DNA of 64,000 nt, taken from positions 806,001-870,000 of the forward strand of contig NZ_CP016438.1 of the NCBI RefSeq assembly GCF_001685355.1. Direction: 5' to 3'. Under the pieces are notes generated by a model, which worked only from the letters and a program-made list of their open reading frames with translations, was not told the origin of the DNA and did not search any database. This document shows positions 1 through 64,000 of this stretch, piece after piece (position 1 is the stretch's first letter; the number at the start of each line of letters is the position of its first letter). This DNA comes from Streptomyces lincolnensis (GTDB lineage Bacteria; Actinomycetota; Actinomycetes; Streptomycetales; Streptomycetaceae). The position numbers were made by a program, and so were the translations under genes.

Positions 1-2
1 TC

Positions 3-125
3 GACTTCGCGCACTCCGGCCCCGGCGGCACCGAGCCTGAGGGTGTCGAGGTGCTCCTGATCCGCACCAGGGACGAAGCGCATCACCTCCTCGCGCGCTT
101 GCGGTCACGGACTCTTCCTGTTTAG
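3..125 (+). CDS. Possible C-terminal end of an unidentified protein (partial)
   Basis: A 40-codon frame, open from the left edge, ends at a TAG overlapping the palindrome that precedes the SDR gene. G or C dominates its third codon positions, at least in the first 25 codons, as in genes of this DNA. I do not recognise the family. A competing reading on the minus strand starts with ATG at 83 behind a GGAGG that sits very close to it, and also runs off the edge. The two cannot both be real and the sequence here does not decide between them. Confidence 0.3.
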   Translation, partial: DFAHSGPGGTEPEGVEVLLIRTRDEAHHLLARLRSRTLPV

Positions 126-143
126 GATTACGATCGTAATTCT
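124..143. promoter_or_regulatory. TetR-type operator palindrome upstream of the SDR gene
   Basis: ATTACGATCGTAAT at 127-140 is a perfect 14-bp palindrome, and the symmetry extends to 124-143 with one mismatched pair. It lies 29 bp before the SDR start at 169, where an operator would block transcription. Related sequences occur near 3315, 5216 and 6971, close to two intact tetR genes, so a TetR-family repressor is the likely ligand. That assignment is inference. Confidence 0.6.
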
Positions 144-168
144 ACAGCCTACTTCACCGGGAACCTCC

Positions 169-867
169 ATGGACCTCTCCACCAGCACCGCCCTTGTCAC
201 CGGCGCCAACCGGGGATTCGGCCGGGCCCTCGCCGCCGAACTGCTCAGCCGCGGCGCCACCGTCTACGCCGGCGCCCGCAACCCCGACCAGGTCGACCTG
301 CCCGGCGTGAAGCCGATCGCGCTCGACATCACCGACCCCGTCTCCGTCGCGGCGGCCGCCGAGGCCACCGGCGACATCACGGTCCTGGTCAACAACGCGG
401 GGTCGTCCACCGGCGCCGACCTGCTGACCGCCGACCTGGACGCCGTCCGCCTGGAGATGGACACCCACTACTTCGGCACCCTCTCGGTGGCCCGCGCCTT
501 CGCACCCCAGATCGCGGCCAACGGCGGCGGGACGATACTGAACGTCCTGTCCGGCCTGTCCTGGGTCAGCTTCCCGGACTTCGGCGCCTACTGTGCCGCC
601 AAGTCCGCCGAGTGGTCGCTCACCAACGCCCTGCGCCTCCAGCTCGCCGGCCAGGGCATCCGCGTGGCCGGCCTGCACGTCGGCTACATGGACACCGACA
701 TGGTCCGAGCCGTCGACGCGGCCAAGTCCGACCCGGCCGACATCGCGCGGATCGCCGTCGACGGCATCGCCGCCGGCGCCTACGAGATCCTCGCGGACGA
801 GGCCTCCCGACAGGCGCAGGCCGCACTGGCCGGAGGCGTCTCCGCGCTCTACCCGCAGCTCCCCTGA
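169..867 (+). CDS. SDR family NAD(P)-dependent oxidoreductase
   Basis: The 232-residue protein is a classical short-chain dehydrogenase/reductase. It has the Rossmann motif TGANRGFG at residues 11-18, the structural NNAG at 75-78 and the catalytic triad S128, Y141 and K145. Members of this family oxidise alcohols or reduce carbonyls with NAD(P)H in the cytoplasm. The substrate cannot be read from the sequence. The length is normal for a compact SDR. A near-perfect palindrome ending 26 bp upstream suggests control by a TetR-type repressor. No co-transcribed neighbour is seen, since the next gene downstream is on the opposite strand about 300 bp away. Confidence 0.9.
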   Translation: MDLSTSTALVTGANRGFGRALAAELLSRGATVYAGARNPDQVDLPGVKPIALDITDPVSVAAAAEATGDITVLVNNAGSSTGADLLTADLDAVRLEMDTHYFGTLSVARAFAPQIAANGGGTILNVLSGLSWVSFPDFGAYCAAKSAEWSLTNALRLQLAGQGIRVAGLHVGYMDTDMVRAVDAAKSDPADIARIAVDGIAAGAYEILADEASRQAQAALAGGVSALYPQLP

Positions 868-1166
868 GGACAGCTCCCCCGAGAGCAGCCGCCCAGCGAT
901 CCGCCCCGAGTCCGGCTGACGGTTGCGGCGGGGCGGCCCCTCAGCCTGTCGTCCGGCCAGGCATGCCCGGCCATTCCCAAGCCGGTGGAGCGCCCCTCCG
1001 GAGGAGACCTTCCGGGACAATGGGATGACTTGGTGGGCCGGCCCCGGGTGACCCTTCCTCTCGCCCCGGGCCGGGGCCATCGAGCCCGCCACGGCGGCCG
1101 TTCTCGTGTCCGCTCGCCGGCCCCACGACCCTCGCCGCCGGGAAAACCGACCGAGGCGTCCTCAGC
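868..1166. other. Convergent intergenic region without a recognisable gene
   Basis: About 300 bp separate the convergent SDR and HxlR genes. The open frames here are shadows with low-complexity Arg/Pro/Gly translations. GC-rich complementary stretches (GGCCCCGGG near 1040 and CCCCGGGCC near 1068) could form a hairpin acting as a two-sided terminator, but no T-tract follows. Confidence 0.4.
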
Positions 1167-1676
1167 TCACTCGGGCGACCTCACCCGAAAGGCCGGGCCG
1201 GGGACGCTCTCGATGTCCTTCGCCTGCACCGGATGACCCTGTCCGCAGCGGATCTGGACGTCGACGTGCGCACCGCACTCGCGATGGCGCGCCAGGACGG
1301 CCGGCCCCTCCGGGTCGGCACGGTAGCGGTCACCCCACTGCAACAGCCCCATCACAGCCGGCACCAGATCCATCCCCTTGGACGTGATCACGTACTTCGA
1401 CCGGCTCCGCGAGCCCGGCTCCTTGTACGTCTCGGTGGCCAGGATCCCCTCCTCCACCAGCATCCGAAGCCGTGCCGCGAGCAGGTTACGAGGACAGCCG
1501 AGAACCCGTTCGAACTCACCGAAGCGCGACGAGCCGTACCAGACCTCCCGCAGAATCAGGATCGTCCACTTCTCGCCCACGACCTCAAGAGTCCGCGCGA
1601 TCGAGCAGTTCGACGTGTCCCGGTCGAGCCGGGGATCCATGCCGGTGTCTTGCAGAACTTCGGTCCACGCATCCAT
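1167..1676 (-). CDS. HxlR family winged-helix transcriptional regulator
   Basis: The 169-residue protein has the HxlR fold: the leading Cys motif (NCSIARTLEVVGEKW), a winged helix, and the wing signature EPGSRSRSKY. HxlR proteins are small dimeric DNA-binding regulators that often sense electrophiles or aldehydes through the N-terminal Cys and control oxidoreductase genes. The start used is the ATG at 1676; a second ATG at 1640 (codon 13) is possible, and neither has a strong ribosome binding site. The C-terminal 40 residues, with further Cys and His, are longer than in the smallest family members. A 22-bp element just upstream recurs at the quinone oxidoreductase promoter near 7098, so autoregulation plus control of that gene is likely. 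Confidence 0.9.
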   Translation of the reverse strand: MDAWTEVLQDTGMDPRLDRDTSNCSIARTLEVVGEKWTILILREVWYGSSRFGEFERVLGCPRNLLAARLRMLVEEGILATETYKEPGSRSRSKYVITSKGMDLVPAVMGLLQWGDRYRADPEGPAVLARHRECGAHVDVQIRCGQGHPVQAKDIESVPGPAFRVRSPE

Positions 1677-1695
1677 GAGAGCGATTCTAACCGCT

Positions 1696-1717
1696 TGAGT
1701 TTACTTTCAGAGACTCA
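1696..1717. promoter_or_regulatory. HxlR operator candidate, copy 1
   Basis: The 22-bp element reads TGAGTTTACTTTC, four variable bases, then ACTCA, so TGAGT and ACTCA form inverted ends around a 12-base interior. It lies 20 bp upstream of the hxlR start codon. The same element with the same spacing recurs at 7098-7119, the only other occurrence I found. Binding by the adjacent HxlR protein is inference. Confidence 0.6.
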
Positions 1718-1728
1718 GCCATCCGAGG

Positions 1729-2040
1729 GTGAGTGTCGCCTCGGGCCACAAGCCACACGGACGGCATCGACGGCTCGGACATCTCCACACTGTCCACGTC
1801 GCCGCCCATGAACTGAGCACACAGGCGGATCGGTACGACACGCTGTGGCCCGGCCGAGAGGGACTTGAGGACTTCGTTCGCGGTCACCTGTCGCCCGAGC
1901 ACCGTGACCGGCCCGGCACCGGACGCCCCTCCGCCGCCCTGCTCGACGAGATCAGCCGCTCCACGGACGGCACCAAGCAGGCCACCCAGGGCGCGACGGC
2001 CATCGTGGAAGAGATTCGAGAACGCCCGCACGTTCATCGA
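1729..2040 (+). pseudogene. Remnant of a TetR-family regulator gene (C-terminal domain)
   Basis: From about 1804 to 2035 the plus-strand frame encodes a segment clearly related to the ligand-binding domain of the two TetR proteins at 4561-5151 and 5301-5903. Shared stretches include GREGLEDFVRGHLSPEH, SAALLDEISRST and the helix after it. The DNA-binding domain is absent: residues before about 1800 do not resemble a TetR helix-turn-helix, and the frame degenerates after 2035. This is a third, decayed copy of the TetR module that accompanies the alpha/beta hydrolases here. Confidence 0.65.
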
Positions 2041-2209
2041 CCGACAGGCGCGACCGCACCGCAACGATGACGACGGTTCGAGATCGGCCTCCGGCCTGCG
2101 GTGCGCGAGGCATCGAGCCGAGCCCGGATGCGAGGACCCATTCCGCGCGTCCGGGTATGGCCACTCCCGGCCGGATGCGCCGCCCGACGGCCCCCGACAC
2201 CCGCTACCG

Positions 2210-3076
2210 CTACCGCTCAAGGAAGTCGAGGGCTTCCGCCACGAACTGCTCGTGGAACTGGAAGATGCCTCCGTGACCGGCGTCGGGGTAGACGACGATG
2301 TCGGCGTTCGGCAGTCGCCGGGCCAGTTCGAACGAGTTCTTCGTCGGCACCATCCTGTCGCTCTCTCCGTTGGCGACGAGCACGGGCTGACGGATGACGG
2401 AGAGGTCCTGGGGCTGCGCCAGCCCCCAGCGGTGGATGGCCTTGAGCTGGGCGAAGTAGGACGTGAGGGAGATCGCCTTGTCGCGGTCGTGGGTGCGCTC
2501 CTTGAGCCGGGCCAGGAACTGTTTTCCGGCTCGGCGTCCGCCCGCGGTGCGGGTGAAGAAGAGGTACTGCTTCGGGTCCTGGAGGGTGAACAGGGCCCGG
2601 ACGGTGTCGAGATGGGACAGCCGGCTCACGTTCTTGATGCCCTCGCCGCCCGCGGGGCCGGTGCCCGTGAGAATCAGCTTGCGGACCAGCTGCGGTTCGT
2701 TCCGCACGATCACCTGGGCGATCATGCCGCCCATCGAGAAGCCGTGGATGTCGACCTGCTTGAGCCCGAGTCCACGGATGAAGGTGACGGCGTCCTTCGC
2801 CATTTCCTCGATGGTCTTCGGTGTCGAGCCGCTGGATGCGCCGACACCCCTGTTGTCGAAGGTGATGACGCGATGCCTCGCGGCGATGCCGTCGACGACC
2901 CGGGGATCCCAGTTGTCCAGGACCGCGGCGAGGTGGGTGATGAAGACCACCGGGACGCCGGCCTTCGGGCCGAGCTCACGGTAGGCGAAGGTCACTCCCC
3001 CGGCGGTGAGCGTGCGGGTGGGCGCCTTCCTGTACGACGTCACCACATCGCCTCGTACTTCTTGTGCGTCGTTCAC
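2210..3076 (-). CDS. Alpha/beta fold hydrolase
   Basis: The 288-residue protein is an alpha/beta hydrolase without a signal peptide. The nucleophile elbow GFSMGG places Ser at 114, with a probable acid at D240 (GESDRMVP) and His at 268 (DAGHGG). An FDNRGVG motif at 73-79 is typical of the haloperoxidase/esterase-like branch. The start is GTG at 3076, preceded by an AAAGG ribosome binding site. It is a close paralog of the protein starting at 3497, with the same length and equivalent catalytic positions, so the pair arose by duplication. Substrate unknown. A degenerate tetR fragment lies beyond its 3' end. Confidence 0.88.
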   Translation of the reverse strand: MNDAQEVRGDVVTSYRKAPTRTLTAGGVTFAYRELGPKAGVPVVFITHLAAVLDNWDPRVVDGIAARHRVITFDNRGVGASSGSTPKTIEEMAKDAVTFIRGLGLKQVDIHGFSMGGMIAQVIVRNEPQLVRKLILTGTGPAGGEGIKNVSRLSHLDTVRALFTLQDPKQYLFFTRTAGGRRAGKQFLARLKERTHDRDKAISLTSYFAQLKAIHRWGLAQPQDLSVIRQPVLVANGESDRMVPTKNSFELARRLPNADIVVYPDAGHGGIFQFHEQFVAEALDFLER

Positions 3077-3314
3077 GGCCGTGCCTTTCTGCGGGGAGGC
3101 CTGGACCGCGGCTGCGGTGCAAGCGCGGACGACGCCAGAAGGTTCGCAGGGGTCGGAACCCTGCCCATTGAGCCCTTCAGCATCACACCGACTATTACAT
3201 TATGACCATACTTTAATGGGCCCCGCAAGGGGTGCGTCACACGTGAGGTCAGATGACGCGGGCGAGGCGCCGGGCACACAAAGGAGCTTGCGACCCACCG
3301 GCCAGTCACTTAGA

Positions 3315-3328
3315 ATGATGAACGTAAT
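3315..3328. promoter_or_regulatory. TTACG-family operator candidate upstream of hydrolase 2
   Basis: ATGATGAACGTAAT matches 11 of 14 positions of the perfect palindrome at 127-140 and keeps one intact CGTAAT half-site. It lies in the spacer between the divergent hydrolase genes, about 170 bp before the start at 3497. It may bind the TetR protein encoded at 4561-5151 or its paralog; this is inference from similarity. Confidence 0.4.
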
Positions 3329-3496
3329 TCAATCTTCGGGGGCCTGATGCTGACTGCACGGGCATCCATGACGCGAAGGTGTCGGGCGTCGCTCCTGACG
3401 TCGGCCATACCGAATCAGAACATCCTCCGGCGCGGGGGAAGCCCGGGACGAACAGCACAGTCCTCCACTCTCTCCACTTACATGAAAGACCTGGCC

Positions 3497-4366
3497 ATGA
3501 GCGCACCGCGAAATTCCCCGCCCCCCTCACGATCGTCGTACAGGAACGCGCCAACCCGCTCGGTGTCCGTGGACGGGGTGGACTTCGCCTACCGCGAGCT
3601 CGGCCCCGAGGACGGCGTGCCGTTGGTCCTCCTGATCCACCTGGCCGGAAACCTGGACAACTGGGACCCGAGCGTCGTCGACGGACTCGCCGCCCGGTGT
3701 CGGGTGATCACCTTCGGGAACCGCGGGGTGGGCGGGTCGGATGGCTCCACGCCGGACACGATCGAAGAGATGGCCCACGACGCAGTGCGGTTCATCCGCG
3801 CCCTCGGTTTCGACCACGTCGATCTGTTCGGCCTGTCGATGGGCGGCTTCATCGCACAGGTCATCGCGGCGGACGAACCGCACCTTGTCCGCAAGGTCAT
3901 CCTCGCGGGCACCGGCCCCGCCGGCGGCCACGGCATTGACAAGGTCCCGGCCCTGGCCGTTCAGGCCACACTCAAGGGCACCCTGACCCGCCAGGATCCG
4001 AAGCTCTCCCTCTTCTTCACCAACACCCCAAGCGGCCAGAGAGCAGGACGCTCTTTCCTGCGGCGGCTGGAGGAGCGTACGGACGACCGCGACAAGGACA
4101 TCTCGCTGCCGTCGGTCCGCGCCCAGATGAAGGCCATCAAACGATGGGGCCGCCAGGCACCGTCGGACCTGTCGGCGGTTCATCAACCGGTACTCGTGGC
4201 AAACGGCGCGAACGACCGGATGGTGCCCAGCCAGAACACGATCGACCTGGCCGCTCGCCTGCCCAGGAGCGAGCTTGTCCCCCTCTACCCTGATTCCGGC
4301 CATGGGGGGATCTTCCAGAACCACGAGGATTTCGTCGCCAGGGCACTCGGGTTCCTAAGGTCCTGA
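3497..4366 (+). CDS. Alpha/beta fold hydrolase, paralog of the 2210-3076 gene
   Basis: The 289-residue protein aligns with its divergent neighbour over nearly its whole length. The catalytic set is S114 (GLSMGG), D240 (GANDRMVP) and H269 (DSGHGG). The usual Asp of the xxDNRG motif is Gly here (FGNRG, 73-77), a difference from the paralog that could affect the active-site loop. The open frame extends to 3347, but similarity to the paralog begins only after the ATG at 3497, so that start is chosen. The upstream ribosome binding site is weak. A tetR gene lies convergently downstream, matching a regulator/hydrolase module. Confidence 0.87.
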   Translation: MSAPRNSPPPSRSSYRNAPTRSVSVDGVDFAYRELGPEDGVPLVLLIHLAGNLDNWDPSVVDGLAARCRVITFGNRGVGGSDGSTPDTIEEMAHDAVRFIRALGFDHVDLFGLSMGGFIAQVIAADEPHLVRKVILAGTGPAGGHGIDKVPALAVQATLKGTLTRQDPKLSLFFTNTPSGQRAGRSFLRRLEERTDDRDKDISLPSVRAQMKAIKRWGRQAPSDLSAVHQPVLVANGANDRMVPSQNTIDLAARLPRSELVPLYPDSGHGGIFQNHEDFVARALGFLRS

Positions 4367-4560
4367 GCTTGATCGGATGCCGTTGGAGCGGGCCCGCATT
4401 CGCCGCTCCGATGGACACCCCCTCTCACCCTCCCGAACGGTGCACGTCGCGCAGCGCCCCACGTCCGAGGCACGTCCTGCGGTTGCTCCCGCCATCCCGG
4501 GATCCTGTCCCGCATGGGAGCGAGTGCGGCTGGAACAGCCGGTCCCAGCACAGACGTGCG

Positions 4561-5151
4561 TCAGGCACGCTGCCAGGAGTCCAGCAGGGCGAGGGCATTG
4601 TCTACCCCCTGGTCGAGGAGCTCGTTGGCGAGTCGGCTGTCGGTCAAGGCCCGGGAGAGCTGTAGCGTCCCGGCCATCATGCCGAGGAGGCTGAGCGCCT
4701 TCACACGCGCGGAGGCCGGAGCCTCGGGCGCCAGTCGGGCGGCAATGCCCTCGACGAGGATCAGCACACCGTCGGTGTACGCCTGCCTGGTTGATTCGGT
4801 GCAGCGCCCGATCTCGTCGAGCAGAGCGGCGTTGGGGCAGCCGTCACCAAGCCTTTCACGGTGCTGGGGCGAAAGGTATCCCCGCACTATCTGCTCAAGT
4901 CCGGCACGGCCGGGCTCGGCCAGCGCGACGACGCTCTCGGCCTGCACCTTCAACTGGTCGGCGATCGCCGTCGTGACGAGGTCATCCTTGGATGCGAAAT
5001 GAGCGTAGAAGGCACCGTTGGTCAGCCCCGCGTCCTTCATGAGCGTCGAGACTCCGGAGCCGTCGATACCGTCCTGCTTGAACCGGCGGCCCGCCGTCTC
5101 GATGATCCGCCGCCTCGTCTCCGACTTGTGCTCTTTGCCGTACCGCACCAC
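4561..5151 (-). CDS. TetR/AcrR family transcriptional repressor
   Basis: The 196-residue protein has an N-terminal TetR helix-turn-helix (about residues 13-58, including GLTNGAFYAHFASKDDL) and an all-helical ligand domain. It is a close paralog of the next gene on the same strand (5301-5903), and both keep the CPNAALLDEI stretch that is also recognisable in the remnant at 1729-2040. The start is GTG at 5151, followed by a second GTG; the first is used. A palindrome-like ATTGCAAACGTAAT at 5216-5229 sits about 65 bp upstream and probably serves autoregulation. It converges on the hydrolase at 3497-4366, a plausible target. Confidence 0.9.
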   Translation of the reverse strand: MVRYGKEHKSETRRRIIETAGRRFKQDGIDGSGVSTLMKDAGLTNGAFYAHFASKDDLVTTAIADQLKVQAESVVALAEPGRAGLEQIVRGYLSPQHRERLGDGCPNAALLDEIGRCTESTRQAYTDGVLILVEGIAARLAPEAPASARVKALSLLGMMAGTLQLSRALTDSRLANELLDQGVDNALALLDSWQRA

Positions 5152-5215
5152 GCCACACGCTCCTTCGCCGGCCGGAAGGACCGGTTGCCCTTCCCCGACT
5201 CGACCAGTCTATGGT

Positions 5216-5229
5216 ATTGCAAACGTAAT
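5216..5229. promoter_or_regulatory. TTACG-family operator candidate at the tetR promoter
   Basis: ATTGCAAACGTAAT keeps the 14-bp length and 10 of 14 bases of the perfect palindrome at 127-140, with one full CGTAAT half-site. Its place between two tetR paralogs, upstream of the 4561-5151 gene, fits an autoregulatory site. Confidence 0.45.
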
Positions 5230-5300
5230 CCAAAGAGTCGACAGTGGCGACGCGGTCGGCGGCGGGCGTGGCGGTCCCCGCTCGACGGCGGATCTTCGTC

Positions 5301-5903
5301 TCAGTCGTGCTGCTCGGCGTCTATCAGTGCGAGGGCGTTGCGGATGCCCTGTTCGAGGAGTTGGTCGGCGAGCTGCCGGTCGGTCAGAGCGCGGGAGAGT
5401 TGCAGCGTTCCGGCCATCATGCCGAGGAGGCTGAGGGACTTCAGGCGTGCCGAGGGCGGATCGTGGGGTGCCAGGCGGGCGGCAAAGCCGTCGATGAGGA
5501 CCAGTACGCCGTCGGTGTAGGCCTGTCTGGTGGTGTCCGTGGAGCGTGCGATCTCGTCGAGGAGGGCGGCGTTGGGGCAGCCGTCCTCGATGTCGTCACG
5601 CTGCTGGGGGGAGAAGTACCAGCGAATGATCTGTTCGAGTCCGGCGCGGCCCGGTGCCGCCTGCGCGACGATGTTCTCGTGCTGGGCGCGCATCTGGTCG
5701 GCGACCGCGGTGGCGACGAGGTCGTCCTTGGAGGGGAAGTAGGCGTAGAGGGTGCCGTGGGTCAGGCCCGCGTCCTTCATGAGCGTCGCGACTCCGGAGC
5801 CGTCGATACCGTCCTGCTTGAGCCGGCGGCCGGCCGACGTGATGATCCGCTGCCGTGTCTGGCGTTTGTGTTCCTTCGTGTACCGCACCAGGAGTTCCTC
5901 CAT
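5301..5903 (-). CDS. TetR/AcrR family transcriptional repressor (paralog)
   Basis: A 200-residue TetR-family protein with the helix-turn-helix at about residues 17-62 (GLTHGTLYAYFPSKDDL) and a helical effector domain. It is strongly similar throughout to the 4561-5151 protein. The frame is open further upstream to 6014, but similarity to the paralog begins at the ATG at 5903, which is used here. It lies downstream of the SDR gene (6134-6949) on the same strand, with about 230 bp between them that hold a gene fragment. Regulation of that SDR through the repeated TTACG sites at 6971-7016 is the simplest hypothesis. Confidence 0.88.
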   Translation of the reverse strand: MEELLVRYTKEHKRQTRQRIITSAGRRLKQDGIDGSGVATLMKDAGLTHGTLYAYFPSKDDLVATAVADQMRAQHENIVAQAAPGRAGLEQIIRWYFSPQQRDDIEDGCPNAALLDEIARSTDTTRQAYTDGVLVLIDGFAARLAPHDPPSARLKSLSLLGMMAGTLQLSRALTDRQLADQLLEQGIRNALALIDAEQHD

Positions 5904-5946
5904 CACGGCAGCTGGGGCGAGTGCACCCCGGCTGCCGTTGGTCGGG

Positions 5947-6120
5947 TCAGTGGGCCGCGCCCGCAAGGAGAGCGGGGAAGTTGATGTTGGCGATGAACCT
6001 GAGCCCGTTGGCACCGATCGGCAGGGACTCGGTCGGAACCGGCGCGAGAACAGGATCGGTCAGCCACCCGGTCGCCGTCCGCCCGAGCCCGGAACGGACC
6101 AGGTGGCACTCCTGGGCACG
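5947..6120 (-). pseudogene. C-terminal fragment of an unidentified protein, possibly SMP-30-like
   Basis: On the minus strand a frame of about 55 codons ends in TGA at 5947-5949 and reads like coding sequence, including GWLTDPVLAPVPTESLPIG. It has no start codon of its own and the frame runs out of phase into the end of the SDR gene, so it is at best a remnant. A segment of this kind occurs in SMP-30/gluconolactonase-like beta-propellers, but that assignment is weak. It fills the gap between the SDR and tetR genes. Confidence 0.28.
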
Positions 6121-6133
6121 CGAAAGGTGAGCG

Positions 6134-6949
6134 TCAGTTCGGCATCCGGTTGAACCTGCGGACGATGCGGTCGAAGATCCGGGCCGGAAGGACGCGGTGG
6201 AACACGCTGATGCCTGCGGCGGTCGTGCCGGCGGTGCGCCGCAGTTTCGGGTTCCGGTCGGTGGCCGCCGCGACGATCACCTTGGCCACGGTGGCGGGAT
6301 CATCGCCGCCGCTGGCGTTCTTCGCCAGCACCTCGTCGAAGGTGCGCCGTCCCGACGCGTAGAGCGGCATTGGGGTGTCGCCCTGCACGCTGTGGTCCCC
6401 GAACGGGGTGTTGATCGGGCCGGGCTCGACGAGCAGGATCCGGACGCCGTGCTCGCGGACCTCGTGGTCCAGCGACCCGGAGTAGCCCTCGACCGCGTGC
6501 TTGGTCGAGGTGTAGATGGCCATGAACGGGCTGGGGACGAACCCGCTGAGGGAGGAGACGTTGATGACGCGTCCACTCCGTTGGGTGCGCATGTGCGGCA
6601 GAACCGCCTTGGTCATCCGCATGGTGCCGTAGACGTTGACGTCGAAGACCTCCTGCGTGCGGGCGACGGAGAACTCCTCGGCGGCGCCGTTGGCACCGAC
6701 GCCCGCGTTGTTGACCAGGACGTCGATACGCCCGAACCGGTCGATCACCTGCTTGACCACGGAGGCGACCGATTCGTCGCTGGTCACGTCGAGGTCTAGG
6801 TAGGTCACCCCGGCGGGCGCGGTGACTCGCGCGGCGTTGCGAGCGGTTCCGATCACCTCGAAGCCCGCCGCGGCGAAGGCACGGGCCGCCTCCTTGCCGA
6901 CCCCGGATGAGGCACCTGTCACGAGCACCACCGGCCGAGTTGTCGCCAT
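6134..6949 (-). CDS. SDR family oxidoreductase
   Basis: The 271-residue classical SDR carries TGASSGVG at 11-18, NNAG at 80-83 and the catalytic S132/S133, Y146 and K150. A C-terminal extension (from about residue 215) with a basic amphipathic tail ending FNRMPN is common in short-chain dehydrogenases annotated as oxidoreductases of unknown substrate. The ATG at 6949 is chosen because GGGAG lies six bases before it; a GTG one codon upstream is also open. Three tandem operator-like repeats immediately upstream and a tetR gene downstream on the same strand suggest a repressor-controlled detoxification unit. Confidence 0.9.
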   Translation of the reverse strand: MATTRPVVLVTGASSGVGKEAARAFAAAGFEVIGTARNAARVTAPAGVTYLDLDVTSDESVASVVKQVIDRFGRIDVLVNNAGVGANGAAEEFSVARTQEVFDVNVYGTMRMTKAVLPHMRTQRSGRVINVSSLSGFVPSPFMAIYTSTKHAVEGYSGSLDHEVREHGVRILLVEPGPINTPFGDHSVQGDTPMPLYASGRRTFDEVLAKNASGGDDPATVAKVIVAAATDRNPKLRRTAGTTAAGISVFHRVLPARIFDRIVRRFNRMPN

Positions 6950-6970
6950 CACGAGCTCCCTTGGTTTTGA

Positions 6971-7016
6971 GTTACGCCCGTAAGTCTTACGTTCGTATGT
7001 CTTACACTCGTATGAC
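6971..7016. promoter_or_regulatory. Three tandem 15-bp TTACG...CGTA repeats (operator array)
   Basis: Three consecutive 15-bp units start at 6972, 6987 and 7002: TTACGCCCGTAAGTC, TTACGTTCGTATGTC and TTACACTCGTATGAC. Each is an imperfect palindrome of the TTACG-N2/3-CGTAA type, and the first is the most symmetric. The array begins 22 bp upstream of the SDR start. A 15-bp period is not a whole number of helical turns, so adjacent sites face different sides of the helix, which suits oligomeric TetR binding or a decayed duplication. Confidence 0.6.
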
Positions 7017-7097
7017 TATATGATGACCGTCAGCCAATAGCAAGCGGTCGCGCCTGGCGATCCGAAAAAGGTCCGGGAAGTGGCGCTCGGCTCAGCC

Positions 7098-7119
7098 TGA
7101 GTTTACTTTCCTGCACTCA
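7098..7119. promoter_or_regulatory. HxlR operator candidate, copy 2
   Basis: The sequence reads TGAGTTTACTTTC, then CTGC, then ACTCA. It is identical to the element at 1696-1717 except in the four variable bases. It lies about 120 bp upstream of the quinone oxidoreductase start at 7240, in the same orientation relative to the window. It links this gene to the HxlR regulator 5.5 kb away. Confidence 0.6.
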
Positions 7120-7239
7120 GAGCTGTAGCGTCGTGGCCGGCACACCAACCCGACCGCACGCGAGGAACGGGCGCGCAGGGCGACTTGCGCGAAGAATCGC
7201 ATCGAACAGCGGAAAACCCACACAGAAAGGCGGCCGGGC

Positions 7240-8253
7240 ATGAAGGCATTCGTCGTCGACAAGTACGGCAAGGACGGCGCACGCGCCGCAGACGTACCCG
7301 AGCCCACGGTCGGAGACCGCGACGTCCTGGTCAGAGTGAGCGCCGCCAGTATCAATCCGCTGGACAAGATGGTCCGCAACGGAGAGTTCAAGCAGCTCCT
7401 GAAGTACAAGCTTCCGTTCGTGCTCGGCCACGACGTGGCCGGCGTCGTGACGCGGGTCGGCTCCGCCGTACACGGCTTCGAAGTCGGCGACGAGGTCTAC
7501 GCCCGTCCGCGCGACCTGCGGATCGGCGGCTTCGCGGAGTTCATCGCGATCGACATGGACGATGTCGCCCCCAAGCCGGCCTCTCTCACCCTCCAGGAGG
7601 CAGCCGCCGTGCCGCTGGTGGCGCTGGCCGCCTGGCAGGTCCTCGTCGACCGGGCCCGCGTGCAGCCGGGGCAGAAGGTGCTCATCCACGCCGGTGCCGG
7701 TGGCCTCGGCTCGACGGTCATCCAGCTCGCCAAGCACCTCGGCGCCACGGTCGCCACGACCACGAGCACCACCACGGAGGAACTGGTCAGGAGCCTCGGC
7801 GCCGACGTCGTCATCGACTACACCAAGGAAGACTTCTCGAAGGTGCTGTCCGGCTACGACCTGGTGCTGGACTCCCTGGGCGGAGCGAACCTGGAGAAGT
7901 CGCTGACCGTGCTGAAGCCCGGCGGTCTGGCCATCAGCGTCGTCGGTCCGCCGGACGCCGGGTTCGCCAAGCAGCTCGGCGCCCCCTCATTCATGGGCCT
8001 GGTCATGAGCGCGCTCAGCCGCAAGATCCGCAAGCAGGCCAGGACACTGGGAGTGCGCTACCAGTTCCTGTTCATGCGGGCCGACGGCTCCCAGCTGCGC
8101 AAGCTCGGCGCCCTCTACGACAGCGGGAAGCTCCGTCCGGTCATCGACAGCACCTTCCCGTTCGACCAGACGCTCGAGGCGATGGCGCACGTCGAGCAGG
8201 GCCGCACCAAGGCAGGCAAGGTCGTGATCTCGATGGAGTCCGACAACGACTGA
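7240..8253 (+). CDS. NAD(P)-dependent MDR oxidoreductase (quinone oxidoreductase-like)
   Basis: The 337-residue protein belongs to the zinc-independent quinone oxidoreductase branch of the medium-chain dehydrogenases. A GroES-like N-terminal domain contains GHDVAGVV (63-70). A Rossmann domain starts with AGAGGLG at 151-157. Such enzymes reduce quinones or activated enones with NADPH in the cytoplasm. An AGAAAGG ribosome binding site precedes the ATG. The upstream 22-bp element shared with the hxlR promoter suggests induction by electrophiles through HxlR; this is inferred. Confidence 0.9.
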   Translation: MKAFVVDKYGKDGARAADVPEPTVGDRDVLVRVSAASINPLDKMVRNGEFKQLLKYKLPFVLGHDVAGVVTRVGSAVHGFEVGDEVYARPRDLRIGGFAEFIAIDMDDVAPKPASLTLQEAAAVPLVALAAWQVLVDRARVQPGQKVLIHAGAGGLGSTVIQLAKHLGATVATTTSTTTEELVRSLGADVVIDYTKEDFSKVLSGYDLVLDSLGGANLEKSLTVLKPGGLAISVVGPPDAGFAKQLGAPSFMGLVMSALSRKIRKQARTLGVRYQFLFMRADGSQLRKLGALYDSGKLRPVIDSTFPFDQTLEAMAHVEQGRTKAGKVVISMESDND

Positions 8254-8480
8254 GACGCGGTACTCGGGCAGCCGGGCCGCAACTGACGGCGCACAACTCG
8301 GACGCCACCTCGCGGACTTCAAGGTCACCACCAGGACACCGGCCGGTGCGGTCCGTCGGCCGCCGCCCATGTCTCCGCGGCATCCTGCTGGACCATCCCG
8401 GCTCTCGTACGGTACTTGTGCCCGACACCGTTCCGCACGGAGCAACACCACCGTGCCTCGATGCCACGAAGGAGTGCGCG

Positions 8481-10370
8481 ATGGGAACGTACGAGGATGT
8501 CTTCCGCGCCAGTACCGAGGACCCGGAGCACTTCTGGCTGAAGGCGGCCGAGGCCATCGACTGGGACGTCACTCCGCGACGCGCTCTGGACGCCTCCGGC
8601 GCGCCCTTCTACCGCTGGTTTCCCGACGGGCGGCTCAACGTCTGCTTCAACGCCCTCGACCGGCACGTCGAGGCCGGCCGCGGTGAACAGCCCGCGCTCG
8701 TCTACGACTCACCCGTCACCGACACCCGGCGCACCTACACCTACGCGCAGCTGAGGGACGAGGTGGCGGCCTTCGCCGGAGCACTCGCGCAGCTCGGCGT
8801 GGGACACGGCGACCGTGTGGTCATCTACATGCCGATGGTCCCCGAGGCCGCGGTCGCGATGCTGGCCTGCGTACGCATCGGCGCGGTCCACTCCGTCGTG
8901 TTCGGCGGATTCGCCCCGCGCGAACTCGCCCTGCGCATCGACGACGCGGCCCCCAAGGTGGTCGTCTCCGCCTCCTGCGGCATCGAGGGCAAGCGGGTCA
9001 TCGCGTACAAGCCCCTGCTCGACCAAGCGATCGAACTCGCGGCCCACAAGCCGCAGAAGAGCGTGATCCTGCAACGCCCGCAGGAGCGAGCCGAGTTGGG
9101 CCCCGACGATCTCGACTGGACCGCCCTGGTCGCCACCGCACCGCCGGCCGACTGCGTTCCCGTCCCCGCCACCGATCCCCTCTACATCCTCTACACGTCC
9201 GGAACGACCGGAAAACCCAAGGGAGTCGTGCGCGACTGCGGCGGCTACGCGGTCGCCCTCCACTGGTCGATGGGCGCCGTCTACGACGTGGGCCCGGGCG
9301 AGACGATGTTCACCGGCTCCGACGTCGGCTGGGTCGTCGGACACTCGTACATCGTCTACGCGCCCCTGCTGGCCGGGGCGACGACGGTCCTGTACGAGGG
9401 CAAGCCGGTCGGCACGCCGGACGCGGGCCAGTTCTGGCGCGTCGCCGCCGAGTACCGGGTCAAGACCATGTTCACGGCGCCCACCGCCTTCCGGGCGATC
9501 AGGAAGGAGGACCCGAAGGGCGCACTCACCGCCGGCCACGACCTCTCGCGCCTGTGCCACCTGTTCCTCGCCGGCGAGCGCCTCGATCCGGAGACCTATC
9601 ACTGGGCGAGCGCACTGCTGGGCATCCCGGTGATCGACCACTGGTGGCAGACCGAGACCGGGTGGCCCATCGTCGCCAACCCCGTGGGCATCGAGGCAGC
9701 GCCCCTCAAGCCCGGCTCCCCCACCCTCCCGCTGCCGGGATGGGACGTACGGGTCCTCGACGCGTCGGGTGAGCCGGTCCCCGCGGGCGTCGACGGCGCG
9801 ATCGTGGTGAAGCTCCCCCTGCCGCCCGGCGCCCTCCCCACGCTCTGGAACGACGACGACCGCTACCTCGCCTCCTACCTCTCCGCCTACGACGGCTACT
9901 ACCTCACCGGCGACAGCGGGCACATCGACGCCGACGGTTACGTCTTCGTCATGGGCCGCACCGACGACGTCATCAACGTCGCCGGACACCGGCTGTCCAC
10001 CGGCAGCATGGAAGAAGCCCTGGCCGCCCATCCCGACGTGGCCGAATGTGCCGTCATCGGCGTCGCCGACGCCCTGAAGGGACAGATCCCGCGCGGCTTC
10101 GTCGTCCTCAAAGCAGGCAGCGACCGAGAACCGGGCGAGGTCGAGGCCGAACTCGTCCAGCTCGTACGGACACGCATCGGCGCCGTCGCCTCCCTCAAGG
10201 ACGTCACGATCGTGGCCGCCCTGCCCAAGACCCGCTCGGGAAAGATCCTGCGCAAGACCATGCGCGGCATCGCCGACGGCCACGACGAACCCATCCCCTC
10301 GACGGTGGACGACCCCGGCGTCATCGAGGACCTGCGCCCTGTCCTCCGCCGCCCCGGTCACACCCTGTGA
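8481..10370 (+). CDS. prpE: Acyl-CoA synthetase, propionyl-CoA synthetase (PrpE)-like
   Basis: A 629-residue ANL-superfamily ligase. It has the acetyl-CoA synthetase N-terminal region, the P-loop YTSGTTGKPKG at 238-248, WWQTETG at 388-394, the hinge region GRTDDVINVAGHRL and the catalytic Lys at 588 (TRSGKILRK). It should activate a short carboxylate with ATP to the acyl-AMP and transfer it to CoA. Length and sequence favour propionate (PrpE type) over acetate, though substrate choice cannot be proved here. The ATG at 8481 has GGAG seven bases before it; the much longer open frame upstream is a shadow of the quinone oxidoreductase gene. It is followed convergently by a thioesterase. Confidence 0.88.
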   Translation: MGTYEDVFRASTEDPEHFWLKAAEAIDWDVTPRRALDASGAPFYRWFPDGRLNVCFNALDRHVEAGRGEQPALVYDSPVTDTRRTYTYAQLRDEVAAFAGALAQLGVGHGDRVVIYMPMVPEAAVAMLACVRIGAVHSVVFGGFAPRELALRIDDAAPKVVVSASCGIEGKRVIAYKPLLDQAIELAAHKPQKSVILQRPQERAELGPDDLDWTALVATAPPADCVPVPATDPLYILYTSGTTGKPKGVVRDCGGYAVALHWSMGAVYDVGPGETMFTGSDVGWVVGHSYIVYAPLLAGATTVLYEGKPVGTPDAGQFWRVAAEYRVKTMFTAPTAFRAIRKEDPKGALTAGHDLSRLCHLFLAGERLDPETYHWASALLGIPVIDHWWQTETGWPIVANPVGIEAAPLKPGSPTLPLPGWDVRVLDASGEPVPAGVDGAIVVKLPLPPGALPTLWNDDDRYLASYLSAYDGYYLTGDSGHIDADGYVFVMGRTDDVINVAGHRLSTGSMEEALAAHPDVAECAVIGVADALKGQIPRGFVVLKAGSDREPGEVEAELVQLVRTRIGAVASLKDVTIVAALPKTRSGKILRKTMRGIADGHDEPIPSTVDDPGVIEDLRPVLRRPGHTL

Positions 10371-10381
10371 CCGGCCGACGC

Positions 10382-10900
10382 TCACCTTTGCGCGGGAGGT
10401 ACCGGGAAGAGCATGCAGCTACTGGTGGCGTGGGCGAGCAGACGGTCCGTCCCGTCGAGCAACTGCGCCTGCGCTAGGGCGGTTTGGCGCCCCTGGCTGA
10501 CAACCGTGCCGATGGCGCGCACCTTGCCCGTGTCCACGGTGATCCGTCGCAGGAACTTCACCGTCAGGTCGAGCGAGGTGTACGCCACGCCCTGCGGAAG
10601 GGTGGACTGGACGGCGCAGCCCGCCGCCGAGTCGAGCAGGGTGGCGAAGATACCGCCGTGCACACTGCCGATCGGGTTGTAGTGCTCCTCCCCCGGCATC
10701 AGGGAGAACACCGCCCTGCCGGGCTCCACCTCGTCCAGGGTGAAGTCGATGGAGTAGTTGATCGGCGGCCCCGGCAGTCGCCCGTCCTTCAGCTCACGCA
10801 GGAAGTCGATGCCGGCCATGCGTCCGGCGGCTTCCGCCAGGATCGCGGGATCTTCCCATTGGTACGTACGCGTTCGTCCCACGACCGGGCACCTTCCCAT
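10382..10900 (-). CDS. PaaI family hotdog-fold acyl-CoA thioesterase
   Basis: The 172-residue protein has the single hotdog domain of PaaI-type thioesterases. The HGG motif is at 81-83 (PIGSVHGG) and a conserved Asp lies at 90, where catalytic residues of this family sit. It hydrolyses acyl-CoA esters to free acid and CoA. About 45 residues precede the hotdog core, which is common in actinobacterial members. It converges with the acyl-CoA synthetase, whose product class is its likely substrate, and is divergent from the HxlR gene at 10976 with 75 bp between. No clear ribosome binding site precedes the ATG at 10900. Confidence 0.85.
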   Translation of the reverse strand: MGRCPVVGRTRTYQWEDPAILAEAAGRMAGIDFLRELKDGRLPGPPINYSIDFTLDEVEPGRAVFSLMPGEEHYNPIGSVHGGIFATLLDSAAGCAVQSTLPQGVAYTSLDLTVKFLRRITVDTGKVRAIGTVVSQGRQTALAQAQLLDGTDRLLAHATSSCMLFPVPPAQR

Positions 10901-10975
10901 CTGACTTTTGCAAATGAAGCTAGCCAGGGAGTCACCTGACTGTCAATAACGAAGCCAGATGCTTACGATGAGGGG

Positions 10976-11443
10976 ATGGAATGGCTTGAGGCGAGCACGG
11001 AGAACTGCCCCGTCCAGCGCACCCTCGACGTGGTCGGAGAGAAGTGGACCTTGCTGATCCTGCGAGACGCCATCAACGGAGTCCGCCGCTTCGACGACTT
11101 CCACCGCCACATCGGCCTGTCGGAGGCGGTCCTCAGCGACCGCCTCCGGAAACTGATCTCGGCCGGCGTCCTGAAGACCGTCCCCTACCAGGAGCCGGGC
11201 AGCCGCTCCCGCAACGAGTACCGCCTGACCCGCAAGGGCTGGGATCTGTGGCCCGCCCTCATGGCGCTGAGCCAGTGGGGCGAGATGTACACACTCGGAT
11301 CCGAGGGACCCGTACTGGATGTCCGCCACAGCGACTGCGACGCTCCGGTCCGCGTCGTCGTCGAGTGCTCCGCGGAGCACTCGGCCCTCACTCCCAAGGA
11401 CGTCACCGCCCGGCTGGGGCCCGGCGCCCGCCCTCGGGCATGA
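10976..11443 (+). CDS. HxlR family winged-helix transcriptional regulator
   Basis: This 155-residue HxlR protein has the N-terminal Cys (NCPVQRTLDVVGEKW), the winged-helix core and the EPGSRSRNEY wing, followed by a C-terminal tail with more Cys residues. It is divergent from the thioesterase across only 75 bp, so that gene is the expected target together with itself. The spacer does not contain the TGAGTTTACTTTC element of the first HxlR gene, which suggests a different DNA specificity. Confidence 0.88.
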   Translation: MEWLEASTENCPVQRTLDVVGEKWTLLILRDAINGVRRFDDFHRHIGLSEAVLSDRLRKLISAGVLKTVPYQEPGSRSRNEYRLTRKGWDLWPALMALSQWGEMYTLGSEGPVLDVRHSDCDAPVRVVVECSAEHSALTPKDVTARLGPGARPRA

Positions 11444-11573
11444 GCCACCGGCCCGCCCGTCCGTGCGATCACCGGTCAGCGGCCGAAATCGCCTGCCCGC
11501 CTGCTGGAAGCGGTCGAACCACTGACCGCAGGAGGCCCTTGCGGTCGCCGATGCTCACCTCGCGCTCTGCGGG

Positions 11574-12140
11574 GTGAGCCTGATGTGGCGGATGAACCGC
11601 AGGCGCGCGGTCGTCGCGGCCTCCCAGCTCTTCCGGGAGCGCGGGGTGAACGGCATCAGCGTCGCCGATCTGATGAAGTCCATCGGACTGACCACGGGCG
11701 GCTTCTACAAGCAGTTCCCCTCCAAGGAGGCCCTGGTGGCCGAGGCGGCCCAGGCCGCGTTCGGGGACCTCGACACACTCCTGGCCGGGTTCGACACCGC
11801 CCAGGGCGATCACGACACCGCGCGCGGCGCCCTCATCGACTTCTACCTGTCCGCCGAGCACCGCGACCAGCCCGGCACCGGCTGCCCCACCGCCGGATTC
11901 GCCGGAGACACGGCTCGCGAACCCACAGCCGGGGACGTACGCGAGACGTACGCGTCGGGAGTCGAGAAATTCGCCGCGTGGATGTCCACCGACGCCGACG
12001 ACGGCCTCCCCATGGTGGCCACCCTGGTCGGCGCGATCCTGCTCGCCCGGGCCACGGCGGGCACGGAACTGTCGGAGAGGATCCTGGAGTCGACGCACAA
12101 AGCCCTGACCGCACCAGACAGGCTTGCCCCGGAATCCTGA
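11574..12140 (+). CDS. TetR/AcrR family regulator with a short N-terminus
   Basis: The 188-residue protein has a TetR helix-turn-helix (GISVADLMKSIGLTTGGFYK at about 24-43) and a ligand domain with the CPTAGFAGD stretch. Helix 1 is shorter than usual: homologous regulators normally carry about 8-12 more residues before NRRRAVVAAS. The start is GTG at 11574 without a good ribosome binding site, so the true start may have been lost. It precedes the methyltransferase gene by 86 bp. Target unknown. Confidence 0.75.
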   Translation: MSLMWRMNRRRAVVAASQLFRERGVNGISVADLMKSIGLTTGGFYKQFPSKEALVAEAAQAAFGDLDTLLAGFDTAQGDHDTARGALIDFYLSAEHRDQPGTGCPTAGFAGDTAREPTAGDVRETYASGVEKFAAWMSTDADDGLPMVATLVGAILLARATAGTELSERILESTHKALTAPDRLAPES

Positions 12141-12226
12141 ACACGGCCCGTGCGGCTGTCTACGATCAAGCGCGATGGCAGCGTCCTCGCCTCTGCTACC
12201 GAGGCCGACCGGAAGGCACGCAGAAC

Positions 12227-12874
12227 ATGAGCACGCAACCCGACCGCTGGGCGGAACTGACAGGCGGACAAGCCGGAGAGAAGTACGCCGAGCGTTTCGC
12301 TCGGCTCGCCGAGTCGGGCCATGACATCCACGGCGAGGCCACCTTCTGCACCGCACTGCTGAAGAAGCCCGCCGCCCGGATCCTCGACGCCGGCTGCGGC
12401 ACCGGCCGGGTCGCGATCCGGCTCGCCGAGCTGGGCCACCACTGCACCGGCGTGGACGCCGACCTTTCCATGCTCGCTGTCGCCCGCCGTGACGCCCCCG
12501 CGCTGGAATGGCTCCACGGCGACCTGGCGCACCTGGATGCCCTCGGCCTGGAACCGGACTTCGACCTGGTGATCGCCGCCGGGAACGTCATCCCCCTGCT
12601 GGCCTCCGGCACCGAATCAGCCGTCGTACGGCACCTGGCTGCCGTCCTGCGTCCCGGCGGACTACTGGTCACGGGCATGGGGCTGGACGCGGCACACCTG
12701 CCACTGCCGGAACCTCCGGTGACTCTCACGGAGTTCGATCACTGGTGCGGCGAGGCCGGTCTGGTCCTGCGCCGGCGTTATGCCACCTGGGGCGGCGATC
12801 CCTACCGTCAAGGCGACGGTTATGCCGTCAGCGTGCACGCCCTGCCCGAGCAGCTGGATCCGCGCCCTGCCTGA
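12227..12874 (+). CDS. Class I SAM-dependent methyltransferase
   Basis: A 215-residue Rossmann-fold methyltransferase with the SAM-binding motif I DAGCGTG at 54-60, an acidic residue after beta-2 (VDAD), and a motif near 105-115 (FDLVIAAGNVI). No substrate-specific domain is present. The start is the ATG at 12227 with GGAAGG about ten bases upstream; the longer open frame overlapping the tetR gene is a shadow. The acceptor is unknown. Its 3' end touches the decayed acetoacetyl-CoA synthetase gene on the other strand. Confidence 0.85.
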   Translation: MSTQPDRWAELTGGQAGEKYAERFARLAESGHDIHGEATFCTALLKKPAARILDAGCGTGRVAIRLAELGHHCTGVDADLSMLAVARRDAPALEWLHGDLAHLDALGLEPDFDLVIAAGNVIPLLASGTESAVVRHLAAVLRPGGLLVTGMGLDAAHLPLPEPPVTLTEFDHWCGEAGLVLRRRYATWGGDPYRQGDGYAVSVHALPEQLDPRPA

Positions 12875-12879
12875 AGTGG

Positions 12880-13920
12880 CCTCCGAGCCGCTGAGCGCGG
12901 CGTTCGGCGCCGAGGCTGGCGTAGTGGTCGATCAGGTCTGGGTTGTCCACGGCGGCCGGGTTGACGACCTGCTCGACGGGAGCGCCCTGGAGCAGGCGTT
13001 TAGCCGGGACCTCCAGCTTCTTGCCGGTGCGGGTGTGCGGGATGGCGGGCACCTCGATGATCTCGTCGGGGACGTGCCGGGGTGAGGCGCCGGTGCGGAT
13101 GGCGTCCCGGATGCGGTCGCGCAGGTCGTCGTCCAGTGCGGCGCTGGCCACGAGGACCACGAACAGGGACATCCAGTAGCCGCCGTCCGGCTCTTCCGCG
13201 CCGATGACCAGCGCCTCCGTGATCTCCGGGAGTCGCTCGGCCACGTCGTGGATGTCGGCGCTGCCCAGACGTACGCCGTTGCGGTTGAGGGTGGAGTCGG
13301 AGCGGCCGTGCACGATCACCGAGCCGTGGGAGGTGAGGGTGATCCAGTCGCCCTGCCGCCACACGCCGTCGTATGCGGAGCAGTAGGCGTCGCGGTAGCG
13401 GGCGCCGTCGGGGTCGTTCCAGAAGTACAGCGGCATGGACGGCATCGGGCGGGTGACGACCAGTTCGCCGACCTGGTCCACGACCGGACGGCCCTCCTCG
13501 TCGTACGCGGCCAGCGCCACGCCGAGGTGGGGCGCGGACAGCTCGCCCGCCCACGTGGTCACGGGCCCAGGGGTGGGCGGAGGCGAGCAGGGCTGAGCCG
13601 GTGCAGCCCACGGCACGGATCGCCGACAGGTCGTGGACGGACGGGTCGATGCCGAACTGGGCCATGCCCAGCAGGTACTGCGGGCTGGTGCCGAAGAGGG
13701 TGACGCGGTGGCGGGCCGCCAGCTCCCAGAGGAAGTCCGGCTTGGTGAGGAGGGCCGGGCTGCCGTCGTATGTGCAGGTCGTGGCGCCCGTCAGGAGCGT
13801 GGAGGCCACGGGGTTCCACATCATCCAGTGGGCGGTGGTGTACCAGAGGAGTCGGTCGCCCGGGCCCAGGTCGGACTGGAGGCCGAGGGTCTTGAGGTGC
13901 TCCAGCAGGACAGAGCACGT
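12880..13920 (-). pseudogene. Acetoacetyl-CoA synthetase gene, truncated and frameshifted
   Basis: On the minus strand two frames together encode the C-terminal half of an acetoacetate-CoA ligase. From about 13917 to 13563 the frame gives LLEHLKTLGL, LLWYTTAHWMMWNPVAS and VTLFGTSPQYLL. The reading then jumps to another frame with WAGELSAPHLGVAL, GRSDSTLNRNGVRLG and HTRTGKKLEVP. At the jump about 25 residues that the family normally has (the GGTDVC region) are missing. The N-terminal half is absent: a stop lies just upstream and the next sequence is a TetR fragment. It therefore cannot make an active enzyme. Confidence 0.85.
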
Positions 13921-13926
13921 CCGTAG

Positions 13927-14150
13927 CGACGGTCAGCGCCAAGTGCGCCCGCCCGCCAGCTCGGCCTACTGGCGTTTCATGGACAAGGGGGACCTGATCA
14001 CCGCGGTCATCGAGCGCAGCTTCGAGACCGGCTCGCGACCGAGGCGAAGTCGCTGGTGCACGCGCCGGGCTTCCTCCGCCCGGGCCGGCCTCTTCGCGTA
14101 CCGGGAGGTCAACGGGGTGACCGTCGGCCTCGTGACGATGTTCGAGCATG
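13927..14150 (+). pseudogene. Fragment of a TetR-family regulator
   Basis: The frame around 13950-14040 encodes SSAYWRFMDKGDLITAVIER, which resembles the end of a TetR helix-turn-helix and the first helix of the ligand domain. The preceding helices and most of the downstream domain are missing or out of frame. It directly abuts the break point of the acetoacetyl-CoA synthetase remnant, which suggests one rearrangement truncated both. Confidence 0.5.
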
Positions 14151-14498
14151 GCTCCAGATCAAAGCCACAGCCGTCGCGGACCCCTACGCAGGCCTCGTGG
14201 CCACGGCACACTCGGAAGCCGACACACGGATGAGCCTCGCCTGGCGGCAGTCACCGATCACCAGCGACGGCCCAACCACGAGCGCCACCCCCGACCCTCC
14301 CCGGAGCGCCGCTGGATCATTCCCTCGAAGGCGGGTCCGCGGCCTCCGGTCGTCAACGACGCTGCCACTGTAAGAGCATCACGGAATCTGCCGCTCCGAC
14401 CCGCTCGGATCACTACGGCAAGGCGCCCCATCTCCGGCCTGGGCGCCCTCAGTTGCACAGTCACCTTTCGCTGGATCGATCAAAGGGAGCACAGCACG
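14151..14498. other. Intergenic stretch with no recognisable gene
   Basis: About 350 bp between remnants. Long frames exist only as overlapping shadows with no family resemblance. I see no promoter, repeat or RNA structure that I can support. Confidence 0.4.
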
Positions 14499-14693
14499 TC
14501 AGGCCGTCTCCCTGAGAAGCCGCACCTCAGCCGAACGCGATCCGGGCTCAAGATCATCTGCCAGTGGGGCCACCTCGGTGTTGGTGAGTACGAGGAACGC
14601 CATCAGCAGCCGGGCGCCCACCGCGTCGACAACCCCAAGCTGGCGGGGATTCGGGTCTTCCTCGGGTGGGAAGCGCCGCCCCGTGGGACATGC
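14499..14693 (-). pseudogene. C-terminal fragment of an unidentified protein
   Basis: Directly after the stop of the molybdopterin oxidoreductase, the same minus-strand phase stays open for about 60 codons to a TGA at 14499-14501. It reads like real protein, with EEDPNPRQLGV, ARLLMAFLVLTNTEVAPL and an acidic end. No start codon precedes the conserved-looking part, so this is probably the tail of a gene whose front was lost. I do not recognise the family. Confidence 0.35.
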
Positions 14694-16382
14694 TCAGGCA
14701 ACCGTGACCTTGATCGTGTGCCGGCCGGTCGCCCCGTCGGGCAACGGCTTGTGCACCTGTCCTGTCTGCACCTGGCCGGTGTTGTCGATGGCACGTACTT
14801 GCAACCGATGCTTGCCGGGCGTCGCCTGCCACGGCCAGCTCCACTGCCGCCATGTGTCCACCGACGGCACCGCGGCAAGCCGTACCTGCTGCCACGGGCC
14901 GTCATCCACGCGGACCTCCACCGCAGACACCCCACGATGCTGCGCCCACGCCACCCCGGCCACCATCACCAGACCTGGCTCCAGACGCTTGCCCGCGACC
15001 GGTGTGTCGATCCGCGACTGTGTCTTCACCGGAGCCAGCGCCGCGTAATCCCGCCGTACCCAATAGGCGCTGAAGTCCGGGAAACGACTCAGCTCCAGCT
15101 CCGTCAGCCACTTCGTCGCCGATACGTATCCGTACAACCCGGGCACCACCATCCGGACCGGAAACCCGTGCTCGACCGGCAGTGGCTCCCCGTTCATCCC
15201 GACCGCCAGCAACGCGGCCCGCCCGTCACGCAACGCCGCCGTCGGCGTACCGGCCGTGTAGCCGTCCACGGAACGGCTCACCACCTGATCCGCCCCGTCA
15301 TCCGGCTCGACTTCATCCAGCAGATCCTTGATCGGTACCCCCAACCACCGAGCGTTGCCGACCAACTCGCCACCGACCTCGTTGGACACACATGCCAGCG
15401 TGATGTAGCGCTCCACCATCGGCCGTGCCAGCAATTGCTCGTACGTCAACGTCAGCGGCCGTTTCACCCGGCCATGAATCCGCAGCCGCCAGTCCTTCGG
15501 CTCCATCTGTGGCACCGTCAAAGCGGTGTCGATCCGGTAGAAGTCCGCGGTCCTGGTCACGAACGGCTCCACTCCGGGCACGCCGACGGAGACCTTGGCG
15601 GGCAGTGGCGGTGCCGGGCTCGACGGGGGCGGAAGAACCACCGCGGCCCGGGCCGCGGCCACACGTTGTGCCCAGAGCCGGCGTCCGCCCGGTACGGCCA
15701 CCGCGGCCGCGCCGATCGCCCCGACCGCCAGCGCGAGGAACCGACGTCGGCCCGGCGGCCGTCCCGCGCCGTCCAGCACCGAGATGCCGGCATCCGACGA
15801 CGGTGAACTGGTTCCCTGCACCGGGGTGTTGGTTCCCTGTGCCGCCACGTCCGTATCTGGGCCGGTGTTGTCCCCCAGGTCCTGCGTCGATACCGCAACA
15901 CGGCGCGGCAGGGTGCAGCGCAGCAGCACCAGAAGGCCCGCAGCGGCCAGTGCACCGGCCACCGTCGGCAGCGGGTACGCCCACGTGGCGCTGGGCCGAG
16001 TGGCTGACGCCAGTACGCCGATCATCCCGAACACAGCGACGCCGGCCAGCCCGTACCAGATCCGGCGCATGGCCAGTACACCGATGAACGCGGCGAACAC
16101 CGCCAGCACCAGCACGATTCCCGCCTGCAGCGCCAGCTTGTCGTAGGTGTAGAACACCGCGACGGCGAACTCCTTGACCGGAGTCGGCGCGGCGTCCACG
16201 GCGACGCCTCCCACCGCCACGAGGGGCGCCGAGGGCCCGCCCGTCGCGGCCGCCACCAGCTCACCGAGGCCCAGGGCGAGTGCGGTGGCCGCGACGCCGG
16301 CAAGTTCGCCGTACCACTGCTTGGGCGGTCTTCCCGGTGCCGGTCGACCTGTCTTCTGAGTCTCCATGCCGATACCTGACAT
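14694..16382 (-). CDS. Membrane-anchored molybdopterin-dependent oxidoreductase (sulfite oxidase-like)
   Basis: A 562-residue protein in two parts. Residues about 20-170 contain four hydrophobic helices. After a polar linker an RRRFLALAVGAIGAAAVAV segment, resembling a twin-arginine signal placed internally, leads into a sulfite-oxidase-type Mo-cofactor domain with the ligand Cys in ITLACVSNEVGGELV. The C-terminal region is the dimerisation domain of this family. The catalytic part should face outside and transfer electrons from an unknown oxyanion or sulfoxide. Two starts are possible, ATG 16382 and ATG 16367, and the latter has AGG nearby. The small membrane protein gene lies 11 bp upstream on the same strand. 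Confidence 0.85.
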   Translation of the reverse strand: MSGIGMETQKTGRPAPGRPPKQWYGELAGVAATALALGLGELVAAATGGPSAPLVAVGGVAVDAAPTPVKEFAVAVFYTYDKLALQAGIVLVLAVFAAFIGVLAMRRIWYGLAGVAVFGMIGVLASATRPSATWAYPLPTVAGALAAAGLLVLLRCTLPRRVAVSTQDLGDNTGPDTDVAAQGTNTPVQGTSSPSSDAGISVLDGAGRPPGRRRFLALAVGAIGAAAVAVPGGRRLWAQRVAAARAAVVLPPPSSPAPPLPAKVSVGVPGVEPFVTRTADFYRIDTALTVPQMEPKDWRLRIHGRVKRPLTLTYEQLLARPMVERYITLACVSNEVGGELVGNARWLGVPIKDLLDEVEPDDGADQVVSRSVDGYTAGTPTAALRDGRAALLAVGMNGEPLPVEHGFPVRMVVPGLYGYVSATKWLTELELSRFPDFSAYWVRRDYAALAPVKTQSRIDTPVAGKRLEPGLVMVAGVAWAQHRGVSAVEVRVDDGPWQQVRLAAVPSVDTWRQWSWPWQATPGKHRLQVRAIDNTGQVQTGQVHKPLPDGATGRHTIKVTVA

Positions 16383-16393
16383 CCGATCTGCGC

Positions 16394-16597
16394 TTATCGG
16401 CTCACCCGGCGCAGCCGGGCGAAGCCGACACCCAGCACGACCAGACCGACGATCGCCACGATCGGCCCGACGACCGCCCACAGCGTCACGCCGCTCATCG
16501 CCGAGCCCTTCATGACATCGAGTCCCTGCAAGGTCCAGCCCACGCCGACAAAGGCCAGGAGTGCGCCGAGGCCGAGGACGAACCAGTTCTTCTTCAT
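16394..16597 (-). CDS. Small two-helix membrane protein
   Basis: A 67-residue protein starting MKKNWFVLGLGALLAF, with two hydrophobic helices (about 5-22 and 38-60) joined by a short loop and ending in a basic tail. The ATG at 16597 has GGAG nine bases upstream, so this start is preferred over longer frames. It sits 11 bp before the molybdopterin oxidoreductase and is presumably co-transcribed. It may serve as a partner or anchor, but no function is established from the sequence. Confidence 0.7.
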   Translation of the reverse strand: MKKNWFVLGLGALLAFVGVGWTLQGLDVMKGSAMSGVTLWAVVGPIVAIVGLVVLGVGFARLRRVSR

Positions 16598-16756
16598 GGG
16601 GTGTCTCCAGGTGGGGAGCCGAAGTTCTCGACAACGAGCGTGACGGTTGTGAGGCCGAGGCGGCGACAACGGTTGGTTGGACCCCGTCGTCCACCGATCG
16701 ACGTACGCACGGCCCCACCGGTTCATGGACGTTCCCCGGCGCCGAGTCGGGCACTG

Positions 16757-16799
16757 TGGACGCGGGCGCCCGGAAACGTGGACGTGGGCGCCCGTAAAC
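16757..16799. repeat. Two direct 21-bp repeats with a 22-bp period in a divergent promoter
   Basis: TGGACGCGGGCGCCCGGAAAC at 16757-16777 (written TGGACGCGGG then CGCCCGGAAAC) is repeated at 16779-16799 with two substitutions. Each unit contains the palindrome GGGCGCCC. The 22-bp period is about two helical turns. The repeats lie 38 bp upstream of the histidine kinase start and about 160 bp from the divergent small membrane protein gene, as expected for a regulator binding on one face of the DNA. Confidence 0.6.
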
Positions 16800-16836
16800 T
16801 GGCGGCCGGATCTCTGCGGGCGAAGGTGGACAGGGC

Positions 16837-18084
16837 GTGGCAGTACGCAGCACCGTCGACTTCGGATACCGCTACCGCGTCGGATGGCACGTCCTCGTAG
16901 GCGCCGTCGCGATACCTCTTGCCGTCGCCATAGCCGCCGACGTCACCGTGGCGCTCGGACAACGCCTGCTTGCCCTCGGTACGCTCGCCGTCATCGTCGC
17001 CTGCTATGCCCTGGTCGCTCCGCGAGCCATGGAGAACCGCGATGAGCGTTGGGGTGCGGCCTACTTCGCCGTCCTGGCGGTTGTGTTCCCGCTTCTGCTC
17101 GCGATCGCCCCGATCGGTGGCGCACTGCTGTTCGCGCTCTGCCCACAGTTGTTCGTGATGGTCGCGAGGTGGCGGGTACGTCTACCGTTGTTGTTGATCC
17201 TCTACGCCGAACTCGCCTGGGCCATGGTGGCGCGGACCGGAGTCAGCCGCTACACGCTGGCGATGGTCGGCGTGACCGTTCTCGTGCCCATGACCGTGAC
17301 GATCCTCGTGGGCGCCTATCTGACCGGCATCCGCGAGCAGAACCGCAAGCGGGCCGCGCTGATCGAGGAACTGACCCGGACGCGGGCCGCACTGGAACGC
17401 GCGGGCCACGAGGCAGGCGTTCATGCCGAACGTGAACGCCTGGCCGCCGAGATCCACGACACCCTGGCACAGGGCTTCACCAGCATCCTCATGCTCGCCC
17501 AGGTCGCACGGACGACCCTGCTCCGTGATCCGACGGCCGCCGACGGCCAGCTCGACATCCTGGAGAAGACCGCCCGCGAGAACCTCGCGGAGGCACGCTC
17601 GCTGATCGCCGCGTCGGCCCCGGTCGACCTGACCGGCCGCGGACTCGCCGATGCGCTGGACCGGCTCGCCGCCCGGCATACTCGCGACACGGGTACGCGC
17701 GTCGAGGTCTCGATCGTCGGCGAACGGTCCGGCACGTCCACCGGCACCGACATCGCCCTGCTGCGCACCGCGCAGGAGGCCCTGGCCAACGTCGGCAAGC
17801 ACGCAGCCGCCACGACGGTGCGGATCGAGCTGCGCCACGATTCCGGCCTCATGGCGCTGGCCGTGACCGATGACGGCGAGGGCTTCGACCCGGCCACCGT
17901 CCAGGGTGGATACGGTCTGCTCGGCATGCGCACCCGCGCCTCCAGCCTCGGCGGAACCTGCACGGTGCGATCGGCTCCCGGCCACGGCACCACGGTGCGG
18001 GTCGAACTGCCACTGGCCCCGGCCGAGCAGGCGGCGCGTAGCCTGCAGCCTGTGCTTGATCTGAGCTCCACACCCGACCACTGA
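16837..18084 (+). CDS. Sensor histidine kinase (NarX/DesK-type, HisKA_3)
   Basis: A 415-residue membrane kinase. Residues about 15-165 hold five or six hydrophobic helices with little extracellular sequence. A short coiled coil leads to the HisKA_3 phosphoacceptor helix with H207 (AAEIHDTLAQGF). A HATPase domain follows, with the N box around QEALANVGKHA, the G1 box DDGEGFDP and GYGLLGMRTRA. It should autophosphorylate and pass phosphate to the response regulator 18 bp downstream. The stimulus is unknown. The start is GTG at 16837. The promoter carries two 22-bp-spaced repeats shared with the divergent molybdopterin oxidoreductase unit, a candidate target. Confidence 0.92.
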   Translation: MAVRSTVDFGYRYRVGWHVLVGAVAIPLAVAIAADVTVALGQRLLALGTLAVIVACYALVAPRAMENRDERWGAAYFAVLAVVFPLLLAIAPIGGALLFALCPQLFVMVARWRVRLPLLLILYAELAWAMVARTGVSRYTLAMVGVTVLVPMTVTILVGAYLTGIREQNRKRAALIEELTRTRAALERAGHEAGVHAERERLAAEIHDTLAQGFTSILMLAQVARTTLLRDPTAADGQLDILEKTARENLAEARSLIAASAPVDLTGRGLADALDRLAARHTRDTGTRVEVSIVGERSGTSTGTDIALLRTAQEALANVGKHAAATTVRIELRHDSGLMALAVTDDGEGFDPATVQGGYGLLGMRTRASSLGGTCTVRSAPGHGTTVRVELPLAPAEQAARSLQPVLDLSSTPDH

Positions 18085-18102
18085 GCAGGCGGAACCGGCT
18101 CG

Positions 18103-18738
18103 ATGACTGTCCACATCCTGATTGTCGATGACCATCCCGTCGTACGCTTCGGCCTCCGCGGCATGCTCGAGACCTACGACGACCTGCGGGTCGTCGGCGA
18201 GGCCGGCTCCGGCGACGAGGCGATCGTCCTCGCCACCGCGACGCGCCCGGACGTCGTCCTCATGGACCTGCGGATGCCGGGTACCGATGGCACCGCCGCG
18301 ACCGCGCGCATCCGCCAGGAGCACCCCGGCATTCGCGTGCTCGTGCTGACCACCTACGAAGGTGACGCCGACATCCTGCCTGCGATCGAGGCCGGCGCCA
18401 CCGGTTACCTGCTCAAGGACACCCCGATCGGTACCCTGACCGACGCGATCCGGGCGGCAGCCCGCGGCGAAACCGTCCTCGCCCCGCCGGTGGCCGCCCG
18501 GCTGGTGACTCACATGCAGGCGCCGGCCGGAGAGCAACTGACCCCCCGCGAGGTTCAGGTACTCGGTCTTGTCGCGCTAGGTCTGTCCAACAGCGAGATC
18601 GGTCGGCAGCTGTACATCGGCGAAGCGACGGTGAAGACTCACCTGCTGCGGACGTTCGTCAAGCTGGGTGTCAACGACCGCACCGCAGCCGTCACCGTCG
18701 CTCTCTCGCGCGGCGTCCTCACCTCACCACACCGCTGA
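18103..18738 (+). CDS. NarL/LuxR-family response regulator
   Basis: The 211-residue protein has a receiver domain with acidic pocket D9/D10, phosphoacceptor D55 (VVLMDLRMP) and a conserved Lys in LLKDTP. It ends in a LuxR-type helix-turn-helix (LTPREVQVLGLVALGLSNSE, then a recognition helix near EATVKTHL). It is the cognate partner of the kinase immediately upstream and presumably acts on the repeats at 16757-16799. Both genes probably form one operon. Confidence 0.93.
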   Translation: MTVHILIVDDHPVVRFGLRGMLETYDDLRVVGEAGSGDEAIVLATATRPDVVLMDLRMPGTDGTAATARIRQEHPGIRVLVLTTYEGDADILPAIEAGATGYLLKDTPIGTLTDAIRAAARGETVLAPPVAARLVTHMQAPAGEQLTPREVQVLGLVALGLSNSEIGRQLYIGEATVKTHLLRTFVKLGVNDRTAAVTVALSRGVLTSPHR

Positions 18739-18792
18739 CCTGCCGCCGAGTTTTTGCTCTTTTATATTCCGGACGGCAGGTGCGCGTCGCTG

Positions 18793-19998
18793 TCACTGCC
18801 CTACGCCGCTCATGATGGCGCTGATGATGCCCGGTTGGGTCACGGTGTAAGAACGTCGGTCGAACAGACCGAACCCGTACTGTCCGTTTGTCCCGTTGTC
18901 CCAGTAGACACTGACTTCGCCATACTTCTTGGCTGTGGCCGCAACCGTGCGCGCAAAGTCAGCACGGTATTTGTTGTTCGCCGAGTCGAACGACGACTTG
19001 TCGATCGCTCCGTATTCACCGATGACTACCGGGTATCCTTTCGTGACGAATCCGTCATGCATCTTCTTCAACTGCGCGTCCAGAAAGTCCTCCTGCCCCC
19101 AGGTGGACGTCTTTGACGGGTTGGTCGCATTCGGGCCCCACTGCGTGATGGTCCCGCTTTCCGTTCCGGCGAAGTCCCACGGATCGTAGTAGTGCACGGA
19201 GATCATGATCCTCTGCTCATTACTGGGAATTGAGGAGGATCGATAGCGGTCGGTCGGGAGCACGAAACCGTAGTTGCCCGCGGTGTAATCGATGTTCGTG
19301 TTCCAGCCGGGGATGAGCAACCACCGTGAACTGTTGTTACCGCCGGCTTTCCGCACCGTGTCCACGAAGATCTGGTTATAGCTGTTTATGTTCGAGTAGC
19401 ACGGTTGGGTCGGTTGGCCGTAATCCCCGGTGAACTCTTCGTTCATGGACTCCAGGATCAGGTGTTGGTCGTAGCCCTGGAACTTCGACGCGATCTGTTG
19501 CCAGACCTTCTGGTACTTGGCTTTGATTTCCGCCTGGGAGGACGAGTCACAGATCAGCCAGGAGCCGTTGACCGTCTTGTAGCCGTCGCCGTGCATGTTG
19601 ATCACCACGTACATGCCTCGGCTGTAGGCGTAGTTGACGACTTGCTGGACCCTGTTCAGCCAAGATGAGTTGATCGTGTAATTCGGGCCGGCTCCTATGT
19701 TGCGCAGATAGGAGACAGGGATCCGAATTGTCTTGAATCCTGCAGCCCGTACCTTGTCGACAAGAGCTTGCGTTACCGTCGGCAGTCCCCATGCCGTTTC
19801 GCTGGGATATCCGTTGGTGTTGGCTTCGAGCTGGTTTCCCAGATTCCAGCCCGCGCCCATATCGGCAGCAATCTGCGAAGCGTTCAACTGAGCCGTCGTG
19901 TCGGCAGATGCCTGTTCCGCCGAGCCGCACACGGATGCGGCCAATGCCAATGTGACGGCAACGAGGAAGGATCTGATCTTCATCGCCTTTACAGCCAT
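18793..19998 (-). CDS. Secreted glycoside hydrolase family 5 cellulase
   Basis: A 401-residue endoglucanase-type enzyme with an N-terminal signal peptide (basic start, hydrophobic core at about 9-24, cleavage near residue 32). GH5 landmarks are MGAGWNLGNQLEANT, the Arg in KTIRIPVSY, the acid/base E187 (SMNEE) and the nucleophile E328 (VIGEYG). It should cleave beta-1,4-glucans outside the cell. No carbohydrate-binding module is attached. The ATG at 19998 has GAGAGGAAA upstream. The gene is visibly poorer in G+C than its neighbours (one 60-base line at 19021 has 31 G/C), which suggests horizontal origin. Confidence 0.93.
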   Translation of the reverse strand: MAVKAMKIRSFLVAVTLALAASVCGSAEQASADTTAQLNASQIAADMGAGWNLGNQLEANTNGYPSETAWGLPTVTQALVDKVRAAGFKTIRIPVSYLRNIGAGPNYTINSSWLNRVQQVVNYAYSRGMYVVINMHGDGYKTVNGSWLICDSSSQAEIKAKYQKVWQQIASKFQGYDQHLILESMNEEFTGDYGQPTQPCYSNINSYNQIFVDTVRKAGGNNSSRWLLIPGWNTNIDYTAGNYGFVLPTDRYRSSSIPSNEQRIMISVHYYDPWDFAGTESGTITQWGPNATNPSKTSTWGQEDFLDAQLKKMHDGFVTKGYPVVIGEYGAIDKSSFDSANNKYRADFARTVAATAKKYGEVSVYWDNGTNGQYGFGLFDRRSYTVTQPGIISAIMSGVGQ

Positions 19999-20140
19999 TG
20001 ACGTTTCCTCTCTTCCGGCCTTGGGGTGCCAAAACCAAGCGTATTGACCTGACGCAGAGCGGTGGCGGTCATGGCAGCCTGCCGCCGCCGCTGGGTACTG
20101 CTGAGCACTCGGGATGACCGAGGCGTGCGACCTTCGGTGC

Positions 20141-20184
20141 TCGTCGAATTGGCAGTCGAAGCGCTTCGATTGAAGATTCGACGA
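20141..20184. promoter_or_regulatory. Nested palindrome upstream of the GH5 gene
   Basis: Inner TCGAAGCGCTTCGA (20156-20169) is a perfect 14-bp palindrome. Outer arms TCGTCGAAT (20141-20149) and ATTCGACGA (20176-20184) are exact inverted repeats sharing the same centre, separated from the inner core by six unpaired bases on each side. The AAGCGCTT core is typical of LacI-family operators in actinobacterial sugar genes. It lies 143 bp upstream of the GH5 start and about 130 bp from the divergent lacI gene. Confidence 0.6.
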
Positions 20185-20283
20185 TCTCGGTTCCGCTTCT
20201 TCCAGACGAGAAGATAAAGTCATGCCGCAGCCATGACAACAGGTACCGCACTAAAAAATAATGACCCTTCAGGGGCTTGCGGA

Positions 20284-20311
20284 CGGAGCACGTTAACGTT
20301 AACGTGCTCCG
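20284..20311. promoter_or_regulatory. 28-bp perfect palindrome abutting the lacI start codon
   Basis: Half-site CGGAGCACGTTAAC is followed directly by its exact complement GTTAACGTGCTCCG. The palindrome ends at the base before the ATG at 20312. It contains overlapping GTTAACGTTAAC symmetry, as LacI-type dimers prefer. The location over the expected core promoter implies tight autorepression, and leaves no room for a ribosome binding site in front of this ATG. Confidence 0.65.
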
Positions 20312-21382
20312 ATGAATGACCCTCCCCATCCCGGTGTCGGACCCGACGCGAAGGGCGTCCAGTCGTCATCCACCGCCAGTGAGCGGCCCGTGGTGCTCGG
20401 CGACGTAGCGCGGCGAGCGGGTGTCTCGGCGATGACCGTCTCCCGTGTGCTCAACGAGCGGCCCGGGGTCGGCGACAGGACCCGTGCCCGCGTGTTCGCC
20501 GTCGCGGCCGAACTCGGCTACCGCCCCAACAGGCTCGCCCAGGCGCTGGTGACCGGCAGGTCGCAGGTACTGGCGGTGGTGAGTTTCAACACCGCCCAGT
20601 ACGGTCCCGCGGCAACGGTCTTCGGCGTCGAACAGGCGGCTCGCCAGGCCGGGTACGCCGTGCAGATCACCACGTTGCGCTCCGGCGACCCGTTGCCCGC
20701 CCGGGCCGTCATGGAGGGGATCGTCTCCCAGGCGGTCGCCGGCCTCATTCTCGCGGCGCCCCACGACTGGACCGCAGAGGCATTGCGGCACCTTCCCGCC
20801 GACCGGCCCGCGGTCGCGCTCGACGTCGATATCGCGCAGGAGGGCGCCCCGGTGATCGGACTCGAGCAGACGACGGGGGCACGCCGGGCCACGGAGCACC
20901 TGCTCGCGCTCGGCCATGACACCGTGTGGCACGTCGCAGGTCCGACCGACCAGCCATCGGCCCGAGCCCGCGAACGTGCCTGGCGAGAAGCCCTCGTCGC
21001 CGCCGGCCGAACGCCACCGCACCTGTTACGGGGCGATTGGAGTGCACGGTCCGGCTACGAACAGGGGCGGCGACTGGCCGCCATGCCCGACGTCACCGCC
21101 GTCTTCGCCGCCAATGACCATATGGCCCTCGGCGTGCTGCGTGCCCTCCGCGAGGCGGGCCATGACGTGCCGGTCGACGTCAGCCTGGTCGGCTATGACG
21201 ACATCCCCGAGGCCGAATACGTGTGGCCTCCGTTGACCACGGTGCGGCAGGACTTCGGCGAGGCCGGGCGTCGCGCGCTGGAACTCCTTGTCGCCCAGAT
21301 CGAGGGCGAGCCGAGAACCGGAACACTGGTCGCGCTGGAGCCCGAACTGGTGGTGCGGGGCAGCAGCGGCCCTCCTCCCTGA
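20312..21382 (+). CDS. LacI family transcriptional regulator
   Basis: A 356-residue LacI protein. About 25 extra residues precede the helix-turn-helix (VVLGDVARRAGVSAMTVSRV at about 27-46). The hinge helix contains NRLAQALVTG, and the periplasmic-binding-protein fold ends with GYDDIPEAEY. It is divergent from the GH5 cellulase, so control of cellulase expression by a sugar effector is likely. The ATG at 20312 has no ribosome binding site because a perfect 28-bp palindrome touches it. Either the message is leaderless or a start further inside is used. Confidence 0.88.
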   Translation: MNDPPHPGVGPDAKGVQSSSTASERPVVLGDVARRAGVSAMTVSRVLNERPGVGDRTRARVFAVAAELGYRPNRLAQALVTGRSQVLAVVSFNTAQYGPAATVFGVEQAARQAGYAVQITTLRSGDPLPARAVMEGIVSQAVAGLILAAPHDWTAEALRHLPADRPAVALDVDIAQEGAPVIGLEQTTGARRATEHLLALGHDTVWHVAGPTDQPSARARERAWREALVAAGRTPPHLLRGDWSARSGYEQGRRLAAMPDVTAVFAANDHMALGVLRALREAGHDVPVDVSLVGYDDIPEAEYVWPPLTTVRQDFGEAGRRALELLVAQIEGEPRTGTLVALEPELVVRGSSGPPP

Positions 21383-21614
21383 CTCCGGAGTTCGGAACCG
21401 ACGGACCTGCTGGGACTACCTGCACCCCCATCCCGGGGACGCGACCGATACACACACCTCGAGCAGGCGATCGTCGCCGCTGGTACGGGACCGGCCGGCC
21501 AGCCTTACCAGCCAGAGCAGCAGCGACTACTCAAACCGGCTCCACGCGGCGGCCGCCCCTTCGGCGTACGCCGCGGCCTGCGGTGTCTTTTGCCTGTGCG
21601 GTGTAGCCCCACCT

Positions 21615-22550
21615 TCATTTCGGCGGGCGGGAGAGCATGGGCCGGCCGGCCTCCATCGTCTCGGCGACCCGGGCCGTCGTCTCCCGCAGCCACATGTGCG
21701 CCGCGTCGTGCATGTGGACCGGATGCCACCACAAGGCCTGCTGGAGCGGCACGGCGGAGTAGGGCGGTTCCATGATGCGGACGGGTGCGAGTCCGTCCAG
21801 CTCGTCGGCGAGACGCCTCTGAAAGAGAGCTACCCGTCGGGTGCCTGCGACCAGGAGTGGCATCAGCTGGAAACTGTCGACGGAGACCGCCACACGCGGC
21901 TCGATGCCGAGCATGGCGATCTGGCGGGCGGCGGGGGCGTCGTAGGCTCGTTGGTACGTCACCCACGGCAGCCGGGCCAGGCCGTCGAGGGTGAGCTGCT
22001 CGCCGACCTCGGGATTGTCGTCCGCGACGAGGAAGACCCAACTGTCCTGGTAAAGCTCGACCGTGGGGAAGCCGCGAATGATGCCGTGGGGCAGCAGCAG
22101 CCCGTCCACGGTGCTGAGCAGCGAGCCGGTGCTGTCGATGAATTCGTTCGGCACCTGTTTGAACCTGAGCCGGATGCCTGGTGCCTCGGCCTGGATGGTG
22201 CGGGCGAGTTCGGCGCCGAATACGGCAACCGCGTAGTCCGAGGCGATCAGCGTGAACTCGTGTTCCTCGCGGGAGGGGTTGAATTCGGCCTGACTGGCGA
22301 AGACGCGTTCCAGCAGGTCGCATGCGGTGGTGGTCCGGTCGAGGAGGGCCTGCCCGAGGGCGGTCAGTTCGTACCCTCCGCCCACCCGGGCGAGCAGGTC
22401 GTCGTCGAAGTGGCGGCGCAGCCGGGCCAGGGCCGCGCTCATCGCGGGTTGACTGAGCCCGATGCGCCGGCCGGCCCTGGTGACGTTGCGCTCCTGCAGG
22501 AGGGCGCGCAGGGCAACGACGAGGTTGAGGTCCAGGCTGGCCAAGTTCAC
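21615..22550 (-). CDS. LysR family transcriptional regulator (NodD/LinR-like)
   Basis: The 311-residue protein has the LysR winged helix (residues about 3-60, LSQPAMSAALARLRRHFDD) and a substrate-binding domain of the NodD/NahR-like class (HEFTLIASDYA, FKQVPNEFID). The GTG at 22550 is preferred because GGGA lies seven bases before it; the frame stays open to an ATG at 22580. It is divergent from the aromatic cluster starting at 22680 and presumably activates it with a pathway intermediate as coinducer. A palindrome at 22611-22624 lies in the shared promoter. Confidence 0.9.
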   Translation of the reverse strand: MNLASLDLNLVVALRALLQERNVTRAGRRIGLSQPAMSAALARLRRHFDDDLLARVGGGYELTALGQALLDRTTTACDLLERVFASQAEFNPSREEHEFTLIASDYAVAVFGAELARTIQAEAPGIRLRFKQVPNEFIDSTGSLLSTVDGLLLPHGIIRGFPTVELYQDSWVFLVADDNPEVGEQLTLDGLARLPWVTYQRAYDAPAARQIAMLGIEPRVAVSVDSFQLMPLLVAGTRRVALFQRRLADELDGLAPVRIMEPPYSAVPLQQALWWHPVHMHDAAHMWLRETTARVAETMEAGRPMLSRPPK

Positions 22551-22610
22551 GAAGCATCCCAATTCCGGAGCCGGCACCATCGGTATTCGCCGGCTGGATT
22601 CTCATATACA

Positions 22611-22624
22611 GGAAATCGATTTCC
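22611..22624. promoter_or_regulatory. Palindrome in the LysR/aromatic cluster promoter
   Basis: GGAAATCGATTTCC is a perfect 14-bp palindrome between the divergent lysR gene and the first catabolic gene. It is a candidate LysR activation or repression site. The local base composition drops here, as expected for a promoter. Confidence 0.5.
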
Positions 22625-22679
22625 CTGATTGCAATCTACTGGGCCAGGTTAGTGGCACCGCAATCGGGAGGACATCTCC

Positions 22680-23684
22680 GTGAAATCCGCAGCCACGTCG
22701 GCACTCTTCACCCCCTTCTCCGGACCGTTCGCCATCGGCACCCTTTCGGCGCCGGCCGAGACCAGGTTCCCGGGCCTCGTGACGCCGGACGGCCGAGCGC
22801 TCGATCTGCGCACGGCACTGGACGAACCCGCGCTGACCACGCTCGCGCTCCTGGAGCGCTGGGACGAGGAGCTGCCGCGTCTGCACACCCTCGCCGGGGA
22901 CCCGACACGCGACTGGCGACCGCTGGCGGAGATGACGGTGCACGCGCCCGTCGAGCCCCGGCAGATCTTCCAGTCCGGCGCCAACTATCGCCAGCACGTG
23001 ATCGACCTGGCGGTCGCACACCGCGCCCCGGACGCCCCGGGCACCGTCGAGGAGGCCCGCGCCGAGGTCGCGGCGGTCATGGACAAGCGGGCCGCCGAGG
23101 ACCTCCCGTACGTCTTCATCGGCCTGCCGACCACGATCAGCGGTCCCTACGACGACGTGGTACTGCCCGCTTGGGCCGAGAAGCCCGACTGGGAGCTGGA
23201 GGTGGCCGCGGTGATCTCCCGACCCGCCTACCGGATCACCGTGGATGAGGCGCTGGAGTACGTCGCGGGCTACACCATCGCCAACGACCTGACCGACCGC
23301 GCGAGCGTCTTCCGCCGGGACATGCCCCCGATCGGCACCGACTGGCTGCGCAGCAAGAACGCCCCCGGCTTCACCCCGCTCGGCCCGTGGATCGTCCCGG
23401 CCGACTCCATCGCCGACCCCTCCGATCTACAGGTCACCCTGAAACTCAACGGCGAGACCATGCAGGACGAGTCCACCAAGGACATGATCTTCGGCATCGC
23501 GCGGTTGGTCTCGTACATCTCCCAGACCGCCCGACTGCTTCCCGGCGACCTGGTCCTCACCGGCAGCCCGGCGGGCAACGGCATCCACTGGGGCCGCCTG
23601 CTGCGCGACGGCGACGTGATGGACGGCTCGGTCACCGGGCTCGGTGCCCAGCGCACCCGTTGTGTCGCACAGAAGGCCCGATGA
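22680..23684 (+). CDS. Fumarylacetoacetate hydrolase family protein (first copy)
   Basis: A 334-residue FAH-fold enzyme. The C-terminal catalytic domain starts near residue 98 (IFQSGANYRQHV). It holds the metal-ligand acidic residues around WELEVAAVI and the GDLVLTGSPAGNG signature. FAH enzymes hydrolyse C-C bonds in diketo acids, or decarboxylate or hydrate ring-cleavage products. An insert around residues 120-150 (VEEARAEVAAVMDKRAAE) is longer than in minimal family members. The start is GTG at 22680 with GGGAGGA eight bases upstream. Its stop overlaps the ATG of the next gene (ATGA), so the two are translationally coupled. Confidence 0.88.
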   Translation: MKSAATSALFTPFSGPFAIGTLSAPAETRFPGLVTPDGRALDLRTALDEPALTTLALLERWDEELPRLHTLAGDPTRDWRPLAEMTVHAPVEPRQIFQSGANYRQHVIDLAVAHRAPDAPGTVEEARAEVAAVMDKRAAEDLPYVFIGLPTTISGPYDDVVLPAWAEKPDWELEVAAVISRPAYRITVDEALEYVAGYTIANDLTDRASVFRRDMPPIGTDWLRSKNAPGFTPLGPWIVPADSIADPSDLQVTLKLNGETMQDESTKDMIFGIARLVSYISQTARLLPGDLVLTGSPAGNGIHWGRLLRDGDVMDGSVTGLGAQRTRCVAQKAR

Positions 23685-24652
23685 GCGCCAACCGTATCGA
23701 CCGTACGGATCCCGAGGCGGCGATCGCCGAGGCCGCCAAGGCGTACTCGAACTGGGGCCGCTGGGGCGAGGACGACGTGCTCGGCACACTCAACTTCCTC
23801 GACGAGGCCAAGCGCCGCGAGGGCGCAGCGCTGATCCGCGACGGCGTCAGCTTCTCCTTGTCACAGGCCTTCGACATGGACGGCCCGCAGAAAGGCTGGC
23901 GGCGGCGTACGAACCCGGTGCACACGATGCTCGCCACCGGCACCGACGCCGCCCTGGGCGGCCAGGGCTTTCCGCACGGTTTCGGTGGCGCCGACGACGT
24001 GATCGCCATGCCCTTGCAGTGCTCCACCCAATGGGACGGGCTCGGGCACATCTTCGATCATGGCAAGGCGTGGAACGGCCGCCCGGCGGAGAAGGTCGTC
24101 ACCTCCGAAGGCGACCTGGTCACCGGCATCGAGCACATGGCACCGCACGTCGCCGGACGGGGCGTCCTCCTCGACGTGGGCCTGGTCATCGGCCACGACG
24201 GCGAACTGCCCGACGGCTTCGCCATCACCGAGGAGCACCTGACCGCAACCGCCGAGGCGCACGGCGTGACCGTCGGCCGTGGCGACCTGGTCCTCGTGCG
24301 CACCGGGCGGCTGGCCCGCGCCCGTCACGAAGGCTGGGGCGACTACGCGGGCGGACCGGCGCCGGGGCTGAGCTTCAGTACGGCCGGCTGGCTGCACCGA
24401 AGCGAGATCGCCGGGATCGCCACCGACACCTGGGGCTTCGAGGTGCGGCCCAACGAGTTCGAGCACGCCTTCCAGCCGCTGCACCAGGTCGCCATCCCCC
24501 ACATCGGCCTGCTCATCGGTGAGATGTGGGACCTCGACGCCCTCGCCGCACATTGCGCCGCCGATGGCCGGTACGAGTTCTGGCTCACCGCCGCGCCCCT
24601 GCCCATCACCGGCTCCGTCGGCTCACCGGTGAATCCCATCGCCGTCAAGTAA
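23681..24652 (+). CDS. Cyclase family protein (kynurenine formamidase/isatin hydrolase-like)
   Basis: The 323-residue protein has the cyclase-family metal site in MPLQCSTQWDGLGHIFDHG (about 106-124), in place of the usual HxGTHxD arrangement, and the conserved tail region with EFWLTAAPLPITG. Relatives are Mn- or Zn-dependent amidases/lactonases that open formamide, isatin or lactone rings. In this cluster it may open a lactone or amide intermediate. Its ATG overlaps the stop of the FAH gene. Confidence 0.85.
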   Translation: MSANRIDRTDPEAAIAEAAKAYSNWGRWGEDDVLGTLNFLDEAKRREGAALIRDGVSFSLSQAFDMDGPQKGWRRRTNPVHTMLATGTDAALGGQGFPHGFGGADDVIAMPLQCSTQWDGLGHIFDHGKAWNGRPAEKVVTSEGDLVTGIEHMAPHVAGRGVLLDVGLVIGHDGELPDGFAITEEHLTATAEAHGVTVGRGDLVLVRTGRLARARHEGWGDYAGGPAPGLSFSTAGWLHRSEIAGIATDTWGFEVRPNEFEHAFQPLHQVAIPHIGLLIGEMWDLDALAAHCAADGRYEFWLTAAPLPITGSVGSPVNPIAVK

Positions 24653-24765
24653 CGCGCTGGACTGCCGGGCGGGCCGTGCCCGGGCGGCTACGCCATCCTC
24701 GCTCGCCCGCCCGCAACACCCCCCTTGCCGTTCGAAGTCGCGCGGCACCGTCTCAGGGAGAACCC

Positions 24766-25905
24766 ATGAACGACCCCCGTCCCCGCACCGTCCTCGTCAT
24801 AGGCGGCGGCGCGTCCGGCAACGCCGTGACCGTGCTGCTGCGACAGGCGGGCATCGCCGTGGAACTGATCGAGGCCAAACCCGACTGGAACGTGCTCGGC
24901 TCCGGCATCACCCTCCAGGGCAACGCGCTGCGCGTACTGCGCGAAGTCGGCGTATGGGACGAGGTCCGGGAGAGCGGTTACGCCGTCGACGCCGTCGGCA
25001 TGGCCGCGCCCGACGGGACCGTGTTCCATGTCCAGCAGGACTTCCGCACCGGTGGGGACGACCTGCCCTCGATCTTCGGCATGCAGCGGCCCCGACTGCA
25101 GGAGATTCTGTGTGAGGCCGTTCGCGAGAGCGGCGCGGCGGTACGCCTCGGCACCACCGCCGAGGAACTGGTCCAGGACGCGTCCGGCGTCACCGCCCGG
25201 TTCAGCGACGGCACCGAGGGCCGCTACGACCTTGTCATCGCCGCCGACGGCGTCGGCTCCCGCACGCGCGCCATGATCGGCATCAGCGACAAGCCCGAAC
25301 CGACCGGCATGGCCATCTGGCGCGTCCCCGCGCCCCGCCCCGAGAGCGTGAAGCGCAAGGACCTGTCCTACGGCGGACCGTGCTACATCGCCGGCTACTG
25401 CCCCACCAGCAAGAACACCATCTACGCCTACCTCGTCGAGGCCAACCGCGACCGCGCCTCCATCGACCCGGCCTCGTACGCGGACGAGATGCGGCGGCTG
25501 GCCGCGCCCTATGGGGGTGCGTGGCCGGAGATCGCCGCGAGCATCACCGACCCCGCCGAGGTCAACTACACCTGGTTCGAGCGACTGCTCGTCGAGGGCT
25601 CCTGGCACCGCGGCCGGGTCGTCCTGATCGGTGACGCGGCCCACGTCTGTCCTCCCACGCTCGCCCAGGGGGCGGCCATGTCGCTGGAGGACGCCTCCGT
25701 ACTGGCCGAGATGCTGAGCGAGGAGCAGGACTGGAGTTCCCTCGACGCCCTGCTGACCGGCTTCTACGAACGCCGGATCGACCGTGTCCGCATGGTGGTC
25801 GAAGCATCCGTGCAACTCGGTCAGTGGCAGATGGACGGCGCCCGTGACGCCGACGCACCCGGTCTGATGGGCCGCACGATGTCTGTTCTTCAGGAGACCC
25901 CGTGA
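24766..25905 (+). CDS. FAD-dependent aromatic-ring monooxygenase (PHBH fold)
   Basis: A 379-residue group A flavin monooxygenase. The dinucleotide fold has GGGASG at 13-18, the middle DG motif is AADGVGSR, and the FAD-ribityl motif is GDAAHVCPP. It should use NAD(P)H and O2 to hydroxylate an aromatic acid or phenol, preparing it for ring cleavage. The ATG at 24766 has AGGGAG six bases upstream. The stop overlaps the GTG start of the amidohydrolase, so hydroxylation and the next step are produced together. Confidence 0.9.
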   Translation: MNDPRPRTVLVIGGGASGNAVTVLLRQAGIAVELIEAKPDWNVLGSGITLQGNALRVLREVGVWDEVRESGYAVDAVGMAAPDGTVFHVQQDFRTGGDDLPSIFGMQRPRLQEILCEAVRESGAAVRLGTTAEELVQDASGVTARFSDGTEGRYDLVIAADGVGSRTRAMIGISDKPEPTGMAIWRVPAPRPESVKRKDLSYGGPCYIAGYCPTSKNTIYAYLVEANRDRASIDPASYADEMRRLAAPYGGAWPEIAASITDPAEVNYTWFERLLVEGSWHRGRVVLIGDAAHVCPPTLAQGAAMSLEDASVLAEMLSEEQDWSSLDALLTGFYERRIDRVRMVVEASVQLGQWQMDGARDADAPGLMGRTMSVLQETP

Positions 25906-26930
25906 ACCCCGTGAGTCCCCACAACAGCGCTCCCACGATCGACGTCCACGCGCACGTCCTGCTCCCACAGGTCGAGGACGCCGTCGCCGGACACCCCGGG
26001 CTGGCCGCGGCCCGCGAGCTCGACGCCCGCCGCAACGGCCCCGAGGCCATCGCCGTCAGCGGCCCGATGTTCCGGGACCGCTTCCCGAGGCTGACCGACG
26101 TCGAGGCCCGGCTCGCCGCGATGGACGCCTCCGGAGTCGACGTCCAGCTGGTCTCGCCGTCTCCGTCGCACTACCACTACTGGGCCGACGAGGACCTGGC
26201 CCGTACGGTGTGGGAACTGGCCAACGAGGGCACCGCCGCGCACGCCGCCCAGGCCCCGCAGCGCCTGCACGGCCTCGGCCTCGTCCCGCTCCAGCACCCG
26301 GACCTCGCCGTCGTAGCCCTCGACCACGCCCTCGGCCTGGGCCTGCGCGGTGTCGAGATCTCCAGCCACGCGCCGGGACGCGAACTGTCGGACGCCGCGT
26401 ACGAACCGTTCTGGACACGGGCCGAGGAAACCGGCGCGATCCTCTTCCTGCACCCCTTCGGCTGCACGCTCGACGAGCGCCTCAACCGGTGGTACCTGTC
26501 CAACACCGTCGGCCAACCGACCGAGAACGCCGTCGCCCTGTCCCATCTGATCTTCTCCGGGGTCCTGGACAGGCACCCGGGGTTGCGCATCGTCGCCGCC
26601 CACGGCGGCGGCTATCTGCCCACCCATATCGGCCGCTCCGACCACGCCTGGCTCGCCCGCACCGACACCCGCGGCTGCGCGCACCCGCCCAGCAGCTACC
26701 TCAAGCAGCTGTACTTCGACTCCCTCGTCCACGACCCGGACGTCCTGCGCGAGCTGATCCGGGTGGCCGGCCCCGACCGGGTACTGCTCGGCTCCGACTT
26801 CCCCTTCGACATGGGCACCGACGACCCGCTCGGCGCGCTGCGCGACGTCACGGACCTGCCCGCCCCCCACTTCCACGCCGTACGCGGCGGCAACGCTGCA
26901 ACGCTGCTCCGCCTTGTCGGAACCGTCTGA
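25902..26930 (+). CDS. Amidohydrolase-2 family (ACMSD-like decarboxylase)
   Basis: A 342-residue metal-dependent TIM-barrel protein. It has the first metal motif DVHAH near residue 14, the His in FLHPFG, the second His in AAHGGGYLP and the Asp in GSDFPFDMG. This pattern marks the amidohydrolase-2 family that includes aminocarboxymuconate semialdehyde and resorcylate decarboxylases. A decarboxylation role beside the hydroxylase and dioxygenase is the best guess. The GTG start overlaps the preceding stop by four bases. Confidence 0.88.
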   Translation: MNPVSPHNSAPTIDVHAHVLLPQVEDAVAGHPGLAAARELDARRNGPEAIAVSGPMFRDRFPRLTDVEARLAAMDASGVDVQLVSPSPSHYHYWADEDLARTVWELANEGTAAHAAQAPQRLHGLGLVPLQHPDLAVVALDHALGLGLRGVEISSHAPGRELSDAAYEPFWTRAEETGAILFLHPFGCTLDERLNRWYLSNTVGQPTENAVALSHLIFSGVLDRHPGLRIVAAHGGGYLPTHIGRSDHAWLARTDTRGCAHPPSSYLKQLYFDSLVHDPDVLRELIRVAGPDRVLLGSDFPFDMGTDDPLGALRDVTDLPAPHFHAVRGGNAATLLRLVGTV

Positions 26931-26954
26931 ACCTCACAGAGGAGAACCCCCACC

Positions 26955-27893
26955 ATGAGCACACGTCTGCTCACCCACCTGCGGCACGTCGACCTCGCCG
27001 TGCCGGACTACGACAAGCAGCTCGACTTCTACGCCGGCGTCTGGGGCCTGACCAAGGTCGCCGAGGACTCCGGCATCTCCTTCCTCGCCGCCGAGGGCTC
27101 CCCCGAGCAGTACATCGTCCGGCTCCGCAAGGCCGAGGAGAAGCGCCTCGACCTCATCTCCTACGGCGCGGCGAACCCCGCCGACGTGGACACGCTCGCC
27201 GAGCAACTCCTCGCGGGTGGAGTGCGGTTGATCTCCCAGCCGGGCAAGATCGACACCCCCGGCGGCGGCTACGGCTTCCGCTTCTTCGACATCGACGGCC
27301 GCACCATCGAGGTCTCGGCCGACGTCGAGGCACGCCGGCACCGTCGTATCGAGGAGAAGGAGTCCATCCCGGTCCGTCTCTCGCACGTCGTCCTGAACTC
27401 CCCCGACATCAACGCCACCCGCGCCTGGTACGAGCAGCACCTCGACTTCCGGCTGTCCGACACGATGACCTTGCCGCACATGGGCGACGTCATGCACTTC
27501 ATGCGGATCAGCAACCAGCACCACTCCATGGCCATCGCCAGCGGTCCGCACGCCTCCCTGCAGCACCTCTCCTTCGAGATGCGCGGCATCGACGAGTACA
27601 TGCGCGGCTCCGGCCGCGTGATGCGCTCCGGCGCCCGCAAGATCTGGGGCCCCGGGCGGCACATGGCGGGCGACAACACCTTCACGTACTTCCTCGACCC
27701 GCACGGCAACACCGTGGAGTACACCACCGAGCTCGAAAAGCTGGACGAGGACACCTGGCACCCGCACATCTACGACCTGACGAAGCCCGAGAACGCCGAC
27801 CAGTGGGGCACGTCCAACCCGATGAACGAGATGGTCGCCAAGGAAATGCTCAACGACGTCGACCGCGGCGTCTTCGTCGCTCCGCCGGTCTGA
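26955..27893 (+). CDS. Type I extradiol ring-cleavage dioxygenase (VOC family)
   Basis: The 312-residue protein has two vicinal-oxygen-chelate domains. In the C-terminal one the iron ligands are H144 (RLSHVVLN), H204 (LQHLSFEM) and E256 (GNTVEYTTE), the pattern of catechol 2,3-dioxygenase-type enzymes. It should cleave a catecholic ring with O2 next to the diol. A good AGAGGAG ribosome binding site precedes the ATG. It is the key enzyme showing that this cluster degrades an aromatic compound by meta-cleavage. Confidence 0.9.
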   Translation: MSTRLLTHLRHVDLAVPDYDKQLDFYAGVWGLTKVAEDSGISFLAAEGSPEQYIVRLRKAEEKRLDLISYGAANPADVDTLAEQLLAGGVRLISQPGKIDTPGGGYGFRFFDIDGRTIEVSADVEARRHRRIEEKESIPVRLSHVVLNSPDINATRAWYEQHLDFRLSDTMTLPHMGDVMHFMRISNQHHSMAIASGPHASLQHLSFEMRGIDEYMRGSGRVMRSGARKIWGPGRHMAGDNTFTYFLDPHGNTVEYTTELEKLDEDTWHPHIYDLTKPENADQWGTSNPMNEMVAKEMLNDVDRGVFVAPPV

Positions 27894-27986
27894 CCCCTTG
27901 ACCCCGGGGGCTCGGCGCACTCCCCCGCCCTGCCATGCCGCCGCGCCCCCGGCCCGAGTCACCCCTCTCAGCTCCCTAGGAATGCC

Positions 27987-28952
27987 ATGCGTTTCGCCAC
28001 GTACGAACAGCACGGCCGCAGCCGTCTCGCCACCGTCGGGGACGACGCTGTCCTCTACCCCTGCCCCAATACGGGAACGCTTCTCGACCTGATCCAGGCC
28101 GGTCCCGAGGCGCTGCGCGAGGCGGGCAACGCAAGCCTGGACGTGCCACGCGGCCCGCATGTCTCACAGGTGCGCTTGTTGCCGCCGTTCCAACCGCCGT
28201 CCGTACGCGACTTCGTCACGTTCGAGGAGCACGTCGAGGGCGTACGACGCAGCATCGACGGAATGACGGGCGCCCCGGACGCCTGGTACGACGCGCCCAC
28301 CTTCTACTTCACCAACCCCTACGCGGTCATCGGCGCTCACGACGACGTCCCCGTGCCGCCCGGCAGCCAGGCACTGGACTTCGAACTCGAAGTCGCCGCG
28401 GTCATCGGCCGCGAGGGCCGTGACCTCTCCCCCGAGCAGGCCCGCGACCACATCATCGGCTACACCATCTACAACGACTGGTCCGCCCGCGACCTCCAGT
28501 CACGCGAGATGCGGGTCAGCCTAGGTCCCTGCAAGGGCAAGGACACCGCCACCACCCTCGGCCCCTACCTCGTCACCGCGGACGAACTGGAGCCCTATCG
28601 CGACAGCGACGGATTCCTGCGCCTGGCGCTGACCGCCGAGATCAACGGTGAGGTCGTCGGCAAGGACCTGCTGTCCAACATGAGCTGGACCTTCGAGGAG
28701 ATGACCGCCTACGCCTCGCGCGGCACCTGGGTACGCCCCGGCGACGTACTCGGCTCCGGCACCTGCGGCAACGGCGGCTGCCTCGCCGAACTCTGGGGCG
28801 TACGCGGCCGCCAGGACCCGCCGCCGCTCAAGCCCGGCGACACCGTCACCCTCACCGTCGAGGGCATCGGCAGCGTCTCCAACACCGTGGTACCCGGGAC
28901 CGAACCGGTGGCCGTCCCTCGCGCCCGTACGCGCCCGCGAACGCGGCCGTGA
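27987..28952 (+). CDS. Fumarylacetoacetate hydrolase family protein (second copy)
   Basis: A 321-residue FAH-family protein. The N-terminal part contains VRDFVTFEEHVEGVRRSIDG and the catalytic domain has ELEVAAVIG, YNDWSARDLQ, LGPCKGKDTAT and the GSGTCGNGGC loop. This form resembles bacterial FAH enzymes of aromatic pathways that hydrolyse the final diketo acid. It is clearly different from the first FAH in the cluster, so the two probably act on different intermediates. The last 15 residues are a repetitive Arg/Pro/Thr tail. Confidence 0.88.
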   Translation: MRFATYEQHGRSRLATVGDDAVLYPCPNTGTLLDLIQAGPEALREAGNASLDVPRGPHVSQVRLLPPFQPPSVRDFVTFEEHVEGVRRSIDGMTGAPDAWYDAPTFYFTNPYAVIGAHDDVPVPPGSQALDFELEVAAVIGREGRDLSPEQARDHIIGYTIYNDWSARDLQSREMRVSLGPCKGKDTATTLGPYLVTADELEPYRDSDGFLRLALTAEINGEVVGKDLLSNMSWTFEEMTAYASRGTWVRPGDVLGSGTCGNGGCLAELWGVRGRQDPPPLKPGDTVTLTVEGIGSVSNTVVPGTEPVAVPRARTRPRTRP

Positions 28953-29104
28953 ACCGCGCGGCGGAGAGCAGGGCGGCCGACAAGGTCATCGTCACCAGGA
29001 GCGCGGCGGGGCACGGTCGAGGCACCGGCCCGGGCGGGAGCAACGGTGACAGCCACCGATGCGACACAGGCACCCCGCCAAGTGGGTCATCCCCGGAATG
29101 ACCG

Positions 29105-29285
29105 ATGCCAAGGGCCAGGCGCGGCTACGACCACCCTGCTCCACGCCATCGGCTGCCACGCCCGCTCCGCCGGGCCGGCCTCCCTGACGAGGTGCTCAAC
29201 TCCGTTGTCCTCCTCGCCTTCGGCGAGGCCTCGTACATCACGGCGCCAGTCTCGTCGCCGTCGGCGACTGGTCGACGGTGCTGCC
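29105..29285 (+). pseudogene. Remnant of an SDR gene (C-terminal end)
   Basis: The frame encodes RRAGLPDEVLNSVVLLAFGE then ASYIT, which matches the end of short-chain dehydrogenases (P-E-E-V...SYITG). Continuing in another frame gives GASLVAVGDWSTV, the usual final strand. One base is missing near 29240, so the original frame is broken. The Rossmann part is gone. The fragment lies between the second FAH gene and the CoA-transferase gene, where a dehydrogenase of the pathway could once have been. Confidence 0.6.
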
Positions 29286-29338
29286 CGGCTCCCCCGTCTG
29301 CCCCCCCCCGGCCGACCTCCGGCTGAAAGGACCCGCAC

Positions 29339-30121
29339 GTGAACAAGGTCAGCGCGAGCGCCGCCGAGGCGGTCGCCGACATCTGCGACGGGGCCTCACT
29401 CGCCGTTGGCGGCTTCGGCCTGTCCGGCATACCGGCCGCCCTCATCGACGCCCTGCACGCCCAGGGCACCACCGGCCTGAAGGTCGTCTCCAACAACTGC
29501 GGCGTAGACGGCCAAGGACTGGGCCTCCTGCTCGCCACCGGCCGCATCAGCCGCGTGACCGGCAGTTACGTCGGCGAGAACAAGGAGTTCGCCCGCCAGT
29601 ACCTCAGCGGCGAGATGGAGGTCGAACTCGTACCGCAGGGCACCCTGGCCGAGCGGCTACGGGCCGGCGGGGCCGGCATCCCGGCCTTCTACACGCCGGC
29701 AGGCGTGGGCACGCAGGTAGCGGACGGCGGCCTGCCCTGGCGTTACGCGGCGGACGGCAGCATCGCCCTCGCTTCCCCCGCAAAGGAGAAGCGCTCCTTC
29801 GGCGGCCGCTCGCATGTCCTCGAACACGGCATCACCACGGACTACGCGCTCGTCCGCACCTGGCGCGGCGACACTCACGGCAACCTGGTCTTCAACAAGG
29901 CCGCCGCCAACTTCAACCCGCTGGCCGCCATGGCCGGCCGCATCACGATCGCCGAGGTCGAGGAACTCGTAGAACCCGGCGAGCTGCCCCCCGACGCGAT
30001 CCATCTGCCCGGCGTCTTCGTCCAGCGGGTCCTCGCCCTCACGCCCGCGCAAGCCGCCGACAAACCGATCGAACGGCGTACCATTTCCGCGCCCGAGGCA
30101 CGAGAGACGGTGCACGGCTGA
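29339..30121 (+). CDS. 3-oxoacid CoA-transferase, subunit A
   Basis: The 260-residue protein is the alpha subunit of a SCOT/PcaI-type CoA-transferase. It has the glycine-rich VGGFGLSGIPAALIDAL near residue 23, the NNCG region and the AFYTPAGVGT stretch. With a beta subunit carrying the catalytic Glu it transfers CoA from succinyl-CoA to a 3-oxo acid. The start is GTG at 29339 with AAAGGA upstream. Its stop overlaps the ATG of the subunit B gene, but that gene is cut after about 11 codons, so this subunit is an orphan in the window and probably inactive alone. Confidence 0.9.
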   Translation: MNKVSASAAEAVADICDGASLAVGGFGLSGIPAALIDALHAQGTTGLKVVSNNCGVDGQGLGLLLATGRISRVTGSYVGENKEFARQYLSGEMEVELVPQGTLAERLRAGGAGIPAFYTPAGVGTQVADGGLPWRYAADGSIALASPAKEKRSFGGRSHVLEHGITTDYALVRTWRGDTHGNLVFNKAAANFNPLAAMAGRITIAEVEELVEPGELPPDAIHLPGVFVQRVLALTPAQAADKPIERRTISAPEARETVHG

Positions 30122-30156
30122 TGCCCTGGACCCGCGACCAGATGGCCGCCCGTGAG
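30121..30156 (+). pseudogene. 3-oxoacid CoA-transferase subunit B, truncated after about 11 codons
   Basis: The ATG overlaps the subunit A stop and the first residues, MPWTRDQMAAR, match the conserved beginning of CoA-transferase beta subunits. After that the sequence (EKPRSVQSAPP...) has no resemblance and soon ends. The break near 30154 marks a deletion or insertion junction. None of the catalytic domain is found elsewhere in the window. Confidence 0.75.
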
Positions 30157-30343
30157 AAACCTCGTTCGGTTCAGAGCGCGCCTCCCGCCCGCGGTCCGCC
30201 CCGTTCCTGTGAGCGAGCTGGCAGCGAGTGTCCCCAGCATCGCGGTGACCGGCAAGGGCGTGCCCGGCGCCCATGACGGCCCGCCTCCCCGGCACAACAT
30301 GGAGGAATGGCAAGCACCTGCGCCACCGAACGACTGGGCACGG

Positions 30344-31414
30344 TCATCGAGGGGGTGTGCTGTCCCGCAGAACGATGTTCGTGGCGACCGGTACGATCCG
30401 CGAGGCGTCATCGTCGGAGAGCGCGAGCTCCACCGCACGGAGCCCGACCTGCTGCAAAGGAACGTTCACGGACGTCAGCTCCGGGACGACGTCCACCGCT
30501 GGGCCGATGTCGTCGAACCCGGCGACGGCGATGTCCCGGCCAGGGACCAGCCCGGCGTCGCGGAACGCGGTCATCACACCGATCGCCATGACGTCACTGA
30601 CCGCAAAGACGAGTTCCGTATCGTCCAGTCCCCGCTGGACGAGTTCCCTGGCCGCCGCACATCCCCCTCGGCGGCTGAACTCTGCTTCGACCACCAACCG
30701 CTCGTCGACGTCGATTCCGAACTCGCGCACGCCCTCCACGAAGCCGCTGCACCGGTCACGGGACGTCCTCAGGCCGTTCCTCGCCCGGACCACCGCGAAC
30801 CGCCGGTAGCCGAGCCCTACCAGCGCGCGTGCAAGTTGCCGCGCTCCACCGTAGTTGTCGATGCTGATGGTGCGGAACGGCAGGTCGTGCTGGCTTATCA
30901 GGACCACGCTGCCGCCCGCTTCCCGGTAGGCGCGGAGCTCCTCGACAAGTGCGTCGCGGGTGCCGGTGCCGTCGACGCGGCTGCCGGTCATGATGATGAC
31001 GCGGGGACGCATGCCACGCAGCGTCCCGACGATCTGGAGTTCCCGCTCCGGGGAGCGGTCCGCGACCGCCATGGTCACGATGAGTCCGGCGGCCTCGGCT
31101 GCCTGCGTCACCCCGGCCGCGATGGAGGAGAAGTACGGGTCGTCGACACCGCTGACGACCAGTGCGGCGATGTTCGTCGAACCCCGCGCGATCGCCTGGG
31201 CGGACAAGTGCGGCGCGTAGTCCAGTTCCGCGGCCGCGACGAGCACACGGTCGACGTTCTCCTGCCGGACATTGCGGACGCTGCCGTTGAGCACCCGCGA
31301 CGCCGTCGCCTGTGAGACGCCCGCTGCCCGCGCCACATCATGCAGGGTCACCTGACGCTTCCCGGATACGGCCTCCCCGCGACGCCGTACAGGCGCTGCC
31401 GCCCCATCTTCCAT
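30344..31414 (-). CDS. LacI family transcriptional regulator
   Basis: A roughly 356-residue LacI protein. It has a helix-turn-helix (VTLHDVARAAGVSQATASRV), a hinge region near SAQAIARG, and an effector domain ending in FDDIGPAVDVVPELTSV. The ATG at 31414 is chosen because the residues before it are Cys/Arg-rich and unlike the family; no clear ribosome binding site is visible at any start. A GCACATTGTGC inverted repeat overlaps the start region. It is divergent from and similar in sequence to the next LacI gene, so the pair may be an ancient duplication. Confidence 0.87.
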   Translation of the reverse strand: MEDGAAAPVRRRGEAVSGKRQVTLHDVARAAGVSQATASRVLNGSVRNVRQENVDRVLVAAAELDYAPHLSAQAIARGSTNIAALVVSGVDDPYFSSIAAGVTQAAEAAGLIVTMAVADRSPERELQIVGTLRGMRPRVIIMTGSRVDGTGTRDALVEELRAYREAGGSVVLISQHDLPFRTISIDNYGGARQLARALVGLGYRRFAVVRARNGLRTSRDRCSGFVEGVREFGIDVDERLVVEAEFSRRGGCAAARELVQRGLDDTELVFAVSDVMAIGVMTAFRDAGLVPGRDIAVAGFDDIGPAVDVVPELTSVNVPLQQVGLRAVELALSDDDASRIVPVATNIVLRDSTPPR

Positions 31415-31667
31415 GCCGCACATTGTGCACCGAGCCGCACAGCGCCTGGAAGTCGCGGAATCACTGCCGAGGGTCACTCCGTAGGCCGGTGCGCCTACTG
31501 TGCCGCACGTACCTGGCGGAACCCAACCGGGTCGACGCGACCACCTTCCAGCGGGCGACCGTGTCCCGAATCGGCACCGGCACTTTCGTCCTCACGTCGG
31601 CGGCCTGGTCAGGGATATCCTCGGGTAGCAGGGCGGCTCGTTTTCGTGATGCGGGAGGGACGGCACG

Positions 31668-32702
31668 ATGCCCCATTCAGCGAGGCCGACCGTCACCCTG
31701 CGTGACGTGGCAGCGGCCGCCGGTGTATCAGTGTCGACCGCGTCGCGCGTGCTGGGCGGCAGCGATCGGACGGTCGCGAAGGAATACAGGCAGCGGGTCT
31801 TCTCCGCCGCGGCCGCGTTGCGCTACACCGCGGACGCCTCGGCCCGGGCGATGCGGCGCGCGAACGACTCGATCGCGGTCATCGGCGACGACCTCACCAC
31901 CCCGTCGATGGGAATGGTCGCCGCGGCAATGGAACGCCGGGCCCGCGACGCCGGGGCGTTCGTGACCGTCTCGTCGACCCACGGCACCACTGAGAGGCAG
32001 CTCGAAACCGTCCGGCTGCAACGTGCTCTGAGGCCACGTGCGCTCATCCTGACATCGAGCCGCCTCGACACGAACGCCCTGGGCGGCCGCCTGCTCGACG
32101 AGTTGCTCGGCTACGAACGCGAGGGCGGCCGGGTGGTGATCGTCGGCGACACCGATATGCCGTTCGACTCCATCAGCTTCGACAATCACGGCCCTGCGAA
32201 GGAGCTGGGCGCCTATGTCGCCGGGGCGGGGCACAGGCACGTGACGATCCTCGCCGGCGCGCGCGGGCAGGGGAATGTCTCCGCCCGTACCGCAGGCTTC
32301 ATGGCCGGGCTCCGCGACGGCGGCGTCGAGGCGCGGCACATCCGGATCTCACACTGTGCAGTGAGCCGCCAAGGGGGGTTCGACGCGGCGCAGCGTCTGA
32401 TCGCCGAAGGGCTGGCGAAGCCTCACGCGGTCATCGCCGCCAACGACACCATCGCCATCGGCGCGATGTCCGCCTTCCGGGCTGCCGGGGTGGCGGTGCC
32501 GGACAACGTCTCGGTGACCGGTTTCGACGACATCGAGCTCGCGACCGACGTGACACCGCGGCTGACGACCGTGTCATTGCCGCTGGCGCAGGCAGGTGCC
32601 GAGGCGGTCCGTCTCGCGCTCGCGGATCGTACGGAAGCAGAGCATTTGAGGATGCGCGGGCAGATCGTGGTGCGCGACAGCACGGCGGTCAGCGTCGCCT
32701 GA
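31668..32702 (+). CDS. LacI family transcriptional regulator
   Basis: The 344-residue LacI protein has its helix-turn-helix at about 9-30 (VTLRDVAAAAGVSVSTASRV) and an effector domain with NDTIAIGAMSAFRAAGV and FDDIELATDVTPRLTTV. GGGAGGGA lies eight bases before the ATG. It resembles the divergent LacI at 30344-31414. Either protein may bind the GGAATACG(A/T)TTTCC sites downstream at 32834 and 33402, since no other regulator is as close. Confidence 0.9.
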   Translation: MPHSARPTVTLRDVAAAAGVSVSTASRVLGGSDRTVAKEYRQRVFSAAAALRYTADASARAMRRANDSIAVIGDDLTTPSMGMVAAAMERRARDAGAFVTVSSTHGTTERQLETVRLQRALRPRALILTSSRLDTNALGGRLLDELLGYEREGGRVVIVGDTDMPFDSISFDNHGPAKELGAYVAGAGHRHVTILAGARGQGNVSARTAGFMAGLRDGGVEARHIRISHCAVSRQGGFDAAQRLIAEGLAKPHAVIAANDTIAIGAMSAFRAAGVAVPDNVSVTGFDDIELATDVTPRLTTVSLPLAQAGAEAVRLALADRTEAEHLRMRGQIVVRDSTAVSVA

Positions 32703-32833
32703 ACCGCCCCTGAGCCGATCGCTCCGGCCGACGCACACAGCGCCTTCGGACCGCCAGAACCTGACACGTCGCAGACGCTTCTGCGCGTTGGCCGACCGCT
32801 TGACGCCTTGGATCACGGACGGGCCCACGGTAC

Positions 32834-32847
32834 GGAATACGATTTCC
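32834..32847. promoter_or_regulatory. LacI-type operator candidate GGAATACGATTTCC, copy 1
   Basis: A near-palindrome with a central CG, 34 bp after a TTGACG hexamer at 32800. The same hexamer-operator spacing recurs at 33368/33402. It lies just upstream of a GH59-like remnant. Confidence 0.5.
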
Positions 32848-32857
32848 TACCGATGAA

Positions 32858-33190
32858 GTGCACCTTGAGAACCTGGACGTCACCGTGCCCCGGACGGTCG
32901 ATCTCGGCATCTCCGGTGGCCCTACCCGGCGGCGCCACCCGCGCATGCTGCACACCCGCGACCTGACCGCCTCTCGCGGCATGGACAACACCCTCACCCT
33001 GGACCTCGGTCGCGTGTACACCGTGACCACCACCGGTCAGGGCGCCGGAACAACCACCACGCCCACCCGTAACCGGCTCTCCGCGCCGCGCTCGGACTCC
33101 TTCGCCGGCTACAGCACCGGACAGGAGGTGAAGTACTTCGCCTCGATGAACGGCGCCTTCCGGGCCGCCCCCTGCACCGGGGGCAAGAGG
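32858..33190 (+). pseudogene. Fragment of a GH59-like (galactosylceramidase-type) glycosidase
   Basis: The frame carries LTLDLGRVYTVTTTGQGAGT, then DSFAGYSTGQEVKYFASMNG and APCTGGK. This sequence of motifs is characteristic of the region joining the beta-sandwich and lectin-like domains of GH59 enzymes. The catalytic barrel that should precede it and the lectin domain that should follow are missing, so this is an internal fragment. It shows that another secreted glycosidase once belonged to this cluster. Confidence 0.6.
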
Positions 33191-33692
33191 CCGGGATCCT
33201 CTAGATCCGCCTGACGTCCTGGCCCCACCGGGGCAACGGCTACGCGAGCAGCCAGTGCGCAGCGCCGTCCGAAACAGCCGAGCTGCCGCACGACCCGATG
33301 CCCGCACGATGCCGTCGACTTCCGGCAGGGCCCTCCACCAAGCCGTCCCGTTCTTCCGCTCGACACCTTGACGCACTCGATCGCCACTGGGCACACTGCG
33401 CGGAATACGTTTTCCCGACGCCTCCAGGGGCGGACATGAACTTTCTTGACGGTCGGCTTCGCATCCGGGAGGGCGCTGTGACACGGGAAGCACGACTCTT
33501 GGAGCCACCGCCGAGCTCAGCCCCCGACTGGGCATGTCCGGCCGGGCCCATGCCCACGTCGTCGCGCACCCCTGGGTGCGTCCACCGCACGGTCCCGAAC
33601 TGCCCGAGCCCCGAGTCGTTACGCGACCTCTCGGCTGAGGGCGTCACGACAGGAACCGGCACCGCACCACCCCAGACGACAAGAAGAGGACC
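33191..33692. other. Upstream region of the beta-helix gene
   Basis: About 500 bp without a supported gene. It contains a candidate promoter (TTGACG at 33368-33373, 18-bp spacer, CACACT at 33392-33397) overlapping an operator-like GGAATACGTTTTCC at 33402-33415. The remaining 280 bp would be a long leader to the start at 33693. Confidence 0.4.
33402..33415. promoter_or_regulatory. LacI-type operator candidate GGAATACGTTTTCC, copy 2
   Basis: It matches copy 1 at 13 of 14 bases and has the same 34-bp distance from a TTGACG hexamer. It sits just downstream of a possible -10 (CACACT, 33392-33397), so a bound repressor would block transcription of the beta-helix gene. Confidence 0.5.
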
Positions 33693-35966
33693 ATGACCGT
33701 CACCCGAAGACTTGTGTCACGAGCAACAGCCGCCGCACTGTGCGCGCTGGCAGTCGTGCTCGCGTCGATCGTGCTCACCCCCGCGCAGCGGGCCTTCGCC
33801 GCGGGCATCACGTACTACGTGAGTGCGAGCGGCAGCGACAGCAACGCCGGAACCAGCACCAGCACGCCCTGGCGCTCGCTGAGCAAGGTGAACGCGAAGA
33901 CGTTCCAGCCCGGCGACACCATCCGTTTCGAGGCCGGTGACAGCTGGACCGGTCAGCTGTGGCCGAAGGGGTCGGGCTCCGACGGCGCCCCGATCACCAT
34001 CGACAGCTACGGGACGGGCGCCAAGCCGAAGATCGCCGGCCAGGGCACGGTCGGTGACGCGGTGCGGCTGAACAACCAGCAGTACTGGGAGATCCGCAAC
34101 CTCGACGTGTCGAACGCGGTGCCCACAGGCACGACGGACGGTTCGAAGCTCGGTGACTTCCGTGGCATCGGCGTGCACGGTGACAACGGTCAGACCCTGC
34201 ATCACTTCGTGATCGACTCGGTCGACGTGCACGACGTCACCGGAGAGGTCAAGTGGGTCGGCGGCAGCACCGCCGACAACAAGCCGGGCATCAGCTTCGC
34301 GCAGGGCTGGGACCGCTCGAAGAACACCGGCGGCATCGCCTTCCTCACCGGCGTCCAGGACATCACCGCTCCCGGCGCCCCCACGATGCTCGACGGCATC
34401 ACCGTGCAGAACTCCACCATCAAGAACACCTCGTTCAACGGAATCGTCACGAAGCAGTACGCCGGTGACGCGCCCGGCGCCGTATACACCGGCTGGGGCA
34501 AGCGCGAGACGGCCAGCGACTCCAAGTGGAAGCCCTACACCAACGTCACGTTCCGGGGTAACTACATCACGCAGGCGAACACCCCCTTCGGCTGCAACGG
34601 CATCTATGTCACCGGCGTCAAGGGCGCACTCGTCGAAGGCAACGTGATCGACCGGGTCGGCGTCTCCGGTGTCGAGACCAACATGGCCGACAGCGTCACC
34701 GTCCAGCACAACGAGATCATGGGCACCCACCTCTCGTCGGGCGGCGCCGACCAGAATGCCCTGGACCCCGACATCGGCACCACCAACCAGCTGTTCCAGT
34801 ACAACTACCTCCACGACAACGGCGACGGCATCCTGCTGTGCGCGTGCAACTCCGCGGTCAAGTTCGGCAGCGTGGTGATCCGCTACAACGTCATCACCGG
34901 CAGCAAGCGGTGGAACATCCACATGTCGCAACAGACCGGCTCGGTCGCACATGTCTACAACAACACCTTCGCCAACACCGATTCGCCGACCATGGTGACC
35001 GGCGGTGTCGGCGGCAAGGTCACGTTCACCAACAACCTGTTCGTCTCCGGACAGTCCGCACCCGAGTTCAGGCAACAGTCGACCATCATCTACAACAACA
35101 ACGGGTACTCGTCCAACCTGACGACTCGGCCCTCGTCCGACGTGAACGCCGTGGTCGGCGCTCCGCAGTTCGTGAACGCCGCCGTCACGGGGCCCTACGG
35201 CGACGAGAACGGCACGAGGCTCGGCACTGCGGCGAACTTCGCGCTCCAGTCAGGATCGGTCTTCGCCGACGCCGGTGCCACGATCACCGGCAACGGCGGC
35301 CTCGACTACTCCGGGGCAACCGTGCCGATCGGGAACGGTCCGGAGATCGGTGCCCTCGAACGGGGCGCGCCCAGTATCGCGTTCACGGACACCTTCGACG
35401 GCCTGGCGACCGGCGCGCTCGCCAACGGGACCAACGGATGGCGGGTCATCTCGACCAACAACGACGTCTCCGTGGTGGGGACGCCGTCCACCACCGACAA
35501 GAGCGTCCGGCTGACCCGCACCGTCGAAGGCGGCGGCACCGACGGAACCAACCTCGCCCGGCTCTTCAGCACCCCGCTGCAGGGCGTGGTGACCATCGAC
35601 GCGCAGGTGATGCGCAATGACGCGCAGGCCGGCTGGTTCGGGCTGCCATACCTGTACAACGCCAGCGGTGCCCCGGTTGTCAGCGTCGCGTTCGCGCGCG
35701 GCGAGATCCACGCGTACGAGGGAACCACAGACCGTGTGATCGGTACGTACACCACTGGCAAGTGGTACTCGGTCAAGCTCACCGTGGACACCGTGAACCA
35801 GCACTTCGACCTGGACATCGACGGCCGGCGCGTGCTGAACGACGCGGCGTTCCGCACATCGATGCCGGGGATCGCGAAGGTCGCGTGGTACTCGAACGGG
35901 GGCGAGCGCGGGGCCGTGCATGTGGACGACGTCTGCATCTCCCGCGGTACCGGATTCGACCAGTGA
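33693..35966 (+). CDS. Secreted right-handed parallel beta-helix protein with C-terminal LamG-like domain
   Basis: A 757-residue exported protein. Residues 1-37 form a signal peptide with an RR pair and an AFA cleavage site. Then comes YYVSASGSDSNAGTSTSTPW, the usual entry of beta-helix polysaccharide lyases/hydrolases, followed by many helix turns (HNEI, YNYLHDNGDGI, YNVITGS) to about residue 560. The C-terminal 200 residues resemble a LamG/concanavalin-type sandwich (FDGLATGALANGTNGWRV). It probably cleaves or binds a plant polysaccharide outside the cell; the exact family is not identifiable by eye. Confidence 0.85.
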   Translation: MTVTRRLVSRATAAALCALAVVLASIVLTPAQRAFAAGITYYVSASGSDSNAGTSTSTPWRSLSKVNAKTFQPGDTIRFEAGDSWTGQLWPKGSGSDGAPITIDSYGTGAKPKIAGQGTVGDAVRLNNQQYWEIRNLDVSNAVPTGTTDGSKLGDFRGIGVHGDNGQTLHHFVIDSVDVHDVTGEVKWVGGSTADNKPGISFAQGWDRSKNTGGIAFLTGVQDITAPGAPTMLDGITVQNSTIKNTSFNGIVTKQYAGDAPGAVYTGWGKRETASDSKWKPYTNVTFRGNYITQANTPFGCNGIYVTGVKGALVEGNVIDRVGVSGVETNMADSVTVQHNEIMGTHLSSGGADQNALDPDIGTTNQLFQYNYLHDNGDGILLCACNSAVKFGSVVIRYNVITGSKRWNIHMSQQTGSVAHVYNNTFANTDSPTMVTGGVGGKVTFTNNLFVSGQSAPEFRQQSTIIYNNNGYSSNLTTRPSSDVNAVVGAPQFVNAAVTGPYGDENGTRLGTAANFALQSGSVFADAGATITGNGGLDYSGATVPIGNGPEIGALERGAPSIAFTDTFDGLATGALANGTNGWRVISTNNDVSVVGTPSTTDKSVRLTRTVEGGGTDGTNLARLFSTPLQGVVTIDAQVMRNDAQAGWFGLPYLYNASGAPVVSVAFARGEIHAYEGTTDRVIGTYTTGKWYSVKLTVDTVNQHFDLDIDGRRVLNDAAFRTSMPGIAKVAWYSNGGERGAVHVDDVCISRGTGFDQ

Positions 35967-36018
35967 CAGCCAGGTCCAACTGGTGGCGCGGTATTAGGGT
36001 AAGTGCGCCCGAGCCAGT

Positions 36019-36026
36019 AAGCGCTT
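36019..36026. promoter_or_regulatory. AAGCGCTT motif downstream of the beta-helix gene
   Basis: GTAAGCGCTTCC contains the same AAGCGCTT core as 36862-36869 and the GH5 palindrome at 20156-20169. It lies 50 bp after a stop codon and just before a terminator, an odd place for an operator; it could be a decayed or looping site. Confidence 0.3.
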
Positions 36027-36070
36027 CCGCCTTCCAGGGGGCCCAACTCAAGCTGACGCCCTGACAAAGA

Positions 36071-36117
36071 GAAATCAGCTCTGCCAGGGCCGACATCGGC
36101 CTGGCAGAGCTGATTTC
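36071..36117. terminator. Strong bidirectional hairpin terminator
   Basis: Arms GAAATCAGCTCTGCCAGG and CCTGGCAGAGCTGATTTC pair perfectly over 18 bp, extended toward the loop with one bulged G. The hairpin lies between the convergent beta-helix and SGNH genes. The AAATC/GATTT ends give a short U-run in either direction. Confidence 0.85.
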
Positions 36118-36125
36118 CGTACTGA

Positions 36126-36770
36126 TCAACGTGATGAAATCTGCTGCAGCCTGTCACTTACCACCGGCAGATAGAATGTGGTGATACCGGCCATGTTGGG
36201 GTGCGTTCCCGATCCCTCCGCGCCAGGGAAACCGTCGACCAGGTCATCGAATGTGTATTTTGCACGCTGAGCGTCATCACGCGTGTCGAACGTGGTGTCC
36301 CCGAAGATGTCGGCGATGGCGATGCCCCACTTGCGACAGGTCTCCAAGGTCACTTCACGCAGCGCCACCTGAGTGCCCCAGTCCCGCGAACCGAGTTTGT
36401 GGGCGGCGACGTACACGATGGGGGCGGTCGGCCATTTCCGCCTCATTGTGTGCAGCGTCTTCTCCAGCTCAGCCGCGTAGGTCGCGATCGTGTACGCGTG
36501 GTCCCTGAAGATGGACTGGGCATCGTTGACGCCGCCGTCAAAGATAACGAAGTCCGGCGCGATGTCGGTCGCCTGCTCGACCTGCGCAAGTATCTGCCCG
36601 CCGGAAGCATGTGGGTCGGCGCCGATGGTCGCACCATTCCGGGCGAACTTGGTGAGGGTCATCCCCTCGCGCTCGGAAACGAGGTCCACAAAACTGTGCG
36701 GATATACATGTCCGTACACAATGCTGTCCCCGAAGGCGTAGATACTCTTGCCCACCAACCCACTGTTCAC
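36126..36770 (-). CDS. SGNH/GDSL family hydrolase, probably cytoplasmic
   Basis: A 214-residue SGNH-fold esterase with block I AFGDSIVYG (nucleophile S16), the oxyanion Gly/Asn in block III (GGVND, N82) and block V GTHPN (H190). The Asp normally three residues before that His is Ser187, so the catalytic triad looks incomplete or uses another acid. There is no signal peptide. Carbohydrate acetyl-esterases are common in this family, which suits the polysaccharide cluster. The start is GTG at 36770 with AGGGAGAA upstream. Its base composition is also lower in G+C than the surrounding genes. Confidence 0.83.
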   Translation of the reverse strand: MNSGLVGKSIYAFGDSIVYGHVYPHSFVDLVSEREGMTLTKFARNGATIGADPHASGGQILAQVEQATDIAPDFVIFDGGVNDAQSIFRDHAYTIATYAAELEKTLHTMRRKWPTAPIVYVAAHKLGSRDWGTQVALREVTLETCRKWGIAIADIFGDTTFDTRDDAQRAKYTFDDLVDGFPGAEGSGTHPNMAGITTFYLPVVSDRLQQISSR

Positions 36771-36861
36771 ATCATTCTCCCTGCGGCTTCGCTATTTCAG
36801 GATTGATTTTAGGCAGAACATTGACCCGTTGGGTGATCAGTGCGTAAATTAAAGAGATAGA

Positions 36862-36869
36862 AAGCGCTT
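36862..36869. promoter_or_regulatory. AAGCGCTT operator core between SGNH and cupin genes
   Basis: GAAAGCGCTTAC lies in the AT-rich divergent spacer, 36 bp before the cupin start. It is a typical LacI-family half-site pair and recurs in the GH5 promoter and after the beta-helix gene. Confidence 0.45.
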
Positions 36870-36897
36870 ACTATCATGAAGCGGAGTGTTGACCCAC

Positions 36898-37608
36898 ATG
36901 AGCACAACCAACACCGGATTGCCCGGGGGCGTCGCCATCTCGCATCTGTCGGTGTACGACTGGCCTGCCGCCGACGGGGTGTGCGGCGGCACACCTCACA
37001 TGCACCTGGCCTGTTCGGAGGCTTACGTCGTCACCAGCGGACGCGGGGCCGTGCAGACGCTGACCGCGTCCGGGTACGAGGTCACTCCGCTCCAGGCCGG
37101 TACGGTCGCCTGGTTCACGCCCGGCACCATCCACCGGCTGGTGAACGGGGGCGATCTGCGGATCACCGTTCTGATGCAGAACAGCGGACTGCCGGAGGCG
37201 GGGGACGCCGTCCTCACGCTGCCCCCGCAGTACCTGACCGATCCGGAGACGTACGCCCGCGCCACGGCCATCCCGGCCGACGCGCCCGAGGAGGAGCAGG
37301 AGCGCGTTGCCCGGGCCAGGCGGGACCTCGCTCTGGAGGGATATCGGGCACTGCGGGAGGCCGAGGGGCCACAGACTCTGGCCGCGTTCCACCGGGCCGC
37401 CGCCGCGCTGGTACGGCCGCGCATCGCCGAGTGGCGCGAGCGGTGGCGCCGAGGTGCCGAGGCCTCCGCCGCGGCCACCGGGGCGCAGCTCGACTGGCTG
37501 GAGCGGGGAGAGTCCCCCCATCTCGTGGATGCCACCGTGAGGTCCGAACAGCCCGTTGCCCGCAGGAAGTTCGGAATGTGCGGTCGGCTCGACGTCTACC
37601 AGAACTGA
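36898..37608 (+). CDS. Cupin domain protein
   Basis: The 236-residue protein has an N-terminal cupin barrel. Motif 1 is PHMHLACSEAYVVTSGRG at about residues 32-49, and motif 2 is around TPGTIHRLVNGG. The second half is helical and rich in Arg/Glu. Cupins of this kind bind sugars or act as isomerases and sugar sensors in carbohydrate loci. The ATG at 36898 is preferred (GGAG 11 bases upstream); a GTG at 36886 is also in frame. It is divergent from the SGNH gene. Confidence 0.8.
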   Translation: MSTTNTGLPGGVAISHLSVYDWPAADGVCGGTPHMHLACSEAYVVTSGRGAVQTLTASGYEVTPLQAGTVAWFTPGTIHRLVNGGDLRITVLMQNSGLPEAGDAVLTLPPQYLTDPETYARATAIPADAPEEEQERVARARRDLALEGYRALREAEGPQTLAAFHRAAAALVRPRIAEWRERWRRGAEASAAATGAQLDWLERGESPHLVDATVRSEQPVARRKFGMCGRLDVYQN

Positions 37609-37744
37609 TGCCGGTGCGCGCTTGAGGCCCGGCGGCGTACGCGGCCGGGCCGGCTCGCGCCTGAAGCCGACAGGACGGCAGCGCCGCCAGGGGGACGCAC
37701 AGGCGCCGCTGGCCCGCGCCCGTTCCGGCAGCACCCGCCTTTGG

Positions 37745-38779
37745 TCACCGCCTGCGGCTGGGACGCTTGGTCGCGGGCGGCTCGCCCGTCGACTCCCGCC
37801 AGATGATGCGGAGGAGGGGTTCATCCTTCGCCTCGGGCACCGTATTGAGCAACCCCGCGATCAGCTTGGCCATGGCCGTACTGCCAAGTTGTTCGAGCTC
37901 CACGTCGACGGTGGTCAGGGACGGGGTCATGAACTGCCCGACCCCCGCGTTGTCCCAACCGGTCACGCTGAGGTCTCCCGGCACGTCCCAGCCGCGCTCA
38001 CGGGCGCCCCGGACGACACCGGCGGCCACAAGGTCGTTGGCCGCGATCACCGCGGTCGGCCGCGAACGGCTCGAGAGCGACCGAATCGCCTCGATGCCGG
38101 ACTCTCCCGACCAGTCCCCGTCGAAGACGCCGACGGACTCGACCCCGAGGCGTTCGACGGTGTCCAGATAGCTCTGCCTGCGCGCCCTGGCGGAAGCGAA
38201 CTGCGCGTCGCCCGCCACATGGAGAAACCGGGAGTGGCCGAGCGACGCCAAGTGCTCGATCATCCGCACCACGGGCGTGGCGTCGGCCAGCTCCCCGATG
38301 CCGCGCATCTCGTCGTCGAAGTCGGCCGAGATCACCACGGTCGTCCGCTGGTGCAGTTTGCGCTCCACCTCGGGAAGCACGGGAGCGAGGGAGAGAATGC
38401 CCTCGTACTGTCCCGAATCGGCGAGCTCCAGCAGTCGGTCACTCCTCGCCCGTACGCCGCCTCCGGCGCTCACGACGTCCACGAAATACCCCGCGGTGTG
38501 CGCTGTGGCGCTGGCTCCTGCCAGCATGCGTGACGGGTTGAAGGCCATGGCGGGCATGAGGATCGCCAGCCGGCCGGTCTTCCGTGTGCGCATCGACCGC
38601 GCCACCAGGTTGGGGCGGTAGTCGAGTTCGCGTATGGCCTTCTCCACGCGTTCCAGGGTCGCGGGCTTCAGCCCGCCGTTGAACCGCAGATACCGCGACA
38701 CCGTCTGGGGTGACACACCGGCGAGTCGCGCCACATCAGTGATCGTAGGCCGTCGTCGCGCCGTGTCAGCGCCGTCCAT
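37745..38779 (-). CDS. LacI family transcriptional regulator of the ABC operon
   Basis: The 344-residue LacI protein has its helix-turn-helix at about 11-32 (PTITDVARLAGVSPQTVSRY) and an effector domain with AANDLVAAGVVRGARERG. GGGGGAAG precedes the ATG at 38779. It is divergent from the sugar importer operon, and the spacer contains two identical operators in inverted order around a consensus-like promoter, so repression of the importer until a sugar binds is very likely. Confidence 0.92.
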   Translation of the reverse strand: MDGADTARRRPTITDVARLAGVSPQTVSRYLRFNGGLKPATLERVEKAIRELDYRPNLVARSMRTRKTGRLAILMPAMAFNPSRMLAGASATAHTAGYFVDVVSAGGGVRARSDRLLELADSGQYEGILSLAPVLPEVERKLHQRTTVVISADFDDEMRGIGELADATPVVRMIEHLASLGHSRFLHVAGDAQFASARARRQSYLDTVERLGVESVGVFDGDWSGESGIEAIRSLSSRSRPTAVIAANDLVAAGVVRGARERGWDVPGDLSVTGWDNAGVGQFMTPSLTTVDVELEQLGSTAMAKLIAGLLNTVPEAKDEPLLRIIWRESTGEPPATKRPSRRR

Positions 38780-38831
38780 CCGCTTCCCCCACCTTCCGCC
38801 AACTTTCGGTGAAGTCAGAGACTACACACTC

Positions 38832-38861
38832 TTGACGCAAAAAGTGATCGTTCACTATGGT
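38832..38861 (+). promoter_or_regulatory. Promoter of the sugar ABC importer operon
   Basis: TTGACG (38832-38837) and TATGGT (38856-38861) are separated by 18 bp. The spacer is filled by operator copy A (38843-38856). The first gene starts about 100 bp downstream. Confidence 0.7.
38843..38856. promoter_or_regulatory. LacI operator, copy A
   Basis: AGTGATCGTTCACT is an imperfect palindrome lying between the -35 and -10 hexamers of the importer promoter. Its exact reverse complement occurs 34 bp downstream as copy B. Confidence 0.8.
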
Positions 38862-38876
38862 CCTCGCAACCCACAA

Positions 38877-38890
38877 AGTGAACGATCACT
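38877..38890. promoter_or_regulatory. LacI operator, copy B
   Basis: AGTGAACGATCACT is the exact reverse complement of copy A, with centres 34 bp apart. It lies just downstream of the likely transcription start. Two sites suggest cooperative binding by the LacI protein encoded at 37745-38779. Confidence 0.8.
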
Positions 38891-38963
38891 TTTCGGGTGA
38901 CGCGTGGCCCGGGACGGGCCCGCACCACTGTCTGCCGATGCCGCCGCTCAAGGGAGCAGTGCC

Positions 38964-39884
38964 GTGAGCTCCATCAACGAACTACGCCGGCTGCGCGGGT
39001 CCCAAAAGGGCGCGCGACAGCAGAACAAGGCGGCGTTCTTCTTCCTACTGCCATGGTTCGTCGGGCTCTTCGGGATCACTCTCGGCCCGATGCTGGCCTC
39101 GCTCTACCTCAGCTTCACCAAGTACAACCTGCTGCAGCCGCCGCAGTTCAGCGGACTCGACAACTGGACGCGCATGGTCGACGACGAGCGTCTGCACAAG
39201 TCGCTCGAAGTGACGTTCAGCTACGTCCTCGTCTCCGTCCCGCTGCAACTGGCGATGGCCCTGGGGCTCGCTCTGCTGCTGGACAGGGGAGTGCGAGGAC
39301 TTGCCTTCTACCGCTCCGTCTTCTACCTGCCGTCACTGATCGGCGGCAGCGTGGCGATCGCCGTGCTGTGGCGCGCGATGTTCGGGACCAACGGCCTTGT
39401 CAACGAGGCCCTGGCCCTCGTCGGTATCCAGGGGCAGGGCTGGATCTCGGAGCCCGGAACGGCGCTGTCGACCCTCGTCGTCCTGAACGTCTGGACCTTC
39501 GGCTCCCCCATGGTGATCTTCCTCGCCGGGCTGCGGCAGATTCCGACCTCCCTCTACGAGGCGGCCTCCGTCGACGGCGCGAAGCGCTGGCGCCAGTTCC
39601 GCAGCATCACCATTCCGCTGCTGACACCCATCATCTTCTTCAACCTGGTGCTGCAGATCATCCACGCCTTCCAGACCTTCACCCAGGCCTTCGTGGTCTC
39701 CGGTGGCACCGGAGGCCCCGCCGACTCCACCCTCTTCTTCTCGCTGTACCTGTACCAGCGCGGGTTCGGCCACTTCGACATGGGATACGCGTCCGCGCTC
39801 GCGTGGGTCCTGCTCCTCATCGTCGCGGCCTTCACCGCCGTCAACTTCTGGGCCTCAAAGTACTGGGTGTTTTACGATGACTGA
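38964..39884 (+). CDS. Sugar ABC transporter permease (MalF type)
   Basis: A 306-residue membrane permease with six hydrophobic helices (first FFFLLPWFVGLFGITLGPML) and the EAA loop EAASVDGAKRWRQF that contacts the ATPase. It is the first gene of the importer operon. GGGAG lies seven bases before the GTG at 38964, so this start is preferred over the longer frame beginning at 38904. The stop overlaps the next permease start. Confidence 0.93.
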   Translation: MSSINELRRLRGSQKGARQQNKAAFFFLLPWFVGLFGITLGPMLASLYLSFTKYNLLQPPQFSGLDNWTRMVDDERLHKSLEVTFSYVLVSVPLQLAMALGLALLLDRGVRGLAFYRSVFYLPSLIGGSVAIAVLWRAMFGTNGLVNEALALVGIQGQGWISEPGTALSTLVVLNVWTFGSPMVIFLAGLRQIPTSLYEAASVDGAKRWRQFRSITIPLLTPIIFFNLVLQIIHAFQTFTQAFVVSGGTGGPADSTLFFSLYLYQRGFGHFDMGYASALAWVLLLIVAAFTAVNFWASKYWVFYDD

Positions 39885-40773
39885 CCGCGCCGTAGCCGTA
39901 CCTTCCTCGCTACCCACCCCCCGCCCCCACGTGATACGCCGGATCAGACGCGCGGTGCGCGCCCCTCTCAAACACTGCCTACTGGCTCTCTGCGCCCTGA
40001 CGATGCTCTACCCCGTCCTGTGGATGGTGGTCAGCTCGCTGCGGCCCAACAACCAGATCTTCCGCAGCGCGGGACTCGCCCTGACGCACCCGCACTTCGA
40101 GAACTACAGCAACGGCTGGAACGCCTTCTCCCAACCGTTCAGCCACTACATGATCAACTCGGCGATCGTCGTGACCGGCGCGATCCTCGGGAACCTCCTC
40201 GCCTGCTCCCTGGCCGCATACGCGTTCGCCAGGCTGGAATTCCGGGCGAAGCGCGTCTGGTTCGCCGTCATGCTCGTCACCATCATGCTGCCGATCCACG
40301 TGATCATCGTGCCGCAGTACGTCCTGTTCTCGGAGCTCGGCTGGGTCAACACGTTCCTGCCCCTGATCGTGCCGAAGTTCCTGGCGACCGACGCCTTCTT
40401 CATCTTCCTGATGGTGCAGTTCATCCGGGGCATCCCGCGCGAGATCGACGAGGCCGCACGGATCGACGGCGCCGGGCACGCGCGGATCTTCTTCTCCCTC
40501 ATCCTCCCGCTGATGGTCCCGGCGCTGGCGACCACCGCGATCTTCACCTTCATCTGGACCTGGAACGACTTCTACACCCAGCTCATTTATCTGACCGACC
40601 CGGACATGTACACCACGCCTCTCGCGCTGCGCACCTTCGTCGACCAGCAGACCGCGACGGACTGGGGCTCGGTGTTCGCGATGAGTGTCGTGTCGCTCGT
40701 ACCCGTCTTCCTCATCTTCCTCACCGGACAGCGCTTCCTGCTGCGAGGCATCGCGACCACCGGCGGCAAGTAA
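39877..40773 (+). CDS. Sugar ABC transporter permease (MalG type)
   Basis: A 298-residue partner permease with six membrane helices and the EAA loop DEAARIDGAGHARIFFSLIL. It begins at the ATG at 39877, eight bases before the end of the MalF-type gene. Together the two form the carbohydrate uptake transporter-1 type channel. No ATPase gene is present in the operon or window, so a shared ATPase (MsiK in Streptomyces) presumably energises it. Confidence 0.93.
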   Translation: MTDRAVAVPSSLPTPRPHVIRRIRRAVRAPLKHCLLALCALTMLYPVLWMVVSSLRPNNQIFRSAGLALTHPHFENYSNGWNAFSQPFSHYMINSAIVVTGAILGNLLACSLAAYAFARLEFRAKRVWFAVMLVTIMLPIHVIIVPQYVLFSELGWVNTFLPLIVPKFLATDAFFIFLMVQFIRGIPREIDEAARIDGAGHARIFFSLILPLMVPALATTAIFTFIWTWNDFYTQLIYLTDPDMYTTPLALRTFVDQQTATDWGSVFAMSVVSLVPVFLIFLTGQRFLLRGIATTGGK

Positions 40774-40875
40774 CTGCGGGGGCTACTGCCGGACATGTGG
40801 AGGCGCCCGAAGCCCTGACCGCTCGGGAGCACCTCAGTCATCAACCCGCCCACCCATCAGGCACAGGAGAAGCAC

Positions 40876-42180
40876 ATGAAAGCCAGCCCCTTCAGACGCG
40901 TCGCCATCGGAGCGTTCGCCTCACTCTCGCTCACACTGACCGCCTGCTCCGGTGGCAGCACCGAATCCGCTTCCGAGCTCAGCGACAAGCCGGTCACCAT
41001 CCGCGCCACCTGGTGGGGAGCGGACACCCGTGCCCAGCTCACCGACGAGGTCATCAAGGCGTTCGAGAAGAAGTACCCCAACATCACGGTCAAGGGCCAG
41101 TACAAGGACTGGAACGGCTACTGGGACGCGCTCGCCACGACGACCGCGGCCAAGGACTCTCCCGACGTCGTCCAGATGGACGAGTTGTACCTCGCGTCGT
41201 ACGCCGACCGCGGAGCGCTGTACGACCTCGGCAAGGCCAAGAAGCTCCTCAGCACGTCACAGTTCGACGACCAGGCCCTGGCCACCGGGCAGGTCAACGG
41301 AACGCAGTACGCGCTTCCCGTCGGCGTCGGCGTCCTGTCCATCCTCGTGAACACCGACCTGTTCAAGAAGTACGGCGTGACGGTTCCCGACGACAAGACA
41401 TGGACGTGGGACGACTACGCCAAGATCGGGAAGGAACTGACCGACAAGAGTGGCGGCAAGATCCACGGCGCCGCCGGCGCGCCCGGCTTCTCCGCCGGCG
41501 ACGTCAAGTACTGGGCTCGTCAGCACGGTGAGAACCTCTTCGACAAGGACGGCAACGTCTCGTTGAAGCCCGAGACGCTCGCCGGGATGTGGAAGTACGG
41601 TCTGGACCTGACCTCCTCGGGGGCCAGCGTCAAGGCGTCGACGATGGTCGAGGACCTGACCGCGGGTGTCACCGCCGGCAGCTTCGCCACCGGCAAGGCG
41701 GCCATGATGGGGGTGTACAACACCCAGATCACTGCGATCCAGCAGGCCGCCGGCGCCCAGGTGAAACTGCTGCAGATGCCTCGTGCCGACAGCACCAAGG
41801 CCAACTTCTTCAAGCCCTCCATGTACTGGGCGGTCTCCAGCCAGAGCAAGCACCCGGCCGAGGCGGCCGCGTTCATCGACTTCATGCTCAACGACCGGAA
41901 GGCCGCCGACATCCTCAAGACGGAGCGCGGCATCCCCGCCAACAAGGAGATGCTGAAGCACCTCCAGCCGGGACTGGCCGGGACCGACAAGGCGGCAGCC
42001 GACTACATGAACGCCGTGACCCCGGGTGAGTCACCGGTCGTGACCCCCAACGGCGGAAGCGGCATCGAACCGCAGCTGCAGCGCTACAGCCAGGAGGTCT
42101 ACTTCAAGAAGACCTCGCCCGAAGCCGCCGCGAAGGCCTTCATCAAGGAGCTCCAGGGCGAGATCGACGCGGCCAAGTGA
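40876..42180 (+). CDS. Sugar ABC transporter substrate-binding lipoprotein
   Basis: A 434-residue extracytoplasmic binding protein with a lipobox LTAC (Cys at about residue 24) and a family-1 carbohydrate-binding fold (WWGADTRAQLTDEVIKAFEK; PVGVGVLSILVNTDLFKKYG). It captures the oligosaccharide outside the cell and delivers it to the two permeases. AGGAGA precedes the ATG. Here it is the third gene, while in many loci the binding protein comes first. A strong terminator follows. Confidence 0.93.
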   Translation: MKASPFRRVAIGAFASLSLTLTACSGGSTESASELSDKPVTIRATWWGADTRAQLTDEVIKAFEKKYPNITVKGQYKDWNGYWDALATTTAAKDSPDVVQMDELYLASYADRGALYDLGKAKKLLSTSQFDDQALATGQVNGTQYALPVGVGVLSILVNTDLFKKYGVTVPDDKTWTWDDYAKIGKELTDKSGGKIHGAAGAPGFSAGDVKYWARQHGENLFDKDGNVSLKPETLAGMWKYGLDLTSSGASVKASTMVEDLTAGVTAGSFATGKAAMMGVYNTQITAIQQAAGAQVKLLQMPRADSTKANFFKPSMYWAVSSQSKHPAEAAAFIDFMLNDRKAADILKTERGIPANKEMLKHLQPGLAGTDKAAADYMNAVTPGESPVVTPNGGSGIEPQLQRYSQEVYFKKTSPEAAAKAFIKELQGEIDAAK

Positions 42181-42187
42181 CCTCCTT

Positions 42188-42221
42188 CCTGGGGGCCGTC
42201 GCCGCTGCGACGGCCCCCAGG
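42188..42221 (+). terminator. Hairpin terminator after the binding-protein gene
   Basis: CCTGGGGGCCGTCGC and GCGACGGCCCCCAGG form a perfect 15-bp stem with a CGCT loop, beginning 8 bp after the stop. No U-tract follows, as is usual in Streptomyces. It may attenuate rather than stop transcription, since the dehydrogenase gene follows after 45 bp. Confidence 0.8.
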
Positions 42222-42266
42222 AGCCCCACGAGAAGTGGGTCAGGAACCAAGAGAGAGAACACACCC

Positions 42267-43382
42267 ATGCCCAGCCCCCGGCCGCCGTACCGCGTGGCCA
42301 TCATCGGCACCGGCGGTATCGCCCACGCGCATGCCGAAGCCCTCACCGAACTCTCCGAACGTGCCCGGCTGGTCGCCGTCGCCGATGTCGACCTCACCCG
42401 TGCCGCCGAGTTCGCCGACCGATTCTCCGTGCCGCACGTCTTCAGTGACCCGCAGGCTCTGCTGGAGAGCCAAGACCTCGATCTCGTACACATCTGTACG
42501 CCCCCGCAGACCCACGCACCCCTGGCGACCATGGTGATGCGGGCCGGCGTGACCGCCCTGGTGGAGAAGCCGACGGCGCTGAGCCTGCGCGAGCTGGACC
42601 AACTGGCCACGGTGCAGGAGGAGACCGGCTCCAAGGTTCTGACCGTCTTCCAGCACCGCTACGGAGCTGCCGCCGTACGTCTGAGACGGCTGGCCGACTC
42701 CGGCGCACTGGGCCGGCCACTGGTCGCCACCTGCGAGACCCTCTGGTACCGGTCCGACGCGTACTTCGAAGTCCCGTGGCGGGGACGCTGGGACGTCGAG
42801 GGTGGCGGCCCCACGATGGGACACGGCATCCATCAGTTCGACCTGATGCTGTCGGTTTTCGGCTCCTGGTCCCAGATCACCGCACTCGCCGAGCGCCAGG
42901 CCCGGCCCACGGACACCGAGGACGTCTCGATCGCCGCCGTCCGGTTCGACAACGGAGCCCTCGCCACGGTGGTCAACTCCCTGCTGTCCCCGCGGGAGAC
43001 CTCGCGCCTGCGCTTCGACTTCGAATACGCCACGGTCGAACTCGAACACCTCTACGGCTACCGCGAGGAGCACTGGCGGTTCACCCCGGCCCCCGGCCAC
43101 GAGGAGCTCTCGGCCCTCTGGACCGACGGTGACGAGCCGGACATCACGAGCGGCCACAGGCTCCAGATCGAGGCCGTGCTCGACGCCTGGGAGACCGGAC
43201 AGGAACCCGGCGTCTGTCTGCAGGACGCGCGTCGCACGCTGGAGTTCGCGGCGGCGACGTACGCCTCGGCCTTCCGCGGTGTCCCCGTCGCAGCGGGCGA
43301 ACTGACCGACGACGACCCATTCGCGGTCAGCATGGACGGCGGCGCCGTGCCGTGGGAACCGGTCAAGGAGGCCCTCGTATGA
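42267..43382 (+). CDS. Gfo/Idh/MocA family NAD(P)-dependent sugar dehydrogenase
   Basis: The 371-residue protein has a Rossmann domain (VAIIGTGGIAHAHAEAL), the conserved VEKPTALS with the catalytic Lys, and a C-terminal alpha/beta dimerisation domain (GGGPTMGHGIHQFDLML). It should oxidise or epimerise a sugar or sugar acid imported by the preceding transporter. It starts at the ATG at 42267 behind a GAGAGAGAA ribosome binding site and overlaps the next gene by four bases. Confidence 0.9.
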   Translation: MPSPRPPYRVAIIGTGGIAHAHAEALTELSERARLVAVADVDLTRAAEFADRFSVPHVFSDPQALLESQDLDLVHICTPPQTHAPLATMVMRAGVTALVEKPTALSLRELDQLATVQEETGSKVLTVFQHRYGAAAVRLRRLADSGALGRPLVATCETLWYRSDAYFEVPWRGRWDVEGGGPTMGHGIHQFDLMLSVFGSWSQITALAERQARPTDTEDVSIAAVRFDNGALATVVNSLLSPRETSRLRFDFEYATVELEHLYGYREEHWRFTPAPGHEELSALWTDGDEPDITSGHRLQIEAVLDAWETGQEPGVCLQDARRTLEFAAATYASAFRGVPVAAGELTDDDPFAVSMDGGAVPWEPVKEALV

Positions 43383-44341
43383 ACGCTCTTGAGATCCGCC
43401 ACGACCTCGGCGCCTCGGTCACGGTCCGCGACGGCGGCACCGAGCTGTTCCGCTACGTGTACCGGCCGGACACCGTCCAGCTGGAATCACCCAAGCCCTA
43501 CATCCACCCCCTGCGCACCCGGGCCGGCAAGGTGGTCAGCCTGTTCCGACCCCACGACCACGTGTGGCACAAGGGCATCGCGTGGTCCCTGCCGCACGTC
43601 GGCGAGGAGAACTTCTGGGGCGGTCCCACGTACATCCACGGACGCTTCTACGTCCAGCTGGAGAACAACGGAACCCAGGCCCACCGCCTGGTCACGACCC
43701 TGGACCGGGCCGACGGAACGGCGACGTTCGCCCACGACCTGGACTGGACCACCCAGTCCGGCGCGCTCTTCTTCACCGAACGCAGAACGCTGCGAGCGAG
43801 CCTGATCTCCCCGCACGCCTGGGCATTGACGTTCGAGACCCGGATGACGAACGTCTCCGGAACGGACGTCACCATGGGATCACCGACCACCAAGGGACGG
43901 GAGAACGCCGGCTACGGCGGCCTGTTCTGGCGAGGCCCACGGTCGTTCACCGGCGGACAGTTCGTGACCGAGGAAGGCCTGGGCGGCGACGAGGTCCGAG
44001 GGCGGCGCATGGAGTGGATGGGCTTCGCGGGCCGCCACGACGAGACGGACGCGCAGTCGCTCGTACTCATGCTCGACGACACGGCCAACCCGAGTCACCC
44101 GCCGCAGTGGTTCGCCCGGACCGAGGAGTTCGCCTGCCTCAACCCGGCACCGTTCTTCAGCGAGGAGCTGACCGTCGAGGACGGCGAGACCGTGCGGTTC
44201 CGTTATGGGGTGGGCATCGCCGATGCCGACGCGAGCGCGGCTCCCGCACTAGCCGACGCGGTACGCCAGGCGCTCACACGGTCGGATACGCCGTCCGCAC
44301 GTGCCGCAGGATCCTCCTCGGGGCGCTTCGCGACGGAGTGA
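43379..44341 (+). CDS. PmoA-like (DUF6807) family protein
   Basis: The 320-residue protein matches the family annotated as methane-oxygenase PmoA-like or DUF6807. It has YIHPLRTRAGKVVSLFRPHD, HVWHKGIAWS and the His/Trp-rich FFTERRTLRAS region. It is soluble and has no resemblance to a membrane monooxygenase, so the historical name is misleading. These proteins usually sit next to Gfo/Idh/MocA dehydrogenases in sugar loci, as here, with ATGA overlap. Function unknown; a sugar-processing beta-sandwich is a reasonable view. Confidence 0.85.
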   Translation: MNALEIRHDLGASVTVRDGGTELFRYVYRPDTVQLESPKPYIHPLRTRAGKVVSLFRPHDHVWHKGIAWSLPHVGEENFWGGPTYIHGRFYVQLENNGTQAHRLVTTLDRADGTATFAHDLDWTTQSGALFFTERRTLRASLISPHAWALTFETRMTNVSGTDVTMGSPTTKGRENAGYGGLFWRGPRSFTGGQFVTEEGLGGDEVRGRRMEWMGFAGRHDETDAQSLVLMLDDTANPSHPPQWFARTEEFACLNPAPFFSEELTVEDGETVRFRYGVGIADADASAAPALADAVRQALTRSDTPSARAAGSSSGRFATE

Positions 44342-44369
44342 GCCGACCCTGCTCGCTATGCAAGCCCTC

Positions 44370-44404
44370 GGCGTGCACTCCCCGCTCACCAGGGAGTGCA
44401 CGCC
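44370..44404 (+). terminator. Hairpin terminator at the end of the sugar cluster
   Basis: GGCGTGCACTCCC and GGGAGTGCACGCC pair over 13 bp around a nine-base loop, followed by TTCCTC. It lies 29 bp after the stop of the PmoA-like gene and closes the operon. Confidence 0.8.
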
Positions 44405-44591
44405 TTCCTCGCCACCCCAGCTGCTGCGATCGCCGTAGACGCAAGTGTCTGCGAACGGCAGCGAGGAAGTACCAGACACGTACGATCATGATGGCGGCCC
44501 TGATTGTCCGCTCGGACCCAGCACGGCCCCGACTACGTCACCTTTCACCCGTTGATGCCACATGCCCCGCCGGTGCGAGGCCACTTGCTCG

Positions 44592-44960
44592 ACAGGTGAC
44601 AGTGTTCCGCACGCGGCAGGAGGAGTTGGACACGCAGGTCGACCGCAACCCGGTCGAGGCGTGGGACCTGCCCGGCATCGCGAGCACTACCGGACTTTCA
44701 TCGACCATTGGAGCGGCCTGTTTTCGCACATCGGCACCTACCGCGTCACCGGTCCGACGCGGTGCGCGCACGGGAGCGAGGTCATGCACGCTTACCGGCA
44801 CTTCCCCATTCTGGACCCGCTGCTCCCCATGGGGCTGTTGCCGCCCCACTGGCCACGCTCACGGGCGCGGGAAGTCTGCGTCGCGGTGTACGACGGCCCA
44901 CTCCAGCCGGCCCAGGACCATGTCCGCGCCGTGGTGATGCGATTCGCGCCTCGGCCGTTG
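44592..44960 (+). pseudogene. PaaX-family regulator fragment with a frameshift
   Basis: One frame gives VFRTRQEELDTQVDRNPVEA then WDLPGIA. After loss of one base near 44682, another frame continues EHYRTFIDHWSGLFSHIG, HAYRHFPILDPLLPMGLLPP and WPRSRAREVCVAVYDG. This order is that of the C-terminal half of PaaX-type repressors. The N-terminal winged helix is missing. PaaX regulators control phenylacetate-type catabolism. Confidence 0.65.
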
Positions 44961-45110
44961 CCACCGTCGGCCGGGGTGGACCAAGGATCTGGCCGGTCCT
45001 CGCGTCCGCCATCCAGGAGGACGGCGTGGAGCTGTCCTCGTCGACCTTGAACTCCTCCAGACCCGGCCGGGACGGGTCGAGGTCGCCCACGTACATCGCG
45101 TTCGGCCCCG
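44900..45110 (-). pseudogene. Fragment of a rhamnogalacturonan lyase (PL11-like)
   Basis: On the minus strand the frame from about 45105 to 44985 encodes AMYVGDLDPSRPGLEEFKVD then ADARTGQI, a hallmark of family 11 rhamnogalacturonan lyases. A single-base loss near 44983 shifts the reading into WSTPADGGNGRG, the expected continuation. Everything before and after is missing. It points to pectin-type substrates for the neighbouring cluster. Confidence 0.65.
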
Positions 45111-45136
45111 GTCGAGGCGTTCCATCTGCCGCGCGG

Positions 45137-45290
45137 TAGGACCTGGCCGCGATGCTCGCCACCCCCGACCGGGCCGCTGTGGGCGGTAAGCGGGACGCCT
45201 GCGCCGCTGGCCCTCGACTGGTACATGGCCGGGCGGGCCTCGGAACCGGCCGGGCTGAACCTCCGGGACGTGGTGAACCGACGGAATGCG
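45137..45290 (+). mobile_element. Fragment of a tyrosine recombinase/integrase
   Basis: One frame gives DLAAMLATPDRAAVGGKRDA, and after a shift near 45200 another gives LALDWYMAGRASEPAGLNL then RDVV. Together they resemble the start of the catalytic domain of phage-type integrases, around the first catalytic Arg. The His-X-X-Arg and Tyr motifs are absent. It is a decayed integrase next to other remnants. Confidence 0.5.
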
Positions 45291-46140
45291 CCGGCAGGGG
45301 GTACGCGTCCCTGCGAAGAGATCGTTCTCCGCGCAGTGCCGTCGGTTTTCCGCGGCCCGGCCAGAGGCTGGTTCAAGGATTCAGAGGTGGTGTCGGATCA
45401 GCGAGGGGCCGCGTGCGCAGCATGTCCGGGCCCGACCCCCCAGCGGCGGGACGGCCGGCCACTCCGGAAGCAGCACCACGGCCCCGGCCGGGGGCGCAGG
45501 ACCCTGACCCTGCTGCCGGACCAGCACATCTGCGTGGACCGGTCGGACCAGATCGCCCCCGATGTGACTGAGGCGCTGAGCCGGCTCGACCTGTACCGGT
45601 CGCTGTCGCTCGTCTCCGGGCCCCCGGCGACCAGCGACATCGAACCCGACCGTGTCAAGGACGTGCACGGGCCACGCCACGGTCCCTGGACGACGGAGCC
45701 GCCGGTCGTTTGCCTCTGCCGTGAGCCCTCCGATTCACGAAGGCGCGCGGCTCGTCGTCCGGTCGGCGGCATGCGTGGGGAGGGCCAGGATTCGGCAGTC
45801 ATCGAGAGCGGTCACTGCCGTCGGGATCGTTTGCTTCGGTGACGAGAACTCCGTACGGGGTCCGTCGTGACAACGTCCGATGGGGCCATGGTTCTGTTTC
45901 TCCTGGGTGCCAGGTGTTCACTCGGCAATGAGAGCGCCAAGGCGGGACCGAGCCCGGCCCGGCCACCCGGGAGTTGTCAGCCGTCCCCTCTCTCATCGGC
46001 GAAAACAAACTCAGCACCGCCGGTACGAACAACTTCTCCGGCGAACATCACAGTCGGAATGGGTTCTCGCCCGAGGCGGACGAAACGTACCTTGTGCTGC
46101 TGATCAGCATGTTCTTCAGGTATGCGAAAGAGGCTTCACC
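45291..46140. other. Long region without a supported gene
   Basis: About 850 bp between the integrase remnant and the STAND protein gene. Open frames here (for example the frame from 45225 to 45842) have no recognisable family and lack consistent third-position bias. The last 150 bp are less G+C rich and probably hold the promoter of the STAND gene. Confidence 0.4.
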
Positions 46141-49100
46141 ATGGGGCGCCCCGAACTACCGGTCGACCCGGCGGCCGGTCCCGTGCAGCGACTCGCCCAT
46201 GATCTTCGGGAGCTGCGCCGTTCGGCGGGTGGCGTGTCGTACCGGGCCATGGCGAAGAAGGCCGGCTTCTCGGTGACGACCCTGGCGAAAGCGGCGAGCG
46301 GCGAGCGGCTGCCGTCGTTGGCGGTGCTCCAGGCGTACGTCCAGGCATGCGGCGCCGACCCCGTTCCTTGGGAGACACGGTGGGCGGAGGCCGAGGCGCT
46401 CGACGAGGAGGAGAGGCAGGAGGATGCCGACGCCGCACCGCCCTACCGTGGCCTCGCGCGCTTCGAGCCGGACGACTGTGAGCTGTTCTTCGGCCGGGAC
46501 CGACTGATCGACGAGCTGAGCGAGCTTACGCGCGGGTCCCCGTTCGCCGTGGTGTTCGGGGCGTCCGGCAGCGGCAAGTCCTCCCTGCTGCGGGCCGGTC
46601 TGATTCCCGTGCTGCGGGAGAGGATCGCGCAGCAGGGGCGCACGGCGGTTCTGCGGATCCTCACCCCGGGAGCCCGGCCCGCCACCACCTACGGACATCT
46701 GCTGACGCCGACGGCCGACGATCCGGACAGCTGGGTGGTGGTGGATCAGTTCGAGGAGGTCTTCACCCTCTGCCGCGAACGCGCCGAGCGGGACCGCTTC
46801 CTCGACCTTCTGCTCGCCGCGCGCGACCCGGGAAGCCGACTGCGCGTGCTCATAGCCGTACGATCCGACTTCTATGCGCGGTGCGCCGAGCACCCGCGGC
46901 TGGCGGAAGCGCTGCACGGGAGCGGGCTCCTGGTCAGGTCCATGACCGCCGACGAGCTGCGCGAGGCGGTGATCGGTCCCGCGCAGGCGGCCGGGCTCAT
47001 CGTGGAGCGGACACTGACCGCACGGATCGTCGAGGACGTGCTCGACGAGCCCGGCGGACTTCCGATGCTGTCCCATGCCCTGTTGGAGACCTGGCGGCGG
47101 CGCAAGGGACGGACGCTGGCCCTGGCCGCGTACGAAGCGGCCGGCGGGGTGCGCGGCGCGATCGCGGCCAGCGCCGAGGAGGTGTACGGGGAACTCTCAC
47201 CGGCGCAGGCGCACGCTGCCCGGCACCTGCTCCTGCGGATGGTCGAGCCCGGCCAGGGCAACGCCGACACGCGCCGCCCGCTCAGCTGGGAGGAAATGGC
47301 CGGGTGGGAGGACCCCGAAGTGCGAGCCGTCGCCGGGCGGCTGACCCGGGCCCGGCTGCTGATCACCGACGACGACGGAGTGCAGCTCGCCCATGAGGCG
47401 CTCATCACGTGCTGGCCGCGGCTGCGCGAGTGGATCGACGCGGACCGGGAGCGGCTGCGCCACCACCGGCAGCTGACCGATGCCACCCGCACCTGGCTGG
47501 AGCACGACCGCGACCCGGGAACGCTCTACCGGGGTACCCGCCTGGCGCGGGCCGAGGAACTGTTCGCGGGCGACGACCGCGGCTACGACGGTCTGACGTC
47601 CGAGGAGAAGGCATTCCTGGTCACCGCGGCGGAGCAGCGGGCGGCAGAGGGGCGGGCCACTACCCGGGCCCGGCGCCGAAACCGCACCCTCGCGGCCTCG
47701 CTCTGCGCCGTGCTGGCGGTGGCCCTGGTCGTCGGCCTGACCGCCGTGCGACTGCGTCAGGACAGCGAGAAGCAGACCACCGACACGGCAGCCCGCCGGG
47801 TGGCCTCGGTCGCCGAAGCGCTGCGCACCACCGACCCGCGCACCGCGATGCTGCTCGGCGTCGCCGCATGGCGGATCTCTCCGCTGCCGGAGTCCCGCCG
47901 AGCATTGCTGGGCGCGCTGGCCCAGCCCGAACTGGGCAACTTCACCGACCCGGCGCCCGGTGACACACCGGAGCGGTTTCTCGACGTCTCCGGGCGCACT
48001 CTGCTCAGCATCAGCGACGACACCTGGCGAACGTGGGATGCGGGCACCCACCGCCGCATCGCCTCGGGGCCGGTACCTCACGGGGCGGTGCTCGGCGCGG
48101 GCCCGGGCGGTCGGGTGCTCGTCATCCATACCGCTGACAGGACCCAGCGGCTGTGGGACACCCGAACGAGGCGCTGGATCGGGGATTCCCTGCCGTTCAG
48201 CGACACCGTGACCCTCGGGGCAAGTGGCCGCAATTATCTGGTGAGGAGCCCGGACGACGACCGGGCTGGGCTTTACTCGGTCACCGACGGTCATCTGGTC
48301 TTCCGGACCCCGTCGGCCGGCCGGGCGGAACTCACCCACGCGGCGGCCGACGACCGGCTGCTGGCCGTCTGTCCGCGTGGCTTGGCCCCGCAAGTCTGGG
48401 ACACCTCCGCGCGCAGCGTCCGCTCCGGCGCCTGGACGAGCGCTCGCGGCGTCTGTGGTGACGACACCGACACCCTCCTGGGCCTCACCGGCGGCCGGCT
48501 CCTCGCTCTCGCCGGGGACCGGGTACGTGTATGGGACACCACGTCGGGACGAGAGCTCGCCGACGTCTCCCACCAGGGTGCCGATTCCGCCGTCGTGAGC
48601 GCGGACGGTTCGTTTCTGGCGACCGGCGGCGGCCAGGAGATCAGGGTGTGGCGTCTGCCCAGCGGTGGCGCCCCCGTTTTCCGGCACTCCTTGGACAACG
48701 AAACGCTCTCCGGTCTGGCCTGGGACTCCTCGCGGCCCCTGTTGCGGTATCTCGAAGGGGGCACGGTCCACACCCTCGACCTCACCAGGACGCTCACCCA
48801 CACCTGGCGCACGAGTCCGCTCACCGGGGTCCGGCTCAGCCCCGACGGCAGGACGCTCGCCACCGCCGAACGTATCGGTGACCGCTACGTCTTCCGGTTG
48901 CGGAGCACACGCGACGGCCGTCTGCCGCGAACCCTGCCGGACCCGTCTCATCCCGTCTTCCGCACCGGCATACCGACGGTCCCCGCGGACGTCACCGAGC
49001 CCTTGCTGTCCTTCAGCCCCGACGGCGGCATGTTCGCGTACGGAGTCTCCGCCCGCGGCTGGGACACGGTGTCTCAGCGTCTGACGGTGTGGGACGTGGC

Positions 49101-49869
49101 CGCCGGACGGGCGAAGACCACTGTGGACCTGGCGAGGGCGTCCGCAATGCCGCCGGACGCGATCGCCCTGGGACCGGGCGGTCGTACGCTCCTCGCCGCA
49201 CGTCTGACCGACGACGGCTTCGTCAACGAGACCTGGGACACCACGGAGCGGCGGAGGACGGCGCTCCTCCCCGGCCCGGCCGGCCGGCATCTGGCCGTCA
49301 GCCGGGACGGCGGGCTCCTCGTGACCGACAACCGCGTCGTCCGAGCGGGCCGGTCCCACGCCCATGACCTCGTCCAGCACGACGACATCGCAGCCATCTC
49401 CTTCGCTCCGGACGGCTCCGGCCTGGCGACCGGCGACGGAACGGGGCGGGTGGCCCTCTGGGACGGCGACCTCCGGCACCGGGTGGGCATCCTGAGGAAC
49501 GTCTTTCCGGCGCCTGTCGATCCGTCCTCCGGCTCAGCCGAGTCGATCACGGCTCTCGCCTTCAGTCCGGACGGCAGCACGCTCGCCGTGGGCGGCGACG
49601 CAGGCACCGTCCAACTCTGGGACATCTCGACCCAGCAACCTCTCGGTCCTTCTCTGCCCACCTCCGGTGAGAGCGCCGACACGCTCGCCTTCAGCCCGGA
49701 CAGCACCATGCTGTACGCCGGCGGCAAGCACGTCCAGCTCCAGCGGTACGTCGTGGATCCTGACCGAGCGGTGTCCCTCGTCTGCTCCCGTGCCGGGAAC
49801 GCGGAGCTGACCCGGGCGCAGTGGCGCACCTATGTTCCGGACCGGCCGTACAGGCGGGTCTGCCCCTGA
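46141..49869 (+). CDS. HTH-STAND NTPase-WD40 signalling protein
   Basis: A 1242-residue multidomain protein. Residues 10-80 form an XRE-like helix-turn-helix (GVSYRAMAKKAGFSVTTLAK). The linker ends at PYRGLARFEPDD, the entry of the nSTAND1 NTPase module, with Walker A GASGSGKSS at 140-148 and Walker B VVVDQFEE at 199-206. A winged region includes LTRARLLITDD and AHEALI. A single membrane helix lies near 515-535, and at least seven WD40-like repeats follow to the end. Such proteins are ATP-dependent scaffolds or sensors; some STAND proteins mediate phage defence. AAAGAGG precedes the ATG. It appears monocistronic. Confidence 0.9.
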   Translation: MGRPELPVDPAAGPVQRLAHDLRELRRSAGGVSYRAMAKKAGFSVTTLAKAASGERLPSLAVLQAYVQACGADPVPWETRWAEAEALDEEERQEDADAAPPYRGLARFEPDDCELFFGRDRLIDELSELTRGSPFAVVFGASGSGKSSLLRAGLIPVLRERIAQQGRTAVLRILTPGARPATTYGHLLTPTADDPDSWVVVDQFEEVFTLCRERAERDRFLDLLLAARDPGSRLRVLIAVRSDFYARCAEHPRLAEALHGSGLLVRSMTADELREAVIGPAQAAGLIVERTLTARIVEDVLDEPGGLPMLSHALLETWRRRKGRTLALAAYEAAGGVRGAIAASAEEVYGELSPAQAHAARHLLLRMVEPGQGNADTRRPLSWEEMAGWEDPEVRAVAGRLTRARLLITDDDGVQLAHEALITCWPRLREWIDADRERLRHHRQLTDATRTWLEHDRDPGTLYRGTRLARAEELFAGDDRGYDGLTSEEKAFLVTAAEQRAAEGRATTRARRRNRTLAASLCAVLAVALVVGLTAVRLRQDSEKQTTDTAARRVASVAEALRTTDPRTAMLLGVAAWRISPLPESRRALLGALAQPELGNFTDPAPGDTPERFLDVSGRTLLSISDDTWRTWDAGTHRRIASGPVPHGAVLGAGPGGRVLVIHTADRTQRLWDTRTRRWIGDSLPFSDTVTLGASGRNYLVRSPDDDRAGLYSVTDGHLVFRTPSAGRAELTHAAADDRLLAVCPRGLAPQVWDTSARSVRSGAWTSARGVCGDDTDTLLGLTGGRLLALAGDRVRVWDTTSGRELADVSHQGADSAVVSADGSFLATGGGQEIRVWRLPSGGAPVFRHSLDNETLSGLAWDSSRPLLRYLEGGTVHTLDLTRTLTHTWRTSPLTGVRLSPDGRTLATAERIGDRYVFRLRSTRDGRLPRTLPDPSHPVFRTGIPTVPADVTEPLLSFSPDGGMFAYGVSARGWDTVSQRLTVWDVAAGRAKTTVDLARASAMPPDAIALGPGGRTLLAARLTDDGFVNETWDTTERRRTALLPGPAGRHLAVSRDGGLLVTDNRVVRAGRSHAHDLVQHDDIAAISFAPDGSGLATGDGTGRVALWDGDLRHRVGILRNVFPAPVDPSSGSAESITALAFSPDGSTLAVGGDAGTVQLWDISTQQPLGPSLPTSGESADTLAFSPDSTMLYAGGKHVQLQRYVVDPDRAVSLVCSRAGNAELTRAQWRTYVPDRPYRRVCP

Positions 49870-50315
49870 CCGGGACGGGGCCGATGTCAGCACGGCCGTT
49901 CGGCGGCGGCCGGTCTTCCGGATCTTCATGGACAACTCTCCCGTCGGATTTCTCGACCCGTTGATCGGGGCGGGCTGCCGGCCCGGTCGAGGCGCCGACG
50001 GCCGACGTGATCCCGCCTCGCCGAAGTTTTCGGCGTCGGGTCCGGTGTCGTACGGCCTTGGCCTTCGGCGCCGTCCCAGAGCTTGAGGCGATGGCGGCCG
50101 CCTGGTCGCCCGGGGCCGAGAACCGTACGCGGGCGCCGGGCAAACGGTCTCGATGGCATCCCGGCAGAGGCGGAAGCCTCTGACGCCGGCCAGTCCGCAA
50201 CCGCCCACGGAATTGTCTGACCTGGCAAAAGGGACGTGCCAAACAACATTCCGGTTGCGAGCGTCGGTGCAGCAAGGCCGGATCCCGGCACCCTGAGTCA
50301 CCCGGAGAAGAGCAC
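49870..50315. other. Intergenic region, no gene seen
   Basis: About 450 bp after the STAND gene. No frame has family resemblance. The last 100 bp (ACCTGGCAAAAGG through ACAACATTCCGG) are less G+C rich and probably form the promoter/leader of the next small gene. Confidence 0.4.
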
Positions 50316-50678
50316 ATGTCTTCCACCGGCGCGATGACGCTCCCCGAATCGGAAGCGCCTCAACAGCCGCTGCCTCGACGCCCCACCCGCAAGATCACCA
50401 TCGGCCCGGTCGTCACCACCCTGGCGCTGTCGGTCCTCGCCACTCTGCTCGGCCCGCTGGGCGTCCTGCAGAGCGGGAGCGCGGCTGCACCGCACGAGGC
50501 CGGCAGCGCCCGCCGGAAGGTCGGAGACGCCGAGAGCCACCGCGGATCCATCGGGCGCATCCACGCTGTGGCGAGCGTCGGTTCCACCAGGTGGGCCAGG
50601 ACCAGACCCCGCCGCCCGTCTTCGGCAACGACGACCGGCCCCCGGTGCCGGAGAACTACAGCGCCATCCAGGCGATGA
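50316..50678 (+). CDS. Small hypothetical membrane-anchored protein, perhaps frameshifted
   Basis: A 120-residue frame starts at an ATG with CCGGAGAAG upstream. Residues about 28-50 (GPVVTTLALSVLATLLGPLG) form one membrane helix after a basic stretch, so the rest would lie outside. From about residue 75 the translation becomes Arg/Ser/Thr-rich, while another frame (from 50591) reads better (QTPPPVFGNDDRPPVPENYS). A frameshift near 50540-50600 is therefore likely. No family recognised. Confidence 0.4.
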   Translation: MSSTGAMTLPESEAPQQPLPRRPTRKITIGPVVTTLALSVLATLLGPLGVLQSGSAAAPHEAGSARRKVGDAESHRGSIGRIHAVASVGSTRWARTRPRRPSSATTTGPRCRRTTAPSRR

Positions 50679-51017
50679 CAGGAACGCCACGCCACAGGCG
50701 CGCGCTCCTGTCTACGACCCAGTCCGGTTTCCGAGGCCACCTGCTTCCGGCCGATCGCCGCGTTCTTCGCAACCATCCGGCGGGACGGCGCACAGGGCCG
50801 CATCCGCGGCCCCCCTTGCGGCCCTCCTCCTCATCACCGCCCGCGACCCGGCCGGCAAGGGCTGGGGACCGCGCGACTCCGACGGTTCGACGCCGCTGGT
50901 TCGAACGGGCGATCACTTCCCTCCTCGGGAGAGCGGCGCGAATAAAACCCCGCAAACTGTCAAATTTTCATTCATTTTACTGCGGTACCGCAACTGCAGC
51001 ACACAAGGAGAACGACC
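50679..51017. other. Intergenic region with an AT-richer promoter-like stretch
   Basis: About 340 bp. The first part may be the decayed end of the preceding gene. The stretch 50940-50990 (AATAAAACCCC, TCAAATTTTCATTCATTTTA) is unusually A+T rich for this DNA and is a likely promoter for the membrane protein gene at 51018. Confidence 0.4.
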
Positions 51018-52538
51018 ATGGCCAGTACCCCTCATCCGCGGATGTTCGTCGAAGACGGCCGGCATCCTCGCCCTCGCAGGGGTACGCCGCGGGCGGCGCA
51101 CGCTGGGCCGGGTCGCATGAACACGGATCGCACCATGGCCTCGGCACAGCGGATGCTGTGGATCGTGGTTGGCGGATTCTGTCTGCTGTCGGCCGTCCTC
51201 GTACCGCTCACACTGCCGCTCGGCTGGGACGAGCTCGTGTACGCCAGCCGCTTCGGATCGTACGGTCCCGCGACCCCGTTCAGCGCCCCGCGTACCCGTG
51301 GCGTCCCTCTACTGCTCGCTCCGGTCGCCTCCTGGAGCGACTCGACAGTGCTGCTCAGGGCGTGGCTGCTCCTGCTGGCCGGCGGTGCGCTCTGGCTGGG
51401 ATTCCGACCATGGCTGCGCATCGTGCACCGCCCGGCGACGGTGTGGGTGGCGGCCGGACTGTACGGCAGCCTGTGGATCACCCTGTTCTACGCCGGTTCC
51501 GCGATGCCGAACCACTACACCGCGATGGGTGCCACCGCCGCGGTGGGCTGTTTCCTCGCGCCGCGCCCCCGGTACGCGGGTGTCGCGTCAGGCCTGGCGG
51601 TGGTGACCCTGATGCGACCCAACGACGGTGTGGCCGTCGCCGCGCCGCTGCTCCTGGCCGCCGTACTGATGCCCGCACTGCGCGACCACGGCCGCCATTG
51701 GGAGCGTCTGTCGGCCGTGGCGGCCGGACTCATGGCGGGTGCGCTGCCCTGGGTCGTCGAGGCCGAGGTGCGGTTCGGCGGCGTGCGGAACCGGCTCACG
51801 GAGGCCGACGAGGTCCAGGGCGGTCTGCGGGCCGTCTTCTCCCTGCGAGCCCATCTCACCGCGCTGGACGGCCCGCTGCTGTGCCGTCCCTGTACGGGCG
51901 ACAGCGTACGGCTGCCCGTGACGGAGTGGTGGGTGCTGCTGCCGCTGCTGGTCGGCCTGGGGCTGTGGGCGGAACGCCGGGCGCGCCGGTCCACTGCCCG
52001 GCTGTGGCTGTCCGTGGCGGTGGCGGGGGCCGCGGCGGCGCCGTATCTCTTCCTCGTCCCCTACGCGGCGCCACGGTTCCTGCTGCCTGCCTACGCCCTG
52101 CTGGCACTCCCTGCCGCTGTCGGGCTCCTCGCCGTCGTCCACCGGGCCCGCACCCGCCGTTCGCTGCCGACAGCCGCGGTGCTCATCCTGGCACTCCTCG
52201 GGCACTGGGGCATCCAGGCCGACCTCGTCCGCACCCATGCGGGCATCCAGCAGCGGGCCCGCGGAGACTGGAACCGGATCGCCTCCGTGCTGCGCGAACA
52301 CGGGGTGCACCCGCCGTGTGTCCTCGCGGGAAACACCTCGACGATTCCCATCGCCCACACCGCGGGCTGCACTGTCACGGAGACGAGCACCCCTGAGCAC
52401 CCCAGCGCGCTGATCCTTCGCGAGCGGAACCCACCGCACTGGGCGCGCCACTGGGCGCGCCACTGGGCGCGCCACTGGCCACGTTTCCCAGTGCCGGACA
52501 CCTACAACCCCGGATGGACCGTCCTCGTGCGTCCATGA
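51018..52538 (+). CDS. Multi-spanning membrane protein, GT-C glycosyltransferase-like
   Basis: A 506-residue protein with about nine hydrophobic helices. The first luminal loop after helix 1 has DELVYASRFGSYGP, where GT-C mannosyl/arabinosyltransferases carry the acidic catalytic pair. A long C-terminal extracytoplasmic part follows. It probably moves a sugar from a polyprenyl donor at the outer face of the membrane. AAGGAGAA supports the ATG at 51018, but the first 33 residues are low-complexity and the ATG at 51117 is an alternative. Near the C-terminus a HWAR motif is repeated three times because of a 12-bp tandem repeat. Confidence 0.75.
   Translation: MASTPHPRMFVEDGRHPRPRRGTPRAAHAGPGRMNTDRTMASAQRMLWIVVGGFCLLSAVLVPLTLPLGWDELVYASRFGSYGPATPFSAPRTRGVPLLLAPVASWSDSTVLLRAWLLLLAGGALWLGFRPWLRIVHRPATVWVAAGLYGSLWITLFYAGSAMPNHYTAMGATAAVGCFLAPRPRYAGVASGLAVVTLMRPNDGVAVAAPLLLAAVLMPALRDHGRHWERLSAVAAGLMAGALPWVVEAEVRFGGVRNRLTEADEVQGGLRAVFSLRAHLTALDGPLLCRPCTGDSVRLPVTEWWVLLPLLVGLGLWAERRARRSTARLWLSVAVAGAAAAPYLFLVPYAAPRFLLPAYALLALPAAVGLLAVVHRARTRRSLPTAAVLILALLGHWGIQADLVRTHAGIQQRARGDWNRIASVLREHGVHPPCVLAGNTSTIPIAHTAGCTVTETSTPEHPSALILRERNPPHWARHWARHWARHWPRFPVPDTYNPGWTVLVRP
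52437..52478 (+). repeat. Tandem 12-bp repeat inside the membrane protein gene
   Basis: CACTGGGCGCGC occurs three times in a row (from 52437, 52449 and 52461), followed by a partial fourth copy. As the unit is a multiple of three, it encodes an in-frame His-Trp-Ala-Arg repeat and can change copy number without frameshift. Confidence 0.9.
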
Positions 52539-52570
52539 CGGCCGGCTGTGCCGCTCAGGGCGGTGGGGCC

Positions 52571-52990
52571 ATGCGGCCCCCGAGGTCCGCTGCGGCGCCC
52601 GGCGGCGCCCAAGGTGCCACCGCCCCGGCCGTGTCCTTTGATCGGCTGATCCCTCTCAGTGTCCACTGGGACGAGCTGGACGCAGTCGGCATGCTGCACA
52701 ACTCCCGCTACCCGCCGCTCGTGGAGCGCGCGTGGCTCGGCCTGTGGCAGCAGGACGGTTTCCGCCCCGACGGCAGCGACGCCTTCCACGTGGTCACGGA
52801 ACTGCGGGTCCCTACGAGGTGCCGGTCACCGGTCCCAGTTCGTACGCCGTCCATCTGTGGCTGGAGCGGCCGGCACCGCCAGCCTGACCTGTGGCTTCCG
52901 CTCACGCCCCCCTACAGGTCGACAAGATGCGACTGGTCGACGTCAGCGAGACAGGACGACAACCACTCCTCACCTGTCCACGTAGCGGAT
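52571..52990 (+). pseudogene. Acyl-CoA thioesterase (4HBT family), frameshifted
   Basis: The first 75 codons read as a hotdog thioesterase: LIPLSVHWDELDAVGMLHNS, RYPPLVERAWLGLW and FHVVTELRV. At about 52810 one base appears to be missing; restoring it gives YEVPVTGPSSYAVHLWLER. A second defect near 52873 moves the reading to another frame (ASLTCGFR). The family's C-terminal part cannot be followed. The catalytic Asp of the HWDELD motif is intact, so decay is recent. Confidence 0.65.
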
Positions 52991-53005
52991 CCTCCGCGCG
53001 TCAGG

Positions 53006-53236
53006 TCAGCCGCGCACCAGGCGGAACATCTCGGAGATGTGGACGGTGTCGCCCGGCCGCGCGTACACGAGCAGCTCGGCGAACTTCGGACGCTGGAGGG
53101 GGTGGAGACGGCTGGAGGCGCCCGCGGCTTCCTCGAAGGCGACCGGGTCTTCGATCCCGGCCTCGTCCAGGACGAGGTTCCGGCGGTCGGTCGACTGCTG
53201 GTCGGGCGACACCCGTTTGTAGACCAGGTTGGCCAT
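53006..53236 (-). mobile_element. Truncated serine recombinase (resolvase N-terminal domain)
   Basis: The 76-residue frame starts MANLVYKRVSPDQQSTDRR, the N-terminal catalytic strand of resolvase/invertase proteins, with the catalytic Ser in RVS. It continues to DTVHISEMFRLVRG and stops. Full-length proteins go on for about 100 or more residues with a helix-turn-helix, so the recombinase is cut short. GGAGAG precedes the ATG. It probably came from a Tn3-like transposon. Confidence 0.7.
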
Positions 53237-53418
53237 GCCGCTCTCCGTGTCGGTGCTCGCATTCGACCCTAGCTGTCAGCAAACCCTGTCAGCAGCCGTC
53301 ATCGGATCTGATTGGATCTGCGCCGCCATCAGCCCCCGAAAACCTGGACTGATTGGACGCCCGCCGTGCCTGCCGTCATTCGCTCGTTCAACGACACCCT
53401 TTCAGGTTGTCGACCTCG

Positions 53419-53991
53419 CTAGTCAGAGGTGGTGAACATTCCCGCGAGAAGGGTGGTGACCATGCGTTTGGCGTCGTCCCGGCTGTAGTCGGGGCCGGTG
53501 ATGCTGAGGTTTCCGATGGCGCGCATGAGTGTGTAAGCGGTGATGTCCAGGCTGATCTCGTCGTCGGCGGTGCATGCGTCCAGCAGGGTTGCGCAGGCCG
53601 GGACCAGGGTGTCGAGCATGAGGGCGTGGAGGTTCTCCAACCCTGGGTCGCCGGACCCCAGCGCGGCGCCGAGGCCGTGCTTGGTCACCAGGAACTCCAC
53701 GAACGCGTCCACCCAGCGGGCCAGGGCGATGAACGGTGAGGCTGATTCCTCCAGGAGCCGGGGCCCGAGTGCGGCGCAGGTGTCGATCTGGTGCCGGTAG
53801 ACGGCGGTGACGAGGTCAGCCCGGGTCGGAAAGTTCCGGTAGATCGTGCCAACGCCCACGCCAGCGCGTTCCGCGATGTCGCGGACAGGGGCCTGGACGC
53901 CCTGATCAACGAAGGCTGCTGCCGCAGCCGCCAGGACGGCGCTGCGGGTGCGCTGTGCCTGTGCCTGGCGCACCCCGACGGAATCCGGCAC
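53419..53991 (-). CDS. TetR/AcrR family transcriptional regulator
   Basis: A 190-residue TetR protein with the helix-turn-helix VRDIAERAGVGVGTIYRNF and a C-terminal domain of the TetR_C type found with hydrolase genes. The GTG at 53991 is chosen because AAGGAGGA lies directly before it; a longer frame reaches 54072. It is divergent from the alpha/beta hydrolase gene at 54093, and two operator-like palindromes fill the 101-bp spacer, so it very likely represses that gene and itself. Confidence 0.9.
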   Translation of the reverse strand: MPDSVGVRQAQAQRTRSAVLAAAAAAFVDQGVQAPVRDIAERAGVGVGTIYRNFPTRADLVTAVYRHQIDTCAALGPRLLEESASPFIALARWVDAFVEFLVTKHGLGAALGSGDPGLENLHALMLDTLVPACATLLDACTADDEISLDITAYTLMRAIGNLSITGPDYSRDDAKRMVTTLLAGMFTTSD

Positions 53992-54007
53992 GGCTCCTCC
54001 TTTGCTC

Positions 54008-54049
54008 GCGGAACGATGTTCCGCTACGTTGGCGGAACGATGCTCCGCC
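54008..54049. promoter_or_regulatory. Twin TetR operators
   Basis: GCGGAACGATGTTCCGC (54008-54024) is a perfect inverted repeat around a 3-bp centre. GGCGGAACGATGCTCCGCC (54031-54049) has the same form with one mismatched pair. The centres are 24 bp apart. Both lie between the divergent tetR and hydrolase genes. Confidence 0.8.
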
Positions 54050-54092
54050 AAAGTATGGCAGAGCCTTGCCACGAAGAAAGCGCGGGTCCGTC

Positions 54093-55001
54093 ATGCCCTC
54101 TCACCCTCTTGACCGGCGAATCTTCTCGGTCAGGCCCATCACTGTTCCCGCGCCCGGTCGCGGCCTCGACCTGAAGGTGAAGGTCACCGCCCCGCTCTCG
54201 GGCCGGGACCTGCCCGTCATTGTGTTCTCCCACGGCAACGCATGGTCTATGAACGGGTATGAGCCCCTTGCCGACCGGTGGGCCGCGGCTGGGTTCGTGG
54301 TGGTCCAGCCCACCCACCTGGACTCGCGCCGCAACGGCATCGGGTGGGACGACCCGCGCTTCGCCACCATCTGGCGCGTCAGGATCGCCGACCTCCACGC
54401 GATACTCGACAACCTCGACGACATCCTTCTCCAGGCCGGTGACCTGCCGGAGCGTACCGACCGCGAGCGTGTCGCGGTCGTCGGCCACTCCTGGGGTGCC
54501 CAGACCGCCGGCGCTGTCCTGGGTGCTCGCGTGTTCGATGCCGAGGGCAAGCCGGGGGAGGACTTCTCCCACCCCGCAGCCTCCGCCGGTGCGCTGATCG
54601 CCGCGACCGGGACCGGGGACACGCTCACCCCACTCGCCGTCGAGCACCTGCCGTTCATGAGGCCGGACTACTCCACCATGACCACCCCGGCCCTGGTCGT
54701 CGCGGGCGGCAAGGACCAGTCGCAGCTCTCCACCCGGGGGCCGGAGTGGTTCACCGACGCCTATCACCTCAGTCCGTCCCCGAAGAGCCTGCTCTTCATT
54801 GCCGACGGCGAGCACACTCTGGGCGGCATCGCCGGCGAGGCGGTCGCCGAGACCACCGACGAGGACCCGGCTCGCGTCGCCCTCGTCGCCGACACTGTCT
54901 CCGCCTACCTCTACGGCGCCTTCAAGCTCGACGACGCCCCGTGGGCCGCTCTCGGCAACGCCGCTGACGGCGACGGCAAATGGAGCATCTCCAGCAAGTG
55001 A
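54093..55001 (+). CDS. Alpha/beta hydrolase (chlorophyllase/esterase-like)
   Basis: A 302-residue alpha/beta hydrolase with oxyanion region FSHGNAWSMNGY, nucleophile S133 (GHSWGAQ), acid D208 (GGKDQSQ) and H241 (DGEHTLGG). This arrangement resembles the dienelactone-hydrolase/chlorophyllase branch, which hydrolyses esters. It is cytoplasmic. The ATG at 54093 is used although the frame extends further into the operator region. The divergent TetR gene with its twin operators predicts substrate-induced expression. Confidence 0.88.
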   Translation: MPSHPLDRRIFSVRPITVPAPGRGLDLKVKVTAPLSGRDLPVIVFSHGNAWSMNGYEPLADRWAAAGFVVVQPTHLDSRRNGIGWDDPRFATIWRVRIADLHAILDNLDDILLQAGDLPERTDRERVAVVGHSWGAQTAGAVLGARVFDAEGKPGEDFSHPAASAGALIAATGTGDTLTPLAVEHLPFMRPDYSTMTTPALVVAGGKDQSQLSTRGPEWFTDAYHLSPSPKSLLFIADGEHTLGGIAGEAVAETTDEDPARVALVADTVSAYLYGAFKLDDAPWAALGNAADGDGKWSISSK

Positions 55002-55138
55002 ACCCGGCCGGGCCGGGTGGCGGGGTCCGGTCCCCGGCAGTTGAGTCTGCCGCCCCCGTCGCCCCGACTGGCCGGACCGCCGGGGGCGGCGTCGAGCGGG
55101 ACGTGTCGTGTCCCTACTGCGTGGTCTGGGTCGAGTCC

Positions 55139-55642
55139 TTATGCTCCGCCTTTGCGGCGGCGCGGCGCGGCCGAGCGGGACGGCATCGAGCGCATGTGGT
55201 CGCGCACCGGCGCCAGCACGCCGGCGAGAGCTTCGACGTCGTCGCGCGCAAGCGGCTTGAACAGCAGGCGGCTGACCACCTCGACATGCCCTGGCAGCAC
55301 CTTCGCGAGCAGCTCACGCCCGGCGTCGGTGAGGGTGACGGTGATGCTCCGTTCGTCGTCCGGCGAGGGAGCGCGGACGACCAGGCCCCCCTTCTGGAGC
55401 AGATCCACCTGGTAGGTCAGGCCGCTGCGGCTGTAGACGACGCCGTCGGCCAAGTCGGTCATGCGGTGACTGCCCGTCGGAGAGTCTCCGAGGCGGGCCA
55501 GCAGCTGGAACTGCACATAGCTGAGATCGCCGGCCTCGCGCAGCTGCTGCTCGACGGCATGCCGGAGCAGGCTGGTCACCTCGATGAGGTCGAAGTAGGC
55601 GCCGAGCTGCACGGGGTCGAGCGACGGCGGTGAATCAGGCAT
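55139..55642 (-). CDS. MarR family transcriptional regulator
   Basis: The 167-residue protein has the MarR winged-helix fold (LSYVQFQLLARLGDSP, then GVVYSRSGLTYQVDLLQKGG and the wing DDERSITVTLTDAGREL). The His/Asp-rich start typical of oxidant- or phenol-sensing members is not evident. A perfect palindrome CTTCGAATTCGAAG lies 16 bp before its start codon, and two further copies precede the quinone oxidoreductase gene at 56700. This makes an autoregulated repressor of that operon highly likely. Confidence 0.93.
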   Translation of the reverse strand: MPDSPPSLDPVQLGAYFDLIEVTSLLRHAVEQQLREAGDLSYVQFQLLARLGDSPTGSHRMTDLADGVVYSRSGLTYQVDLLQKGGLVVRAPSPDDERSITVTLTDAGRELLAKVLPGHVEVVSRLLFKPLARDDVEALAGVLAPVRDHMRSMPSRSAAPRRRKGGA

Positions 55643-55657
55643 GACCGAAGTCTACTG

Positions 55658-55671
55658 CTTCGAATTCGAAG
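55658..55671. promoter_or_regulatory. MarR operator, copy 1 (marR promoter)
   Basis: CTTCGAATTCGAAG is a perfect 14-bp palindrome 16 bp upstream of the marR start codon. It is identical to the two sites at 56616-56629 and 56654-56667. Confidence 0.85.
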
Positions 55672-56026
55672 AGTGTGGCGTGGTGCCGTTCCGACCACCG
55701 CAGACGGAGCTGGAAGTGAACTCCTCCTCGAACTCCGGTGCCGTCCCGGGCCAGCGGGTCGGGCGGACGCGAGGATCTCCCGGCCCGGTGTCGTGACCTT
55801 GTGAGCGCACGATGTGGGCAGTGTTGGGCCCGACTGAGCACCGCAGAACATGGAGATCGGGCAGTGGCGCGGCGCAGGGTTACGAGTCGAAGGACGGCGC
55901 CGCCGCCCACGTATCCCGAGGACCCGCCATGAGCATCCCCTACCTTGCGCAACGTCGCCCTCGGCCCTCCCCGGTGACGGCACGACAGTCCGGCCGCAGC
56001 GCAGAAGCCGTGAGCACGATGCCGGG
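55672..56026. other. Divergent spacer between marR and the FMN reductase gene
   Basis: About 355 bp. Apart from the marR operator at its left end I see no conserved frame, repeat or RNA. Short frames present are Arg/Pro-rich shadows. Confidence 0.4.
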
Positions 56027-56602
56027 ATGAGCACCGCCGCGTGGAGCCCGGTGTCTCTGGCCGTCCTGTGCGCCGGCGTCGGCTACGGGCGCCCGACCCG
56101 ACTGCTCGCGGACCTGGTCGCGGAGGCCGTGTGCCGGTCACTGGCAGCCGGGGGTGCACGCGCCGAGGTGGAGGTGCTGGAGCTGCACCGACTGACGGCC
56201 GACCTCGCCCAGCACTCCGCCCAGGGCCGCGCCAGCCTCGACCTGCGGGAGGCGATCGCGGCCGTCGTGACAGCGGACGGGCTGGTGGTGGCGACCCCGG
56301 TGCTCGCCGCATCCCCGAGCAAGGTGTTCGACTCGTTCTTCGCCGTCCTCGGGGACACAGTCCTCTCCGGCATGCCGGTGCTGCTGGCGCTCAACAGCGG
56401 CTCCCACCGGCAGCCACCCGACCTCGCACAGGTGATGCACAGGCGCCTGACCGACGTGCACGCCGAACCCGTGCCCACGGTCGTCGTCGCAGGCCCCGCC
56501 GACTGGCAGACCACGGCGCTCAGCGACGCGGCGCGGCTGCGCGCCTGCATCGGCCGAGCCGCCGTCGAACTCGCCGCGGCGATGCGCTCGCACCGGCAGT
56601 AA
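56027..56602 (+). CDS. NADPH-dependent FMN reductase family flavoprotein
   Basis: The 191-residue protein has the flavodoxin-like fold of FMN reductases. The first strand is followed by a phosphate loop region (CAGVGYGRPTRLLADL). ADGLVVATPVLAASPSKVFD is the conserved flavin contact, and ALNSGSHRQ is the following loop. It should pass electrons from NAD(P)H to flavin. No strong ribosome binding site precedes the ATG at 56027. It ends 14 bp before the first of two MarR operators that precede the next operon. Confidence 0.8.
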   Translation: MSTAAWSPVSLAVLCAGVGYGRPTRLLADLVAEAVCRSLAAGGARAEVEVLELHRLTADLAQHSAQGRASLDLREAIAAVVTADGLVVATPVLAASPSKVFDSFFAVLGDTVLSGMPVLLALNSGSHRQPPDLAQVMHRRLTDVHAEPVPTVVVAGPADWQTTALSDAARLRACIGRAAVELAAAMRSHRQ

Positions 56603-56615
56603 TCCACAACACTTG

Positions 56616-56629
56616 CTTCGAATTCGAAG
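56616..56629. promoter_or_regulatory. MarR operator, copy 2
   Basis: CTTCGAATTCGAAG, identical to the marR promoter site. It lies 71 bp upstream of the quinone oxidoreductase start; its centre is 38 bp from that of copy 3. Confidence 0.85.
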
Positions 56630-56651
56630 TAGAGGTACCGTCCTCAACAGT

Positions 56652-56669
56652 TGCTTCGAATTCGAAGCA
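56652..56669. promoter_or_regulatory. MarR operator, copy 3 (extended palindrome)
   Basis: TGCTTCGAATTCGAAGCA is a perfect 18-bp palindrome containing the common 14-bp core at 56654-56667. It is the most symmetric of the three sites and ends 30 bp before the quinone oxidoreductase start at 56700. Confidence 0.87.
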
Positions 56670-56699
56670 GCATCGATCGCAGTGAAGGTGAGAACCGAA

Positions 56700-57644
56700 A
56701 TGAAGGCAGTGCGTTTCCACGAGTACGGCGCCCCCGACGTCCTGCGCTACGAGGACGTGGAGCAGCCCGTCCCCGGGGCCGGGCAGGTCCGCATCCGCGT
56801 CGCCGCGACATCGTTCAACCCCGTCGACGGCAACATCCGCGGTGGCTTCATGCAAGGCCCCATACCGGTGCAGCTGCCCCACACGCCCGGCATCGATGTC
56901 GCCGGCACCATCGACGCGGTCGGCGAGGGCGTCGACGGCATCGCCGTCGGCGACGACGTCATCGGCTTCCTGCCGATGGACGGCAACGGCGCCGCCGCGC
57001 AGTACGTTCTCGCGCCGGCCGACGTCCTGACCCCGGCCCCCAAGAGCGTCCCCCTGGCCGACGCCGCCGCGCTGCCGCTGGTGGGCCTGACCGCGTATCA
57101 GGCGCTCTTCGACCACGCCAAGATCACGGCCGGGCAACGCGTCCTGATCAACGGAGCCGGTGGAGCGGTCGGCGCCTACGCCGTACAACTGGCCAAGAAC
57201 GCCGGCGCCCACGTCATCGCCACAGCCAGTCCGCGCAGCAGCGAGGCGGTCACATCGGCCGGCGCCGACGAAGTCATCGACCACACCACCACCAGCGTGA
57301 CCGCCGCGGTAACCGAACGCGTCGACCTCGCACTCAACCTCGCACCGGTCGCCCCGGACGAACTGGCCGCGCTCCTCACGCTGGTCCGATCCGGCGGGGT
57401 CGTCGTGAACACCACGGTATGGATGCCCGCCCCCAGCGACGAGGAGCGCGACGTGAAGGGCATCGACCTCTTCGTCCGCAGCGACGCCGACCAGCTGGCC
57501 CAACTCGTGGCGCTGACCGACCGCGGCGAGCTGCGCGTCGACGTCGCCGAGCGGGTATCGCTGGCCGAACTCCCCGCGCTCCACGCCCGGGCCGCCGAAG
57601 GCGCGGTGCACGGCAAGGTCATCGTGGTCCCGTCCGCCGACTGA
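56700..57644 (+). CDS. NAD(P)-dependent MDR oxidoreductase (quinone oxidoreductase-like)
   Basis: A 314-residue member of the medium-chain dehydrogenase family without the structural zinc ligands. It has a GroES-like domain with HTPGIDVAGTI (61-71) and a Rossmann domain with NGAGGAVGAYAVQLAK from residue 151. It should reduce quinones or enones with NADPH. AAGGTGAG lies eight bases before the ATG at 56700. Two MarR operators directly upstream imply induction when the MarR ligand is present. The esterase gene follows after 29 bp. Confidence 0.9.
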   Translation: MKAVRFHEYGAPDVLRYEDVEQPVPGAGQVRIRVAATSFNPVDGNIRGGFMQGPIPVQLPHTPGIDVAGTIDAVGEGVDGIAVGDDVIGFLPMDGNGAAAQYVLAPADVLTPAPKSVPLADAAALPLVGLTAYQALFDHAKITAGQRVLINGAGGAVGAYAVQLAKNAGAHVIATASPRSSEAVTSAGADEVIDHTTTSVTAAVTERVDLALNLAPVAPDELAALLTLVRSGGVVVNTTVWMPAPSDEERDVKGIDLFVRSDADQLAQLVALTDRGELRVDVAERVSLAELPALHARAAEGAVHGKVIVVPSAD

Positions 57645-57673
57645 CGCCGATCCTCCACCTCAAGGAAAAGACC

Positions 57674-58624
57674 ATGGCACTCAGTCTGGATCCCGAAATC
57701 GCCCAGGCGCTGGCCCCGATGGCCGGTGCGATGGCGGACGCCACACCACCGGCCGTAGGCGACATCGCGGCGCGGCGCGCCATGTGGGAGCCGATCATCG
57801 GCGCCGCGGGAACGGCCCAGCCGATCCCGGCCGGCGTGCACACCAGCGAGCACCACACGACTGCAGGCGACGGCGCGCGGATCACCATGCGCTGGTACAC
57901 CAAGGACGGCGCGGCGCCGGGCCCGGCCGTGCTGTTCTTCCACGGCGGCGGATACATCTTCGGCCACATCGACCTGTTCGACGGCCCGGTCTCCCGCTAC
58001 GTCTCCGCCAGCGGCGTGCCGATGCTGTCGGTCGAGTACCGGCGCGCCCCCGAGCATCCCTTCCCGACCCCGCTCGATGACGCCTACACCGCACTGCGCT
58101 GGCTGCACGCACACGCCGCCGAACTCGGCGTCGACCCCGACCGGATCGGTGTGATGGGCGACAGCGCCGGCGGCGGCATGGCCGCGGGACTGACGATCCT
58201 CGCCCGCAAGCGCGGCGGCCCGAAGATCGCCCGCCAGATCCTCATCATGCCGATGCTCGACGACCGCACCACCACCCCCGACGCGCACATCGCGCCCTAC
58301 CTGCTGTGGTCCTACGACGACAGCCTCACCGCCTGGCCGGCCCTGCTCGGCGAGGCCGCCGGCGGGCCCGACGTCCCGGCCACGGCGGCCCCGGCCCGGC
58401 TCAAGGACGCCACCGGCCTGCCGCCGGCCTACATCGAGGTCGGCCAGCTCGACGTCTTCCGCGACGAAGACACCGCCTACGCCACCAAACTCAGCCGGGC
58501 CGGCGTGCCGGTCGAATTCCACCTGCACCCCGGCGCCCCGCACGAGTTCGACTCCATCGCCTTCACCTCCGACGTCGCCCGCCGCGCCATCGCCGACCGC
58601 GTCCGCGTCCTCAAATCCATCTGA
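57674..58624 (+). CDS. Hormone-sensitive-lipase family esterase
   Basis: A 316-residue alpha/beta hydrolase of the HSL family (bacterial family IV). It has the HGGG oxyanion motif at 90-93, nucleophile S164 (GDSAGGG), D260 (GQLDVFRDE) and H290 (GAPHEFD). It hydrolyses short-chain esters in the cytoplasm. AAGGAAAAG precedes the ATG. It is the second gene of the MarR-controlled operon, which suggests joint processing of an ester and a quinone/enone. Confidence 0.92.
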   Translation: MALSLDPEIAQALAPMAGAMADATPPAVGDIAARRAMWEPIIGAAGTAQPIPAGVHTSEHHTTAGDGARITMRWYTKDGAAPGPAVLFFHGGGYIFGHIDLFDGPVSRYVSASGVPMLSVEYRRAPEHPFPTPLDDAYTALRWLHAHAAELGVDPDRIGVMGDSAGGGMAAGLTILARKRGGPKIARQILIMPMLDDRTTTPDAHIAPYLLWSYDDSLTAWPALLGEAAGGPDVPATAAPARLKDATGLPPAYIEVGQLDVFRDEDTAYATKLSRAGVPVEFHLHPGAPHEFDSIAFTSDVARRAIADRVRVLKSI

Positions 58625-58877
58625 GCCGCCACCGAGCGCGCTCACCCCATGCCGCAGGAGGGGTATGCAGGCGCTCCACACAGGTAGCCCCTCGCCACGT
58701 TGCCCGCCGCGATGGAGTCCCTCGGGCACCGGCACGAACACACTGAAGCACCGCGCGGCCGGGCCGGAATCCCACTTCGCGCAGCATGCGCAGCTACGGC
58801 CTGGAGACTGCCGGACTCCATTCGACCCGCCCGGCGCCTGATCCTCACCTGACTGACCTCTGAAGGAGACGATTCCG

Positions 58878-59378
58878 ATGATCCCCGACGACGACCTGTC
58901 CCGCTCCCTGACCGTGGCGGACCCCGACGATCCCGGCACGACGTACATCTCTCTGGTGGGCAACACGTACGCCATGCTGGTCACCGGCGAGCAGACCGAC
59001 GGCCGGTACTGCCTGATCGACATGCGCGTCCCCGACGGCGGTGGCCCGCCGCCGCACCGGCACGACTTCGAGGAGATGTTCACGATCCTCGAGGGCGAGA
59101 TCGAGTTCTCCTTCCGCGGCGAGAAGCACACCGTAGGGGCCGGGTCCACGGTCAACATCCCGGCCAACGCGCCGCACAACTTCCGCAACGCTTCGGGTGC
59201 GCCGGCCCGCATGCTGTGCATGTGCACCCCCGCAGGCCAGGACGAGTACTTCCTGCGCATCGGCGATGTCGTCGCGGGCAAGGACGCGCCGCCGCCACAA
59301 CTGTCGCAGGAGGAACTCGCGGAGCGCCGCCGCCGCGCGGCCGAGTTGGCCTCGACCTACCGGAGCGAATTCCTGTGA
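58878..59378 (+). CDS. Cupin domain protein
   Basis: The 166-residue single-domain cupin has metal-ligand candidates H60, H62, E66 and H100 in the two cupin motifs (PPPHRHDFEEMFTILEGEIE and IPANAPHNFRN). A C-terminal helical tail follows (SQEELAERRRRAAEL). GAAGGAGA precedes the ATG. Such proteins are often small dioxygenases or isomerases for quinone- and flavonoid-like molecules, which would fit next to the quinone oxidoreductase, but no substrate is known. Confidence 0.85.
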   Translation: MIPDDDLSRSLTVADPDDPGTTYISLVGNTYAMLVTGEQTDGRYCLIDMRVPDGGGPPPHRHDFEEMFTILEGEIEFSFRGEKHTVGAGSTVNIPANAPHNFRNASGAPARMLCMCTPAGQDEYFLRIGDVVAGKDAPPPQLSQEELAERRRRAAELASTYRSEFL

Positions 59379-59566
59379 CTCGCAGGGCCGGCAAACCCGG
59401 CACCGGTCGGCAGGGTGAGGTTCCCCGCTGAGCTGAGCAGCAGGACCAGGAGCAGCGCCGCATGATCCGCCTTGGCTGCCTCCGAGGCGACCGCGGACCA
59501 GTGTCCTTTCCCGCTCCCGAGACAGCGGCCGACGTCGAGCAAGCTCCGGTCGCTCAGGAGACTTCC

Positions 59567-60280
59567 ATGCCCCTCCCTGTCCTGTTCGGCGCAAACGTAG
59601 AGCCACATGCCCTCCCCGTCGGCCGCTCCAGCGAGCAGGCACTACTCATCGACAGTCTCGGCCTTGGCCTTCTCACCGTCCAGGACCACCCGTACCAAGC
59701 GGCGTTCGACGACACGTGGACACTGCTCACCTTCCTGGCCGCGCGGACGCGACATGTCACGCTCGTCCCGACGGTCAGCTCCCTGCCGTTACGTCCACCG
59801 GCCGTACTGGCGAAGGCTGTGGCGACCTTGGACAGACTGACCGGCTCCCGTCGCACGCCCAGAGAGGCCGTCGACGCACTTGAATCGGCGATCACCGTCA
59901 TCCGGGCCATGTGGAGTGGCGAGCGCAGTGTGCGAACGCACGGCGCGCACTACGCGCTCGCCGGCGTCCACCCCGGTCCGGCGCCGAGCGACGCACTGCC
60001 CACCGCTGTCCGCCGCATCGACGACGCAGCCCTGGCGGCGGGCCGCGATCCGGATACGATCCGCCGGGTCTACAACATCGCCGGTGTCATCCCACCGCAG
60101 TCGGCCGGCCCGTTCCAGGGGCCCGCCTCCCAGTGGGCCGAACACCTTGTCGCGCTCGTACGCGCCGTCGGGATGAACGCTTTCGTCATCTGGCCCGAAC
60201 GAGACCACACCCGACAGATCAGCGCGTTCGCCGCCGAAGTCGTACCAGCGGTCCGCGAAGCCCTCGCACGGAAGACCTGA
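59567..60280 (+). CDS. LLM-class (F420/FMN) oxidoreductase with apparent internal deletions
   Basis: The 237-residue frame reads as a luciferase-like monooxygenase, with NVEPHALP, ARTRHVTLVPTVSSLPLRPP, AVATLDRLTG and RRTPREAVDALESAITVIRA. Two segments usual in the family seem to be missing without breaking the frame. One is between DRLTGS and RRTPREAV, where the VELGLGAG region is expected (about 25 residues). The other is after HPGPAPS, where the IWLGAYKPRML and DGWVPS region is expected (about 35 residues). Cofactor binding would be damaged, so it may be a pseudogene. AGGAG precedes the ATG at 59567. Confidence 0.6.
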   Translation: MPLPVLFGANVEPHALPVGRSSEQALLIDSLGLGLLTVQDHPYQAAFDDTWTLLTFLAARTRHVTLVPTVSSLPLRPPAVLAKAVATLDRLTGSRRTPREAVDALESAITVIRAMWSGERSVRTHGAHYALAGVHPGPAPSDALPTAVRRIDDAALAAGRDPDTIRRVYNIAGVIPPQSAGPFQGPASQWAEHLVALVRAVGMNAFVIWPERDHTRQISAFAAEVVPAVREALARKT

Positions 60281-60540
60281 CCACTCCGTGCCCTCCGGGC
60301 GCCTGGGCCGGTCAGCGCCCCTGGCACGACGCCGGCTGGTACCCGTCACAGTCCTTCCTTCCCCAGGGCAGCGTCGTGCTTCTCACTGGCCACAAGGGCG
60401 GCGCACTGAACTGCCCCTGTCCGCCGCGTCGTCGAGCGCACCGGAGCCCGCGTCACCTCCACCGACCAGGTACAGGTACTGGCCGAGCTCGCCGCCCGCT
60501 CCGCCGGCCCTCACTCTTCGACCCAGCCCCAGGTGATCCC

Positions 60541-61347
60541 ATGAGCGACGAAACGCCCCTCCCCCACGGATTCGAGAGCATCACCGTCACGGCGAACGGA
60601 ACCCGGCTGCACGCCGTGGTCGGCGGGTCCGGTGCCCCCGTACTCCTGCTGCACGGCTGGCCCCAGACATGGCGGGCCTGGCGCCACCAAGACACACAGG
60701 CACAGGACATGCGCGAACTCCTCGCACAACTCGGCATCCACGGCGGCGTACACGTCGTCGGGCACGACATCGGTGGCATGGTGGCCTTCGCCTACGCCCG
60801 CCGCCACCCCGAGGAGGTCGACCACCTCGTCCTCGTCGAACTGGCCCTACCCGGCTTCGGCCTGGAGCAGGCCATGGACGTGGCCTCCGGCGGTCTGTTC
60901 CACTTCGGCCTCTTCATGACCGAAGAACTGCCCGAGCTGCTCCTCGAAGGCCGGGAGAGCGAATTCCTCACCTGGTGGTTCGACTGGTTGTCCGCGGTAC
61001 CCGGAACCTTCCCGCAGGAAGAGGTCGCCACCGTCGCCTCCTCCTACCGCGGATACGAGGCCCTGCGCGCCGGCTTCGCGCACTACCGCGCCCTCCTCGA
61101 GGACGGCCGCGTCAACCGGGCCTGGCACGAAACCGGAGAAACCCTTCCCATGCCCGTACTCGCCGTCGGCGGCGAGCACAGCTCAGGCGCCCGACTCGCC
61201 GACAGTCTGGGCACTGTCGCGCCGCACCTGACCGGGGCGGTGATTGCGGGCAGTGGCCACTTCGTTCCCGAGGTACGTCCCGATGCCTTCGCCCATGAGC
61301 TTCTCCCGTTCCTGTCCGCTCCACCCCGACCCGCCGGGCGCGTCTGA
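60541..61347 (+). CDS. Epoxide hydrolase/dehalogenase-like alpha/beta hydrolase lacking a core segment
   Basis: The 268-residue frame has the oxyanion motif LLHGWPQTWRAWRH, the nucleophile elbow GHDIGG (D76) and a C-terminal GSGHFVPEVRP with the His. Between WRH and DMRELLAQLG about 25-30 residues are missing, including the otherwise constant R-V-x-A-P-D-L-R-G-F-G region and strand beta-4. The deletion keeps the frame. A functional fold is doubtful. The start at 60541 has AGGTGA upstream. The neighbouring LLM-type gene shows the same kind of in-frame loss. Confidence 0.65.
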   Translation: MSDETPLPHGFESITVTANGTRLHAVVGGSGAPVLLLHGWPQTWRAWRHQDTQAQDMRELLAQLGIHGGVHVVGHDIGGMVAFAYARRHPEEVDHLVLVELALPGFGLEQAMDVASGGLFHFGLFMTEELPELLLEGRESEFLTWWFDWLSAVPGTFPQEEVATVASSYRGYEALRAGFAHYRALLEDGRVNRAWHETGETLPMPVLAVGGEHSSGARLADSLGTVAPHLTGAVIAGSGHFVPEVRPDAFAHELLPFLSAPPRPAGRV

Positions 61348-61395
61348 AGAGACACACCGCCGGCACTGCAACGGTGTTCGGACGGGCAGCTCGCT

Positions 61396-61640
61396 GCAAT
61401 GCTGGTGGACCGGGCCTGGAACCAGGGCCTGCAGCTGACCGGCGAGGGCGGGCTGGTGCAGCAGCTGACCAAGCGGGGTACTGGAGTCCGCCCTGGAGGA
61501 CGAGATCACCGACCACGCCGGCCACGAGAAGCACGACCCGGCCGGGAAGAACAACGGCAACAGCCGCAACGGCACCCGGGCGAAGACCGTATGACCGACG
61601 TCGGCCCGGTCGAGGTGAGGGTGCCCGTGAGATTCCCTCC
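61396..61640 (+). mobile_element. IS256-family (Mutator) transposase fragment
   Basis: The reading begins MLVDRAWNQGLQLTGEGGLV then QQLTK. After a shift it continues with KHDPAGKNNGNSRNGTRAKT and TDVGPVEVRVP. This is the conserved N-terminal region of IS256-type transposases. Several frame changes and the absence of the DDE catalytic part show it is dead. Confidence 0.65.
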
Positions 61641-61699
61641 TTGCCGACCGGACAGGCCCTGGCCCCTCTGCAGGAGGCCGACACTGCTCGGACGATAGA

Positions 61700-61800
61700 G
61701 CGGATCAAGGCGTGGCTCGGCGGCTGCCACAGAGTTCACCGCCTTCACAGCCATCGCCTGCACCCTGGTTGGCTACCGTCGTCTCGCCAAGTGGGACAAC
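61700..61800 (+). mobile_element. Transposase C-terminal fragment, perhaps IS5 family
   Basis: A short frame encodes ATEFTAFTAIACTLVGYRRL then AKW, which resembles the last helix of IS5-type transposases. No further transposase sequence surrounds it. It follows the IS256 remnant within 100 bp, so this 400-bp stretch is a graveyard of insertion sequences. Confidence 0.4.
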
Positions 61801-62082
61801 CTCTCTTCGGGTTGCGGCGATTCGTCATCAGGCCCGGATCGGTCCACGCCGAACAGCCTGCGCGGCGAGTCGTGCGGCGTGGCCTGGGGTACGACCGTGT
61901 CGTCACCGTCGAGCCGGCTGCCGGGGCCGAGCCGGGTGGTCCGAGACGTTGTCCTGATCCGCGCGGTGTCCCGGCTTGATAGTGGTGTGCGGATTGGCCG
62001 CTTCCTTGGTGCGGAGGTGACTCCCGGGACCGGTGTGACGTAGGACACGGGAACTCGCTCGCACTCGCAGTCAGTTCAAGAC

Positions 62083-62727
62083 GTGACCACAGATATGCGA
62101 ACCCGGGTGCGAACTGGAGATCCGGACGCCTTCGCGGAACTTTTCGACGCATACGCCCGTGCGGTGTACAACCATGCTTTCCGGCTGACCGCCGACTGGT
62201 CCGCGGCCGAGGACGTCATGTCGACCACGTTCATGGAGGCGTGGCGGCGTCGTGCGTCGGTCGAGGCCGACGGAGGCTCGCTGCGGCCGTGGCTGCTGGG
62301 CATCGCGACCAACGTCGCCCGCTCCCAGTACCGCAGCAATCGGCGCTACCGGAACGCGGCCGAGGCGGCGGCAGCCGCGGGCGCCGCCGAGGAGCAGGTT
62401 GAGGACCACGCCGAGGAGACAGCCGCACGGCTTGATGACCGGCGTCGGATCGCTGCCACGCTCACCGCGCTCAGCCTGCTCAAGCGCCCCGAACGCGAGG
62501 TCCTGACGTTGTGTCTGTGGGAAGGCATGGAGTATTCCGAGGCCGCCCGCGCCCTCGGCGTCCCCGTCGGCACCGTCCGTTCCCGGCTCTCCCGCGCCCG
62601 CGGCAAGCTCCGCAAGCTCGCCAACGCGGAACTGCTCAGAAGAAAACGGGAACCCACCACCGCCAACCGGCAGATAACAGGTGATCGCGGATACGTGATC
62701 CGGTCCGCACAGGAAGGAAACCGATGA
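62083..62727 (+). CDS. ECF-type RNA polymerase sigma factor
   Basis: The 214-residue protein has sigma region 2 (about 12-80, FAELFDAYARAVYNHAFRLT and AEDVMSTTFMEAWRR) and region 4 (about 125-185, LLKRPEREVLTLCLWEG and GVPVGTVRSRLSRARGKL). No clear anti-sigma binding extension is present. The start is GTG at 62083. Its stop overlaps the ATG of the next gene, the standard arrangement with a CU044_5270-type partner, so the partner is a candidate anti-sigma or target. Confidence 0.93.
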   Translation: MTTDMRTRVRTGDPDAFAELFDAYARAVYNHAFRLTADWSAAEDVMSTTFMEAWRRRASVEADGGSLRPWLLGIATNVARSQYRSNRRYRNAAEAAAAAGAAEEQVEDHAEETAARLDDRRRIAATLTALSLLKRPEREVLTLCLWEGMEYSEAARALGVPVGTVRSRLSRARGKLRKLANAELLRRKREPTTANRQITGDRGYVIRSAQEGNR

Positions 62728-63800
62728 ACGCCAGCCCCTCCCAGCCACGCCCGGCTGAGTGGACGGAGACCCAGGGACTCCTGCCCTCCGTCGAGCGGGA
62801 TCTGCCGGCGGGCCGCCACCAGTTCCACAAGGAGCAGATGATGGCCCAGATCCACGAAGACCTCCGCACCGACCGCACCCCCACCCGCCCGGCCCTCGCC
62901 CCGCGGCGCCGCAACCCGTTCCTGCGCCGTGCGATCGTGCTGCCCGCCGCGGCCTTCGCCCTGGCCGGCGCGGTGGTGGCCGGCGTCGCTCTGTCCGGCG
63001 GCAACGGGGGCGGCGGTAGGGCCTCTCTGACCACCGGCCCCGCGCTGACCACCCAGATCGGCGCCGCCGACGCCAAGGGCGCCCCCCAGCTGCTCGACCG
63101 CATCTCCCTGGCCGCCGCCGAGGTCTCCATGCCCACCCCGCACGCCGGCCAGTTCGTCTACATCGCCTCGAAGGTGGCTAGCACCTACCCCCGGACCATC
63201 GACAACAAGACCACGGTGGTCAGCCAGGAGCTGCACTCCCGCCAGGTCTGGAACTCCCTCGACGGCAAGAACGGCTGGCTGATCGAAGCGGGCGAGACGA
63301 GCGACAAGGGCATGACCCTGTCCAGCGGCACCCCGATCGACTCGGCCTACGACGCCTTGGTGAAGCTGCCCACCGACCCTGCCCAGCTGTTGCAGCGGAT
63401 CTACCGGGACTCGGACGCGCACCGGGACCCCGAAGTGCCCCGCGACCAGGCGGCCTTCGTCGCCATCGGTGATCTGCTGACCGAGAGCTACCCGCCGGCC
63501 GACCTCACCGCCGCCCTCTACAAGGCCGCGGCCAAGATCCCCGGGGTCGTGGCGGTGGACGACGCGGTCGACGCCGTGGGCCGTCACGGGGTGGGGATCG
63601 CCCGGCAGAACGACGCCGCCGGGGAGCGCACCGAGTGGATCTTCGACAAGAAGACCCTGCAGTTCCTCGGCGAGCGCAACGTCGTGGTCAAGAAGGTGGC
63701 GGACAGCCCGTTCAAGGTCGGCACCGTCACGTTCACCAGCGCGATCACACAGCGCGCCATCGTCGACGCCAGCAAGCAGGTTCCGGGGCAGGCCGGCTGA
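62724..63800 (+). CDS. CU044_5270 family membrane protein, possible anti-sigma partner
   Basis: The 358-residue protein has a cytoplasmic N-terminus of about 65 residues, one membrane helix at about 68-90 (RAIVLPAAAFALAGAVVAGV) and an extracytoplasmic domain with QFVYIASKVAS and LLQRIYRDS. Proteins annotated as CU044_5270 family regularly follow ECF sigma genes in actinomycetes. The topology and ATGA overlap suggest it senses a signal outside and regulates the sigma factor, but no zinc-binding anti-sigma motif is visible. Confidence 0.85.
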   Translation: MNASPSQPRPAEWTETQGLLPSVERDLPAGRHQFHKEQMMAQIHEDLRTDRTPTRPALAPRRRNPFLRRAIVLPAAAFALAGAVVAGVALSGGNGGGGRASLTTGPALTTQIGAADAKGAPQLLDRISLAAAEVSMPTPHAGQFVYIASKVASTYPRTIDNKTTVVSQELHSRQVWNSLDGKNGWLIEAGETSDKGMTLSSGTPIDSAYDALVKLPTDPAQLLQRIYRDSDAHRDPEVPRDQAAFVAIGDLLTESYPPADLTAALYKAAAKIPGVVAVDDAVDAVGRHGVGIARQNDAAGERTEWIFDKKTLQFLGERNVVVKKVADSPFKVGTVTFTSAITQRAIVDASKQVPGQAG

Positions 63801-64000
63801 TGCGTATCGGAAACTCATCGGCGGCGCTGGCTGCCTTGCTGGTCGCGGGAGTGATGACGGGCGTCTCAGTGACGGACACCGGCACGGGGCTCGGGTCGCG
63901 GACCACGGACGCGGGCTCCGCGCCTGCCGCCGGCACGGGGTGGGGTATGCGGGCCGTCGGAGCGGCCACCGCCGCAGGCGCGGGTGCCGGACCACCGGCC
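63800..64000 (+). CDS. Secreted protein, N-terminal part (runs off the window)
   Basis: The ATG at 63800 overlaps the TGA of the preceding gene. The first 67 codons contain a signal peptide (RIGNSSAALAALLVAGVMTG) followed by a Thr/Gly/Ala-rich segment. It is the third gene of the sigma-factor operon and presumably exported. Its family cannot be told from this part; secreted peptidases are one possibility. Confidence 0.6.
   Translation, partial: MRIGNSSAALAALLVAGVMTGVSVTDTGTGLGSRTTDAGSAPAAGTGWGMRAVGAATAAGAGAGPPA

Follow-up and report, generated by a model that had tools for sequence, protein, structure and literature searches.

A conserved actinobacterial locus of Streptomyces lincolnensis with a coupled Gfo–DUF6807 gene pair and a possible role in the use of RG-I or galactan-type oligosaccharides

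Gene content of the locus

We analysed a stretch of 64,000 nucleotides of S. lincolnensis DNA (the window), in which the following features make up the locus:

30344..31477, minus strand: LacI-family regulator 1 (LacI1; Pfam LacI and Peripla_BP_3)
31668..32702, plus strand: LacI-family regulator 2 (LacI2; Pfam)
32834..32847: operator-like site GGAATACGATTTCC, 5' of the GH59 remnant (from the sequence)
32858..33214, plus strand: GH59 remnant, an ORF of 118 aa (56% identity to GH59 of L157/L158)
33402..33415: operator-like site GGAATACGTTTTCC, 5' of the beta-helix gene (from the sequence)
33693..35966, plus strand: secreted GH136-like beta-helix enzyme, Asp353/Asp360 kept, with a probable concanavalin-like C-terminal domain
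36126..36770, minus strand: SGNH/GDSL hydrolase (PF13472, E 1.7e-17; no signal peptide in the sequence)
36862..36870: AAGCGCTTA site in the divergent SGNH/cupin promoter (from the sequence)
36898..37608, plus strand: cupin protein (Pfam; longest ORF from 36886)
37745..38779, minus strand: LacI-family regulator 3 (LacI3; Pfam)
38832..38861, plus strand: promoter-like TTGACG-N18-TATGGT with the first operator copy inside its spacer (read from the sequence)
38844..38889: operator pair GTGATCGTTCAC-N22-GTGAACGATCAC, 5' of the importer operon (from the sequence)
38964..39884, plus strand: ABC permease 1 (PF00528; longest ORF from 38904)
39877..40773, plus strand: ABC permease 2 (PF00528; 8-base overlap with permease 1)
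40876..42180, plus strand: lipoprotein solute-binding protein (SBP) of YesO type (Pfam, YesO match)
42267..43382, plus strand: Gfo/Idh/MocA dehydrogenase (Gfo; Pfam)
43379..44341, plus strand: DUF6807 protein, annotated PmoA-like (PF14100, E 7e-76)
44595..44947, plus strand: remnant of a PaaX-type regulator gene (88% to L173:1248-1601, within a PaaX-family gene)
44947..45137, minus strand: PL11 rhamnogalacturonan lyase gene reduced to a two-part remnant, its interior partly deleted (Pfam and DNA match)

Every gene named in a preliminary description of this DNA was found in the window by Pfam and sequence comparison. The three LacI regulators, the cupin, the Gfo dehydrogenase and the PmoA-like protein (DUF6807) all had Pfam matches, and the SGNH protein, described as intracellular, matched PF13472 with no signal peptide seen. 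The importer had been said to lack an ATPase of its own, and two permeases and an SBP were accompanied by no ABC ATPase among the locus genes scanned with Pfam; the ATPase is presumably the shared MsiK. The same Pfam scan of the locus genes found no GH105 hydrolase, and no cytosolic glycosidase is encoded among them. The secreted beta-helix protein was recovered as described, its tail matching as a probable concanavalin-like domain (PF22585, 25 bits, just below the 27-bit cut-off). PADLOC matched the neighbouring STAND gene only weakly and in part (27 bits).

Conservation and neighbourhood in relatives

Presence was counted by profile searches of six-frame ORFs, because a simple GC-position gene caller misses genes; the DUF6807 cluster obtained with that caller covers only 44 of the 80 loci. 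The beta-helix gene was detected in 21 of 80 related loci, all 21 of which also carried Gfo, DUF6807 and cupin genes, and 18 of which carried permease and SBP genes. The gene set recurs in Streptomyces, Saccharothrix, Nonomuraea, Micromonospora, Catellatospora, Actinoplanes, Rhizocola and Microbacterium, as well as on a Paenarthrobacter plasmid. The "new composition" claimed earlier is therefore not supported if it is taken to mean uniqueness.

PL11, GH53, GDSL, PL9 and GH43 genes come after the locus in the relatives G023 and G393. L008 too has PL11 on this side, as does L011 by DNA match. No pectin genes were seen after the locus in G386 and G398, where a histidine kinase and a molybdopterin oxidoreductase were located instead. 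Variant loci with the same operator (G412, G388 and G304) carry GH42 and GH43, as judged from Pfam on members and gene order.

The proposed GH59 and PL11 remnants proved genuine, both enzymes being intact at matching places in relatives. The GH59 remnant ORF shares 56% identity over 92% of its length with GH59 of relatives, and L157 and L158 have an intact copy of that gene, placed between LacI2 and the beta-helix gene (Pfam E 3.6e-111 in L157, 3.9e-112 in L158). The PL11 remnant scored 27.8 bits at 44983-45102 on the minus strand, just above the Pfam cut-off of 27. Over 156 bp it shares 96% identity with an open gene of 659 aa near the same locus in G393; that gene in turn has 96% identity to the PL11 of G023, which Pfam confirmed. 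This scar continues to about 45137, past position 45110, where the span described earlier ends.

The secreted beta-helix enzyme

Comparison of the beta-helix protein with solved chains gave matches to five distinct PDB sequences at E 1.7e-22 to 8e-13, and four of these carry the name lacto-N-biosidase. The catalytic acid/base and nucleophile of ErLnb136 are D568 and D575, seven residues apart (available part of PMC7335108), and were set to chain positions 570 and 577, judged by this spacing. The pair aligned with D353 and D360 and was conserved in 120 of 120 among the homologues listed. GH136 enzymes of known function are lacto-N-biosidases, according to the available parts of PMC7335108 and PMC8106489. 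The present protein reached 78 bits against the NCBIfam LnbX model, and because the equivalog cut-off of 2500 bits was missed, it was not filed as a lacto-N-biosidase. It resembles LnbX and ErLnb136 in beta-helix homology along the protein and in the Asp pair spaced by seven, and differs from them in lying far under the family cut-off, in its gene neighbourhood and in its C-terminal domain. By homology it is a GH136-like secreted protein and presumably an active enzyme. A pectate lyase identity was put aside, as the protein has the catalytic Asp pair and the structures related to it are those of GH136 enzymes.

The importer and its YesO-type binding protein

Among solved structures, the best match of the SBP was B. 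subtilis YesO (E 6e-60). The YesO contacts to unsaturated galacturonate and galactose were drawn from the available part of PMC7596534, and residues at these positions were counted in 31 SBPs other than that of the window, a set built with the simple gene caller. Trp20, Arg25 and Gln255 were kept in 31/31, and Asp75, Lys284 and Ser286 in 30/31; the Trp/Arg carboxylate (uronate) clamp is kept in the window SBP as well. Two of the eight uronate contacts checked had changed: 30 of the 31 SBPs have G, A, S or T in place of Asn127, and 29 of the 31 have T in place of Asn254. At the galactose contact Asn251, 28 of these 31 proteins carry A, W, G or V, and Asp239 was also changed (alignment read by eye). 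The system resembles B. subtilis yesOPQR in its YesO-family SBP with carboxylate clamp, its two permeases and the lack of an adjacent ATPase gene. Unlike yesOPQR, it has no GH105 (YesR), possesses a Gfo–DUF6807–cupin module, is under predicted LacI control and has altered Asn127 and Asn254 contacts. Uptake of acidic RG-I/galactan oligosaccharides by this importer is moderately supported.

Regulators and predicted operators

LacI1 and LacI2 have homologues of up to 68% and 71% identity, respectively, in Nonomuraea, Catellatospora, Actinoplanes and Rhizocola loci of the same system. Of the 34 loci that have a LacI3 orthologue, 31 contain a GTGATCGTTCAC-N22-GTGAACGATCAC-type site, compared with 1 of the 46 loci that lack the orthologue. 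In the window, GGAATACGTTTTCC is found 5' of the beta-helix gene; 17 of its 18 LacI1/2-type discovery loci have it 5' of the importer or Gfo operon. Both groupings rest on the simple GC-position gene caller that misses genes. In other genera, GGAATACGTTTTCC precedes the importer or Gfo operon. Its exact sites numbered 8 in 296 genomes, 6 of them beside the present system, the window's own included. The intact GH59 ORFs of L157 and L158 carry GGAATACGATTTCC at their 5' ends as well, and a site like AAGCGCTTA lies 5' of the cupin gene in 5 of 10 close loci (L007-L016).

Elsewhere in the same genome, a single operator-like site lies 70 bp 5' of a GH53 gene, near chance at 0.41 expected per genome, and no such site was found within 4 kb of a GH53 gene in the seven relatives compared. 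On these grounds, GH53 was demoted to a weak lead as a LacI3 target. Single sites were also located about 450 bp 5' of a GH43 ORF in G398 (Pfam) and, in G023, 5' of an ORF whose start looks similar by eye.

The Gfo–DUF6807 pair

In the window, the DUF6807 start overlaps the Gfo stop (ATGA). All three DUF6807 copies of this genome, which has 25 Gfo genes, adjoin a Gfo gene (chance adjacency 0.0056, an estimate based on these 25 among about 9000 genes). Across sampled places, the two genes were adjacent in 24 of 31, and DUF6807 stood without an adjacent Gfo in seven, one of these at a contig edge. Fused Gfo–DUF6807 frames were detected in L083 (Pfam) and L109 (own profiles), and in 53 of 80 loci a cupin gene was no more than 1.5 kb away from DUF6807. 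These results establish the link between Gfo and DUF6807, for which we infer a chemistry below.

Another Gfo–DUF6807 pair of this genome lies among PL1, CE8 and GDSL genes. The module with cupin also occurs in a xylan-type locus with endo-xylanase and arabinofuranosidase and alongside GH42 and GH43, and an archaeon carries Gfo–DUF6807 near GH32 and sulfatase genes without an annotated cupin. Because it is also found in xylan and galactoside loci, the pair is not pectin-specific, and given all these settings the module alone is no pectin indicator.

PDB homologues of Gfo included DgpA, glucuronide-3-dehydrogenase and inositol dehydrogenases alike, and no NCBIfam cut-off was reached. DUF6807 showed no significant sequence similarity to solved chains (best E 0.18). 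A model from 74 sequences gave a beta protein with mean pLDDT 90.9, predicted to adopt a galactose mutarotase-like supersandwich fold; an earlier model from 20 close sequences was too poor (pLDDT 68.9), and its fold matches were discarded. DUF6807 shares its predicted fold with the galactose mutarotase-like superfamily, whereas at the sequence level it matches no solved chain significantly.

Databases name many DUF6807 members after a methane oxygenase subunit. PmoA, the particulate methane monooxygenase subunit, is a membrane protein of transmembrane helices. On the strength of the predicted beta fold, a PmoA identity (methane/ammonia oxidation) was rejected for DUF6807. No published function for the DUF6807/PF14100/PmoA family was found in the open-licence literature, and a coupled Gfo partner is present, which agrees with the earlier suggestion that this locus is a good place to find the role of these proteins.

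A Gfo-family sugar oxidoreductase beside a second sugar enzyme recalls oxidation-elimination cleavage (DgpA with CGE, and the AtOGE system), whereas the DUF6807 partner is mutarotase-like rather than a sugar-phosphate-isomerase-type eliminase, of which none was found among the locus genes scanned. We tentatively suggest that DUF6807 may be the second half of a widespread oxidation-dependent glycoside cleavage or remodelling, in which it would cleave or hydrate the Gfo-made keto-glycoside as a new catalytic kind and replace the GH105/GH88 step for uronic acid-ended oligosaccharides in pectin loci. It is also conceivable that DUF6807 is an anomerase or epimerase feeding or draining Gfo by mutarotase chemistry, with no glycosidic bond broken. 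If DUF6807 does complete a redox glycoside-cleavage route, this could explain some plant-sugar import loci without a matching cytosolic hydrolase. The function of DUF6807 can be tested directly, given a Gfo partner that is conserved, coupled and in some loci fused to it, the two predicted operators and a probable class of ligand.

Proposed pathway and substrate

We propose, with a probability of about 50%, that this conserved actinobacterial locus, eroded in places in this strain, serves to take up and break down oligosaccharides of pectic RG-I or its galactan-type side chains, with a Gfo/DUF6807 redox step replacing the cytosolic hydrolase. The secreted GH136-like enzyme, from its homology and catalytic residues, would cut oligosaccharides off the polymer, and the YesO-type SBP with two permeases would import the acidic oligosaccharide. 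The cytosolic SGNH protein would probably remove acyl groups; the translationally coupled Gfo would then oxidise a ring hydroxyl of the imported sugar, and the keto-sugar would react on the mutarotase-like scaffold of DUF6807; the cupin often accompanies the pair as a third partner. From the co-occurrence of sites and regulators, LacI3 would repress the importer–Gfo–DUF6807 operon at its operator pair, and LacI1 or LacI2 would control the beta-helix gene at GGAATACGTTTTCC. The only GH88/105 match in the genome is at 9.69 Mb (29 bits, cut-off 26.6), and because this gene lies elsewhere in the genome, absence of the hydrolase route is not established. Of the pectin/rhamnogalacturonan assignment made earlier, the pectin/RG-I link is supported by the YesO-like SBP, the pectin-gene neighbours in relatives and the further Gfo–DUF6807 pair among PL1, CE8 and GDSL genes; the substrate is not proven, and the beta-helix protein is GH136-like, not a pectate lyase.

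The substrate might instead be a neutral galactan or arabinogalactan fragment, supplied by GH59, GH53, GH43 and GH42 relatives and bound by a YesO-like SBP that has drifted to a neutral ligand. This possibility draws on the GH59 gene (galactocerebrosidase family) that adjoins the beta-helix gene of L157 and L158, the GH42 and GH43 genes of the variant loci, and the single sites 5' of the GH53 gene and the GH43-type ORFs. However, the Trp/Arg clamp is kept in all 31 other SBPs (contacts as given in the available part of PMC7596534), and the locus is flanked in G023 and G393 by genes for PL11 and PL9, enzymes whose target is the acidic backbone.

That the locus is a decaying island, no longer functional in this strain, appears improbable: its GH59, PL11 and PaaX-type genes are scars only, but the remaining genes are as long as those of relatives, both operator types are intact, GH53, GDSL, PL9-like and GH43 genes persist at 768-788 kb of the same genome, and an intact PL11 lies at 8.34 Mb. 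A lacto-N-biose-like or glycoprotein glycan as substrate, suggested by the function of characterised GH136 enzymes, is highly implausible given the LnbX score, the pectin enzymes neighbouring the locus in G023 and G393, and the finding of no GH112 or hexosamine family among 29 proteins scanned. In P0156, Pfam detected a GDSL domain fused to a beta-helix homologue.

Gene content and organization of the locus

The genome is a single contig of 10.3 Mb, and the window has a G+C content of 68.8%. The preliminary description had proposed a pectin/rhamnogalacturonan locus, and Pfam searches returned its gene list in the following order:

30344..31477 (-), LacI regulator (LacI1)
31668..32702 (+), LacI regulator (LacI2)
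33693..35966 (+), beta-helix protein
36126..36770 (-), SGNH protein
36898..37608 (+), cupin
37745..38779 (-), LacI regulator (LacI3)
38964..39884 and 39877..40773 (+), two permeases
40876..42180 (+), YesO-type substrate-binding lipoprotein (SBP)
42267..43382 (+), Gfo/Idh/MocA dehydrogenase (Gfo)
43379..44341 (+), DUF6807 protein (PF14100, annotated PmoA-like)

Inspection by eye revealed a lipobox in the SBP, a signal peptide in the beta-helix protein and none in the SGNH protein. The Gfo stop and DUF6807 start overlap as ATGA (43379-43382), with AAGGAGG upstream. Similar overlaps occur in annotated Paenarthrobacter, Streptomyces NBC_01001 and Halomontanus records, and the first two also contain a DUF6807-cupin overlap of this kind. 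The top DUF6807 relative (92% identity) comes from Streptomyces massasporeus. Genes for the catabolism of aromatic acids occupy 21615-30121; they encode a LysR regulator, two FAA hydrolases, an FAD hydroxylase, an amidohydrolase, a glyoxalase/dioxygenase and a CoA transferase. Adjoining the locus, 45880-49869 encodes a 1329-aa STAND NTPase (nSTAND1) that has an HTH at its N-terminus and WD40 at its C-terminus, and for which the PADLOC match was weak and partial only.

Gfo and DUF6807 form a conserved module

Searching species genomes with a DUF6807 alignment yielded 432 relatives, and the best 80 loci were retained. Profile searches detected a same-strand Gfo gene within 1 kb of DUF6807 in 77/80 loci, a cupin within 1.5 kb in 53/80 and a beta-helix gene in at least 21/80, the last a lower bound because loci were truncated at 10 kb or by the end of a contig; these neighbourhood counts derive mainly from Actinomycetota. 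All 21 beta-helix loci contained Gfo, DUF6807 and cupin, and 18 also had permease and SBP. The beta-helix gene and cupin are placed upstream in Streptomyces loci; the order LacI - importer - Gfo - DUF6807 - cupin - beta-helix was found in several Nonomuraea loci, in the Catellatospora and Rhizocola loci and on plasmid pTC2 of Paenarthrobacter aurescens TC1, where the beta-helix profile is matched by the large gene at the end of the series. This plasmid, typed as conjugative in PLSDB, carries the entire locus, regulators through beta-helix gene.

An even sample of 296 Actinomycetota genomes, our own included, held DUF6807 in 20 genomes at 33 places. Of these, 32 were examined (all except the window's own), one of them a fragment that no profile matched. 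Gfo was adjacent at 24 of the remaining 31, two of which are the other copies in our genome. That genome has 25 Gfo genes, and all three of its DUF6807 copies have one adjacent: the second copy again shows the order Gfo-DUF6807-cupin, and the third neighbours genes for PL1, a PL1-CE8 protein, a GDSL protein and GH43. The trio was also found elsewhere beside xylan enzymes. Gfo and DUF6807 are fused in one frame in Leifsonia sp. Leaf264 (Pfam-confirmed) and in a second locus (L109, custom profiles only). A PF14100 gene has been described between two unusual beta-galactosidases in a lactose-complementing metagenomic clone assigned to Verrucomicrobia (PMC5342196).

Two operator-like sites are shared across loci

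The pair GTGATCGTTCAC-N22-GTGAACGATCAC (38844-38889) lies between LacI3 and permease 1, its first copy flanked by TTGACG and TATGGT, and occurs once in the genome. With a spacer of 18-26 and W accepted at two positions in each half, the pair was present in 8/150 genomes of the genus, at the orthologous locus in five (our genome, G023, G386, G393 and G398) and at a variant locus in three (G412, G388 and G304). The variant locus contains a GH42-type gene, an SGNH homologue, SBP, permease and Gfo-DUF6807, its GH42, SGNH-ricin and GH43 members being assigned by Pfam. Among the 80 loci, the site was detected in 31/34 with a LacI3 orthologue versus 1/46 without.

Further sites were observed. TAAGCGCTT lies at 36018-36026, just past the beta-helix stop between convergent gene ends, and also in four relatives (L008, L010, L011 and L016). 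At two places a single LacI3-type site precedes an ORF by about 450 bp: in G398 (L177:5722) this is the longest ORF of a GH43 gene, and in G023 (L150:1501) an ORF whose start resembles that of the G398 GH43. One relative's locus has nearby a second LacI-Gfo unit (L013:19279-20506), to which a separate operator pair (20357 and 20392) belongs.

The second motif, GGAATACGTTTTCC, precedes the beta-helix gene here (site at 33402-33415) and in close Streptomyces and Saccharothrix loci. A shared-palindrome search found it in 17/18 LacI1/2-type loci, a count that is not independent because the motif was discovered in those 18, and it was present in 7/18 comparison loci. A class scan returned eight exact sites in 6/296 genomes; six, including the window's own, adjoin a beta-helix or permease gene of the system. 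The site in G615 had no match to the system's proteins nearby, and our gene caller placed no gene near that in G491. A variant, GGAAAACGTTTTCC, lies upstream of the fused Leifsonia gene (L083). Because the motif precedes both beta-helix and importer/Gfo-DUF6807 genes, it likely joins the two into one regulon across genera. LacI3 would act at the first operator pair, and LacI1 or LacI2 at the second motif.

A perfect palindromic variant of this operator, GGAAATCGATTTCC, lies at 22611-22624 between divergent LysR and FAA-hydrolase genes and may be due to chance. G023 holds a second GH59 and beta-helix pair that also has the second motif (L187, G023:1160682).

The beta-helix enzyme and the importer

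The beta-helix protein matched five GH136-type PDB sequences. Its putative catalytic residues, D353/D360, line up with D568/D575 of ErLnb136, the acid/base and nucleophile of that enzyme (PMC7335108), whose chain positions we assigned through residue spacing; PDB chain 24mr has Ser at the nucleophile position. D353, D360, N355, K254, Q255 and E328 were conserved in 120/120 homologues among the matches listed, of 779 found. In some homologues the protein also has ricin-B lectin domains or is fused to a GDSL domain. Because its score against the LnbX model was far under the cut-off, the enzyme is classed by sequence as GH136-like, not as a lacto-N-biosidase.

YesO was the top solved relative of the SBP, and its contacts with unsaturated galacturonate (PMC7596534) served as reference residues. 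Among the 31 other SBPs of the group, Trp20, Arg25 and Gln255 were conserved in all and Asp75, Lys284 and Ser286 in 30, but the uronate contacts Asn127 and Asn254 and the galactose contact Asn251 were not conserved. Because the carboxylate clamp is retained and these Asn contacts are not, the ligand is likely carboxylate-bearing and not likely identical to that of YesO.

Proposed function

The polymer attacked would be rhamnogalacturonan-I or its side chains, and the SGNH protein would deacylate. PL11, PL1 and PL9-like genes are present in the genome, yet only one weak GH88/105 match was found, and the scanned locus genes include no cytosolic glycosidase. From these two observations, a redox route via Gfo and DUF6807, the latter with a predicted mutarotase-like fold, is suggested; the direction of each reaction is putative.

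The local island is eroded

The GH59 remnant reported in the preliminary description is real: a 118-aa ORF remains where G386 and G398 hold the whole gene, between LacI2 and the beta-helix gene. The PL11 remnant likewise held up, as two short pieces with the intervening material deleted, and 353 bp of a PaaX-type gene are also left. Downstream of DUF6807, G023 carries GH5, PL11, GH53, GDSL protein, PL9 and GH43 genes (Pfam), the GDSL protein showing a weak partial match to the pectin acetylesterase PaeY. G393 matches this set at 91-96% identity and also has a PaaX-type regulator, and another relative (L008) has a whole PL11 there. In G386 and G398, a histidine kinase and a molybdopterin oxidoreductase stand in place of those genes. 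Our genome has GH53 (supported also by family search), GDSL, PL9-like and GH43 genes at 768-788 kb (81-91% identity to the relatives' genes) and a whole PL11 at 8.34 Mb; thus the local island is eroded and the wider capacity is present in the genome.
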